Source of the DNA: Escarpia spicata
Taxonomy: Eukaryota; Annelida; Polychaeta; Sabellida; Siboglinidae
Assembly (NCBI GenBank): GCA_963995525.1
Contig: OZ023214.1
Span: 59,104,241-59,168,240, forward strand
DNA length: 64,000 bases
Reading direction: 5' to 3'
The notes beneath the pieces are model-generated. The model was given only the letters and a program-made list of their open reading frames with translations. It had not been told where the DNA came from and did not search any database. Below are positions 1 to 64,000 of the stretch, piece by piece (position 1 is the first letter of the stretch; every line of letters starts with the position of its first letter). The translations under genes and the position numbers were made by a program.

Positions 1-93
1 CGTTATAAAAAATATGCATTCAGCTACGACCCTTTGTTGATGAGAAGGACAGAGGCTCTACTAGAGAGAAGACCATGTGTTTGTGACTTGTAG

Positions 94-217
94 GCTGTCG
101 ACTCAAACTGCTGCAGTTGCTACAACACTTTGAGCACCTAGCGAGCCCTCTGGCTCAGGCTGTACACACATTTGCCCTAGAGTTTGGAGCAACAACAATG
201 GTCAGCGAGATGATGAG
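94..217 (+). CDS. NCAPD2: NCAPD2 exon 1 of window
   Basis: Begins after acceptor ...acttgtag with two bases completing a codon and ends with two bases (AG) before donor gtatga. It encodes CRLKLLQLLQHFEHLASPLA and then a segment ending VSEMMR, a HEAT-type helix pair just upstream of the conserved REIG block. Its last 47 bp (171-217) are the exonic part of the 93-bp unit repeated about 92 times downstream. Bases 1-93 are the end of the preceding intron. Confidence 0.88.
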
Positions 218-3200
218 GTATGAGTTAAGGTTGAGTTATCATCATGAGATATGGGCCTAATCATTTGCCCTAGAGTTTGGATCAACAACAATGGTCAGCG
301 AGATGATGAGGTATGAGTTAAGGTTGAGTTATCGTCATGAGATATGGGCCTAATCCTTTGCCCTAGAGTTTGCAGCAACAATGATGGTCAGTGAGATGAT
401 GAGGTATGAGTTAAAGTTGAGTTATCACCATGAGATATGGGGCTAATCATTTGCCCTAGAGTTTGTAGCAACAATGATGGTCAGCGAGATGATGAGGTAT
501 GAGTTAAAGTTGAGTTATCACCATGAGATATGGGGCTAATCATTTGCCCTAGAGTTTGGAGCAACAATGATGGTCAGTGAGATGATGAGGTATGAGTTAA
601 GGTTGAGTTATCACCATGAGATACGGGCCTAATCATTTGCCCTAGAGTTTGTAGCAACAATGATGGTCAGTGAGATGATGAGGTATGAGTTAAAGTTGAG
701 TTATCATCGTGAGATATGGGGCTAATAATTTGCCCTAGAGTTTGCAGCAACAATGATGGTCAGTGAGATGATGAGGTATGAGTTAAAGTTGAGTTATCAT
801 CGTGAGATATGGGGCTAATCATTTGCCCTAGAGTTTGCAGCAACAATGATGGTCAGTGAGATGATGAGGTATAAGTTAAAGTTGAGTTATCATCGTGAGA
901 TATGGGGCTAATCATTTGCCCAGGAGTTTGCAGCAACAATGATGGTCAGCGAGATGATGAGGTATGAGTTAAAGTTGAGTTATCATCGTGAGATATGGGG
1001 CTAATCATTTGCCCTAGAGTTTGGAGCAACAATGATGGTCAGTGAGATGATGAGGTATGAGTTAAAGTTGAGTTATCATCGTGAGATATGGGGCTAATCA
1101 TTTGCCCTAGAGTTTGGAGCAACAATGATGGTCAGTGAGATGATGAGGTATGAGTTAAGGTTGAGTTATCATCGTGAGATATGGGGCTAATCATTTGCCC
1201 TAGAGTTTGTAGCAACAATGATGGTCAGCGAGATGATGAGGTATGAGTTAAAGTTGAGTTATCATCGTGAGATATGGGCCTAATCATTTGCCCTAGAGTT
1301 TGGAGCAACAATGATGGTCAGCGAGATGATGAGGTGTGAGTTAAAGTTGAGTTATCATCGTGAGATATGGGGCTAATCATTTGCCCTAGAGTTTGGATCA
1401 ACAATGATGGTCAGCGAGATGATGAGGTATGAGTTAAAGTTGAGTTATCATCGTGAGATATGGGGCTAATCATTTGCCCTAGAGTTTGTAGCAACAATGA
1501 TGGTCAGCGAGATGATGAGGTATGAGTTAAAGTTGAGTTATCATCATGAGATATGGGCCAAATCATCTGCCCTAGAGTTTGGAGCAACAATGATGGTCAG
1601 CAAGATGATGAGGTATGAGTTAAAGTTGAGTTATCATCGTGAGATATGGGGCTAATCATTTGCCCTAGAGTTTGGATCAACAATGATGGTCAGCGAGATG
1701 ATGAGGTATGAGTTAAAGTTGAGTTATCATCGTGAGATATGGGGCTAATCATTTGCCCTAGAGTTTGCAGCAACAATGATGGTCAGCGAGATGATGAGGT
1801 ATGAGTTAAAGTTGAGTTATCATCATGAGATATGGGGCTAATCATTTGCCCTAGAGTTTGTAGCAACAATGATGGTCAGCGAGATGATGAGGTATGAGTT
1901 AAAGTTGAGTTATCACCATGAGATATGGGGCTAATCATTTGCCCTAGAGTTTGTAGCAACAATGATGGTCAGCGAGATGATGAGGTATGAGTTAAAGTTG
2001 AGTTATCACCATGAGATATGGGGCTAATCATTTGCCCTAGAGTTTGGAGCAACAATGATGGTCAGTGAGATGATGAGGTATGAGTTAAGGTTGAGTTATC
2101 ACCATGAGATACGGGCCTAATCATTTGCCCTAGAGTTTGTAGCAACAATTATGGTCAGTGAGATGATGAGGTATGAGTTAAAGTTGAGTTATCATCGTGA
2201 GATATGGGGCTAATCATTTGCCCTAGAGTTTGCAGCAACAATGATGGTCAGTGAGATGATGAGGTATGAGTTAAAGTTGAGTTATCATCGTGAGATATGG
2301 GGCTAATCATTTGCCCTAGAGTTTGCAGCAACAATGATGGTCAGTGAGATGATGAGGTATAAGTTAAAGTTGAGTTATCATCGTGAGATATGGGGCTAAT
2401 CATTTGCCCTAGAGTTTGCAGCAACAATGATGGTCAGCGAGATGATGAGGTATGAGTTAAAGTTGAGTTATCATCGTGAGATATGGGGCTAATCATTTGC
2501 CCTAGAGTTTGGAGCAACAATGATGGTCAGTGAGATGATGAGGTATGAGTTAAAGTTGAGTTATCATCGTGAGATATGGGGCTAATCATTTGCCCTAGAG
2601 TTTGGAGCAACAATGATGGTCAGTGAGATGATGAGGTATGAGTTAAGGTTGAGTTATCATCGTGAGATATGGGGCTAATCATTTGCCCTAGAGTTTGTAG
2701 CAACAATGATGGTCAGCGAGATGATGAGGTATGAGTTAAAGTTGAGTTATCATTGTGAGATATGGGGCTAATCATTTGCCCTAGAGTTTGTAGCAACAAT
2801 GATGGTCAGCGAGATGATGAGGTATGAGTTAAAGTTGAGTTATCATCGTGAGATATGGGCCTAATCATTTGCCCTAGAGTTTGGAGCAACAATGATGGTC
2901 AGCGAGATGATGAGGTATGAGTTAAAGTTGAGTTATCATCGTGAGATATGGGGCTAATCATTTGCCCTAGAGTTTGGATCAACAATGATGGTCAGCGAGA
3001 TGATGAGGTATGAGTTAAAGTTGAGTTATCATCGTGAGATATGGGGCTAATCATTTGCCCTAGAGTTTGTAGCAACAATGATGGTCAGCGAGATGATGAG
3101 GTATGAGTTAAAGTTGAGTTATCATCGTGAGATATGGGCCAAATCATCTGCCCTAGAGTTTGGAGCAACAATGATGGTCAGCAAGATGATGAGGTATGAG

Positions 3201-6200
3201 TTAAAGTTGAGTTATCATCGTGAGATATGGGGCTAATCATTTGCCCTAGAGTTTGGATCAACAATGATGGTCAGCGAGATGATGAGGTATGAGTTAAAGT
3301 TGAGTTATCATCGTGAGATATGGGGCTAATCATTTGCCCTAGAGTTTGCAGCAACAATGATGGTCAGCGAGATGATGAGGTATGAGTTAAAGTTGAGTTA
3401 TCATCATGAGATATGGGGCTAATCATTTGCCCTAGAGTTTGTAGCAACAATGATGGTCAGCGAGATGATGAGGTATGAGTTAAAGTTGAGTTATCATCGT
3501 GAGATATGGGCCTAATCATTTGCCTTAGAGTTTGGAGCAACAATGATGGTCAGCGAGATGATGAGGTATGAGTTAAAGTTGAGTTATCATCGTGAGATAT
3601 GGGGCTAATCATTTGCCCTAGAGTTTGTAGCAACAATGATGGTCAGCGAGATGATGAGGTATGAGTTAAAGTTGAGTTATCATCGTGAGATATGGGCCTA
3701 ATCATTTGCCCTAGAGTTTGGAGCAACAATGATGGTCAGCGAGATGATGAGCTATGAGTTAAAGTTGAGTTATCATCGTGAGATATGGGGCTAATCATTT
3801 GCCCTAGAGTTTGGATCAACAATGATGGTCAGCGAGATGATGAGGTATGAGTTAAAGTTGAGTTATCATCGTGAGATATGGGGCTAATCATTTGCCCTAG
3901 AGTTTGCAGCAACAATGATGGTCAGCGAGATGATGAGGTATGAGTTAAAGTTGAGTTATCATCATGAGATATGGGGCTAATCATTTGCCCTAGAGTTTGT
4001 AGCAACAATGATGGTCAGCGAGATGATGAGGTATGAGTTAAAGTTGAGTTATCATCATGAGATATTGGGCTAATCATTTGCCCTAGAGTTTGTAGCAACA
4101 ATGATGGTCAGCGAGATGATGAGGTATGAGTTAAAGTTGAGTTATCATCATGAGATATGGGGCTAATCATTTGCCCTAGAGTTTGGAGCAACAACAATGG
4201 TCAGTGAGATGATGAGGTATGAGTTAAGGTTGAATTATCATCATGAGATACGGGCCTATTCATTTGCCCTAGAGTTTGCAGCAACAACAATGGTCAGCGA
4301 GATGATGAGGTATGAGTTAAGGTTGAATTATCATCGTGAGATATGGGGCTAATCATTTGCCCTAGAGTTTGGAGCAACAATGATGGTCAGTGAGATGATG
4401 AGGTATGAGTTAAAGTTGAGTTATCATCGTGAGATATGGGGCTAATCATTTGCCCTAGAGTTTGTAGCAACAATGATGGTCAGCGAGATGATGAGGTATG
4501 AGTTAAAGTTGAGTTATCATCGTGAGATATGGGGCTAATCATTTGCCCTAGAGTTTGTAGCAACAATGATGGTCAGCGAGATGATGAGGTATGAGTTAAA
4601 GTTGAGTTATCATCGTGAGATATGGGGCTAATCATTTGCCCTAGAGTTTGGAGCAACAATGATGGTCAGTGAGATGATGAGGTATGAGTTAAAGTTGAGT
4701 TATCATCGTGAGATATGGGGCTAATCATTTGCCCTAGAGTTTGGAGCAACAATGATGGTCAGTGAGATGATGAGGTATGAGTTAAGGTTGAGTTATCATC
4801 GTGAGATATGGGGCTAATCATTTGCCCTAGAGTTTGGAGCAACAATGATGGTCAGTGAGATGATGAGGTATGAGTTAAAGTTGAGTTATCATCGTGAGAT
4901 ATGGGGCTAATCATTTGCCCTAGAGTTTGGAGCAACAATGATGGTCAGTGAGATGATGAGGTATGAGTTAAAGTTGAGTTATCATCGTGAGATATGGGGC
5001 TAATCATTTGCCCTAGAGTTTGTAGCAACAATGATGGTCAGCGAGATGATGAGGTATGAGTTAAAGTTGAGTTATCATCGTGAGATATGGGGCTAATCAT
5101 TTGCCCTAGAGTTTGGAGCAACAATGATGGTCAGTGAGATGATGAGGTATGAGTTAAAGTTGAGTTATCATCGTGAGATATGGGGCTAATCATTTGCCCT
5201 AGAGTTTGGAGCAACAATGATGGTCAGTGAGATGATGAGGTATGAGTTAAGGTTGAGTTATCATCGTGAGATATGGGGCTAATCATTTGCCCTAGAGTTT
5301 GTAGCAACAATGATGGTCAGCGAGATGATGAGGTATGAGTTAAAGTTGAGTTATCATTGTGAGATATGGGGCTAATCATTTGCCCTAGAGTTTGTAGCAA
5401 CAATGATGGTCAGTGAGATGATGAGGTATGAGTTAAGGTTGAGTTATCATCGTGAGATATGGGGCTAATCATTTGCCCTAGAGTTTGGAGCAACAATGAT
5501 GGTCAGTGAGATGATGAGGTATGAGTTAAAGTTGAGTTATCATCGTGAGATATGGGGCTAATCATTTGCCCTAGAGTTTGGAGCAACAATGATGGTCAGT
5601 GAGATGATGAGGTATGAGTTAAAGTTGAGTTATCATCGTGAGATATGGGGCTAATCATTTGCCCTAGAGTTTGTAGCAACAATGATGGTCAGCGAGATGA
5701 TGAGGTATGAGTTAAAGTTGAGTTATCATCGTGAGATATGGGGCTAATCATTTGCCCTAGAGTTTGGAGCAACAATGATGGTCAGTGAGATGATGAGGTA
5801 TGAGTTAAAGTTGAGTTATCATCGTGAGATATGGGGCTAATCATTTGCCCTAGAGTTTGGAGCAACAATGATGGTCAGTGAGATGATGAGGTATGAGTTA
5901 AGGTTGAGTTATCATCGTGAGATATGGGGCTAATCATTTGCCCTAGAGTTTGTAGCAACAATGATGGTCAGCGAGATGATGAGGTATGAGTTAAAGTTGA
6001 GTTATCATTGTGAGATATGGGGCTAATCATTTGCCCTAGAGTTTGTAGCAACAATGATGGTCAGCGAGATGATGAGGTATGAGTTAAAGTTGAGTTATCA
6101 TCGTGAGATATGGGCCTAATCATTTGCCCTAGAGTTTGGAGCAACAATGATGGTCAGCGAGATGATGAGGTATGAGTTAAAGTTGAGTTATCATCGTGAG

Positions 6201-9200
6201 ATATGGGGCTAATCATTTGCCCTAGAGTTTGGATCAACAATGATGGTCAGCGAGATGATGAGGTATGAGTTAAAGTTGAGTTATCATCGTGAGATATGGG
6301 GCTAATCATTTGCCCTAGAGTTTGTAGCAACAATGATGGTCAGCGAGATGATGAGGTATGAGTTAAAGTTGAGTTATCATCGTGAGATATGGGCCAAATC
6401 ATCTGCCCTAGAGTTTGGAGCAACAATGATGGTCAGCAAGATGATGAGGTATGAGTTAAAGTTGAGTTATCATCATGAGATATGGGGCTAATCATTTGCC
6501 CTAGAGTTTGGATCAACAATGATGATCAGCGAGATGATGAGGTATGAGTTAAAGTTGAGTTATCATCGTGAGATATGGGGCTAATCATTTGCCCTAGAGT
6601 TTGCAGCAACAATGATGGTCAGCGAGATGATGAGGTATGAGTTAAAGTTGAGTTATCATCATGAGATATGGGGCTAATCATTTGCCCTAGAGTTTGTAGC
6701 AACAATGATGGTCAGCGAGATGATGAGGTATGAGTTAAAGTTGAGTTATCATCGTGAGATATGGGCCTAATCATTTGCCTTAGAGTTTGGAGCAACAATG
6801 ATGGTCAGCGAGATGATGAGGTATGAGTTAAAGTTGAGTTATCATCGTGAGATATGGGGCTAATCATTTGCCCTAGAGTTTGTAGCAACAATGATGGTCA
6901 GCGAGATGATGAGGTATGAGTTAAAGTTGAGTTATCATCGTGAGATATGGGCCTAATCATTTGCCCTAGAGTTTGGAGCAACAATGATGGTCAGCGAGAT
7001 GATGAGGTATGAGTTAAAGTTGAGTTATCATCGTGAGATATGGGGCTAATCATTTGCCCTAGAGTTTGGATCAACAATGATGGTCAGCGAGATGATGAGG
7101 TATGAGTTAAAGTTGAGTTATCATCGTGAGATATGGGGCTAATCATTTGCCCTAGAGTTTGCAGCAACAATGATGGTCAGCGAGATGATGAGGTATGAGT
7201 TAAAGTTGAGTTATCATCATGAGATATGGGGCTAATCATTTGCCCTAGAGTTTGTAGCAACAATGATGGTCAGCGAGATGATGAGGTATGAGTTAAAGTT
7301 GAGTTATCATCATGAGATATTGGGCTAATCATTTGCCCTAGAGTTTGTAGCAACAATGATGGTCAGCGAGATGATGAGGTATGAGTTAAAGTTGAGTTAT
7401 CATCATGAGATATGGGGCTAATCATTTGCCCTAGAGTTTGGAGCAACAACAATGGTCAGTGAGATGATGAGGTATGAGTTAAGGTTGAATTATCATCATG
7501 AGATACGGGCCTATTCGTTTGCCCTAGAGTTTGCAGCAACAACAATGGTCAGCGAGATGATGAGGTATGAGTTAAGGTTAAATTATCATCGTGAGATATG
7601 GGGCTAATCATTTGCCCTAGAGTTTGGAGCAACAATGATGGTCAGTGAGATGATGAGGTATGAGTTAAAGTTGAGTTATCATCGTGAGATATGGGGCTAA
7701 TCATTTGCCCTAGAGTTTGTAGCAACAATGATGGTCAGCGAGATGATGAGGTATGAGTTAAAGTTGAGTTATCATCGTGAGATATGGGGCTAATCATTTG
7801 CCCTAGAGTTTGTAGCAACAATGATGGTCAGCGAGATGATGAGGTATGAGTTAAAGTTGAGTTATCATCGTGAGATATGGGCCTAATCATTTGCCTTAGA
7901 GTTTGGAGCAACAATGATGGTCAGCGAGATGATGAGGTATGAGTTAAAGTTGAGTTATCATCGTGAGATATGGGGCTAATCATTTGCCCTAGAGTTTGTA
8001 GCAACAATGATGGTCAGCGAGATGATGAGGTATGAGTTAAAGTTGAGTTATCATCGTGAGATATGGGCCTAATCATTTGCCCTAGAGTTTGGAGCAACAA
8101 TGATGGTCAGCGAGATGATGAGGTATGAGTTAAAGTTGAGTTATCATCGTGAGATATGGGGCTAATCATTTGCCCTAGAGTTTGGATCAACAATGATGGT
8201 CAGCGAGATGATGAGGTATGAGTTAAAGTTGAGTTATCATCGTGAGATATGGGGCTAATCATTTGCCCTAGAGTTTGCAGCAACAATGATGGTCAGCGAG
8301 ATGATGAGGTATGAGTTAAAGTTGAGTTATCATCATGAGATATGGGGCTAATCATTTGCCCTAGAGTTTGTAGCAACAATGATGGTCAGCGAGATGATGA
8401 GGTATGAGTTAAAGTTGAGTTATCATCATGAGATATTGGGCTAATCATTTGCCCTAGAGTTTGTAGCAACAATGATGGTCAGCGAGATGATGAGGTATGA
8501 GTTAAAGTTGAGTTATCATCATGAGATATGGGGCTAATCATTTGCCCTAGAGTTTGGAGCAACAACAATGGTCAGTGAGATGATGAGGTATGAGTTAAGG
8601 TTGAATTATCATCATGAGATACGGGCCTATTCATTTGCCCTAGAGTTTGCAGCAACAACAATGGTCAGCGAGATGATGAGGTATGAGTTAAGGTTGAATT
8701 ATCATCATGAGATATGGGCCTAATTATTTTTCATGTACCTTTTAATTAAGGCCTAATTATTTTTTATGTACCTTTTAATCAAGTTACTATTGCATTCCAA
8801 ATAAGCATATATGTACGGCTATTTATTCGGACAGAAAATGCCAGCCTATACGGTCTTATTCGGGTCTGTACGCTTCTTTAATGTTGGCAGTTCCACCCTA
8901 TATGTTTTAAATTTGGGTCAACGTTATTTATTGTTGTTGGTGCCACCTTAATTATACGTTTTTTTATTAGGCACAACATGTATTTATTTGCATCAACGAT
9001 ACAATGTTCTGAGAAATATGTATATATATATATAAATTATTCTTGCCGGTGAATCGACAACGTCAAACGTGCAGTGCTCTTCGTTCTTACGGCGACGCTG
9101 TTTACTCTGGTCACCATGCCAACCATGGCCGATAACAATCTTTTCACTAACAAATAAAAAAACTACACATGCACAAAAGGAGTATTTAGGGAACCTGTGT

Positions 9201-12200
9201 GTAAAACATAAAGGTTTGTTACGTTTTATTGGGATCAAGTTGTGGTCAGGACGTTAGTGTTATGGCTAGTAAATAAGGCATGTCCACCCTATCTGTTATT
9301 CCGACCTGTACACTTATTTGGAATGCAATAGTATTTAGTAGGATAGAATCAGTGTATTTTATTAAAATGCAATATCCATTGGAATGTGTTTGGTAGGTGG
9401 ATGCTATCAGGTGTTTATTTGGATAAAAAACAAATACATACTACATTACTAAAATATGCTTCATGTTAGACGGTGAAACATCATCTTATGCCAATGACCA
9501 AGAATCCCCACTTGTTGGTGGAAGTCATAGAACAGGTTACATTGTAAGAGCTGTTTTACAAAACCAACAAACAAAAGAGTATGTGGTGTTTACTGTAAAT
9601 ACAATACAAACAAAAGTTGGGAAATATCCCACAATAGGTATAGAGAACATTACAGCTACACTCATCCGCATACAATACAGGTATAGAGAACATTACAGCT
9701 ACACTCATCCACATACACTACAGGTATAGAGAACATTACAGCTACACTCATCTGCGTACACTACAGGTATAGAGAACATTACAGCTACACTCATCCGCGT
9801 ACACTACAGGTATAGAGAACATTACAGCTACACTCATCCGCGTACACTACAGGTATAGAGAATATTACAGCTACACTTATCCGTGTACACTACAGGTATA
9901 AAGAACATTACAGCTACACTCATCCGCATACACTACAGGTATAGAGAAGGTTACAGCTACACTCATCCGCGTACACTACAGGTATAGAGAACATTACAGC
10001 TACACTCATCCGCGTACACTACAGGTATAAAGAACATTACAGCTACACTCATCCGCATACACTACAGGTATAGAGAACATTACAGCTACACTTATCCGCA
10101 TACACTACAGGTATAGAGACCATTACAGCTACACTTATCCGCATACACTACAGGTATAGAGACCATTACAGCTACACTCATCTGCATACACTACAAGTGT
10201 AGAGAACATTACAGCTACACTCATCCGCATACACTACAGGTGTAGAGAACACTACAGCTACACTCATCCGCATACACTACAGGTATAGAGACCATTACAG
10301 CTACACTCATCTGCATACACTACAGGTGTAGAGAACATTACAGCTACACTCATCCGCATACACTACAGGTGTAGAGAACATTACAGCTACACTCATCTGC
10401 ATACACTACAGGTGTAGAGAACATTACAGCTACACTCATCTGCATACACCACAGGTGTAGAGAACGTTACAGCTACACTCATCTGCATACACTATAGGTA
10501 TAGAGACCATTACAGCTACATTCATCCGCATACACTACAGGTGTAGAGAACATTACAGCTACACTCATCTGCATACACCACAGGTATAGAGAACATTACA
10601 GCTACACTCATCTGCATACACTATAGCTTCTCTTACTGTTTGTCCAATCAGCAGAAAACATTGTGATACAAAGACATCCATTCTATCTGACTGTGTCTTC
10701 ATTGTGCAGAGAGATTGGTTCCATAGACGCGCAGGACTTGGCCCGAGATACATCGGGCACTCGGGCCTACTCTGTCTTCTTGATGGAGCTCGCAGAACGC
10801 ATCCCGGCTCTCATGCTGCCAAACATGTGTGTGTTGGCTGCTCTACTCGATGAGGAGGTAACTATAGATCACTGCCAACATGTGTGCTAGCTACACTCTT
10901 GGATGAGGAACAGAACAGAACAGAACAGAAGTGGATTTATTTATCCAGACTGTACATCCAATAATAATATGACAAATTATAATATAAAAAGGTGTACAAT
11001 GAGGATGATGGAGACTCCCACTAAGACTAGAAAAGAAGTCGCTTCCGTGGCAGCCACACAGTGTATAATTATAGTTCAGTTTCTGTTGAAAGAAAAAAAA
11101 CATGTCTATTATGTAAGACATAAGCAGTAAATAAAATAAGATACATCGTCAGTGAAAAATCCAAGATAGATTATTTTATTATAAGATGTGTGTTCGTAGA
11201 ATGTGGTGAGGTAAGCAGGTAAAAGTATGTTATGGTGTTTGGGTGTGGGTGACATCATTGTGGTTGATTGCGTGTATACATGCAGGCATAACAGTTAATG
11301 TTTGTGCACGTGTTGTAGTTATGAATGAAATGGTTCTTAGCGTAGTTTAAAAAACCATGTAAACTCTGTGTGTACAGTTTAGCTGACACACTAAGGGAAG
11401 TGTTGTTAATTGTGTTTGGTAAACAGTATTTAAGACAATTGTACCTAAATGTGAATTTTTTGTTGGTTGCATGTATTGTGACCATGAATCATGGTATTTG
11501 TAGCTATTTTCCAACTTAGAAGATGAGCACGTAATTTGTTATGTATAAATTTATAGTAAACTTTAATTCTTGAAGGGCTAAAATATCATTTACTTTTAGT
11601 AAGTTTAATTTTTTGAATAACGGTTCAGTGTGAGCATAAAAATGACTCAAAGTTATTATGCGAATAGCGCTTTTCTGAAGTTGATTATTTCTTTGAGAGT
11701 GGTACCCCCATGCTGTTAAACAGTAAGTTATGTGTGGTACTAATAATGTACCATACAATATTCTTTTTATTCTCATTGGCAGAATTTGTTTAAGTCTATT
11801 TAGTATACCGATTATTCTGGAACATTTGTTTTATACATTTTCAGAGTGTTTTCACCAGTTTAGATGTGTATCCAAAGTTAATCCCAGGAAATTAACACTG
11901 TCAACTTTTGTAATTATACTATTATTGATTTTAGGAATAGGTGTGTTAAATGTTTTTTTTGGTGTGTGGAAAACCATGAATTTAGATTTAGTTACGTTAA
12001 GGGAATGTTTATTTCTTTCTAGCCATTCATTAATTTTGTGGAGTTTTTCATGAATCAATGTTTCAGCATCATCAGTGTGTGAGATTGTGAAATTGCTCAT
12101 TGTACTCAACAAAGTAGTGTCGTCTGCATAGGATATAAAATTGAACATTTGGCTCGCTTGAGAAAAGTCATTAATATAAATGATAAACTTATCTTAGGTG

Positions 12201-15200
12201 CGATTTGTTTTAGCAAATTGGTTGAAATGAAATCAGACCCGGTACTATTTTTAGACGGAAGGTTGTCTAATGTTTTTTGTACAATTAGTTCGTCAACGTT
12301 GTTAAGTACAAATTTGCAGTTAAAATGTTTATCAAAGTAATGCCTAAAATCTTTGTCACCTAAATATGTCATGTTATTAACCAGTTTTCTGCCGATATTT
12401 GTAAAGAAGGTGTTAAATGCGTTAGCTATATCTACAGTGTTTGTAGTTTCTATATTATTTACGCAATGCAACAAGACAACACCAGATATGGAAGAAATGT
12501 GGCCAGAATAACCTTCTGACATTTATTTATTATTCACCCGATAATTGGATGAGTTGTTAGCTAAAACACAATACAATCAAATGTGGGCCATTTGAGGTCT
12601 TAAACATTGCCCCATTTACTTTATCTATACATTCTAAAAACAAGGCCCACATTATAGAATACCATACTTAAATTATGGTAATACACCAGAACTATTAAAA
12701 AGACGCCTCCCAGACATTTAGACGATTAAAACTACTAACTATTACCACATCCTAGAGAGAGGTGGGGCCATTCCGCCTTCCGCCACACCGTTTATTAATC
12801 CTACTTTAATTACCACCCTAAAAACCCTGCGTACACTTGAAGGAGGAAAAAGCCTTACTTACCATATGCTTGTTCTTGGCCATTTCAATTACTTCGAATA
12901 TAATGTTGTAGCTTAGATTAGGGTCTGTCTTCAATTTTTGTTCAAGTAAATTGTACAAATCAGACAAATTAATGTCATTTATTATATTTTGAGTGGCTTT
13001 ATCGTTTATTGTGTTAATTTGAATCCATCTATGGTTTGGTGGATTTACTAACAACATTTCTGAGAGAATAAAGCAAGGGAGGTGATTGGATATCTTATTT
13101 ATTAATATACCAGATGTAGTTATGGATATAGAACTGACTTTTACAGAATATATTGTCAATTGATGTGCCATTTGAGCGTGACAATCTTGTGGGAAGTGTA
13201 ATTTTTATGGAAATTAGCTGTGAGATGTCAACAGATCGAAGAATTCACTGCAAATTGGTATTTCGTTTATTTTGAGGAGATTAAGATTGAAGTCTCAATG
13301 AATTAAAGGCAATGCTAATATTTGTGTTCGGTTGTTCTATTGACAAGATAAGTGTGGTGAATTCATTAATAAATTGCCTGACATGTTCTCTTATTATACT
13401 TGGAGGTCTGTATATGTTGCTAATAGCAATTGGTTTTGATAAACCACCTCCAGTTACATTAATAATTAGTCCCTCCCAATGTTCGTATGTATTTATGTTT
13501 AGTTTTATTATATGTTGGAATCTTTTGTCAATATATGTGATTAAGCCACCATTGTTACTGCTACTCTTTCCTTAATAATAATAAGATAACTTCTATTGCG
13601 CCTAAATCCTTGGAAACCAAGCTCAGAGGCGCATCAAAACAAAAGGGTTGGTCAATCTCAAAATCCATAAGTAGTTTTCCAGTTGTCAACAGATCAACGA
13701 GTCAAGGCGCTAGTGAGCTACGGTGGATAAGCAAGGTTGTAAAGATACGTTTTTAAATGACGACGGAATTTTTTAATATTTTCAACTGATCTAACACTAA
13801 GAGGAAGCATATTCCAAAGAGTTGGAGCAGCAAAAAAAAAAGCCCTAGTTCCAATGTTAGTGTTGACTCTAGGAACAAAAAGTAGGCCAAAACTAGATGA
13901 TCAAAGCTGGATAGGTTTTCTTACAGGAGTAAGCAATAAATGCAATACAAGCGTACCCAGGTAGTTGTATATTTGCTAAGTCGGTTATGTTGGATATCCA
14001 ACATTCTTGTAGACAAATTACACTAAATTTAGAATTTATGTCCTGTAGTGAGCTGACGAATGAAACTAGTTCATGAAATTTAGAATTTATAGATTGAATA
14101 TTTAAGGTGAGTATTGAAAATTGTCCATTTTTATCATCAGCAAGTATCTTAAAGTGATCTATGTCGTAATACGATGAATGTTTTATGACTTGCAGTTCAT
14201 TGTTATCAATATTTAATGTGTTAATTAAATTGTTGTTGTCAATACCACCCAAGTGCGAAAGAAAACTGCGATCAAATTGTTTTGTCATTAATTGGTAGAT
14301 TAAGAAGTATGAAAAGCCAATATGTACACGTGCAAGGTCCCGTGTATAACGAGGGTATTTGCACCAAAGAGGCAATCAATAATGTCTTGGTGAACGCTAA
14401 CCGAATAATATAATTTTGAGTAGTTGCATCATTGTGTTTGTTTGTATGTTTTGTTAGACAATGTTCAACAAATAAAGCAAACTAATATGACGATGGACGT
14501 GTGTCACACTGTCAGTACAGTACACATAGTCAACGAGAAGAAACAGAAACAAATAAAACGTAAATGACTTTGCTGGCTGCATAAAAAGTTGCTACCATGC
14601 CAAAGCCATAGCCATAACAACGATGTGAGATACAACAACTTAAACCACTGTACAGTGATACACTAGATGAGAGATTAAAAAATAAACCAAGGAGTTATCT
14701 ATGAAATATATATAAGCATTTAACTTAGTTACATTAACTATAAGATTGCTCATAAGAAAGTGGAACCGTATTCGAGGCCATGTTTTTTTATATATAATGA
14801 TATGCCCCAGAACAACAATGTGTGCTAGGCTTACTTAGCCACTTCATTAAAATCAATAATTGAAAAGTATCATCTTAAGTAAACCAAAAATTACAGGCAT
14901 GCCATCCATTATTAAACCACAGGAAAAGACATGTACCATTAGCAAGCAATTAATGAGCCATTTAAACACTAGGTGTACAATGTTTGTGTAACATTGCAAA
15001 ATTAGATTACATTACAAAATATAAATGTCAGAACGACATTAGACAATGTGTTAGTCTGTTCATATTGATATGAATGAATAATATATATACATACACATAT
15101 ACAATACATGATTTATGTGGGGAACACCTTTGCTGTTAGTTTTGTGTATTTGTTATGACATGTATAACTAGGTATCGACATTGTATATTATTGTAGTTAT

Positions 15201-18200
15201 GTAATCTAGTTATACATAAAGAGTTGGCTTACTATTAAGCTCTTATACAAACATACATCTGACTTGTGTTATCAGCAAACAAGCCACGTTTCCGAGTCAC
15301 GGAGTCACAACTTTATTTGGTAGTGTTGTCCCGCATAAATATATACATACACATATACAATACATGATTTATGTGGGACAGTGTTCCCTGTTAGTGTAGT
15401 GGTGTTACTGACTCAGAATCGTAGCTAGTTTGCTGTAAATAACAAGGCAGATGTAAGTTTGTACCAGAGCTTTGTATTAAGCCAAACATTAAACCATACA
15501 ATACAATATATACATGAAGTGCCTTAGCCTATATAATTCTAATAAATAAATTACAGCAAAGGTGAGGGGAACCAACCACACACAGGTGGTGGAACTCACC
15601 CATGAATTGCCAAACTAACCCTATGCAGAAGGGGAAAGCGTCAAAGCGCCCCAAAACCCCTTCGCTACTTCATGTAGGGAGATGAATAACAGAAAACGCC
15701 CGTGAGGTCAGTTGGAATTGACCAATGTCAACCTTATAACTACAAACATTCTATACAAATATCCAACATGCATATACAATGTGACATGTAAAAACGCCAA
15801 ACAGAATTCTACAAAAAACCTGCAATTGTAAACATGACATGTTAAGTTGCCAAGACATACTAGCGGTCAGATGCAGCAAACAAATCCCACTCGAAATTAA
15901 TCACCTAGGTGCAGATGGGGTAGGCGGGTGGGAACAACAGATCTAAATGCAATGTAACCGCAAATTATTGCAGGATATAATAAACTCTCTTAAATCAGAG
16001 CAAACGAACAATATGTAAGAGACAAATGTAATACCTTTTCTCCGTGACAATTTCAAAGTGGGAAGCTAAAATGGTGTCATGCCTTTATATACGCAGGAAT
16101 TGTCACGTGACTTAGCTCCCCGGATATACCGTAAAAACCAAATTTAGGAGTCGGGCCAATGCCCACATAAAAGTCATTTGATGTGAATCATAATGTCATA
16201 TTTATGTGGGACAGTGTTCCCTGTTAGTGTAGTGGTGTTACTGACTCAGAATCGTAGCTAGTTTGCTGTAAATAACAAGGCAGATGTAAGTTTGTACCAG
16301 AGCTTTGTATTAAGCCAAACATTAAACCATACAATACAATATATACATGAAGTGCCTTAGCCTATATAATTCTAATAAATAAATTACAGCAAATGTGAGG
16401 GGAACCAACCACACCCGGCCATTTAGAATGGCCCCCCCACACCCTAGGATTCTGTGTCACCGGACCATGTACAATCACCGTTTTTTAAAATAAGTCTTAA
16501 CATCCTAACTCTTGCAGTTATCATGCCCCACCTAAGTAGAAAGCATACTGCTGCAAGTTAGCCTTGGCTTGTAATACCAGAACAATACGTTAATGCGAAA
16601 CGAATATGCAAGTTAATACAACCGAAGCATGTAATGTCCCTTAGAACCTTATCTGTATCGCCCTAATATAACAGTAGCGTTAATAAAAGTTTTATACATG
16701 TGCAGCAAACCATGCCCCACCTAAGTAGAAAACATGTAAGCTGACAATCCGTTAACAAGACCGTGTAGTTCCATAGGTATTCAAAGAAATGCGCATCTCT
16801 TTGCTATATCACTCAATGCCCCACGTAAGTAGAAAGCACATCATGATTCCAATACAATTTGTACCACTGGCCGTCCAACAGTCATTGATCTTTTTTGCCT
16901 TTTTAAGTTTTCTGGTTATGCTAGTTTGGAGCGCTTTGACGTGAGATCTTCGTTGAGGTAGATGCGATTTTCAATAGGTAACTATAGATCACTGCCAACG
17001 TGTGTGTGTGTTAGCTACACTCCTGGATGAGGAGGTAACTATAGATCACTGCCAACGTGTGTGTGTTAGCTACACTCCTGGATGAGGAGGTAACTATAGA
17101 TCACTGCCAACGTGTGTGTGTGTTAGCTACACTCCTGGATGAGGAGGTAACTATAGATCACTGCCAACGTGTGTGTGTTAGCTACACTCCTGGATGAGGA
17201 GGTAACTATAGATCACTGCCAACGTGTGTGTGTGTTAGCTACACTCCTGAATGAGGAGGTAACTATAGATCACTGCCAACGTGTGTGTGTGTTAGCTACA
17301 CTCCTGGATGAGGAGGTAACTATAGATCACTGCCAACGTGTGTGTGTTAGCTACACTCCTGGATGAGGAGGTAACTATAGATCACTGCCAACGTGTGTGT
17401 GTGTTAGCTACACTCCTGAATGAGGAGGTAACTATAGATCACTGCCAACGTGTGTGTGTGTTAGCTACACTCCTGAATGAGGAGGTAACTATAGATCACT
17501 GCCAACGTGTGTGTGTTAGCTACACTCCTGGATGAGGAGGTAACTATAGATCACTGCCAACGTGTGTGTGTTAGCTACACTCCTGGATGAGGAGGTAACT
17601 ATAGATCACTGCCAACGTGTGTGTGTTAGCTACACTCCTGGATGAGGAGGTAACTATAGATCACTGCCAACGTGTGTGTGTTAGCTACACTCCTGGATGA
17701 GGAGGTAACTATAGATCACTGCCAACGTGTGTGTGTGTTAGCTACACTCCTGGATGAGGAGGTAACTATAGATCACTGCCAATGTGTGTGTGTGTTAGCT
17801 ACACTCCTGAATGAGGAGGTAACTATAGATCACTGCCAACGTGTGTGTGTGTTAGCTACACTCCTGGATGAGGAGGTAACTATAGATCACTGCCAACGTG
17901 TGTGTGTTAGCTACACTCCTGGATGAGGAGGTAACTATAGATCACTGCCAACGTGTGTGTGTGTGTGTTAGCTACACTCCTGGATGAGGAGGTAACTATA
18001 GATCACTGCCAACGTGTGTGTGTGTGTGTGTGTGTTAGCTACACTCCTGGATGAGGAGGTAACTATAGATCACTGCCAACACTTGTGTGTGTTTATGTGT
18101 GTGCGGGCAGGCGGGTGGGTATGGATGTGTGTTAGCTACTCTAATGTCTGTCTATGCTGATTTGGTCACAAGGTAAACCAGAAAGTTGCAAGATATAATG

Positions 18201-21200
18201 AGTAATCAATAAGACCATTGTAACATTTATTACATTGTGTATCCACCTTAGCTCTCTGGCGTATTGACCTATGTGTTGATGACTTTGATATGGCTTATCC
18301 ATTCTGATACTGACTAACCCTTTTGTCTTGATGCGCCTCTGAGACTGGTTTCCGAGGATTTAGGGACAAAAGAACTTACCTTATTATTATTGTTAATACT
18401 AGAGAGCAATCGTATTTTAATTAAAGACGTTCTGTTGAACACTATGTTTTGAGCATGACCACTGCGGTTACCTCTTACACCTGCGTGTTGTGTTGAGCAT
18501 GACCACTGCTGTTACCCCTTACACCTGCGTGTTGTGTTGAGCATGACCACTGGTGTTACCACTTACACCTGCGTGTTGTGTTGAGCATGACCACTGGTGT
18601 TACCTCTTACACCTGCGTGTTGTGTTGAGCATGACCACTGCTGTTACCACTTACACCTGGGTGTTGTGTTGAGCATGACCACTGTTGTTACCACTTACAC
18701 CTGCATGTTGTGTTGAGCATGACCACTACTGTTACCTCTTACACCTGCGTGTTGTGTTGAGCATGACCACTGCTGTTACCACTTACACCTGCATGTTGTG
18801 TTGAGCATGACCACTACTGTTACCTCTTACACCTGGGTGTTGTGTTGAGCATGACCACTGCTGTTACCACTTACACCTGCATGTTGTGTTGAGCATGACC
18901 ACTGCTGTTACCACTTACACCTGCGTGTTGTGTTGAGCATGACCACTGCTGTTACCACTTACACCTGGGTGTTGTGTTGAGCATGACCACTGCTGTTACC
19001 ACTTACACCTGCATGTTGTGTTGAGCATGACCACTGCTGTTACCTCTTACACCTGCGTGTTGTGTTGAGCATTACCACTGCTGTTACCACTTACACCTGC
19101 GTGTTGTGTTGAGCATGACCACTGGTGTTACCCCTTACACCTGCGTGTTGTGTTGAGCATGACCACGGTGTTACCACTTACACCTGCGTGTTGTGTTGAG
19201 CATGACCACTGGTGTTACCTCTTACACCTGCGTGTTGTGTTGAGCATGACCACTGCTGTTACCACTTACACCTGCATGTTGTGTTGAGCATGACCACTAC
19301 TGTTACCTCTTACACCTGCGTGTTGTGTTGAGCATGACCACTGCTGTTACCACTTACACCTGGGTGTTGTGTTGAGCATGACCACTGGTGTTACCTTTTA
19401 CACCTGCGTGTTGTGTTGAGCATGACCACTGGTGTTACCCCTTACACCTGATGTGTGTTGTGTTGAGCATGACCACTGGTGTTACCCCTTACATCTGATG
19501 TGTGTTGTGTTGAGCATGACCACTGGTGTTACCCCTTACACCTGATGTGTGTTGTGTTGAGCATGACCACTGGTGTTACCCCTTATACCTGATGTGTGTT
19601 GTGTTGAGCATGACCACTGGTGTTACCCCTTACACCTGATGTGTGTTGTGTTGCATGCAGCCGTACACGATGCGCAACTGTGTGCTGAGCATCATGGGAG
19701 AGATGGTGGTGCATCTGCTGAGTAAGGACAGCGTGGGAGAGAAGGAGAAGGCAACGAGAGATCAGTTCCTCGACAGACTGGAGGTGCGTTAAAGAGTCCT
19801 CAATGTTTCATCTTGAAGATGTACATTTTGCAAATTTGTTGTTGACTTTTTCAGAAACTGCATTTGTATTTGATGTTTGTTTGTTATATATTTAATATAA
19901 CACATATCAATAGTGTTTCCCTTGGGTAAAATGATGGGCGAGGTGGTAGGGATGGCTTATGCGAGCGCTGCAGGTGCGAAGCGGCACTAGGGGGGTCTGG
20001 GGAGATATTTTTTTAAACTATGCATTTTCAGGTACGTTTTAACCTTTATTCTTGAACATAGAGGGGAAGATATAAAACAATAAGACACTACTTTTAAATG
20101 TAGTAATAATGATTGTTTCATTGTGTTGAGGTGTAGTTCCCACTTGACCACTGGTACTCAGTAGAGGTGTAGTTCCCACTTAACCACTGGTACTCAGTAG
20201 AGGTGTAGTTTACACTTGACCACTGGTACTCAGTAGAGGTGTAGTTTCCACTTGACCACTGGTACTCAATAGAGGTGTAGTTTCCACTTGACCACTGGTA
20301 CTCAATAGAGGTGTAGTTTCCACTTGACCACTGGTACTCAATAGAGGTGTAGTTTCCACTTGACCACTGGTACTCAGTAGAGGTGTAGTTTCCACTTGAC
20401 CACTGGTACTCAGTAGAGGTGTAGTTTCCACTTGACCACTGGTACTCAGTAGAGGTGTAGTTTCCACTTGACCGCTGGTACTCAGTAGAGGTGTAGTTTC
20501 CACTTGACCACTGGTACTCAGTAGAGGTGTAGTTTCCACTTGACCACTGATACTCAATAGAGGTGTAGTTTCCACTTGACCACTGATACTCAATAGAGGT
20601 GTAGTTTCCACTTGACCACTGGTACTCAATAGAGGTGTAGTTTCCACTTGACCACTGGTACTCAGTAGAGGTGTAGTTTCCACTTGACCACTGGTACTCA
20701 GTAGAGGTGTAGTTTCCACTTGACCACTGATACTCAATAGAGGTGTAGTTTCCACTTGACCACTGGTACTCAATAGAGGTGTAGTTTCCACTTGACCACT
20801 GGTACTCAATAGAGGTGTAGTTTCCACTTGACCACTGGTACTCAGTAGAGGTGTAGTTTCCACTTGACCACTGGTACTCAGTAGAGGTGTAGTTTCCAAT
20901 TGACCACTGATACTCAATAGAGGTGTAGTTTCCACTTGACCACTTGTACTCAATAGAGGTGTAGTTTCCACTTGACCACTGGTACTCAGTAGAGGTGTAG
21001 TTTCCACTTGACCACTGGTACCCAGTAGAGGTGTAGTTTCCACTTGACCACTGGTACTCAGTAGAGGTGTAGTTTCCACTTGACCACTGATACTCAATAG
21101 AGGTGTAGTTTCCACTTGACCACTGGTACCCAGTAGAGGTGTAGTTTCCACTTGACCACTGGTACTCAGTAGAGGTGTAGTTTCCACTTGACCACTGGTA

Positions 21201-24200
21201 CCCAGTAGAGGTGTAGTTTCCACTTGACCACTGGTACTCAGTAGAGGTGTAGTTTCCACTTGACCACTGATACTCAATAGAGGTGTAGTTTCCACTTGAC
21301 CACTGGTACTCAATAGAGGTGTAGTTTCCACTTGACTACTGGTACTCAATAGAGGTGTAGTTTCCACTTGACCACTGGTACTCAGTAGAGGTGTAGTTTC
21401 CACTTGACCACTGGTACTCAATAGAGGTGTAGTTTCCACTTGACTACTGGTACTAAATAGAGGTGTAGTTTCCACTTGACCACTGGTACTCAATAGAGGT
21501 GTAGTTTCCACTTGACCACTGGTACTCAATAGAGGTGTAGTTTCCACTTGACCACTGGTACTTGGTTGTGGTGATGTTTTTCTTGTTACAGAGTCAATAC
21601 AAAAATAAAAGGTAAGTTTTTATATAGTGCAGTATCCAGTCCTAAGGACTGCTCAAAGCGCTTTACACTTTACTCCCGGCAGACCTGTTCAGTCGAATAC
21701 CATCTCGACTTCTCTGGGAAGCATCCAGGTGTATCATCTGAAGACTCTTTCATCATCACCTTTAAATGATTATAATATCATAATATTATGGTAAATTGGT
21801 GGTTTATGTTCAAAAGATTATGTTTTATTTGTTGCTAGCATGCTGTGCAATTAATTAAGCAGTCATTTCTGGAATGCTACAAAAGTACGTTTCTATTAAT
21901 CAAAAGAACGTTTCTAAAATTGTGTCATTTTTTATAAAAACAGTATATGGTGTTTAGTATATCCAATTTCTGTGCAAAAATATCATTGTCTAGCCCAAGT
22001 TTTTGATAACCCGTTAGTATATACTGTTTTGGGCAATAGGCATCTTTTCTGAGATGTGAACTTCGATTAGTTGAATAGACTTGTGCCACAAGTTATGCGC
22101 ACTTGTGTCGAATCTGGACCCACCTCGATTTCGCCGTTATAACTTGAGTTTTATCTAACTTTGATACCTCAGTGAGATAGTTCCATCATTCAGCATTATT
22201 CTAGCCATATTCACCTTTAAGAATATTGCGTCTTACGCCCATCTGAGGCATAAATAGCACCCCAGTTCGTATCAACATTCGCTGCTATATCGCTCATTTT
22301 ATGTGCGCTATGCGGTAACGCACGGCTGCAGCGGTGTAGACTACCGGGGGTAGTGCAAACCGGATCGCTATTTGGGCTACAAAAGGGTCCGGATTCGATA
22401 CAATTACCGACTAGTGAATAAGATGCACGGTTTTTAATTGTTCAAAAAGGTGAGGAATCGACACAAGAGCCGACTAGTGACGTAGTGCCATCAGCCTGCA
22501 CAGTTTTTACTCCCACCACCGTCATAAACCAGAAAGTTCCACATGTCACCCAAACGCAGTTAACGTTTGGGCACCATGTAACATAAATGTCTAGATTTCT
22601 AGTATGTGTCACCATTGGAGACACCGGGGATCCAGCGGGAATATTCCATGATTGGACAACTAACAAGTGATGTCATTCACGTTGTCCAATGGAGTTAATT
22701 CCAAGACGTAAATCCTAACCGGCCCTGAGCAATGTTAAGGTGACTAATGTTGCTACAAATGTGCGATTTTGCAGGAATGTAAGTAACTTTGTGATGTCAT
22801 TTCGCAATGCTCGCCGAATACTGAATATATCGCGAAAGAACATAAAAAATGGGCACACGAAATAGCTAAAAGGCGGCAATACATGACGTCAATGCCTTTG
22901 TGTGTTTAAAGACCATATGCATGACGTCAATGCCTTTGTGTGTTTAAGGACCACATACATGACGTCAATGCCTTTGTGCGTAGCAAGACTCTGCAGATTT
23001 GGATGACAATTGTCAACGAGAAGGTTTGTTTGTTTTGTTCTACTTTCCTATGGAAGTATAGGTCATGAATGCGAACAGCATTTATAATTATACAGGAAGT
23101 CATGTTTTTTAGTTTTAAAGATATTGGGGTGGGGGATCCATTATTTCATAATGGCCTGGTGTGGTTGTTTTCCCCCACCTTTGCTGATGTCTAGTATATT
23201 AATTATCTAAGCTAACAGAAATGCTTAGATCGATTGCATTATGTATTCATGTATTTTATTTTGGCTTTTTGTTATTATAAAGCCCATATACAAACTCACC
23301 TTTGCTTTATGTGTTATCAGCAAACTAGCCACGATTCTTAGTATGTTTAGAGAGATAGCTTCGTGCCACAAAAAAACACCTTTTGATTTAATTAAATCAA
23401 ACGGCATTTTTGTGGACGATGCTAGCACTTCTATTGGGGAGGATACGGTAGGCCGACATATTAAGCGACGCCATTTTCATTCGGCCAGCCTCCCTTTCAA
23501 TTTCTGCGCTTCGGAAAGGTAAACACATCCCACGCTTGTTTGTTTACGTTTTGTTTTCCCACCCTCCTCACCCTCTCCTTTTGTTCTCGCATGTTTACAG
23601 GCTGGCTGGTCTGTTTTATGCCTGTCGTTATTGGCAAAGTTTACAGGTCCGTTTTTCGTTAGTAGGTTTTTTGTATTGTCTATAGTATCTATGTTACTAA
23701 CGAACTTACGAAGTCAGTCACATTGTCGTTATGATTGTATTCTGTGAATGTTTTAATTAATATCTTATGCATACGGGGTTTTAGGGCGGAGGTATGTACC
23801 TTGCGCTTTCCTCTATTCTCAATGTTTCTATACATATTGCTTCGTTTTCACGTTTGTTAGTAATAAAAGTGTGGGGTCTTCCACCTGCGTGTGGTTGTTT
23901 TCCCCCACCTTTGCTGATGTCTAGTATATTAATTATCTAAGCTAACAGAAATGCTTAGATCGATTGCATTATGTATTCATGTATTTTATTTTGGCTTTTT
24001 GTTATTATAAAGCCCATATACAAACTCACCTTTGCTTTATGTGTTATCAGCAAACTAGCCACGATTCTTAGTATGTTTAGAGAGATAGCTTCGTGCCACA
24101 AAAAGATATTATTAACTTTTATGCATTATTTCCTGGTCAAGCACTCCAGGATTCTACATTAACACTTGTAATTACCAATGTCGGACAAGTATTCTTTGTC

Positions 24201-27200
24201 CAGGACATCTGTCCGATGGGACAAGTTGATTGAGTCACAATATTAACAGGGCTTGAAGTTGTTACTACCTGGTGCATTTGCGGGTATAATCTTACGTCTG
24301 CAACTAGATAAATTGCTTTAGTTGGAGTATGCAATTTAGTCCATTAATTATTATCTTGCACTGTGGGCGACTGACATTTGGGTCCTTGTGTTGATATATT
24401 AATAGACATTAGCCATCAAACAAATTGTGCATGATGCCACTTTAACCCCTTGCTCTGCCCCTGCTTACGGTCTACTCGGGTCAACTGCAGTCTACTGTGG
24501 GCAAAATATTGATAAATTGTAGCAAGTGAATGATGACTTTCCTTAAAAGCTAAAGCTATAGGTCCGAAGTCCTATGCAGGCACCCCTCTGCTGTCCACCC
24601 TTATATCACTTGGTGACTTGGGCAACCAGTTACAGAAAGGGGAACTCTTAACTAACTCATTATTTTTTTAAAGTTTATCCATTTCAGTACGACAGGCTGG
24701 ATTTCCGGCCGCACTGTCTGTGACGCTTCAGTACGACAGGCCGGTTATTCGGCATTGACGATGTCTGCTATTCAAATAGTTTTTACTCATAATTATCCAC
24801 TACGTGGAGCCACTTGTGTATGGTTGTCAAGATGACTAAATTAGCTATTCAGCAGTGGTCATCATTTATTATCGCTCAATAATAGTTTACGGAGATTTTC
24901 GCGGTTTTTAGTGATGGATTATAAAAATTTGCGGTGGCCACAATGGCGGACGGCATTACTTCAACTAGCGATTTTTTCCACCATATGTTTTGGACAGATT
25001 ATTTATTAGTTTTAGAGAAGAATCTTTGTCGGATGTTGATGATTGACACAATAACGATGTCGGCAAATTTTGTATACAACTGTGTTCAGCAACTACACAA
25101 ATTTGGAAATCTTGGATTGCTGGTTACCATGACGACAGAATATAAAATGATGTCTCATTTTATTTGCTGATTATCACACTGTGCAAAATTCAACATAAAG
25201 CCTGTCAGACTGTATAAAGAGGAGAGTGTTCCCTATGTGAATACTGCATGGACATACATACATTCAAAATAAATGTGTATAATTTCATAAAGCATTCTAT
25301 TGCGTAAATAATTGTTATGGTTGTAAATATCAACAAAATTACCAGGTAGCATGCATGGCTGGGTCCAATTACATAACTGTATCTGGAATGTATTACAAAC
25401 AATATTTGTATTATTAGCAGAGATGATAATTCAGAAAGTTGTACATAGTGTTGATATAAAATTGTGTTCAGTAAAATGCCACGACACGTTTAGCTTTGCA
25501 TTTTAATTAGTTACAAAGAGGCAGTCTGTTTTTTATTAATTAATTAATATAATGTTCTTAAGACTATACTAACTATGTTGAAGGTATACTGTCCGCCAAG
25601 TTGTGTTTAGGAAACCTGTAACAGCGTTCGTAATTTGGAAGGTACAACCCCAGAGCCAGTTATGGCAATAACACTGGTGTTTTATATTTAAAGCAATTTT
25701 TTGGTGGGTCAAGTAAATTTCTGTTGGGACAAGTAAACATGAATTAGTACTTGTCCTACCAAGTGCTTTATGGGAGTTAAGTCAAGCCCTGCACTCCCAA
25801 AGAAATGTTTTCAAAGTTTTTTTTTTTTTAATATGAGGTTTGTCCAAAACAATTCTTTAAGTGATTACAGTGATGAATCAATTACAGCTACTAAATGGAA
25901 TCTTTTATGAAATATGCGATAGGAATTTAGCTAAAGAAACTTAATTTATGTGGTTTGACTGTACATGTAAGTGAAACGTTTGATTTTGTTCTCAACTAAA
26001 CGTCTGTGATCAGTTGCTGCCGTTGCCACGACAACATCGTCTGTTGGAGCTGGTGATTGGTCGACTTCAGGATCGTTCGAGTCAGGTGCGCAAGAATGCC
26101 ATCCAGCTGGTGACAGCCCTGCTCAGTACAAACCCATTCGCTGCGAAGGTAATGATTGCACTCTTTATGTAAACACATCTAGCAAACGTTGTTATAGCTA
26201 CACCTGATTCGCTGCAAAGGTAATGGTTGCACTCTTTATGTAAACACATCTAGCAAACGTTGTTATAGCTACACCTGATTCGATGCAAAGGTAATGGTTG
26301 CACTCTCTATGTAAACACATCTAGCAAACGTTGTTAAAGCTACACCTGATTCATATTTAAAAAGTCTAGGAATGATATCAGCATTCAAAAAGTTAGATGC
26401 ATGTTTTTATGAAGTGCTGAATCCAGTCTTTAGAGCTGATCAAAGTCCTGACTACAACGCAGCTACGCACCAGTGCAACAGTTTCTGTGTTACAACTATT
26501 TACAGTCATTTCACATACTGTTCTATGTCTTGTTTATATAAGTGATCACGTGACATCATCATGTGACTAGTAGACGCCACACGTGTAAGTATGGTAACAC
26601 ACTGGATGAATGTCACTCTCAGACACACTGGTGTTCCAATGGATGTGTCGCCATTTAAAGCTTGGACAGTTGAGTTAAGAGATTGTTGCCTTGGTTGAGT
26701 AAGCTGTATAATTGAGGATCTGACAATTGACAGTGATGACAGGCCTGGACAGTTCTCAAGCCAAAATAGGCCTGGACAGTTCTCATGCCATAATAGGCCT
26801 GGACAGTTCTCAAGCCAAAATAGGCCTGGACAGTTCTCAAGCCAAAATAGGCCTGGACAGTTCTCATTCCATAATAGGCCTGGACAGTTCTCAGGCCATA
26901 ATAGGCGTATACAGTTCTCATGCCATAATAGGCCTAGACAGTTCTCAAGCCATAATAGGCCTGGACAGTTGTCAGGCCATAATAGGCCTGGACAGTTGTC
27001 AGGCCATAATAGGCCTGGACAGTTGTCAGGCCGTAATAGGCCTGGACAGTTCTCATGCCATAATAGGCCTGGACAGTTGTCAGGCCATAATAGGCCTCGA
27101 CAGTTCTCATGCCATAATAGGCCTGGACAGTTCTCTTGCCATAATTGAAATATGGCTGAATGCTTCACATACAAATCAACTTGATATCTGCAATAACAGT

Positions 27201-30200
27201 TTTGTTAACGGTAAACTGTAAATGATTACATTGATCATATCACCAGATAATATGTTTATTTATGTTAGATTACCCTACTGTTCTGTTGCAAATATACACA
27301 TACAACACATAACTGCAGTATATGTTTCTGTGGAAATTAATTCCCAGTTTATAAATAGTTGTTATTTGCCAGTTGCCGCTGGAAGAACTGAGAGCAAGCT
27401 ACGAGACAGAGAAAGCCAAATTAGATGAGATGATGCCAGCTCCACCTGACACGCCACTCAAAGGTGAGTTATGACGCCAGCTCCACCTGACATGCCACTC
27501 AAAGGTAAGTCATTATGCCAGCTCCAACTAACATGCCACTCAAAGGTGAGTCATAATGCCAGCTCCACCTGACACACCACTCAAAGGTGAGTCATGATAC
27601 CAACTCCACCTGACACAACACTCAAAGGTGAGTCATGATGCCAGCTCCACCTGACACGTCTCTCAAAAGTGAGTCATGATGCCAGCTCCACCTGACATGC
27701 CACTCAAAAGTGAGTCATGATGCCAGCTCCACCTCACACACCACTCAAAGGTGAATCACGATGCTAGCTCCACCTGACACGTCACTCAAAGGTGAGTCAT
27801 GATGCCAGCTACATCTGACACAAGAGCTGGTAGAAGTACATTTATTTTGTACTTCAGTAAAAGTACAAGTAACTAGGAAAAAAGCTACAAAAGTAAAAGT
27901 ACTTTTGAAAAAAATCTACTTCAAGTACAAGTAAAAAGTAAACAAATGTACTTCATGTACATGCAAAAGAATTTTTTTTTTTTAAATTGTTAACATGGTC
28001 ACCCGCTGCAAACAAATAAATTCAGTAGTGTGCAAAACAAACACTTTATTCAACAGGACAGGATCCTCTGCAGGAAACACGGACAGGCTGGCTCCTCAAA
28101 CAAACTTAGACGCACTAGTTTGGATGAGGTCCTTGCACCCCTGCTTCAAGGTCTCCCTGCACATGGACGAGGTCCTTGCACCCCCACTTCAAGGTCTCCC
28201 TGCACATGGACGAGGTCCTTGCACCCCCGCTTCAAGGTCTCCCTGCACATGGACAAGGTCCTTGCACCCCCGCTTCAAGGTCTCGCTGCACATGGACGAG
28301 GTCCTTGCACCCCCTCTTCAAGGTCTCCCTACACATGGACGAGCTCCTTGCACCCCGCTTCAAGGTCTCCCTGCACATGGACGAGGTCCTTGCACCCCTG
28401 CTTCAAGGTCTCCCTGCACATGGACAAGCTCCTTGCACACCCACTTCAAGGTCTCCCTGCACATGGACAAGGTCCTTGCACACCCGCTTCAAGGTCTCCC
28501 TGCACATGGACTAGGTCCTTGCACACCCGCTTCAAGGTCTCCCTGCACATGGACTAGGTCCTTGCACACCCGCTTCAAGGTCTCCCTGCACATGGACGAG
28601 GTCCTTGCACACCCGCTTCAAGGTCTCCCTGCACATGGACTAGGTCCTTGCACACCCGCTTCAAGGTCTCCCTGCACATGGACGAGGTCCTTGCACACCC
28701 GCTTCAAGGTCTCCCTGCACATGGACTAGGTCCTTGCACACCCGCTTCAAGGTCTCCCTGCACATGGACGAGGTCCTTGCACACCCGCTTCAAGGTCTCC
28801 CTGCACATGGACTAGGTCCTTGCACACCCGCTTGAAGGTCTCCCTGCACATGGACGAGGTCCTTGCACACCCGCTTCAAGGTCTCCCTGCACATGGACTA
28901 GGTCCTTGCACACCCGCTTGAAGGTCTCCCTGCACATGGACGAGGTCCTTGCACACCCGCTTCAAGGTCTCCCTGCACATGGACTAGGTCCTTGCACACC
29001 CGCTTCAAGGTCTCCCTGCACATGGATGAGCTCCTTGCACACCCGCTTCAAGGTCTCCCTGCCCATGGACTAGGTCCTTGCACCCCCGCTTCAAGGTCTC
29101 CCTGCACATGGACAAGGTCCTTGCACCCCTGCTTCAAGGTCTCCCTGCACATGGACGAGCTCCTTGCACACCCGCTTCAAGGTCTCCCTGCACATGGACA
29201 AGGTCCTTGCACCCCCTCTTCAAGGTCTCCCTGCACATGGACAAGGTCCTTGCACCCCCGCTTCAAGGTCTCCCTGCACATGGACTAGGTCCTTGCACAC
29301 CCGCTTCAAGGTCTCCCTGCACATGGACGAGCTCCTTGCACCCCCGCTTCAAGGTCTCCCTGCACATGGACAAGGTCCTTGCACCCCCGCTTCAAGGTCT
29401 CCCTGCACATGGACTAGGTCCTTGCACACCCGCTTCAAGGTCTCCCTGCACATGGACAAGGTCCTTGCACCCCCGCTTCAAGGTCTCCCTGCACATGGAC
29501 TAGGTCCTTGCACACCCGCTTCAAGGTCTCCCTGCACATGGATGAGCTCCTTGCACACCCACTTCAAGGTCTCCCTGCCCATGGACTAGGTCCTTGCACA
29601 CCCGCTTCAAGGTCTCCCTGCACATGGATGAGCTCCTTGCACACCCGCTTCAAGGTCTCCCTGCCCATGGACTAGGTCCTTGCACCCCCGCTTCAAGGTC
29701 TCCCTGCACATGGACAAGGTCCTTGCACCCCCGCTTCAAGGTCTCCCTGCACATGGACGAGCTCCTTGCACCCCTGCTTCAAGGTCTCCCTGCACATGGA
29801 CTAGGTCCTTGCACACCCGCTTCAAGGTCTCCCTGCACATGGACGAGCTCCTTGCACCCCCGCTTCAAGGTCTCCCTGCACATGGACAAGGTCCTTGCAC
29901 CCCCGCTTCAAGGTCTCCCTGCACATGGACGAGCTCCTTGCACCCCCGCTTCAAGGTCTCCCTGCACATGGACTAGGTCCTTGCACACCCGCTTCAAGGT
30001 CTCCCTGCACATGGACGAGCTCCTTGCACCCCCGCTTCAAGGTCTCCCTGCACATGGACTAGGTCCTTGCACACCCGCTTCAAGGTCTCCCTGCACATGA
30101 CGGTGCCACTCGGCAGGAGTCCAGTGACGATTTCCTGAAATAAGGACAAAAGAAAATAAACGATGTGCAATTTTTTAAGAACATCTGATCACAGGAACAA

Positions 30201-33200
30201 TAACAGTCCAAATAGCATTTAAATATTAAATACCCTTTATTAAATTTAAAGTTGGCAATATGAATTTAGAGGTTATGATGCATATATTTGTGACTACATT
30301 ATTGATACTTTTGGAAAAATATTCCTATCTGAAGAACGTATACTTGGTGTGTATATATATATATATATGGTGGCTTCCACAAAATGAACACCACCTGGAA
30401 ATTGCTGGAGATACTTATGATTAGCTGTGAAAGCCAAGTTGGTTCCATTGGTGGTCTATCAGATACATATATTATTCTGTTTGATTCATACTATCCAAGA
30501 CATTGACAACAGAAATAAAATAATAGTAATACCCTATTCAGTAGTGTGTACAGTGAACATTAAATCTTGTCTACGACCAGGCCTGGGGGTGAGACAAAAT
30601 GAAAACATGAACCAAGAATAAATATAAACAACATAGACCCTAAGAATACTTACTATATTATTAAGATAAATGTGAATAACCATTAGAATTTTAAATTGCC
30701 ACAACGAAATGTATGTTTTGGGGCAATAATGTGTGAACTTTTACGTGCATTTGTCACTAATACAATTCGAGACGTTATTTAGGTCACTAATAGTTCGAAC
30801 TTAAATCTAAGAATTTTTTTTTTTCATATTATGTGCCTTGCACCTTTCGTACCAATAACGACATGTTAATGTTATGATGTAATACATTTGCACAGCAAAA
30901 ATGAAGCAAGAATACTTTTAGCTGCGTAATAACACTAATAATTTACCGACCACGTGTGTGTTAGTAGTATGCCTACTTAATAAGATTAAGTAGAGATTAA
31001 TAAGATTGCCATCCAGAAAATTACTCTGGATGGCAGTTGGACAAGGAAGCCTTTTGGCTTATCAAGAGTCCAATACTTTTTATCTACATGTATCCCGCCT
31101 TTTTAAGGTATGTGTCGATTTTATTTTTAAACATATTCACGCTACTAGCACCAACACAATCAGGAGATAATCTGTTCCATTCATTTACAGTCCTTTGTGA
31201 GAATGAGAACTTTCTTATATCTAATCTACACTGCTCCTTTACTAATGTAGCTTCATGTCCTCTGGTCCTTCTATCTTTCTTAACTGAGAAAAAAATGTTT
31301 CTATCAATATTTTCATAACCATTCAATATTTTAAACACTTCTATGTGATCTCCTCTCAATCTCCTGGTCTCTAGTGTTGTTAAACCACATTCTTTTAGGC
31401 GTATTTCGTAACTAAGATCCCTCAGATTTGGTATCATTTTAGTCGCTCTCCTCTGTACTCTTTCTAGCATATCTATGTCCTTCTTGCGAAGGCGCACATA
31501 ACAAACATGTCAACTTAACAGTAACCACTGTTAAGTGACTTGATTTTAAACATACTGCACAAGTAGGGCCATGGATGCTGCAAATCGTGACAATCGTTTT
31601 CGGCTTATCCTTCCATGATTAATCTTTGAATGCGAATGACTTGATATAATCTTGGCAATGTTCACGCCACCTGGTGATCATGCCTGATAATGGTAATGAT
31701 AGGCCAATCAGAAAAGACTACCAGTTGTTGTTGCTCCGGCAGAAAACAGTTCCAGGCCTATTTTTAACACATAAATTCTGGATACTTCATTACATTTACG
31801 AAAAGTACACACATTTGTACTTCGTTACAAGAAAAAGTACTCCTTAAAAAATGTACTTCGATACTCATGAAAAGTAAACTTTTCTACTCAAGTAAAGTAA
31901 TGAAGTACTTGTACTTCGTTGCATACTGGCTGCCAGCTCCACCTGACATGCCACTCAAAGGTGAGTCATGATGCCAGCTCCACCTGACATGCCACTCAAA
32001 GGTGAGTCGTTATGCCAGCTCCACCTGACACGCCACTCAAAAGTGAGTCATGATGCCAGCTCCACCTGACATGCCACTCAAAGGTGAGTCATGATGCCAG
32101 CTCCACCTGACATGCCACTCAAAGGTGAGTCATGATGCCAGCTCCACCTGACAAGCCACTCAAAGGTAAGTCATGATGCCAGCTCCACCTGACATGCCAC
32201 TCAAATGTGAGTCATGATGCCAGCTCCACCTGACATGCCACTCAAAGGTGCGTCATGATGCCTCAAAGGTCAGCTTCTTGCCAGTCTCTCCATGCAAACT
32301 CCATCTTGATATTGAACTAATCTTGAAATGTGTTGATAAAATATGTGTATTTGAGGACTATTGATGTATAAATATTGTGTGTGAACTGATGGGTGTCATT
32401 ATTTTAAGATTATTGAGTCTACTGGACAGGGGAGGTTAACCTTGGTAAACTGGTTATGATAAACAAGTAGTAGATATAGTGAGCATGAAATCAACACTAT
32501 CCCTCCTCTCTTTAGACCCGGCTGTGCTAGAGAGAGAGGAGAGGTGGACCGGGGTGAAAGAGCGGCTGATGAAGGCCGTCAAGTCCATGATGGAGGAGTT
32601 AACCAATGATATCAAGACTGACGAGTCTGAGACAATCACAGACACCGACGACGTCCCCAGGTGAAGCTTCCTGTCAATCTCAATCTCCTAGCAGTCTTGT
32701 CAATCTCAGTCTCATAGCAGTCTCCTGACAATCTCATTCTGATAGCAGGCTCCTGTCAATCTTAGTCTTCTGTCAATCTCAATCTCCTAGCAGTCTCCTG
32801 ACAATCTCATTCTCCTATCAATTTCAGTCTCCTGTCAATCTCAGTCTCATATCAGTCTCCTGACAATCTCATTCTCATAGCAGGCTCCTGTCAATCTTAG
32901 TCTCCTGTCAATCTCAATCTCCTAGCAGTCTCCTGACAATCTCATTCTCCTATCAATCTCAGTCTCCTGTCAATCTCAGTCTCCTGTCAATCTCAGTCTC
33001 ATAGCAGTCTCCTGACAATCTCTGTCTCATAGCAGTCTCCTGACAATCTCATTCTCATAGCAGTCTCCTGTCAATCTCACTCTCCTAGCAGTCTCCTGTC
33101 AATCTCAGTCTCATACCAGTCTCCTGACAATCTCATTCTCATAGCAGTCTCCTGTCAATCTCAGTCTCATAGCAGTATCCTCTCAGTCTCCTAGCAGGCT

Positions 33201-36200
33201 CCTGTCAATCTCAGTCTCCTCTCAATCTCAGTCTCTTGTCAATCTTAGTTTCCTGTCAATCTCAGTTTCATAGCAGTCTCCTGTCAATCTCAGTCTCCTA
33301 GCAGGCTCCTGTCAATCTCAGTCTCCTGTCAATCTCAGTATCCTAGCAGTCTCCTGTCAATCTCAGTATCCTAGCAGTCTCCTGTCAATCTCAGTCTCCC
33401 AGCAGTCTCCTGTCAATCTCGGTCTCATAGCAGTCTCCTGTCAATCTCAGTCTCCTAGCAATCTCCTGTCAATCTCAGTCTCATAGCAGTCTCCTGTCAA
33501 TCTCGGTCTCATAGCAGTCTCCTGTCAATCTCATTCTCCTTTCAATCTTATAGCAGTCTCCTGACAATCTAATTCTCCTAGCAATCTACTGTAAATCTCA
33601 GTCTCATAGCAGTCTCCTGTCAATCTCGGTCTCATAGCAGTCTCCTGTCAATCTCAGTCTCCTAGCAATCTCCTGTCAATCTCAGTCTCCTGTCAATCTC
33701 AGTCTCATAGCAGTCTCCTGTCAATCTCAGTCTCCTAGCAATCTCCTGTCAATCTCAGTCTCCTGTCAATCTCAGTCTCATAGCAGTCTCCTGTCAATCT
33801 CAGTCTCCTAGCAATCTCCTGTCAATCTCAGTCTCCTGTCAATCTCAGTCTCAGCAGTCTCCTGTCAATCTCAGTCTCCTGTCAATCTCAGTCTCATAGC
33901 AATCTCCTGTCAATCTCGGTCTCATAGCAGTCTCCTGTCAATCTCAGTCTCCTAGCAATCTCAGTCTCATAGCAGTCTCCTGTCAATCTCAGTCTCATAG
34001 CAATCTCCTGTCAATCTCAGTCTCCTGTCAATCTCAGTCTCATAGCAGTCTCCTGTCAATCTCAGTCTCATAGCAGTCTCCTGTCAATCTCAGTCTCCTA
34101 GCAATCTCCTGTCAATCCCAGTCTCCTGTCAATCTCAGTCTCCTGTCAGTCTCATAGCAATCTCCTGTCAATCCCAGTCTCATAGCAGTCTCCTGTCAAT
34201 CTCAGTCTCATAGCAGCCTCCTGTCAATCTCAGTCTCATAGCAGTCTCCTGTCAATCTCAGTCTTCTAGCAGTCTCCTGTCAATCTCAGTCTCCTAGCAG
34301 TCTCTTTTCAATCTCAGTCTCCTAGCAATCTCCTGTCAATCCCAGTCTCCTGTCAATCTCAGTCTCCTGTCAGTCTCATAGCAATCTCCTGTCAATCCCA
34401 GTCTCATAGCAGTCTCCTGTCAATCTCAGTCTCCTAGCAATCTCCTGTCAATCTCAGTCTCCTGTCAATCTCAGTCTCATAGCAGTCTCCTGTCAATCTC
34501 AGTCTTCTAGCAGTCTCCTGTCAATCTCAGTCTCCTAGCAGTCTCTTTTCAATCTCAGTCTCGTGTCAATCTCAGTCTTATAGCAGTATCCTGTCAATCT
34601 CAGTCTCATAGCAGTCTCCTGTCAATCTCAGTCTCCTAGCAGACTCCTGTCAATCTCAGTCTCATAGCAGTCTCCTGTCAATCTCAGTCTCCTAGCAGTC
34701 TCAGTCTCCTGTCAATCACAATCTCCAAACATTATACACCTGTATGTAGAAAAATGCAATGTCTGCAGACCGTATTCATTCGAGAGGTGCTATTCCAACC
34801 AATCTAAAACATCAAATATGATAAATTATTAAAAACTCTAAAATGTAGAAAATGAATGAGTACGCAATTCGGTTCACCATATTATGCGTTATTGGCATTA
34901 TTGAGAAATTTCAACTTGTCAACCTAAGTGGTTTATTGTAGGCAGTATTTGCCCCTGGGTGTAGGTTCTGTTTCCTCAGACTCTTACAGTTAGTTTGAAT
35001 GATCAATGTCTCTCCATGCAGCATAAGAAGGCGTCTAGCAAAGTTGTTGGGAGAGGGTAAGTACCCTGAGGCTGTCATCCTCTTCCTCGCCGCGGGAGAG
35101 ACTTGGCCAACTGAAGCTGCCTTCAGATATAAACAAGATGAACAGAAGGACGGAGATAAGGAGGAGGAGGAGGACAATGATGGTGTAGCAACACATGTAC
35201 AGCAGAGGCTGAGAGAAATCTTCCTGGGTGCGCATGATTGTGTTCTCATGAAACCAGTCAAGTTGTCCATAATGATGTCAACTAGATGACTAGTGATTGA
35301 TGTTTGCCCACAGGGCTGCATTCATGTAATGTCAATTTGCCAGTCACGTGATAACTGGCATCTCATAACCAGCATGCCTTTTCTAACCAGTGTTTATTAA
35401 TATTAAATAAATTATACTTTATAAAAAAGGCTATATTTCTCATTAAAATTATAAATAATACACTACAGGTATCTGCCACTGTCAGCCTGTACTTGGCACA
35501 GAATACAGCTATATACATAGTCACCATGTGAGTCAAGTAACCATTGACACACTGGTGGATGGGAACAGATCTTCTGATGCCAGATGCCATGCTTGATTGA
35601 TGACACACTGGATCTGTAGTCAAACACTGTATATGTGTGTCTGTATAGGTACAGTCACTGTGACATACTGTGTCTGTGTGTCTGTATAGGTACAGTCGCT
35701 GTGACATACTGTGTCTGTGTGTCTGTATAGGTACAGTCACTGTGACATACTGTGTCTGTGTGTCTGTGTAGGTACAGTCACTGTGACATACTGTGTCTGT
35801 GTGTCTGTATAGGTACAGTCACTGTGACATACTGTGTCTGTGTAGGTACAGTCACTGTGACATACTGTGTCTGTGTATCTGTATAGGTACAGTCACTGTG
35901 ACATACTGTGTCTGTGTGTCTGTGTAGGTACAGTCACTGTGACATACTGTGTCTGTGTGTCTGTATAGGTACAGTCACTGTGACATACTGTGTCTGTATA
36001 GGTACAGTCACTGTGACATACTGTGTCTGTGTGTCTGTGTAGGTACAGTCACTGTGACATACTGTGTCTGTGTGTCTGTGTAGGTACAGTCACTGTGACA
36101 TACTGTGTCTGTATAGGTACAGTCGCTGTGACATACTGTGTCTGTGTGTCTGTGTAGGTACAGTCACTGTGACATACTGTGTCTGTATAGGTACAGTCGC

Positions 36201-39200
36201 TGTGACATACTGTGTCTGTGTGTCTGTGTAGGTACAGTCACTGTGACATACAGTGTCTGTATAGGTACAGTCGCTGTGACATACTGTGTCTGTGTGTCTG
36301 TATAGGTACAGTTGCTGTGACATACTGTGTCTGTGTGTCTGTATAGGTGCAGTCACTGTGACATACTGTGTCTGTGTGTCTGTATAGGTACAGTTGCTGT
36401 GACATACTGTGTCTGTGTGTCTATATAGTTACAGTCACTGTGACATACTGTGTCTGTGTGTCTGTATAGGTGCAGTCACTGTGACATACTGTGTCTGTGT
36501 GTCTATATAGGTACAGTTGCTGTGACATACTGTGTCTGTGTGTCTGTATAGGTGCAGTCACTGTGACATACTCTGTATGTGTGTCTATATAGGTACAGTT
36601 GCTGTGACATACTGTGTCTGTGTGTCTGTATAGGTACAGCCACTGACATACTGTGTCTGTGAGTCTGTATAGGTGCAGTCACTGTGACATACTGTGTCTG
36701 TGTGTCTGTATAGGTACAGCCACTGACATACTGTGTCTGTGTGTCTGTATAGGTACAGTCACTGTGGCATACTGTGTCTGTGTAGGTACAGTCACTGTGA
36801 CATACTGTATCTGTGTGTCTGTATAGGTACAGTCACTGTGACATACTGTGTCTGTGTGTCTGTGTAGGTACAGTCACTGTGGCATACTGTGTCTGTGTAG
36901 GTACAGCCACTGTGACATACTGTGTCTGTGTGTCTGTATAGGTACAGTCACTGTGACATACTGTGTCTGTGTGTCTGTATAGGTACAGTCACTGTGGCAT
37001 ACTGTGTCTGTGTGTCTGTATAGGTGCAGTCACTGTGACATACTGTGTCTGTGTGTCTGTATAGGTACAGTCACTGTGGCATACTGTGTCTGTGTGTCTG
37101 TATAGGTGCAGTCACTGTGACATACTGTGTCTGTGTGTCTGTATAGGTACAGTCACTGTGGCATACTGTGTCTGTGTGTCTGTATAGGTGTAGTCACTGT
37201 GACATACTGTGTCTGTGTGTCTGTATAGGTACAGCCACTGACATACTGTGTCTGTGTGTCTGTATAGGTACAGTCACTGTGGCATACTGTGTCTGTGTAG
37301 GTACAGTCACTGTGACATACTGTGTCTGTGTGTCTGTATAGGTACAGTCACTGTGACATACTGTGTCTGTGTGTCTGTATAGGTGCAGTCACTGTGACAT
37401 ACTGTGTCTGTGTGTCTGTATAGGTACAGCCACTGTGACATACTGTGTCTGTGTGTCTGTATAGGTACAGCCACTGTGACATACTGTGTCTGTGTGTCTG
37501 TATAGGTACAGTCACTGTGACATACTGTGTCTGTGTGTCTGTATAGTTACAGCCACTGTGACATACTGTGTATGTGTGTCTGTATAGGTACAGTCACTGT
37601 GACATACTGTGTCTGTGAGTCTGTATAGGTACAGCCACTGTGACATACTGTTTCTGTGTGTCTGTATAGATACAGCCACTGTGACATACTGTGTCTGTGT
37701 GTCTGTATAGGTACAGCCACTGTGACATACTGTGTCTGTGTGTCTGTATAGGTACAGCCACTGTGACATACTGTGTCTGTGTGTCTGTATAGGTACAGCC
37801 ACTGTGACATACTGTGTCTGTGTGTCTGTATAGGTACAGCCACTGTGACATATTGTGTATGTGTGTCTGTATAGGTACAGCCACTGTGACATACTGTTTC
37901 TGTGTGTCTGTATAGGTACAGCCACTGTGACATACTGTGTATGTGTGTCTGTATAGGTACAGCCACTGTGACATACTGTGTCTGTGTGTCTGTATAGGTA
38001 CAGCCACTGTGACATACTGTGTCTGTGTGTCTGTATAGGTACAGCCACTGTGACATACTGTGTCTGTGTGTCTGTATAGGTACAGCCACTGTGACATACT
38101 GTGTCTGTGTGTCTGTATAGGTACAGTCACTGTGACATACTGTGTCTGTGTGTCTGTATAGGTACAGCCACTGTGACATACTGTGTCTGTGTGTCTGTAT
38201 AGGTACAGCCACTGCGACATACTGTGTCTGTGTGTCTGTATAGGTACAGCCACTGTGACATACTGTGTCTGTGTGTCTGTATAGGTACAGCCACTGTGAC
38301 ATACTGTGTCTGTGTGTCTGTATAGGTACAGCCACTGTAACATACTGTGTCTGTGTGTCTGTATAGGTACAGCCACTGTGACATACTGTGTCTGTGTGTC
38401 TGTATAGGTACAGCCACTGTGACATACTGTGTCTGTGTGTCTGTATAGGTACAGTCACTGTGACATACTGTGTCTGTGTGTCTGTATAGGTACAGCCACT
38501 GTGACATACTGTGTCTGTGTGTCTGTATAGGTACAGTCACTGTGACATACTGTGTCTGTGTGTCTGTATAGGTACAGCCACTGTGACATACTGTGTCTGC
38601 ATGTCTGTATAGGTACAGCCACTGTGACATACTTTGACTGTATAGGTACAGTCAATATAACATACTGTGTCTGTGTGTAGGAGGGAACGAAGAGACGGAG
38701 CTGGAAAAGGCTGTAGCTCTCGCCTCCAGTGGCTCTAGCCAGGCTCCATCACAAGAGACGGCACTGGTGAATGAACTCACCAAGCAACAAGTGCTCGTGC
38801 AGTACCTCAAGGTAACTCTAGTTCTCACAGCTCTCCAGCACAGTCAGGCTGCCATTGTCATTTATAATAATATATGTATACTAGTACTTTAATATTACAA
38901 TATATTATGTTCTCGGACATGTACTAAATGTATATTTCTTATCAAATTTAGCACCTCTGATATAGTGATATATAAATCAAGATAATCTTCTGTAGGAATA
39001 AATTGGTTTAAAATGAGTGTTACACCAGAAACTGAATTCAAGCTAAACTTTAAGATTAAGAGATGTAGACATAGTGTTTGAATGACACAGATACGTTGGT
39101 ATGGTATATACAGACCTAGGTTCAATTCAGTTTTGTCAATTGCAATTCAATTCCAATTCATGTGTATTTACCCAGGATCAATTCCAATTCAATTCATTTT

Positions 39201-42200
39201 TAGTCAATTCCAACTCAATTCTAATTCAAATCGGCACTATTAGCAAACAGTAGCCCTTTAAGTTATTTAATTAAACTTAAACCAGGAAGTCCATAATAAA
39301 ATGCCTGAATACTTTGTTCTCAGAAGAAACAGTGCTAAGCAGGCCTTGAGCCAAGTTCTGCAATCTGAGTGTTCTGAAAGGTTATGTTGACTCAAGTCAG
39401 ACAACCTGCACCAGTACAGTATGGTACCACCTTGAAGGATTACATTGACTCAAGTCAGACAACCTGCACCAGTACAGTATGGTACCACCTTGAAGGATTA
39501 CATTGACTCAAGTCAGACAACCTGCACCAGTACAGTATGGTACCACCTTGAAGGATTACATTGACTCAAGTCAGACAACCTGCACCAGTACAGTATGGTA
39601 CCACCTTGAAGGATTACATTGACTCAAGTCAGACAACCTGCACCAGTACAGTATGGTACCACCTTGAAGGATTACATTGACTCAAGTCAGACAACCTGCA
39701 CCAGTACAGTATGGTACCACCTTGAAGGATTACATTGACTCAAGTCAGACAACCTGCACCAGTACAGTATGGTACCACCTTGAAGGGTTACATTGACTCA
39801 AGTCAGACAACCTGCACCAGTACAGTATGGTACCACCTTGAAGGATTACATTGACTCAAGTCAGACAACCTGCACCAGTACAGTATGGTACCACCTTGAA
39901 GGGTTACATTGACTCAAGTCAGACAACCTGCACCAGTACAGTATGGTACCACCTTGAAGGATTACATTGACTCAAGTCAGACAACCTGCACCAGTACAGT
40001 ATGGTACCACCTTGAAGGGTTACATTGACTCAAGTCAACAACCTGCACCAGTACAGTATGGTACCACCTTGAAGGGTTACATTGACTCAAGTCAGACAAC
40101 CTGCACCAGTACAGTATGGTACCACCTTGAAGGATTACATTGACTCAAGTCAGACAACCTGCACCAGTACAGTATGGTACCACCTTGAAGGGTTACATTG
40201 ACTCAAGTCAGACAACCTGCACCAGTACAGTATGGTACCACCTTGAAGGATTACATTGACTCAAGTCAGACAACCTGCACCAGTACAGTATGGTACCACC
40301 TTGAAGGGTTACATTGACTCAAGTCAACAACCTGCACCAGTACAGTATGGTACCACCTTGAAGGGTTACATTGACTCAAGTCAGACAACCTGCACCAGTA
40401 CAGTATGGTACCACCTTGAAGGATTACATTGACTCAAGTCAGACAACCTGCACCAGTACAGTATGGTACCACCTTGAAGGATTACATTGACTCAAGTCAA
40501 CAACCTGCACCAGTACAGTATGGTACCACCTTGAAGGATTACATTGACTCAAGTCAGACAACCTGCACCAGTACAGTATGGTACCACCTTGAAGGATTAC
40601 ATTGACTCAAGTCAGACAACCTGCACCAGTACAGTATGGTACCACCTTGAAGGGTTACATTGACTCAAGTCAGACAACCTGCACCAGTACAGTATGGTAC
40701 CACCTTGAAGGATTACATTGACTCAAGTCAACAACCTGCACCAGTACAGTATGGTACCACCTTGAAGGATTACATTGACTCAAGTCAGACAACCTGCACC
40801 AGTACAGTATGGTACCACCTTGAAGGGTTACATTGACTCAAGTCAACAACCTGCACCAGTACAGTATGGTACCACCTTGAAGGGTTACATTGACTCAAGT
40901 CAGACAACCTGCACCAGTACAGTATGGTACCACCTTGAAGGATTACATTGACTCAAGTCAGACAACCTGCACCAGTACAGTATGGTACCACCTTGAAGGG
41001 TTACATTGACTCAAGTCAGACAACCTGCACCAGTACAGTATGGTACCACCTTGAAGGATTACATTGACTCAAGTCAGACAACCTGCACCAGTACAGTATG
41101 GTACCACCTTGAAGGGTTACATTGACTCAAGTCAACAACCTGCACCAGTACAGTATGGTACCACCTTGAAGGGTTACATTGACTCAAGTCAGACAACCTG
41201 CACCAGTACAGTATGGTACCACCTTGAAGGATTACATTGACTCAAGTCAGACAACCTGCACCAGTACAGTATGGTACCACCTTGAAGGATTACATTGACT
41301 CAAGTCAACAACCTGCACCAGTACAGTATGGTACCACCTTGAAGGATTACATTGACTCAAGTCAGACAACCTGCACCAGTACAGTATGGTACCACCTTGA
41401 AGGGTTACATTGACTCAAGTCAACAACCTGCACCAGTACAGTATGGTGCCACCTTGAAGGATTACATTGACTCAAGTCAACAACCTGCACCAGTACAGTA
41501 TGGTACCACCTTGAAGGATTACATTGACTCAAGTCAGACAACCTGCACCAGTACAGTATGGTGCCACCTTGAAGGATTACATTGACTCAAGTCAGACAAC
41601 CTGCACCAGTACAGTATGGTACCACCTTGAAGGATTACATTGACTCAAGTCAGACAACCTGCACCAGTACAGTATGGTACCACCTTGAAGGATTACATTG
41701 ACTCAAGTCAACAACCTGCACCAGTACAGTATGGTACCACCTTGAAGGGTTACATTGACTCAAGTCAGACAACCTGCACCAGTACAGTATGGTACCACCT
41801 TGAAGGATTACATTGACTCAAGTCAGACAACCTGCACCAGTACAGTATGGTACCACCTTGAAGGATTACATTGACTCAAGTCAACAACCTGCACCAGTAC
41901 AGTATGGTACCACCTTGAAGGATTACATTGACTCAAGTCAGACAACCTGCACCAGTACAGTATGGTACCACATTGAAGGGTTACATTGACTCAAGTCAAC
42001 AACCTGCACCAGTACAGTATGGTACCACCTTGAAGGGTTACATTGACTCAAGTCAGACAACCTGCACCAGTACAGTATGGTACCACATTGAAGGGTTACA
42101 TTGACTCAAGTCAACAACCTGCACCAGTACAGTATGGTACCACCTTGAAGGGTTACATTGACTCAAGTCAACAACCTGCACCAGTACAGTATGGTACCAC

Positions 42201-45200
42201 CTTGAAGGGTTACATTGACTCAAGTCAGACAACCTGCACCAGTATAGTATGGTACCACCTTGAAGGGTTACATTGACTCAAGTCAACAACCTGCACCAGT
42301 ACAGTATGGTACCACCTTGAAGGGTTACATTGACTCAAGTCAACAACCTGCACCAGTACAGTATGGTACCACCTTGAAGGGTTACATTGACTCAAGTCAG
42401 ACAACCTGCACCAGTACAGTATGGTACCACCTTGAAGGGTTACATTGACTCAAGTCAACAACCTGCACCAGTACAGTATGGTGCCACCTTGAAGGATTAC
42501 ATTGACTCAAGTCAACAACCTGCACCAGTACAGTATGGTACCACCTTGAAGGATTACATTGACTCAAGTCAGACAACCTGCACCAGTATAGTATGGTACC
42601 ACCTTGCAGTCTGGCTGAAGAAGAAAGGGGTGCTGAACTCTGGACATTGGCAAATGCTAATTCACCCCCTCAGCAAACAGTAATTTTGGTCTCTTGTGGT
42701 CAATTAGTACTTAGCAGTTGTGTACATAGGTACTGAGAGAGCAGAGAACTGCTAGACAAAGAATTGCTGCCCATGTTTTGTTTGATAACAAATCCTTTCA
42801 TGCAAATAAATACATTTCATGCAAATAAATATTGGTAGTTGTTTTATTTTGGTTTTTGAGCAAAAAGACACATCCAATTTTTTTAACAATTTAACATATA
42901 TTTTGTTGTTTATACGTGTCAATTTCTATAGAAAAACGTTTTAAGTTTATTTTCTATTTCGATCAATACATTCAATTCATCTTACATGGTGGGATTCAAA
43001 TCCAATTAAATTCAAATTCAATCTGATTTTAATTCAAATTCATGTATTTTTGTGATCAATTAAATTCCAATTCGATAAAGAATTGAACCCAGGTCTGAGT
43101 ATGTAGCACTTTGTGAGCTTTCCTGTGGGCACTATACAGCGTAATATAAGACATGTCCTTTGTGTTTTGAGGACTCGACCCACTTTGCAAGTGAGATCGA
43201 GAAGGCAGTGCCAGTCGTGTGTCAACTCCTCGGCTCGAGGGTGACGACAGACGTCCAGGAGGCCATCAACTTGTTTGTGAGCAGCTTTGAGTTTGGTGTT
43301 AGTCACGCCATTGTTGGAGTGCGCCAGATGTTGGCTCTCGTCTGGTCAAAGGAGCCAATCATCAACGAATCAGTCGTTAATGCCTACAAGCATCTTTATC
43401 TCAAGTCTGAGGGCATGGCTAGTTCTAGGTGAGTGGTCAGAAGTCAGAGGGCATGGCTAGTTCTAGGTGAGTGGTCAGAAGTCAGAGGGCATTGCTAGTT
43501 CTAGGTGAGTGGTCAGAGGGCATGGCTAGTTCTAGGTGAATGGTCAGAAGTCAGAGGGTATGGCTAGTTCTAGGTGAATGGTCAGAAGTCAGAGGGCATG
43601 GCTAGTTCTAGGTGAGTGGTCAGAAGTCAGAGGGTATGGCTAGTTCTAGGTGAGTGGTCAGAAGTCAGAGTGCATGGCTAGTTCTAGGTGAAGGGTCAAT
43701 CAAGTAATGATACCCCTCTCACTGGACAGCGGGGTATGTGTATAGCACATGAATGATGTATACTGGCAGAATCTGACAGTTCATAGACTTGATATCTTAT
43801 GACTATGGCAAATCATCACTGTGCAGCCGTAGTGTCCCGTGGTTGGGCGAAGGCCTCAGCATGTCATTTCCAAATCTGCCTGTCTTACCCTATCCTCTGT
43901 CAGATGGTGCCCTTCCAGTACTCGTCTAGTTTGCCTCTCCACCATCTCACAGGTCTTCCTCTAGATCGTTTCCCTTCGTAAGGTCTCCAGGTTGTGATAC
44001 GCGATGTCTTCTGTCTTAACCAGATGTTTGTTTTTTTCTCTCGATATGTGATGTTTAACATACTTCTTTGCATCTTTGTTTGTGCGGCTGATAGCTTGTT
44101 CTTTGCCTGGATGGTGAGTGCCCATGTTTCCACGCCGTATGTCATCGCTGGAAGTACGCATGAGTTGTAGACTTGTCTCTTCAAGCAGGTTCCAAAGTTA
44201 CCCTTGAAGATGTCGCCGTGTTTGGCGAATGCCGTTCAGCTGGTGGTGATTCTTCGTTGAATCTCCTTGTCTTAGTTTTTGTTTCTGATACTGTATCGCT
44301 GTCCCAGATAGACGTAGCTTTCAACGTTCTCTATCTGCGTCGTGTTGATATATATTGGTATGTCATTTTCTAGCATCACTGTTGTCTTCAAAATGTTCAT
44401 CTTGAGACCTTGTTTTTCACTTTCATCAGCTAGCTCCTGCAGCATTTTTTGTAGTTCTTACTGTGTAGTAGCTCATGTGAATATGTCGTCGGCGAAGCGA
44501 AGATGACAGATATTCACTGTCTATCCTCAAGCCTCTGGTTTCCCAGGTCAGACTTCGGAATATGCTTTCGAGTGTTGCCGTAAACAGCTTGGGCAATATG
44601 GTGTCACCCTGTCATACTTCTCTCTTGATGTTGATCTTGTTGCTCTTTTAATGTAGTGGACAGTCATTGAGCTGTTGGTGTAGACGTCTATCAGGAGTTC
44701 GATACACACATCTTCTATCCCCTGTTCTTGAAGGGAAGTCAGTATTGCTTGAGTTTGAACCAAGTCGAAAGCCTTCTCGTAGTCGATGAAAGTGATGCAG
44801 AGCGGGATATTATATTCTCGGTACTTCTCTTTCAGTTGGTTTACGATGGTGTATGTGGTCTGTCTTTGAGTACCTGCTTCTGAATCCTGCTTGCTCTTGT
44901 GGTTGGTTTTCATTGAGTGTCTTCTCTAGCCTATTCGTTAGTACCTTTGTGAGTAATTTGTAGATGTTCAATGACAGACATATCGGTCTGTAGTTCTTTA
45001 AGTCATTTGTATTTCTCTTCTTGAAGATTGTACGCGTATATAATCTGACTTCTTCTTTTTTCTTTCAGTTTTCATAGCAAGCACCCAAAACATTTGTAAT
45101 GATTGCCATGTTGTATATAACTAATTAATTTAACATGTAAAACAAAAGCTGCTAGAAATTGTCAACAAAGGAGAAGCATGCCTTTACAAGTAATGCTACT

Positions 45201-48200
45201 TCTATGCTTCTCCTTCAAACTTGTCACCCGTAGGTTTTGTATGTCTCATTCACTTGTACACTTGAATTATTGGATTTGTTTGAATAAACGCTTTTGACTT
45301 TGACTGTTGTATAGCTCGGTGTAGAATTCCTCTATTCGTTCCATGATCATATCTTGATATTGTATTTCCTTACCCTGCTTGTCTAGAAGTGTAAGCGTCT
45401 GTCTCGCCCTAATGCCTTTGTTCTTCTTTAGGGTCTTTGATGACATAATCGTTTCTTGTATGATCTCTTGTTTGTACTTCCTGATGTCTTCCTTCACTTT
45501 CTTTTTGATGGTCTTGTATATTTCTGCGTACTCTATTTGTTTTTTATGATCGCCGTTATCCACCATTTCTTGTCGTTTCTTCATTAGTGCTCATGTTGGT
45601 GACATTATTCTCATCACTACATGCCTGATGATTGCTTTGGCTACACTTGTTGCACTTAGTTGGATCATCTCAGTGATGTTTTCGGTCATGGTGTCGATGT
45701 CGTCTAGTTCTTGTAATGTCTCGAATCAATTTCGCAGTGCGAGTTGGAATTCGATCTTTCTTGTTCCTATTTGTGTGGTATCTACACTTGGTGGTCTCTT
45801 GTTTCTTCTTCCTTTCAGCCTTGACGTCCAGTTTGATGTTGCTCAGTATCATTCTGTGGTCACTTCCGATGTTGACTTGGTTGATGACAGTTGCTTGTTT
45901 GTCAGGATGTAGTCAATTTCGTTCTTTGTTTCTCCATTTGGGCTTTTCTATGTCCATCTCCTCCCTGCTTTCTTCTGGAACATGGTATTCATGATTTTGT
46001 ACTTTTTTTATGTTGCCCATTCTACCAAGGTGTCGCCTCTTTCGTTTCTCACACCTAGGCCAAATTTGCCTGTTGCCGTTTCCGAAATGCCAACATTGAC
46101 TGTTGAATCCATCATTGTTTTTTAATTTCTACCAACATCACAGTAGATTCCAACCTTGGTGATGAAACAACATCGAACGGTCCACCTAAATTATCACATT
46201 TATGCAGTGTTCTGGTGTCCTGTTGCTGACATGTAGATGCATGAATCACTTGTCAGTCATGTCTGCTGAGATGGCTGTACTCAGGAACCACAGGAACCAA
46301 AGAAAATGGGTGCACACCCCTGTACGCTTATTGGAACACAACCTTTGACATATTTCCATGTCTCAGATATTTGTTCAGCGTACTGTACGCTTAATAGAAA
46401 GAATACGGTACTTGTATTATCTTCAGTTTGTAGCGCTTTGTTATGCATAGAACAAGTTCTGCTACTCTGGGGCTGATGCTGTTAACCCTCACTATATTGT
46501 CTTTCTTTATGTTACTTAATAATAGTTTAGTGAATTCATACAGTTAGTTTGACATGTTCATGTCTAGAGACTAATGAGCTGAGATTGTCGTTACAGAGCG
46601 GGAGCGTTGTCTGTCGCCAACAACCTCCTCCAACTGGCCGTGGGGGCAACGTTGGGAGAACTCACTTCACTCGAACAACTGGTACGTCACTTCACACACC
46701 CTTGTGTTCAGGGTTCGCACGGATCCCCGAAAACCCTTAAAAACTCTTGAATTTTGAAATTACGTTCAAGGGTACCCAAAAACCCTTGATTATCACCCGT
46801 TTTCAGAATAAACCCTTGAAAACCCTTTAAAATGCATGTTTTTGCTTTTAAAATGCAATTAAGCTATTATATCTCAGCCGTATTGTTGTAATATAAATTA
46901 TTTAATAAGTGCGAACGTAAATGTGCGATTAAAATTCAACGTCGGAACGGCAAAACTAAAATGCGATTGACAAAATACGAGGAGTGAGTCCAAGTGACCA
47001 AGAATTATATTAATAATTATCCACTAGATGGCACCATAAGTACCGGTCATACGGGTATTAAGTTCTCATTTTGGAAAGCGACAAACGCGTGTTCGTTGAA
47101 AATATTATCGGTCGATTTGAATTTGCGTTATGATGGCTCCCGAGAAAGGAAAATGTAAATTCAAAGATGAATGGTTGGCAATCGAGGAGAATGGGTGTGT
47201 CGAGACCCGACGGGAAACGTTCGTTCTGCACGATGTCGATTTTGTGCAAAATTCATCAACATCGGGAACAGAGGTCGATACAGCCTGGACAGTCATGTTA
47301 AAAGTGCGACGCACAAGAACAACATGTCCGCGAAACACAATTCGCAATTGCGCCGCATGCTGGCTACACCAGGAACAGGTTTGTCATATTTAAGTTATGT
47401 TTCTTATGTTCCTATCTACAACATTAAATTGAACACTTCACTGCCATTGCACATTTGTATTGCCATACCTGGTACCATGGTAACTGAGTTGGTCATACCT
47501 ACTATTAAAAATATAAATAGTATTAATACTTTTAAATTGTATTATAATTTACCAGAATTGTTAAATTAAGATATGTATATTGTAAGGACCACAAAATTGA
47601 TGGAAATAATTCAGTTTGAATATCTTGTGTATGTTCAATTATTATACATACATGGTACTTCATATTATCATTTGTGTTTCAGCAGTTGGATCGGCACATC
47701 CACAAACCAACAACCGTGCTGCACTGCCTGCCCTCGTTGATGTCTCATCCTTTGTGTCCAAGCAAGACACTCTACGGGCAGAGATCTTGTGGACGCTGAA
47801 GATCTGTGCAACCCATTACAGCTACAAATCGAGCGACGACACATCACGCTTGTTCGCTGCTATGTTTCCTGACAGCGTGATTGCTACGAAAGAACGGAAA
47901 TCGAATTACATGATGTGTCGTGGACTCGCTCCACACTTCAAGGAATTGTTGCTGACAACTGTTCGGGAGCAAGATGCGTTCGTGCTGCTGTTTGACGAGT
48001 CCTACAACAGCGTCACAAAAAAACAAGCAGATGGATGTTCTTGTGCGCATGTGGACCACTGACAAGAGAGTGACAAGCCGCTACCTCTGCTCTGTTTTTT
48101 ATGGGACACGGCAGAGCAACCGACATCCTTGAACACTTCCTCCAGATCACGCAAGACATTGGCTTGCAGAATTTGCTGCAAGTCTCTATGGATGGGCCTA

Positions 48201-51200
48201 ATGTCAACTGGGCCTTCTACGAGAAGCTGCAGCAGAAAGTGAAGAGCGAGTGTAGCTGCCAGATCTTGAACACTGGTTCATGTGGTTTGCACATTGTGCA
48301 TGGTGCGTTTAAGCATGGGTGCAATGCCACCAAGTGGGACATCACTGCCGTTCTCCGTTCGACTCACTCATTGTTTAACGAGACACCGGCTCGTCGCAAA
48401 GATTACACGCAAGTCACAGGCAGTGATTTGTTTGGCCAGAACTTTTGCAACACTCGCTGGCTTGAGAACGTGCCATTTGCCTGCTGGAGATGTTGCCTCA
48501 TCTCTGCAAGTACGTTACAGCCGCCAAGAAAGGTGACGTTCCTTTGCCGCAGACGAAAGCCTTTGGGGTCGTATAAGAGGCAACGTCCGATCCACTTTTC
48601 ACTGTCAAGTTGAACTGCTTTGTATCAGTGGCAAAGATCATCACACCGTTCCTTCTGCGCTACCAGACGGATCGCCCCATGCTGCCATTTCTTGTGAGTG
48701 ATCTGCATCGAATGGTGAAACATCTCTTGTACCGCTTCATGAAACGTGACGTTGTGGATGACACCAGCCTCACTAGTCTCGCCAGTCTCCCCGAACTCAA
48801 CCTGTCGGATCCTGCTTTAATGAGAAAGTCATCCGACATAGACATAGGCTTCACGGTGGACGCGCACCTGAAGCAGATGCAACGATCTACAAGATCGAAA
48901 GTGAGTGACAGGGATGCCTTGGGACTGCGTCATGAATGTCGGGCATTTTTGCGCAAGATCGTCGTTCATGTGTTGATGAAAGCACCAACGAAGTACAGCA
49001 TCGTGCGCAATCTGTCATGCCTTGATCCACGCCAGATGGCTGACGACCCGAATGGCTGTTGTGCCAAGCTGCGCAGAGTGTTGCAGACTTTGGTGAACAG
49101 TGGCAAGCTGGTGGCAGAAAAATGTGACGAAGAAGAACAAGTTTTCGTTGTTTGACCCATTCGACGATGGGCAACGAGTGGACGTCTTCCTCGAAAGTCA
49201 CATCAACTGCTCTGACTTCGCAGATCTGTGGACCACTGTGAATATGCTGCTGCTACTGTCACACGGACAAGCCAGCATTGAACGGGGCTTCTCCGTGAAT
49301 CAACAGATGGAGGTTGACAACCTATGCAAGAATACATTCATGGCACAGCGAATTGTACATGACCACATCATGTCTGTCGGCGGGATCCTGAGTGTCGACA
49401 TCACCAAAGACTTGATGATGTCGTGTCAGGCTTCACGGGCACGTTATCAGGCCTATCTTGATGACAAGAAACGTGCCCACGACTCATCGAAGCGCAACCA
49501 CGTAGATGAGTCGGACGACCTCAAAGCGAAGAAAATCCATCTCGAGGCTGACATTGTCGAACTCAACAGATGTGCTGATGAATTCTCTACCGACGCAGAG
49601 AAGAAGCGAGATTTCAGCCTCGTTGCAAAGTGCAACGCTCTCCGCAGGTCAGCCAGGGAAAAGGGGGAAGATCTGGCTGATGTACTTTGCCAGTTGAGTG
49701 AGAAGAAGTGAGAAGCCTGAAAAGGCTGTAATGTGACACTGTGACAGCAACAGCATATAGTGAACGTTATGTTTGTTGATTTATTTGCTGTATTTAATAA
49801 ACAGGCAGTTACAACTTAAGCATCTTCGTCAAGATTGATTTGTTATTTGAATGTTTGGCTGATGACCCCCCTCATCGTTCTAAGGGTCCTGTGATTGATT
49901 GCTTATTTGCTTCATTCATTCCTGAAGTGTGTGCTTGCTTGATTTATTGATGGGTAACCGATCTTTTCAATGGCCGGTTGATTACTTGTAAACCCCAGGT
50001 ATAGAATGATTGACTGGTCCGGTAAAAATGGGGCTGACAAATGTAATAAATAACTGAAATATACACCCTTGAAAACCCTTGAATTTAATTGTTTGGTATC
50101 TGTATGAACCCTGCTTGTGTTGTATTAGTGACCTGGTACGTCACTTCACAAAACCTTGTGCTGTATTAGTGACCTGGTATGTCACCCCACACACCCTTGT
50201 GTTGTATTAGTGACCTGGTACGTCACTTCACACACCCTTGTGTTGTGTTAGTGACCTGGTACGTCGCTTCACACACACTTTTTGTTGTATTAGTGACCTG
50301 GTCAGTTACAGAGCGACAACTACCACTCAGAACTGATAGGCCAGTGTATATAAGTGATGTTTGGCTAGATTTCTTGTGCCACTCTTGTACAATGATGTAT
50401 AACTGTGTTTGTCTGTAGATAAACTAGATGCCTAGACACTGAGTGCAAGATATTGACTTGCGCCACTCCTGATTTGACCTATCATGAAACGTTACATTCT
50501 TGTTAGTTATGGCCACTGTCGCAAAAACGTAACCAACTGAGGAATGACCATTTCCCTGTACTTGGACGTCCTGTCTCATTTGTAACAGGTGTTTTGAATT
50601 GGTGTCACATGTTCCAGTTATGTGAGTTGGTGTCACATGTCCCAGATGTGTCGCTTGGTGTTCCAGGTGTGTGAGCTGGTCAAGTCGGGTGATCTTGACC
50701 ACGGGGTCATCCAGGTGTTGTGGGAGAAGTTTGCCCAGAAGCTCGGCCACACGAGCACTGTGGAGAGTCGCGGGGCCCTCCTGCTGCTGGGGATGGCCGC
50801 TACGTGAGTCCTTCTCTTATCAGTCTAACATTCACACTTAGGTCTGCAGGTAAATGGGTGCTTATAATAATCTCAGTCTTATAATCATGACATGTTGTCC
50901 ATCTTACGTGGTGATGATCTGACAGTAGCCAAATGTATGGAAGAAATCCAGACACTCATAGTGCAGTGTAGCAATTTCTTACCATGTGGAATAAAATTTA
51001 AGTTGTAGAAGTTGTAGTCTTACAGAATATAATAAACAAGTGGATAGTTTTGTGTGCCTATGTGTTGGGAGGAGCCGTGTGAAGGCGGGAGGCAGGAGTA
51101 GAGGTGTGTAGTTATGTTTAGGTTGCAAGGAACTCGTCGATGGTAAAGAAATTTTAATGGTTTCTTTTTACCTAACATTTCAACTGAATGTTGTTGTCCA

Positions 51201-54200
51201 GGGCTGAGGTTGAGATCATGCGCAGTAACATAGACGAGTCCTTTCAGGGCTGAGGTTGAGATCATGCGCAGTAACATAGGCGTGTTCTTTCAGGGCTGAG
51301 GTTGAGATAGTGTGCAGTAATATAGATGTGTTCTTTCAGGGCTGAGGTTGAGATCATGTGCAGTAACATAGGCGTGTTCTTTCAGGGCTGAGGTTGAGAT
51401 AGTGTGCAGTAACATAGACGTGTTCTTTCAGGGCTGAGGTTGAGATAGTGTGCAGTAACATAGACGTGTTCTTTCAGGGCAGAGGTTGAGATAGTGTGCA
51501 GTAACATAGGCGTGTTCTTTCAGGGCTGAGGTTGAGATAGTGTGCAGTAACATAGACGTGTTCTTTCAGGGCTGAGGTTGAGATAGTGTGCAGTAACATA
51601 GACGTGTTCTTTCAGGGCTGAGGTTGAGATCATGCGCAGTAACATAGGCGTGTTCTTTCAGGGCTGAGGTTGAGATAGTGTGCAGTAACATAGACGTGTT
51701 CTTTCAGGGCTGAGGTTGAGATAGTGTGCAGTAACATAGACGTGTTCTTTCAGGGCTGAGGTTGAGATAGTGTGCAGTAACATAGACATGTTCTTTCAGG
51801 GCTGAGGTTGAGATCATGCGCAGTAACATAGGCGTGTTCTTTCAGGGCTGAGGTTGAGATAGTGTGCAGTAACATAGACGTGTTCTTTCAGGGCTGAGGT
51901 TGAGATAGTGTGCAGTAACATAGACGTGTTCTTTCAGGGCTGAGGTTGAGATCATGCGCAGTAACATAGACGTGTTCTTTCAGGGCTGAGGTTGAGATCA
52001 TGCGCAGTAACATAGACGTGTTCTTTCAGGGCTGAGGTTGAGATCATGCGCAGTAACATAGGCGTGTTCTTTCAGGGCTGAGGTTGAGATAGTGTGCAGT
52101 AACATAGACGTGTTCTTTCAGGGCTGAGGTTGAGATAGTGTGCAGTAACATAGACGTGTTCTTTCAGGGCTGAGGTTGAGATAGTGTGCAGTAACATAGA
52201 CATGTTCTTTCAGGGCTGAGGTTGAGATCATGCGCAGTAACATAGGCGTGTTCTTTCAGGGCTGAGGTTGAGATAGTGTGCAGTAACATAGACGTGTTCT
52301 TTCAGGGCTGAGGTTGAGATAGTGTGCAGTAACATAGACGTGTTCTTTCAGGGCTGAGGTTGAGATAGTGTGCAGTAACATAGGCGTGTTCTTTCAGGGC
52401 TGAGGTTGAGATCATGTGCAGTAACATAGACGTGTTCTTTCAGGGCTGAGGTTGAGATAGTGTGCAGTAACATAGATGTGTTCTTTCAGGGCTGAGGTTG
52501 AGATAGTGTGCAGTAACATAGGCGTGTTCTTTCAGGGCTGAGGTTGAGATAGTGTGCAGTAACATAGACTTGTTCTTTCAGTAGCATTACCACAGCGGCC
52601 GCCGCGGCAGTTGGATCTGGCCAGTTTTGACGCTAAACTACGACAGGTCACCGGTCACGCAGCCCTTACATCATTAAGTCCGCGTTAAATACTACATATT
52701 TAATATCACTGGAACGGCAAGATAATGTTCTTTACAATGGCATAAAGTTTTAAAAAGTATTCCTTTATTTGACGAACTAATCGTTCGTGACTGAGCGATG
52801 ATACGCGCCAAAAGTGTCACGCCGACGGCGACGGTACGGTTTTCGCAAAAACAGGTCGCGGCAAATTGAAAACCCGCACTTGTAAACCTATTTGGATCAT
52901 CACGAGATCTGCTCGACCAATTAGAAGACGTGTTCGTCTTCACTGCAGTCGTTGCACGAAGTTTCTGCATTAAACCAAACAAAAGTTATGTCGAATTATC
53001 GTATAAACATGAATTTTTGGTAATGGTATCGCCTAAAATTCAAGTTCGTGTATATACACACCTACGCGTCAGTTTCAGACTGTTCAGGTGATATATGTTA
53101 TGTGATATTTTAAAAGGTTTACAAGTGCGGAAATCGCATTTTGTGCGACCTAGTTGCACGGTTTTCGAGAACGCCACCGCAGACGGTGACGCTGTGCTAA
53201 AAATAGTAACATCCGCTTGGTAACGCCAGGCGGACAACCGCGTTGCGCTGGTTGTCCGCTAGGCGGATTTGGCGCCTAGCTGTCATACAGGCAATCCCTA
53301 TTTACAGTACGCTGGCTACACTTAATAATTGATTTTAAACTTGAAATTCATAAACTTATATTCCAACCTTACTCTGTTAAATATAAAATAAGAACTTGTT
53401 ACATTTGTTGTTTGCTTACTAGTAGTAATAACTAGCCAGTTTAAGATTGGTATTTCCACCATTATAATATTCATTTATTGTCACAATTATATTATTGGTG
53501 TGTATAACTATATATTATTTAATTAATAATTATATATTCCTACGTTTATATAACTATTGTAACAACAGAGACTAGCAATAACATTTGAGTTGTTGATACC
53601 TGCATTCATTTAAATGCAGGTATCTCTCAGGTCCAGGACACTTTCTGCAATTCACTTTGTTAAGTATAACTAGTATAGTCATTAATTATGCAAAGTGGGA
53701 ATTAAGTGACATCTAATGATAGTAATTAAACTCTATGTACTACTATGATAAGAAGTGCAAAATGTTAAATGATAAATTGATGCTTTTGAAAATTTTTATA
53801 ACGAATGAGGATACCAAATTTACTGTCCGCCATTTAATTTTATGATAATTACATTAATCAATTATGTAAATGGCAACTAAGTGAGTTCTAATGAAAATGT
53901 TTGTGCTGTACTATTTTACAACATGCCTCAAATATTAATGATGTGCTTTTGGAAAAAAATGTATTAAAAAATTGGGATTGTACATTTAATATGTCCGCCA
54001 TTTTATGCAAATTACTCCACAAATTATTCAAATTGTGGTAATTAATTGATAGCAATGAAACAGTTTATGCTGTACTATTGTAAACGCCATTACCGAGTTA
54101 ATTACATGCTCAAAATAACAATTGGGAATCCTCATTCAATATGGCCGCCATTTTGTAATAATTATGCTAATGATGCACCAGTTTTGACAACAAATTGGGA

Positions 54201-57200
54201 TTGAAATTAACTATAATGAAACAATATATATTACATTTTCTGATACCCTGTAAATATACTCTAAACAATTAATGACATGACATGAATTGCATCTTGTTAC
54301 AGTCTATGATTCAATATGTCAGCCATATTATGCTAATTAGGTCATGAAATATGCAAATTAGGTCAACGAAAATGCAAAAAATGAATTCCTCGTATGAAAA
54401 TACCTGTATATGCTAATTTTGAGGTAATTACCTCAATTAATTACTTATCTGTTGTGAAAAAAAAGGTAAAATAGGGGTACACCCTGGAAATACTGTGACC
54501 CTATTCTTTCTGTGTTATTTTTCATGTTCACCGTTCCAACGAAAACCCCTGGGGTAGTAACATTTCCAACTTAATAACTTTGTCAGTAGTTGTCCGATTT
54601 TCATGAAATAAAAAACATTTTATTCACTGCTCCTCGCCTCATCATCTGCGCGTTGCTAGGTTTATGAAGAGAAAGAGAGTCACGGAATAAGGGTGGAAAA
54701 TGGCAATGCCCTTTAATTACATGTAGTCAATAGTAATGTAAATGGTAAAGACAGACAATGGGCATTGCCGTCAACCTAGATAACAAAAGGCAATTCCCCT
54801 TACAAACGTAGATGAGTCGTACATATCTGTCGATGGGGAATGCCAATAATTAACTATCTAAGCGGAATAAATGTGGGGCCCAGAAACCACCCAAACAACC
54901 CCACACAAAGCGCAGCAGAACCCAAAAACAAAAGTGTGTTCCTGGGCCTGGCTCAGCCAATCATGCATAAAGCAGACTTTGCCTCCTGTGAGCAGTTCGG
55001 GCCATTCTCGCATTAAAACCTCAAACGTCACTTTTGGAGCAAGTGAGGGCAAAAGATGAGAATGTTGCACGAATGCAGCAACCCCAACTCAGACTCACAG
55101 GGATAGCCATTGAAAATATGGGTGCATAGCAAAGATAACTTATTTGCTACGTTCGCCCTGCTACACAGTGAAAGGACCTTAGGGATAGGATGAACAAACA
55201 AATCTATGCCCTAACTTCCGACCCAAAGCTGAAAAGCAAGAAACGTAGTTCTCCTCACCTCCCTAGTACCACCTTCAAGTGCTAAATGTGCCTAGAATTG
55301 CACACATATATCTACTAAAATATGAACACATACATATCAAATGTATGTCAGGGAGCCGCGGCTAAGGGGTGACCGGCTACGTGCATCTACTCCCGGCCAA
55401 AAGCTGAAGAGCTCAGCATGCACCAGGGCCCCCCAACCTTGGCCCTCCATGAACAACAAATGGTGTATACATATTGTGAATACGTATGTCTATGACTATT
55501 ACCTATCAACTAATAGATAAGCAGAACATACATGAATGCATAGTAGTCGGAATATCGCCAATTGTGATAAATTGACCCAACAAATCACCAGCTAGTGAGC
55601 TTGGTCGAGATTGTGGTAAGGTAGACACCAGAGTCTCTGATGTAATCCCAATGTTAACCTAGCTAATTGTCAATGTTATACAGAAATGAACCAGATAATC
55701 ATGAAAAAGATACATTGGAATAAAGTTTCCCAAGTCCATGGTTTGAGATATATCAAAGTCCCATATATCTTTAAAAAGTTTCAAAAGAAGTAATCCGGAT
55801 ATATTTTTTGAATGCCAAGGATTTCCAACGGCCCATCCTCTGGATTTGGGAGTTGGAATATCCTTGAGCTGAAGCGTATGTTGCTGCCCCGATGCGGAAA
55901 CTGTGAGATTTTATATTTTGATTATGGAGAGATGACCACGCTAACGAGAAAGATAGCCAAGAATTCAGCTGATGAGGGGTGATTGGTGACATATCTGGGT
56001 CACAGAATAGTGGGCCTGAAGCATGACCCCTTTGAGAGATGTACTCAGATAAAGCCGCCACTGGGCAGTACCTAATCCGTGAGCGTGGAATTGGGATGGA
56101 AATGTGTGATCAAAATTGGTGTTTTGCTTGTTGAAAAACTATCACTAGGGTGTCCGAAAGAATTGATACCTGGGATATGTTTGTTATTCTGAGATTTAGT
56201 GACTTCACCGATGCGAAGGAAACCATGAAACATTAGCAGGTAGATAGCTCGAACTAGGCAAGCGTAATAAGGTGCCTGAGGCATGTGTCCTGAAGAATCA
56301 TAAAGTGCATGTAGAATAGGTAAGGTAATCGGGGGCCTAGTATCAAATTTTGACAACTGTTTGTGAGCCCCTAGAAGTATGTCTGATTAAAAAATTACCA
56401 GTGGGATCTGGGAACTGGAATAATTTGTGAAAAAATGCAATTGCTGACATACGAGAAGTGACTGAGGCTGGTGACAATCCCGTACTGAGGAGATGGGCAA
56501 TAAAATTACCAATTAAGGGAACAGAGGCAGGAAACCAAGATTCTCCTGGAAAAGTAGTTACAGCGAAGTCGTGCAACTGGGTTACCGCTTGTGAATATAT
56601 CCTACGTGGTGGAAGGGGCCAAAGATGCTGCAATGAAGCCACCTGCAGTGTTCACCAGGGAAGATAGTCTGTTGGTAAGCAGTCCGGCTGGTGGTTGAGC
56701 CAAGGAGCCTCCTTGTGTGCAGAATCGTTCTTGTCTAGGCCCGAACTGGGTCGTTCCTGTCATTTGTTGGAGAGTGCTGGCCAGCATAGCTTGAAAGTCT
56801 GTGTCCTGGCCCCCATTAGCAGATGTCCCTGGCTGTTGCATAGGTGCAGGGGTGAACGTCTCGGTAGTTGGCATCATCCTGTCAAAATGTGGCAGTGGTG
56901 TCGCTGTCGAAACTGAGGGGGGACGGTTGTCGTTGCCGCGAGTCTCAGTCAGATGTGCTTGCGCTTCCCGCAATTGTCGCTGCAGATCAAGAATGGTGGT
57001 GCGCAACAAGGCAAGATCAGTGTCACAGTCCGAGCTGTCCGACGAGTCGTCTGCCAGTCTCGCAGGCATCCGAGTTGGCCTTGTGGAGTGTCTGCTTGCA
57101 GGTGGAGGCCCGCCCTTCCTCCCATGTTTGACCTTAGGCATTGCTGAAAAGGGAAAACACAGCAGGGCAGTTTTCCGCGCATATGGGTTAACATGTTTCC

Positions 57201-60200
57201 TGAATAGAGAAAGGCATAATGCTGTGATGCCGGCCTATTGGCAGGTAATATATCCTTGAAACCAGGCCGCAATCGCCTAAAAAAAATTAATTCGCAAAGT
57301 GAATCCGGTTATTAAGATCTGCTGGTAGGTATGTGTTGATGACAGCGCACCTACAAAAGTGACCTTAAAATCACATTAACATTTGTAGGTCCTACTTAGG
57401 TGTAACCTGACCGCAATTAACACACTCCAATATGTGTTACACAGCAAAACCTGTTCGCATAGCACTGAACAATATGGGTGGAAGTAAACACAAGCCCAAC
57501 AATACCGATGTGGTACACAACCTTGCCTGCTCCAAAGGACTGCGAGAAGAGCGCCACGGTCGCTTGCGGATGTTTATCGGCAAAAACAAATCGCCAAGCG
57601 CCAATGTCGTTCGGCTGTTGTATATGCTAACAAAAATCAAGAGAAAATGCCAGCGCGAAATGTAATAAACAACAGAAAACGGGCAGCAGAGAGCAAACAA
57701 ACTTTCTCTGTGACAGGAATTTAGACTGAGTTTCCCCAGTTGAGATACTGGGCAGTGATTGGCTACTTATTAGGATATAGGCTCTCTGCGACCCCCTCTG
57801 TTGTATTCCCCAAGGGATAGCTGTATCCAGCTTAGTACAGAGGCAACATCAATTGTGACATTGTCCAGATGTGTCTGGCCAATGTTTATGTCTCAGTGCT
57901 GTGAGTAAAATGTATTTAATTCATGCTGGATTAAACACTTATTTACTTTAGAAGAAGAAGCTCCTTACATGCATAACAAAACATGTTTAGGTAATGCAGT
58001 TTTTATTTTTCATGTGGTAATGCTACTTTCAGGGCTGAGGTTGAGATAGTGTGCAGTAACATAGACATGTTCTTTCAGGGTTGAGGTTGAGATAGTGTGC
58101 AGTAACATAGACGTGTTCTTTCAGGGCTGAGGTTGAAATCGTACGCAGTAACATAGATGTGTTCTTTCAGGGCTGAGGTTGAAATCGTGCGCAGTAACAT
58201 AGATGTGTTCTTTCAGGGCTGAGGTTGAAATCGTACGCAGTAACATAGACGTGTTCTTTCAGGGCTGAGGTTGAGATAGTGTGCAGTAACATAGATGTGT
58301 TCTTTCAGGGCTGAGGTTGAGATCATTTGAGGTAACATAGGCGTGTTCTTTCAGGGCTGAGGTTGAGATGGTGTGCAGTAACATAGACGTGTTCTTTCAG
58401 GGCTGAGGTTGAGATAGTGTGCAATAACATAGGCGTGTTCTTTTAGGGCTGAGGTTGAAATCGTGCGCAGTAACATAAACGTGTTCTTTCAGGGCTGAGG
58501 TTGGGATAGTGTGCAGTAACATAGGCGTGTTCTTTCAGGGCTGAGGTTGAGATAATGTGCAGTAACATAGACGTGTTCTTTCAGGGCTGAGGTTGAGATA
58601 GTGTGCAGTAACATAGATGTGTTCTTTCAGGGCTGAGGTTGAAATCGTGCGCAGTAACATAGACGTGTTCTTTCAGGGCTGAGGTTGAGATAGTGTGCAG
58701 TAACATAGACGTGTTCTTTCAGGGCTGAAGTTGAGATCATGTGCAGTAACATAGATGTGTTCTTTCAGGGCTGAGGTTGAGATAGTGTGCAGTAACATAG
58801 ATGTGTTCTTTCAGGGCTGAGGTTGAAATCGTGCGCAGTAACATAGACGTGCTGGTCAAGGAAGGTTTGGGGCCACGGGCGGAGCTGGACTACGGCCTGG
58901 CTGCTGACACGTGCACAGTCCTACTGAAGCTGGCCGGCAAACATAAGGTACTTTGTCGCTTCTTAGATTATATTGCATTATTTCTACACTTTACCTTCTG
59001 ATACGACACTTATAGTTAGACTGACTGAAGATTGAAATGGATAGATTTATTATTGACAAACATCTAGAAAGAGAATTGTAGATACTTTTTGTAAATATTG
59101 AAACTAGAGCTAGATGATATCATGTGCATGCCTTTGTCACTGAGGGAATACTTATTATGTGTGGCAATTTTCTGCATGTTTGGTTACAATCACAACCACA
59201 TCGCAAATAGTAGGAAGACCCACATTGACGACCTGAATGTCGCTGTCTGTTACAGGCCAAGGCGGGCTCCACACTTAAGCCATACAAGTTCCCACAGCAA
59301 CACGAGATCTTTGAGCGACTGTCACTTCTCATTACAACAGGTAACGTCACTTGGGGGACACTAATCAACAGGTAACCTTAGTCGGGGGACACTAATCAAC
59401 AGGTAACAGGGATGACAATTTCGGTTTTTATACTGCTTCAAAGATCACTTTTGTGAATCGTGTAAATCCGGGGAGAAAAAAATGAATGTTGGGGGTAGGG
59501 CATATACAATCCTGGACAATTCACTGACGATCTATCTGCGGATTGAGTTAACCATCTATCCCCCGAGTGTCGCCACGTATTAATGACGCTGCCTGGCGAT
59601 TAGAGACAGAACCGAACCCGTGAATCTGCGAAGTAAAACCCTTAGTTCTGTCGGCTGTTCGCTTCAGCGCTTTCGAAGTGCGCGCACAAAAGCAGTGGAC
59701 CAATTGGAAACGACGATGTATTTTGTGGAGATGTCGATCATTTTCGAACACAATGGGTAATCGACGATTTGTTTGTACGGCAAGACAAATGTTGCGTGAA
59801 GGACATTGACAGAAGTGTCAAGAATAAGTGGAATTGGGCGTGGCTGGAGACACTATGTTGGATATATTCATCAGTAAATTATCAGCACCAGGGTGCATAC
59901 AAAATGTACTCCATCCTTCTTGCCGAGGAATGAAAGATGAAGGAGGAAAAGAAAACTAAGCTGAACATGTCAAAGACAAAGGCAGCCACCAAGTACAAAG
60001 CTAAGGAAGCAGTTGAGCTGGCAACGAAGAAAGCTAGAATGGCCCATCAACGGGCTGTTTTGACATAGCTAGCCAAGGAGAAAGCTGCCCGTCAGCCAAC
60101 TCTTGTTAAGCCGAGAAATTTTTTTACCGGGTAGTGCTATGACAATGTGTGCGTGAGTCCATGTGCTTTTTTTTATATTGGAAATGTTAAGATTTTCTAT

Positions 60201-63200
60201 TTAATATTGCTCAAAATACACCATATGTCGTCTAAAATTAAAAAATATCTCTGAGGAGTCCCCCCAATTAGATGAGACAGTTCTCTTGGGCTGAAATGTG
60301 GGCCACAGCAAAATTTCCGGTGACACTAATCAACAGACTAGCTCAGTCAGAGGACACTAAACAAAAGGTAACCTCAGTCAGGGGACACTAATCAACAGGT
60401 AACCTCAGTGGGGGGCACTACTAGACAGGTGACCTCAGTCGGGGGACACTAATCAACAGGTAATGTCATTCGGGGACACTAATCAATATATAATGTCACC
60501 AGGAACATTAATCAACATGTAATGTCACTCGGGAACACTAATCAATAGGTAATGTCATTCGGGGGGGGGGGGGCACTAATCATCAGGTCACCTCAGTTGG
60601 ACAAATGTCTCCTACAGACAACTTTCTGGTTTGTTTGAAGGTTTCATTTTACCCAGTTAAACTTGTGTTTCAGTTCTAGATTGCAGTGTTGGCTTGAGCT
60701 GAAGCATTGATCTGAAACAGCAACTTTATTGTAAAATATAATTCATTTTAACAGTGCAACTGTCCTTTGAGTGTCCTGTTGCACAGAATAATCTTAAAAA
60801 GGCAGTTTGTATGGAGCGCAGTGGCTAGAGCATCGAACTCTCAATCGAGAGAACCTGGGTTCAAATCCTGTGATGCCGTGCCAACCTTAGGCAAGTCCAT
60901 TCACTCTATGTTGCTCCAGTTCACTCAGCTGTATGAATGAGTACCTGTCTATAGACAGTAGTGTATATTTATATACAATTAGTCTGCACAGTAACTGCAG
61001 TGTGGTTGAATGCTTCCCAGAGAAGTCGAGATGGTGTTCGGTTGAACAGGTCTGCCAGGGAGTAAAGTGTAAAGCGCTTTGAGCAATCCTGACAAGTAAG
61101 CTGTAGGAACTTACCTATTTTTACTTTTATTAAAGGTGACCATTATTTTTTCCTCTAATGTTAAAAAAGGGATATTTCTAAATAGCCTCTCCTCCTTGTG
61201 TCTTTACGGTCACTGCTATGTGCCACCTGAGCACCTGAGTAGAGGTGACAGAGAGAGCTGCCTGTGGTTGACAGGTGTGGTGAGACTGGACCAGGCGCAG
61301 TGGATCCCAATGGCTGAGCAGGCCGTGTGTGTCATCTACCGACTGGCGGAACACCCAGACTGCATCTGTACACACATCATCAAACATGTCGCTGAGGCCG
61401 TCATGAACTACCGCCAACAGGGGGAGCCACCAGAGGCAACACCGTCAACTCCCGAGAAAGGTAATTGCTGCAGTTTATCTTCGCAAATAATTTGCATTCC
61501 ATCTCTGGTTAGAATGGTTTTTGTCGTGCGATAACTATAATGTAGACATTGCACACACTCACACAAACACACACACACACGCATGCACGCACACAAACAG
61601 ATGCACTCACGCACACTTGTAGCCAGCCTAGATTGAAACAGAAACTTGTCATGTAGGCCAGTCAGTCTGGTGTGATCAACATTGTCCACCTCTTTGTACC
61701 TACTTGTGTCTGTCTGCCAGGCCCAGAGAGTCGGCCACTGCCTGAGTCCGCCAGTCATCCAGTGTCAAGCCAAGAGTTCTGCTGCCCGTCTGGCATGTTG
61801 ACGCGTCTGTTGTCACTGGCAGGTCACGTTGCCCTGCGTCAACTTGTCCACCTCGACGTGTCCATATTTGGTGAGATGAAACGACGTCACCAACTACAGG
61901 AGGACAGCAGCAAGAAGAAGACACCCTCCAGCGCCCGCAAGACACCCAGGGTGAGGGGGGGTTAGTGTTTAACACCCCTAGGGTGAGTGGGGGGGCTTAG
62001 TTACTGACCTTGCAGGGTGAGGTGGGCCAGGCAAGTCTAGTTGTTGTAGAGTGACTGGGGCCTGTGAGTGTAGTTGTTGTTGTAGAGCAAGAGGGGTGGG
62101 GTGAGTGTAGTTGTGGTTGTTGTAAAGTGAGGGGGGGTGGGTGAGTGTTGTTGTTGTAGAGTAATGTGGCAGAGGGTGAGTGTAGTTGTTGTAGAGTGAG
62201 GGGGCAGACTGAGTGTGGTCGTTGTTGTAGGGTGAGGGGGCAGGGTAAGTGTAGTTTGTGTTGTAGAGCGAGGGGGGTGGGGTGAATTTTGTTGTTGTAC
62301 AGGGAGGAGGCAGACTGAGTAGTTGTTGTGTAGCGAGGGGGCACGAGAGTAGTTTTTGTAGTGTGAGGGAGGCAGGGTGTGTGTAGTTGTTGTAGAGCTA
62401 GGAGGCGGGGTGAGTGTAGTTGTAGTAGTTGTAGAGTGAGGGGGCGGGATGAGTGTAGTTGTTGTAGAGCGAGGGGGCGGGTGAGTGTTGTTGTAGAGTA
62501 ATGTGGCAGAAGGCGAGTGTAGTTGTTGTAGAGTAAGGGGGTGGGGTGAGTGTAGTTGTGGTTGTTGTAGAGTGAGGGGATGGGGATGCGGCAAGTGTAG
62601 TTGTGGTTGTTGAAGAGTGAGGGGGCGGGGTGAGAGTTGTTGTAGAGTAATGGGGCAGATGGCGAGTATAGTTGAGTTGTAGAATGAGGGAGCAGACTAA
62701 GTGTAGTTTGTGTTGTAGAACGATGGGGGATGGGATGAGTGGTGTTGTTGTAGAGTGAGGGGGCAGACTGACTAGTTGTTGTATTATAAGGGGGCAGGTG
62801 AATGTAGTTGTTGTAGGGCGAGAGGGTAGGTGAGTGTAGTTTGTGTTGTAGAGCGAGGGGGGTGGGGTGAATTTTGTTGTACAGGGAGGAGGCAGACTGA
62901 GTAGTTGTATAGCGAGGGGGCAGGAGAGTAGTTGTTGTTGTAGTGTGAGGGAGGCAGGGTGTGTGTACTTGTTGTAGAGCTGGGGGGTGGGATGAGTGTA
63001 TTTGTTGTTGTAGAGCTAGGGGGCGGGGTGAGTGTAGTTGTAGAGTGAGGGAGCGGGTGAGTGTTGTTGTTGTAGAGTAATGTGCCAGAGGGCGAGTGTA
63101 GTTCTTGTAGAGCAAGAGGGGTGGGGTGAGTGTAGTTGTGGTTGTTGTAGAGTGAGGGGATGGGGATGCGGCCAGTGTAGTTGTGGTTGTTGAAGAGTGA

Positions 63201-63677
63201 GGGGGCAGGGTGAGTGTTGTTGTAGAGTAATGGGACAAATGGCGAGTGTAGTTGAGTTGTAGAATGAGGGAGCAGACTGAGTGTAGTTTGTGTTGTAGAG
63301 CGATGGGGGATGGGGTGAGTAGTGTTATAGAGTGAGGGGGCAGACTGAGTAGTTGTTGTATGATAAGGGGGCAGGTGAGTGTAGTTGTTGTAGGGCGAGA
63401 GGGCGGTGTGAGTATAGTTGTTGTAGAGTGGGGTGAGTGTTGTTGTAGAGTGATGGGGGCAGGGTGAGTAGTTGTGGTTGTTGTAGAGCAAGAGGGTGGG
63501 GTGTGTGTAGTTGTTGTAGAATGATGGGGGCAGGATGAGTGTAGTTGTTGTTGTGGTTGTTATAGAGTGAGGGGGGCATGGCGAGAGTGGAGGAGGACCT
63601 GGGAATGACCGGAGCAGTGGCGGAGGATGCGGAGGCTGAGTTCATCCGGCGAGTGACAGAGGAACAACTCGTCACAG
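94..63677 (+). CDS. NCAPD2: Condensin I subunit D2 (CAP-D2), 17 internal exons of a spliced gene
   Basis: CAP-D2 is the HEAT-repeat subunit of condensin I; with SMC2, SMC4, CAP-H and CAP-G it compacts mitotic chromosomes. Joining the 17 exons gives 2,403 bp, exactly 801 codons, with matching phases at all 16 introns. The product follows the middle of animal CAP-D2 in order, with hallmark blocks REIGS..DLARD.SGT, TRDQFLDRLE, DVNAFVRSK.LQIW, RKNAIQLVTALLSTNPF, VLVQYLK, GVRQMLALVWSKEP and LTRLLSLAGHVALRQLVHL. Human CAP-D2 is about 1,400 residues, so both termini lie outside. Every donor is GT and every acceptor AG. Introns are dominated by tandem arrays, many built from this gene's own splice junctions. 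Identification rests on remembered family sequence, not a database search. Confidence 0.93.
171..8725 (+). repeat. 93-bp minisatellite made of the exon 1 3' end, its 5' splice site and intron (~92 copies)
   Basis: Unit starts tttgccctagagtttg, runs through gagatgatgag|gtatgag and ends ggcctaatca. Spacing of successive units is exactly 93 bp (171, 264, 357, 450, 543...). The first 47 bp of the unit are exon 1 coding sequence, the rest is intron. Each unit keeps the junction gatgag|gtatga. The unit is 31 codons, but intron sequence supplies an in-frame TAA (ATA TGG GSC TAA), so reading through beyond the first donor terminates. Units are very similar, with block-wise variants. Confidence 0.97.
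8726..9636. other. Intron 1 spacer without a gene
   Basis: AT-rich sequence between two arrays. It opens with two copies of a roughly 35-bp segment (cctaattatttttcatgtacc, 8732-8782), holds the MITE-like element at 8785-9333, and ends in unique sequence. The short reading frames here have no recognisable protein similarity. Confidence 0.6.
8785..9333. mobile_element. MITE-like element, 549 bp, with inverted ends and possible TA duplication
   Basis: Left end TACTATTGCATTCCAAATAA recurs inverted at the right end (rc of 9311-9333). If the outer TA is a duplicated target, the TIR is CTATTGCATTCCAAATAAG, as in Tc1/mariner-type non-autonomous elements. The interior holds short related motifs (ccaccctatatg, ccaccttaatta) and no transposase. 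Confidence 0.55.
9637..10625 (+). repeat. 43-bp minisatellite in intron 1 (~23 copies)
   Basis: Unit ggtatagagaacattacagc followed by tacactcatccgcatacacta. Starts are spaced 43 bp (9637, 9680). The unit contains cag|gtatag, which resembles fused splice sites, but no NCAPD2 exon sequence is recognisable. The array ends 84 bp upstream of exon 2. Confidence 0.93.
10710..10857 (+). CDS. NCAPD2: NCAPD2 exon 2 of window
   Basis: Acceptor cattgtgcag; the first base completes the Arg codon split by intron 1, then 49 codons read EIGSIDAQDLARDTSGTRAY ... ELAERIPALM ... CVLAALLDEE up to donor gtaact in phase 0. The REIG / SGT / ELAERVPA pattern is a strong CAP-D2 signature. The last ~33 bp form the exonic part of the array that resumes at 16975. 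Confidence 0.93.
10826..10911 (+). repeat. First units of the exon 2 junction array, cut by an insertion
   Basis: Exon 2 ends gatgaggag|gtaactatag; a second unit starts at once (tgccaacatgtgtgctagct) and reaches ggatgagga at 10911. There the array stops and a block ending in pentamer (acaga)n begins. The array resumes at 16975 with ggtaactatag, so 10912-16974 looks inserted between two halves of one unit. Confidence 0.8.
10912..14400 (-). mobile_element. Non-LTR retrotransposon (CR1/Jockey-like), degenerate, minus strand
   Basis: Read on the minus strand from about 14375 down: endonuclease start (FSILTLNIQSINSKF, VICLQECWI), interrupted at ~13905 by a nested element, then GGLITYIDKRF, EGLIINVTGGG and IAISNIYRPPS (13312-13575), a linker (12818-13171), an RT segment with NAFNTFFTNIG and NSTGSDFIS (12106-12522), the RT catalytic block YADDTTLLS (11852-12148) and a C-terminal part with GTLLVPHITYCLTAWG (11516-11776). 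The 3' end is a TTCTG pentamer run at 10912-10935. Several frameshifts and gaps make it non-functional. Clade assignment is inferred from motif style. Confidence 0.85.
13574..13905 (-). mobile_element. Nested 5'-truncated LINE 3' end
   Basis: The minus strand encodes GTRAFFFAAPTLWNMLPLSV followed by FRRHLKTYLYN, the extreme C-terminus typical of Jockey/CR1-like RT proteins, then a 3' UTR ending in a TTATTATTA tail. It lies between LPGYACIAF and GGLITYIDKRF of the surrounding LINE, so it inserted into that element's endonuclease region. Its 3' tail matches a second copy at 18270-18392. Confidence 0.75.
14401..15112. other. Intron 2 sequence without a recognised feature
   Basis: AT-rich, no long frame and no tandem structure. 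Possibly the 5' region of the neighbouring LINE or older insert sequence, since it lies inside the block that splits the exon 2 array. Confidence 0.4.
15113..15356 (+). mobile_element. Single LTR-like copy of the TGTGG...CCACA family, diverged
   Basis: Starts tgtggggaacacctttgctg and ends near tgtcccgcataaat. The internal block tacaaacatacatctgactt then gtgttatcagcaaacaagcc is shared with the LTRs at 23160 and, inverted, at 15372. A short direct repeat (atacatacacatatacaata) lies before each end (15089, 15347). Confidence 0.5.
15372..16413 (-). mobile_element. Small LTR-like element with two 209-bp direct terminal repeats
   Basis: 15372-15580 and 16205-16413 are near-identical direct repeats of equal length. 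On the minus strand each begins TGTGGTTGGTTCCCCTCACC and ends TGTCCCACA. The 624-bp interior has no pol gene. On the minus strand a conserved ttccaccacctgtg precedes the downstream repeat, matching ttccacctgcg at the same place in the 23160 element. It resembles a TRIM (miniature LTR retrotransposon). No clear target duplication or primer-binding site was found. Confidence 0.6.
16414..16974. other. Intron 2 spacer with a dispersed 24-bp repeat
   Basis: Contains three copies of atgccccacctaagtagaaa (16523, 16712, 16816; the last has cgtaag). No coding sequence. The segment ends exactly where the exon 2 junction array resumes. Confidence 0.5.
16975..18085 (+). repeat. 53-63-bp minisatellite spanning the exon 2 end and 5' splice site (~20 copies)
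   Basis: Unit gtgttagctacactcctgga, then tgaggag|gtaactatag, then atcactgccaac. The part before the bar is a diverged copy of exon 2 (gtgttggctgctctactcga / tgaggag). Unit length varies because the (TG)n tract expands, most at 17950-18040. Many units are multiples of three and stay open in the exon 2 frame (CVLATLLDEEVTIDHCQRV), giving spurious frames. Confidence 0.95.
18200..18392 (+). mobile_element. LINE 3' tail fragment (plus strand)
   Basis: The segment ttgtcttgatgcgcctctga ... tttccgaggatttagggaca ending in ttattattattgtt matches, inverted, the 3' tail of the nested LINE at 13574-13690. A 5'-truncated copy; the left edge is uncertain. Confidence 0.6.
18440..19640 (+). repeat. 44-bp minisatellite abutting the exon 3 acceptor (~27 copies)
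   Basis: Unit gagcatgaccactgctgtta then ccacttacacctgcgtgttgtgtt; starts at 18451 and 18495 give a 44-bp period. The last units become 46-47 bp with tgatgtgtgttgtg. The array runs into the exon 3 acceptor: tgtgttgcatgcag|cc resembles the unit's tgtgttgagcatgacc with small indels, so it may derive from that acceptor. Confidence 0.92.
19661..19783 (+). CDS. NCAPD2: NCAPD2 exon 3 of window
   Basis: Acceptor ttgcatgcag, 41 codons, donor gtgcgt; phase 0 at both ends. Encodes PYTMRNCVLSIMGEMVVHLL and then EKATRDQFLDRLE. MRN..L..MGE and TRDQFLD are strong CAP-D2 signatures. Confidence 0.95.
20128..21565 (+). repeat. 36-bp minisatellite in intron 3 (~40 copies)
   Basis: Unit gtagtttccacttgaccact then ggtactcagtagaggt. 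Because 36 is a multiple of three, the minus strand stays open for 445 codons as a 12-residue repeat (ETTPLLSTSGQV); it is not a gene. Variants (cagtag / caatag, ggtacc / gatact) run in blocks. No exon similarity seen. Confidence 0.94.
21603..21740 (-). mobile_element. SINE 3' fragment, minus strand
   Basis: Inverted and truncated match to the 3' body of the SINE at 60808-61135: shared blocks include ctcaaagcgctttacacttt, the cagacctgttca segment and ctcgacttctctgggaagca. Confidence 0.65.
21741..22880. other. Intron 3 sequence without a recognised feature
   Basis: Mostly unique sequence. Two related short segments, one with accgactagtga (22406) and one with gccgactagtga (22469), hint at an old duplication. 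No conserved coding sequence was seen. Confidence 0.4.
22882..22995 (+). repeat. 38-bp x3 tandem duplication spanning the exon 4 acceptor
   Basis: catgacgtcaatgcctttgt recurs at 22882, 22920 and 22958, a strict 38-bp period. Each repeat carries tgtttaa(a/g)|gacca, the acceptor and start of exon 4. Only the third copy continues into gcgtagcaag and the rest of the exon. Confidence 0.92.
22949..23023 (+). CDS. NCAPD2: NCAPD2 exon 4 of window
   Basis: 25 codons, phase 0 at both ends: DHIHDVNAFVRSKTLQIW then MTIVNEK, donor gtttgt. The HDVN.FVRS..LQ motif is a CAP-D2 signature. The acceptor tgtttaag is weak in pyrimidines and is the last of three tandem copies. It links exon 3 (FLDRLE) to exon 5 without a gap relative to the family. 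Confidence 0.92.
23160..24100 (+). mobile_element. Small LTR-like element with two 211-bp direct terminal repeats
   Basis: 23160-23370 and 23890-24100 are near-identical direct repeats that start TGTGGTTGTTTTCCCCCACC and end CGTGCCACA. The 519-bp interior lacks any pol gene and ends gtggggtcttccacctgcg before the second repeat. Same family as 15113-15356 and 15372-16413. No convincing flanking target duplication. Confidence 0.65.
24101..26013. other. Intron 4 sequence without a recognised gene
   Basis: AT-rich unique sequence. Two short blocks about tgtcc / acaagt (24175-24235 and 25710-25770) and inverted cagggcttga ends (24249 and 25780-25789) hint at an old hAT-like element, but the flanks show no target duplication. 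No conserved coding sequence. Confidence 0.4.
26014..26148 (+). CDS. NCAPD2: NCAPD2 exon 5 of window
   Basis: Acceptor ctgtgatcag, 45 codons in phase 0, donor gtaatg. Encodes LLPLPRQHRLLELVIGRL and RKNAIQLVTALLSTNPFAAK, a HEAT repeat with the family's KNAIQL...L..NPF block. Its last 12-15 bp are included in the three 71-bp tandem units that follow. Confidence 0.95.
26139..26353 (+). repeat. 71-bp x3 tandem duplication spanning the exon 5 end and 5' splice site
   Basis: attcgctgcgaag|gtaatg at the exon is followed by attcgctgcaaag|gtaatg (26207) and attcgatgcaaag|gtaatg (26278). Spacing is 71 bp. Each copy keeps the donor and about 12 bp of exon. Confidence 0.93.
26354..26738. other. Intron 5 spacer
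   Basis: No gene seen. A possible diverged SINE trace (gctgaatccagtctttagag, 26418) is too weak to call. Confidence 0.4.
26739..27147 (+). repeat. 27-bp minisatellite in intron 5 (~15 copies)
   Basis: Unit taggcctggacagttctcaa then gccataa. A multiple of three, so both strands stay open over it, giving spurious frames with 9-residue repeats. No relation to an exon is visible. Confidence 0.92.
27373..27463 (+). CDS. NCAPD2: NCAPD2 exon 6 of window
   Basis: Acceptor atttgccag; 30 codons plus one base, donor gtgagt. Encodes LPLEELRASYETEKAKLDEM and MPAPPDTPLK, the charged linker that follows the NPF block in CAP-D2 (weakly conserved). The phase matches exon 7. The last ~32 bp are the exonic part of the 41-bp array. 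Confidence 0.87.
27432..27820 (+). repeat. 41-bp minisatellite spanning the exon 6 end and 5' splice site, left part (~9 copies)
   Basis: Unit gatgccagctccacctgaca, then cgccactcaaag|gtgagtcat. About 32 bp of each unit is exon 6 and the rest is donor plus intron. The array is cut at 27821 by an inserted element and continues at 31929. Confidence 0.95.
28125..30100 (+). repeat. 43-bp minisatellite inside the hAT-like element (~46 copies)
   Basis: Unit aggtccttgcacccccgctt then caaggtctccctgcacatggacg. Variants (acaccc / acccc, gacgag / gacaag / gactag) form blocks. Overlapping frames rich in SLHPRFKVSLHMD arise from the repeat and are not genes. Confidence 0.95.
30101..31069. other. Element interior without a gene
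   Basis: AT-rich sequence with a (TA)n stretch at 30350-30368 and no conserved coding sequence. It leads into the 3' UTR of the LINE fragment. Confidence 0.4.
31070..31497 (-). pseudogene. CR1/L2-like LINE reverse transcriptase, C-terminal fragment
   Basis: The minus strand from 31497 encodes DIDMLERVQRRATKMIPNLR, then RRLRGDHIEVFKILNGYE, then FSQRTVNEWNRLSPDCVGAS and a terminal NKIDTYLKKAGYM. These are C-terminal motifs of CR1/L2-type RT proteins. The 5' part is missing, a normal 5' truncation. Confidence 0.85.
31929..32262 (+). repeat. 41-bp exon 6 junction array, right part (~8 copies)
   Basis: Continues the unit gatgccagctccacctgaca ... ctcaaag|gtgagtcat, with variants (aagtgag, aaggtaag, aatgtgag, aaggtgcg). 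It ends with a truncated unit at 32262, 250 bp before exon 7. Confidence 0.94.
32516..32660 (+). CDS. NCAPD2: NCAPD2 exon 7 of window
   Basis: Acceptor cctctctttag; two bases complete the codon split by intron 6, then 47 codons plus AG, donor gtgaag. Encodes PAVLEREERWTGVKERLMKA and an acidic stretch TDESETITDTDDVP. This aligns with the family's DPEEEW..ML.EL segment and the acidic region after it. Confidence 0.88.
32670..34735 (+). repeat. Pyrimidine-rich tandem repeat (14/17/28-bp subunits) in intron 7
   Basis: Mixed units of ctcctgtcaatctcagt and ctcatagcagt, commonly combined as a 28-bp unit. It begins about 10 bp after the exon 7 donor, so it may come from that junction, but no exon sequence is recognisable. 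About 2 kb, with irregular unit order. Confidence 0.9.
34736..35021. other. End of intron 7
   Basis: Unique AT-rich sequence ending in the acceptor tctctccatgcag. No other feature seen. Confidence 0.5.
35022..35227 (+). CDS. NCAPD2: NCAPD2 exon 8 of window
   Basis: The first base completes the codon from exon 7; 68 codons plus one base follow, donor gtgcgc. Encodes IRRRLAKLLGEGKYPEAVIL, an acidic run KEEEEDND and VQQRLREIFLG. This fits the family's IYQLLAKASYKKAI ... LLNILGLIFKG segment. The frame stays open past the donor, so the exon end is set by phase agreement with exon 9. Confidence 0.88.
35626..38680 (+). repeat. 41-bp minisatellite ending in the exon 9 acceptor (~75 copies)
   Basis: Unit ggtacagtcactgtgacata then ctgtgtctgtgtgtctgtata. 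Each unit carries a pyrimidine/TG tract and AG (gtctgtatag|gtacag). The last one is the real acceptor, ctgtgtctgtgtgtag|gaggg. Some units are shortened to 28 bp. Minus-strand frames rich in YTDTQTQYVTVAVPIQTH are products of the repeat. Confidence 0.94.
38681..38811 (+). CDS. NCAPD2: NCAPD2 exon 9 of window
   Basis: Two bases complete the Gly codon, then 43 codons to donor gtaact. Encodes GNEETELEKAVALASSGSSQ and NELTKQQVLVQYLK. The NEL.KQ..LVQYL block is a CAP-D2 signature. Confidence 0.94.
39111..43097. mobile_element. hAT-like non-autonomous element with an internal 58-bp satellite
   Basis: Left end CAGACCTAGGTTCAATTC, right end (rc) CAGACCTGGGTTCAATTC. Flanking octamers ggtatata (39103-39110) and agtatgta (43098-43105) match at 6 of 8 positions, as for an aged 8-bp target duplication. 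Ends are rich in (aattcaattcc)n. There is no transposase; 3.2 kb of the 4.0 kb is satellite. Confidence 0.72.
39375..42606 (+). repeat. 58/56-bp minisatellite inside the hAT-like element (~55 copies)
   Basis: Unit ctcaagtcagacaacctgca, ccagtacagtatggtaccac, cttgaaggattacattga. A two-base shorter form (gtcaacaacc) alternates with the 58-bp form in higher-order patterns. Units are nearly identical, which suggests recent homogenisation. Confidence 0.95.
43172..43428 (+). CDS. NCAPD2: NCAPD2 exon 10 of window
   Basis: Acceptor tgtgttttgag; 85 codons plus AG, donor gtgagt. Encodes DSTHFASEIEKAVPVVCQLL, then VQEAINLFVSSFEFGV, GVRQMLALVWSKEP and VNAYKHLYLKSEG. GVR.ML.L.WSKEP followed by NAY..LYL is among the most conserved CAP-D2 blocks. 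The last ~25 bp are the exonic part of a 38-bp array. Confidence 0.96.
43409..43700 (+). repeat. 38-bp minisatellite spanning the exon 10 end and 5' splice site (~7-8 copies)
   Basis: Unit gagggcatggctagttctag|gtgagtggtcagaagtca. The exon reads tctgagggcatggctagttc then tag. Most copies are exact and one lacks the agaagtca part. All keep the donor gtga(g/a)t. Confidence 0.96.
43800..46140 (-). mobile_element. RTE-type LINE, degenerate, minus strand
   Basis: Minus-strand blocks in order from 46140: endonuclease end (GLGVRNERGDTLVEWA, NEIDYILTN), a linker (45267-45852, including EFYTELYNSQ), RT core (YREYNIPLCITFIDYEKAFD, then QTQAILTSLQEQGIEDV, 44548-44913) and a C-terminal part (CVLPAMTYGVETWALT, RSMLNITYREKKTNIW, RGRPVRWW; 43900-44184), ending AEAFAQPRDTTAAQ near 43800. 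Frameshifts are numerous, and about 240 bp at 45060-45300 interrupt the RT. Non-functional. Confidence 0.85.
46141..46596. other. End of intron 10
   Basis: No gene or tandem structure seen. A small repeat cgtactgtacgctta / tgtacgctta occurs around 46323 and 46381. Confidence 0.45.
46597..46681 (+). CDS. NCAPD2: NCAPD2 exon 11 of window
   Basis: Acceptor tcgttacag; one base completes the Arg codon, 28 codons follow, donor gtacgt in phase 0. Encodes AGALSVANNLLQLAVGATLG and ELTSLEQL, matching the family's short helix pair after NAY..LYL. Confidence 0.88.
46709..50113 (+). mobile_element. hAT transposon, 3,405 bp, with perfect 8-bp target duplication
   Basis: Flanked on both sides by cttgtgtt (46701-46708 and 50114-50121). 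Ends: left CAGGGTTCGCACGGATCC, right (rc) CAGGGTTCATACAGATACC; both carry subterminal cccttgaaaacccttgaa repeats. It inserted into one unit of the exon 11 junction array. It carries a broken transposase gene. Confidence 0.95.
47130..49711 (+). pseudogene. hAT transposase with BED zinc finger, broken
   Basis: Start MAPEKGKCKFKDEWLAIEE, then after a frameshift near 47195 a BED-type finger (CRFCAKF ... SLDSHVKSATHKNN). An apparent 304-bp intron (donor 47379, acceptor end 47682) keeps phase. Next come a catalytic-core segment with VLLFDESYNS, an RWLENVP block, and a C-terminal hAT dimerisation region (LSHGQASIERGFSVNQQMEV). Breaks: frameshifts at A7 (48017-48023), T6 (48095-48100), near 48475 and near 49130, plus an in-frame TAA at 48574-48576. 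The two homopolymer shifts could be sequencing errors. Confidence 0.88.
50114..50310 (+). repeat. 42-bp minisatellite spanning the exon 11 5' splice site (~4-5 copies)
   Basis: Unit cttgtgttgtattagtgacc, then tg|gtacgtcacttcacacaccc. The exon 11 junction itself (caactg|gtacgtcacttcac) is the first member at 46679; the hAT element sits in its tail. Repeats share three to six exonic bases plus the donor. Confidence 0.9.
50599..50678 (+). repeat. 28-bp x3 tandem duplication spanning the exon 12 acceptor
   Basis: ttggtgtcacatgttccag|ttatgtgag (50599), ttggtgtcacatgtcccag|atgtgtcgc (50627) and ttggtgttccag|gtgtgtgag (50655; the last lacks a few bases). The period is 28 bp. The third copy holds the acceptor used by exon 12. 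Confidence 0.82.
50667..50803 (+). CDS. NCAPD2: NCAPD2 exon 12 of window
   Basis: 45 codons plus AC, donor gtgagt. Encodes VCELVKSGDLDHGVIQVLWE and SRGALLLLGMAA. This matches the family's EILCEFV..DEL...V.QLLWE ... SSVMLLGMMA segment. The split Thr codon is completed by exon 13. Confidence 0.94.
50804..51198. other. Start of intron 12, unique sequence
   Basis: No gene or repeat recognised before the acceptor array begins at 51199. Confidence 0.5.
51192..52574 (+). repeat. 46-bp minisatellite spanning the exon 13 acceptor, left part (~30 copies)
   Basis: Unit ttctttcag|ggctgaggtt, gagatagtgtgcagtaacat, agacgtg. About 37 bp of each unit is the start of exon 13. The first copy has tgttgttgtccag in place of ttctttcag. 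Each unit read as coding meets TGA at the next unit (CAG GGC TGA), so only the last acceptor, at 58815, gives an open exon. Confidence 0.96.
52806..53262. repeat. Inverted-repeat arms and a perfect hairpin within the TIR element
   Basis: A diverged inverted pair: 52810-52890 and 53105-53200 share cgcacttgtaaacc / ggtttacaagtgcg and gtcgcc..gtcgg-type cores. Just beyond lies a perfect hairpin: gcggacaacc, 10-base loop, ggttgtccgc (53230-53259). It may be the core of a nested MITE. Confidence 0.55.
53595..54440. repeat. Diverged ~150-175-bp tandem repeat (4-5 copies)
   Basis: The motif (at)atgtccgccatttta, then a-t-rich gctaattac-type sequence, then gcaatgaaacagtttatgct, recurs near 53823, 53990, 54141 and 54318, with a weaker copy upstream. 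Copies differ strongly, so it is older than the junction arrays. Confidence 0.6.
54441..55770. other. TIR element interior without a gene
   Basis: Short inverted motifs ggcaatgccc (54701), gggcattgcc (54760), ggcaattcccc and ggggaatgcc (54790-54843) may mark an end of the recombinase element. No conserved coding sequence. Confidence 0.4.
55771..57141 (-). pseudogene. Tyrosine recombinase of a DIRS/Crypton-like element, broken
   Basis: From 57141 on the minus strand: a charged N-terminal, gag-like segment (MPKVKHGRKGG; acidic DDSSDSSDCD; heptad-like LLRTTILDLQRQLREAQ), then after a frameshift near 56615 a SAM-like core-binding domain (56343-56642), FHGFLRIGEVT with the first catalytic Arg (56072-56356), and HSFRIGAATYASAQGYSNSQ ... 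GRWKS...YIR with HxxR, Trp and Tyr (55771-56061). At least three frameshifts separate these parts. No reverse transcriptase is seen between them. Confidence 0.8.
57142..58012. other. Right flank of the TIR element
   Basis: No gene. Contains an inverted pair acctacaaa / tttgtaggt at 57349-57391. The open frame at 57432-57665 (77 codons) has no recognisable similarity. Confidence 0.4.
58026..58851 (+). repeat. 46-bp exon 13 acceptor array, right part (~18 copies)
   Basis: Continues the unit of the left part up to the true exon. Copies here include the exon-like variant gaaatcgtgcgcag, which was not seen in the left part (there gagatagtgtgcag or gagatcatgcgcag), so copies nearer the exon resemble it more. 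Confidence 0.96.
58815..58947 (+). CDS. NCAPD2: NCAPD2 exon 13 of window
   Basis: Acceptor tgttctttcag, the last of about 48; one base completes the Thr codon and 44 codons follow to donor gtactt. Encodes AEVEIVRSNIDVLVKEGL and YGLAADTCTVLLKLAGKHK, matching the family's KPEIV.SNLD.LV..GL segment. Confidence 0.93.
59256..59340 (+). CDS. NCAPD2: NCAPD2 exon 14 of window
   Basis: Acceptor ctgttacag; 28 codons plus one base, donor gtaacg. Encodes AKAGSTLKPYKFPQQHEIFE then RLSLLITT. The P...P.EH.LFERL pattern is a CAP-D2 signature. Confidence 0.92.
59331..59406 (+). repeat. 31-bp minisatellite spanning the exon 14 5' splice site, left part
   Basis: Exon end acaacag|gtaacgtcac is followed by tcaacag|gtaaccttag and tcaacag|gtaacaggg. 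Unit caacag|gtaacctcag then tcgggggacactaat, 31 bp. Cut at about 59407 by an insert. Confidence 0.88.
59407..60315. mobile_element. Insert of about 0.9 kb in the exon 14 array, class unclear
   Basis: Begins near cagggatgacaatttcgg and ends near gcaaaatttccggtg, an imperfect inverted match. It contains a lysine-rich coding remnant (KTKLNMSKTKAATKYKAKE, 59940-60068) of unknown origin. No clean target duplication. The array continues on the far side. Confidence 0.5.
60316..60600 (+). repeat. 31-bp exon 14 junction array, right part (~8-9 copies)
   Basis: Units such as atcaacag|gtaacctcagtc then aggggacacta, increasingly diverged (gtaatgtcattc, atatataatgtc). A 12-G run lies at 60560-60571. Several units keep the donor-like cag|gta. 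Confidence 0.88.
60808..61135 (+). mobile_element. tRNA-derived SINE
   Basis: A tRNA-like head with A-box-like tggctagagcatc (60822) and B-box-like ggttcaaatcc (60858), then a body shared with the inverted fragment at 21603-21740 (cagagaagtcgagatggt, gtaaagcgctttgagcaa) and a pyrimidine/T-rich tail. Sits 140 bp upstream of exon 15. Confidence 0.8.
61275..61460 (+). CDS. NCAPD2: NCAPD2 exon 15 of window
   Basis: Acceptor tggttgacag; two bases complete the Gly codon, 61 codons plus G follow, donor gtaatt. Encodes VVRLDQAQWIPMAEQAVCVI then YRLAEHPDCICTHIIKHVAE. Matches the family's P.P.WIPF.EVAV..IY.LAE.PE.IC..I segment. Confidence 0.95.
61549..61605 (+). repeat. (CA)n-rich microsatellite in intron 15
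   Basis: Imperfect cacacaaacacacacacaca run with gcatgcacgc interruptions. No junction relation. Confidence 0.9.
61721..61950 (+). CDS. NCAPD2: NCAPD2 exon 16 of window
   Basis: Acceptor ctgtctgccag; two bases complete the Gly codon, 76 codons follow, donor gtgagg in phase 0. Encodes a variable linker, then MLTRLLSLAGHVALRQLVHL (signature) and a basic tail KKKTPSSARKTPR. The donor after CCCAGG is chosen because phase 0 agrees with exon 17. Confidence 0.92.
61951..63565 (+). repeat. ~33-bp minisatellite filling the whole of intron 16; the unit holds both splice-site types
   Basis: Unit gtgagtgtagttgttgtag|agtgagggggcagg. The array starts at the exon 16 donor (cagg|gtgagg) and ends at the exon 17 acceptor (gttatag|agtgagggg), so each unit resembles a mini-intron plus a 14-bp mini-exon. 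Unit lengths vary with (gtt)n and g-runs. Long minus-strand frames rich in LALQQLHSP / YNNYTH are repeat products. Confidence 0.93.
63566..63677 (+). CDS. NCAPD2: NCAPD2 exon 17 of window
   Basis: Acceptor gttgttatag; 37 codons plus G, donor gtacag. Encodes SEGGMARVEEDLGMTGAVAE then DAEAEFIRRVTEEQLVT. Matches the family's EEELG..GA.A.D.EAE.I..I.E.ELL segment. The exact acceptor is inferred, because the array offers many similar ones; this is the last and keeps the frame. Confidence 0.9.
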
Positions 63678-63689
63678 GTACAGACCGAC

Positions 63690-64000
63690 TCTAGACACAG
63701 ACTCACACGCCATATAGATACAGACTCACACGCCGTATACACACAGACTCACATGTCGTATAGACACAGACTCACACGCCGTATAGCCACAGACTCACAT
63801 GCCGTATAGACACAGACTCACACGCCGTATAGACACAGACTCACACGCCGTATAGCCACAGACTCACATGCCGTATAGACACAGACTCACACGTCGTATA
63901 GACACAGACTCACACGCCGTATAGCCACAGACTCACATGCCGTATAGACACAGACTCACACGCCGTATAGACACAGACTCACACGCCGTATAGCCACAGA
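63690..64000 (+). repeat. 23-bp minisatellite starting at the exon 17 donor (13+ copies, runs off the window)
   Basis: Unit gacacagactcacacgccgt then ata, with gcc / aca variants alternating in a higher-order pattern. It begins within about 15 bp of the donor (cacag|gtacagacc), and its cacagac core resembles the junction, so a junction origin is possible but not shown. Confidence 0.9.

Follow-up and report, generated by a model that had tools for sequence, protein, structure and literature searches.

The NCAPD2 locus

The DNA analysed here, referred to as the window, is a stretch of 64,000 nt of Escarpia spicata (assembly GCA_963995525.1, contig OZ023214.1, positions 59,104,241-59,168,240 of the forward strand, or C11:59104241-59168240 in the assembly of 1.06 Gb and 1097 contigs). 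It contains 17 of the at least 30 exons of NCAPD2, which encodes condensin complex subunit 1. These exons were located by tblastn with a human NCAPD2 sequence as query, and were then refined with the splice sites. All exons and arrays described below are on the forward strand and their positions are those of the window. Exon 1 of the window (94..217, real donor at 217/218) is exon 7 of the gene, and it is followed by exons 2 (10710..10857), 3 (19661..19783), 4 (22949..23023), 5 (26014..26148), 6 (27373..27463), 7 (32516..32660), 8 (35022..35227), 9 (38681..38811), 10 (43172..43428), 11 (46597..46681), 12 (50667..50803), 13 (58815..58947), 14 (59256..59340), 15 (61275..61460), 16 (61721..61950) and 17 (63566..63677). 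The start of exon 17 was set by comparison with Lamellibrachia satsuma, upon which an earlier candidate start at 63593 was dropped. The introns within the window are of the GT...AG type, and the phases of the 17 exons are consistent.

When flanking sequence is included the gene model comprises 30 exons spread over ~90 kb and encodes 1354 aa without a stop; a likely final exon was seen by eye further downstream. The proteins closest to the NCAPD2 of the window are those of vestimentiferan tubeworms. The best matches of the spliced protein include condensin complex subunit 1 of L. satsuma (listed identities of 97% and 81%, covering 29% and 73% of the query, respectively), and a Ridgeia piscesae protein matched at 85% over 44% of the query. 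A POM121-type nucleoporin gene adjoins NCAPD2 on the minus strand (C11:59054241-59094240). It was mapped with an L. satsuma protein and has ten introns, the last of which is poorly modelled. Open reading frames that look retroelement-like by eye are present in the NCAPD2 flanks.

Tandem arrays in the window

Tandem Repeats Finder reported 69 rows for the window and 47% of the window consists of arrays; tandem arrays make up half of the 90-kb NCAPD2 gene. The range of unit lengths given in the initial annotation for the junction arrays, 28-93 bp, was reproduced by this program. The largest copy number is found at the donor of exon 1, where a 93-bp unit composed of ~49 exon and 44 intron bases is present in 92 copies (169..8729), with the GT being intact in 90 of the 91 extra copies. 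At exon 2 the first, real copy of the donor unit (10829..10899) is separated from the others by inserted sequence, and the remainder of the array (16976..18102; 57-bp unit) contains 19 extra copies, all 19 with an intact GT. The donor arrays of exons 5 and 10 are uninterrupted: the former (26136..26352) has 3.1 copies of a 71-bp unit with 13 exon bases, and the latter (43403..43698) eight copies of a 38-bp unit with 26 exon and 12 intron bases. The exon 6 donor array, with a 41-bp unit of 34 exon and 7 intron bases, is split into two parts (27430..27821 and 31931..32262). The donor of exon 16 is duplicated at ~35 bp with 12 exon bases. Acceptors are affected as well. The exon 4 array (22879..22978) has 2.6 copies of a 38-bp unit with ~26 exon bases. 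The 46-bp unit at exon 13, with ~36 exon bases, occurs in two parts (51199..52581 and 58026..58851), the second of which ends in the real acceptor, and AG is intact in all 45 extra copies of the two parts together. Finally, degenerate units of ~35 bp with exon bases precede exon 17 (62034..63551). The most upstream copy there (62016-62035) encodes EVGQA, in agreement with L. satsuma, and EGGMA is encoded by the copy that adjoins the exon (63566-63600); the coding edge of exon 17 may have been rewritten by its array, or another copy may be used.

Short exon pieces are contained in three further arrays: those at the donor of exon 11 (remainder at 50114..50302; 41-bp unit, 3 exon bases), the acceptor of exon 12 (50599..50666; 28-bp unit, ~14 diverged exon bases) and the donor of exon 14 (59335..59407, resuming after an interruption at 60322..60557; 31-bp unit, 6 exon bases, range 6-11). 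Other arrays approach an exon without entering it. As stated in the initial annotation, three of them abut a splice site: one with a 44-bp unit (18445..19638) stops 22 bases upstream of exon 3, one (32669..34726) begins 8 bases downstream of exon 7, and one with a 23-bp unit (63692..64000) begins 14 bases downstream of exon 17 and extends past the window. The array at exon 9 (35626..38678; 41-bp unit) stops 2 bases upstream of that exon and contains no exon sequence. Within its unit AG|GT comes after a pyrimidine-rich stretch, with AG present in 76 of 76 copies, and the array resembles a row of dual-purpose splice sites. Four intronic arrays lie away from junctions: 9636..10623 (43-bp unit, 23 copies), 20128..21562 (36-bp unit), 26741..27145 (27-bp unit) and 39387..42606 (58-bp unit).

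The arrays of introns 2, 6, 11, 12 and 14 are split by foreign-looking sequence. The insert in the exon 2 donor array (10900..16975) has reverse-strand open frames that look retroelement-like by eye; the two reverse-strand frames tested gave no Pfam match. The one in the exon 6 donor array (27822..31930) has ends that by eye resemble inverted repeats, and contains a 43-bp minisatellite of its own (28121-30099). Further inserts separate the first from the remaining exon 11 donor copies (46712..50113) and interrupt the exon 14 donor array (59411..60321). In the insert within the exon 13 acceptor array (52582..58025) one reverse-strand frame showed weak similarity to an integrase in Pfam that fell short of the curated cut-off.

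Splice junctions repeated within arrays

To score junctions individually, 45 exon and 12 intron bases of each were compared with the rest of the adjoining intron, and the result was set against 100 shuffles that kept base composition only. For 9 of the 33 boundaries in the window a junction-crossing match beat every shuffle, namely the donors of exons 1, 2, 5, 6, 10 and 16 and the acceptors of exons 4, 13 and 17. The margins were narrow for donor 16 (15 versus 12) and acceptor 17 (24 versus 21), both of which are of low complexity. Donors 11 and 14 and acceptor 12 have in-register copies that did not beat the shuffles. At acceptor 9 both this test and the 2-base gap indicated that the array merely abuts the exon. 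The shuffles were not beaten at the other 20 boundaries either, and no match crossing the exon 9 donor was found in the 58-bp array of its intron. The initial annotation had placed at least 13 splice sites, in 11 of 16 introns, within arrays of this kind. Nine of these sites are strongly supported and 12 hold some exon sequence, but three fail against the shuffles and acceptor 9 does not qualify; accordingly, a spanning array is present in 10 of the 16 introns (8 by the strict test), and in 11 if acceptor 9 is counted.

The same test was applied to the flanks, for which twenty 10-kb stretches around the window were used. Of the 26 junctions with introns outside the window, 24 being wholly outside it, seven scored above all shuffles; the two edge junctions, acceptor 1 and donor 17, were negative. 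The donor of the exon preceding the window has a 36-bp unit in 41 copies, and the downstream flank contains arrays at an acceptor (65 bp), a donor (35 bp), an acceptor (76 bp), a donor (38 bp) and two more acceptors (88 and 37 bp). Together, 16 of the 58 junctions of NCAPD2 are positive and 42 negative by the strict test (donor 17, tested twice, is counted once), while ~0.6 such hits are expected by chance at the shuffle level used. Donors and acceptors are both affected, since three donors and four acceptors outside the window add to the six and three within it. Tandem units that combine an exon edge with its splice site and part of the intron next to it, the hallmark of the "mirages" of amphioxus, are found at 9 of 33 junctions within the window and at 7 of the 26 on or outside its borders.

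Arrays are concentrated at exon edges

Placement relative to chance was analysed for 19 arrays picked by hand from the 69 rows, all of them well developed and none located in an inserted element; arrays and inserted sequence were collapsed. Eleven of the 19, three of them short cases, span a junction versus 2.16 expected, and 11 was reached in none of 200,000 placements; 15 of the 19 lie on or within 25 bp of a junction versus 3.42 expected. With the strict set of 8 spanning arrays out of 19, and inserted elements removed, p was 0.0005. A list that involved no selection, consisting of the 49 arrays with a period of at least 20 in the whole gene, contained 13 that span a junction, versus 2.70 expected (p < 1e-5), or 5.05 when elements were removed (p 0.0008); six more were near a junction only. 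The excess of arrays at junctions, implied in the initial annotation, was thus found with the hand-picked, the strict and the unselected list.

These figures bear directly on the possibility that there is no preference for junctions at all, and that the gene was noticed in a minisatellite-rich genome for having many of them. Tandem repeats are indeed abundant: arrays occupy 38% of a region of 264 kb and 31% of it outside the gene, and they average 37% in ten random 4-kb stretches, a sample too small for a firm genome average. Moreover, in POM121 a spanning copy was observed at only 1 of 20 junctions, an acceptor. We nevertheless regard this explanation as unlikely in view of the placement results, which include the unselected list (13 of 49 versus 2.7-5.1), and of the recurrence of the pattern in flanks beyond the window of the initial annotation. 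The preference for exon edges holds for NCAPD2. The phenomenon extends beyond this gene with a strongly differing frequency, its generality resting on one further gene, POM121. As a separate observation, three of the ten random stretches are wholly satellite, with units of 69, 325 and 326 bp, and the last two of these, nearly equal in unit length, are on different contigs.

Retention of the spare splice sites

The splice dinucleotides were analysed in 15 arrays, the short or degenerate ones of exons 4, 12, 16 and 17 and one flanking acceptor array of 2.5 copies being omitted. GT or AG is intact in 429 of the 438 extra copies (265 of 268 in nine arrays of the window and 164 of 170 in six new arrays). 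The spare splice sites are not being lost. Change at the splice columns was lower than at random adjacent columns for all 15 arrays (p 0.01), with p 0.04 for the nine arrays of the window and p 0.09 for the six new ones. When single arrays were left out of the window test p ranged from 0.002 to 0.09. Fully invariant splice pairs numbered 10 versus 7.2 expected (p 0.06 for the 15 arrays, and p 0.72 for the six new arrays alone). When the same dinucleotide at other places of the units served as the reference, none of 20,000 draws was as low as the splice dinucleotide; alternatives are few in this comparison, and the exon 14 array largely drives it. For the seven arrays scored, the consensus match of the donor copies is close to that of the real donor.

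One reading of these data, a form of the selection for redundant sites raised in the initial annotation, is that the extra copies are maintained because redundant or decoy sites would aid the splicing of long introns, for example through binding of U1 along the intron. The intact copies, the reduced change on one of the two measures and the quality of the donor copies are in line with this idea and favour it weakly. Against it stand the values of the other measure and of the six new arrays, as well as the loss of significance in the window test without the exon 9 array (p 0.09 and 0.12). In addition, such arrays are lacking at 42 of the 58 junctions of NCAPD2 and at 19 of the 20 of POM121. Selection is therefore, in our opinion, an improbable explanation of the arrays.

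Origin of the arrays

The consensus unit differs at each junction. A search of the genome (1.06 Gb) covered two of the units, those of exons 1 and 13, and recovered each of them at its home locus only; the search skips very common words, and its counts are lower bounds. The view that it is junctions that are repeated, rather than a shared element, is thereby upheld. Introner-like elements would show one sequence at many places, which was not seen for either of these two units. The exon parts of the units encode NCAPD2 residues that are conserved with L. satsuma and Ridgeia, which indicates that the exon is the source of the array. Compared with the coding copy, the last two copies of the exon 1 array have 4 and 3 differences, the second copy has 3 and most inner copies have 5-8; in the exon 13 array two copies are identical to the coding copy. 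Such patterns of divergence are typical of amplification by exchange.

Two specific causes proposed in the initial annotation were not supported. Slippage exactly at AG|GT disagrees with the position of the junction, which can be anywhere within the unit and looks uniform (12 junctions, exon shares entered by hand, KS p 0.82). R-loops received no clear support: the GC skew of the 11 exon-carrying units leans to G, yet it is positive in six, negative in four and zero in one. Neither breaks at the splice site itself nor a simple R-loop model agree well with the seemingly uniform junction position and the two signs of skew. The ends of the exon 5 duplication share a match of 4 bases, which was seen by eye and is the sole such repeat noticed.

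We favour, with a probability of roughly 60%, the interpretation that the arrays are tandem copies made in place of the gene's own junctions, i.e. mirages, arising by local duplication, amplified by unequal exchange and tolerated by splicing. Initially, a short segment across the exon edge would be duplicated, presumably by slippage or break repair. The duplicated unit would then be amplified by unequal exchange, and splicing would tolerate the resulting array by selecting the copy that adjoins the exon, as judged from the reading frame. Exon edges may be local hot spots of duplication, arrays beside junctions being found too, and the general abundance of tandem repeats in this genome may feed the junction arrays. 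Several points speak against this interpretation: the duplication step by itself gives no reason for an excess at junctions, most junctions of NCAPD2 (strict test) and all but one of POM121 are free of such arrays, a match between duplication ends was noticed at exon 5 alone, and on one measure the splice dinucleotides are slightly less variable than other columns (p 0.01, see above), unlike what pure neutrality would give. Moreover, tandem repeats at human exon-intron borders can alter splicing (PMC2812944), so that tolerance is not assured.

The arrays might alternatively mark introns that were born by tandem duplication of an exon piece carrying AGGT. This is a known route of intron gain, with a potato case that crosses an intron-exon border (PMC4974935), and human repeats at exon-intron borders form new introns (PMC2812944). 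However, for most arrays the junction test gave a match at just one of the two intron ends, and in L. satsuma and Ridgeia the protein is continuous at the corresponding joins, which makes this origin very unlikely. An assembly artefact is still less probable: long, near-identical arrays are easily mis-sized, but here the copies differ from each other, the arrays of five introns are split by foreign-looking sequence, and the L. satsuma gene models likewise have an array at the donor of exon 6. Insertion of a mobile intron-like element at many splice sites would account for the number of sites in one gene, but can hardly be credited with units that vary from junction to junction and resemble the exon beside them, and it is contradicted for the exon 1 and exon 13 units, which are unique in the genome.

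Comparison with known systems

Tandem copies of a gene's own junctions have a precedent, and the statement in the initial annotation that minisatellites overlapping splice sites are reported from amphioxus was correct: "mirages" have been described for Adh3, the globins BflGb6 and BflGb9, troponin C and PGBD5 (PMC3087553, PMC3902484). As in NCAPD2, exon edge, splice site and intron are repeated in tandem at donors and acceptors, the copies carry splice signals, and unit length varies, there between genes. The concerted evolution within the BflGb6 cluster, with diverged borders, also resembles what we observed. RT-PCR in amphioxus suggested that the arrays leave splicing undisturbed. The present case differs in being from an annelid instead of a cephalochordate, in affecting 16 of 58 junctions of one gene versus one or two in the amphioxus cases described there, and in having up to 92 copies versus 3 and 6 in BflGb6. 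Furthermore, AG/GT is kept in many, not all, copies in amphioxus and in 429 of 438 here. The NCAPD2 arrays fit mirages of the amphioxus type, but they occur in a different phylum and are more extensive. Among the entries that a search of open-licence papers listed, none mentions junction minisatellites for an annelid. Minisatellite arrays with monomers of 25-216 bp are known from the first intron of earthworm metallothionein genes (PMC12783039), likewise in an annelid, and spanning of splice sites is not mentioned in the portions of that report consulted.

Human minisatellite-type internal tandem repeats in genes of segmental duplications are likewise situated on exon-intron borders and have units of 30 bp on average, but they have ~4 copies, belong to recent paralogs and account for 27 intron modifications over many genes, where they alter splicing and form introns (PMC2812944). 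Intron gain in a potato RdRp gene similarly involved a duplicated segment with splice signals crossing an intron-exon border (PMC4974935); in NCAPD2 no new intron is evident, there are up to 92 copies and the predicted coding sequence continues. The dual-specific AG|GT sites of human UBC (PMC10809524) also form a tandem AG|GT array. Those sites delimit coding monomers and are used, whereas the copies described here are intronic.

Junction minisatellites have been best known as an oddity of amphioxus, and are now found at 16 of 58 junctions of a conserved annelid gene with more than 400 intact spare sites. This would make them a general route of intron growth and a natural test of how the spliceosome chooses among many equal sites. 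A tentative and rather doubtful extension is that exon edges are true duplication hot spots in this lineage, where a process linked to exon-intron structure continually produces junction arrays, that introns become reservoirs of hundreds of intact spare sites, that an array can rewrite the exon edge, as perhaps at exon 17, with the turnover of minisatellites contributing to the evolution of proteins and introns, and that the phenomenon originated separately in cephalochordates and annelids.

Arrays and gene models in L. satsuma

NCAPD2 of L. satsuma is represented by two gene models. A 16-residue repeat, which corresponds to the edge of exon 6 reading into the next copy, is found at the end of one model and at the start of the other. 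The split appears to be a misannotation due to the exon 6 donor array, and junction arrays seem to break annotation, array units of this condensin gene being read as protein repeats. The exon 6 donor unit is 48 bp in L. satsuma versus 41 bp in E. spicata; judging from the sequences, either two independent duplications or the shortening of an old unit could account for this. The L. satsuma homologue of POM121 and NCAPD2 are both listed on a contig of 253,184 bases, and the POM121-NCAPD2 neighbourhood is likely to be common to the two species.
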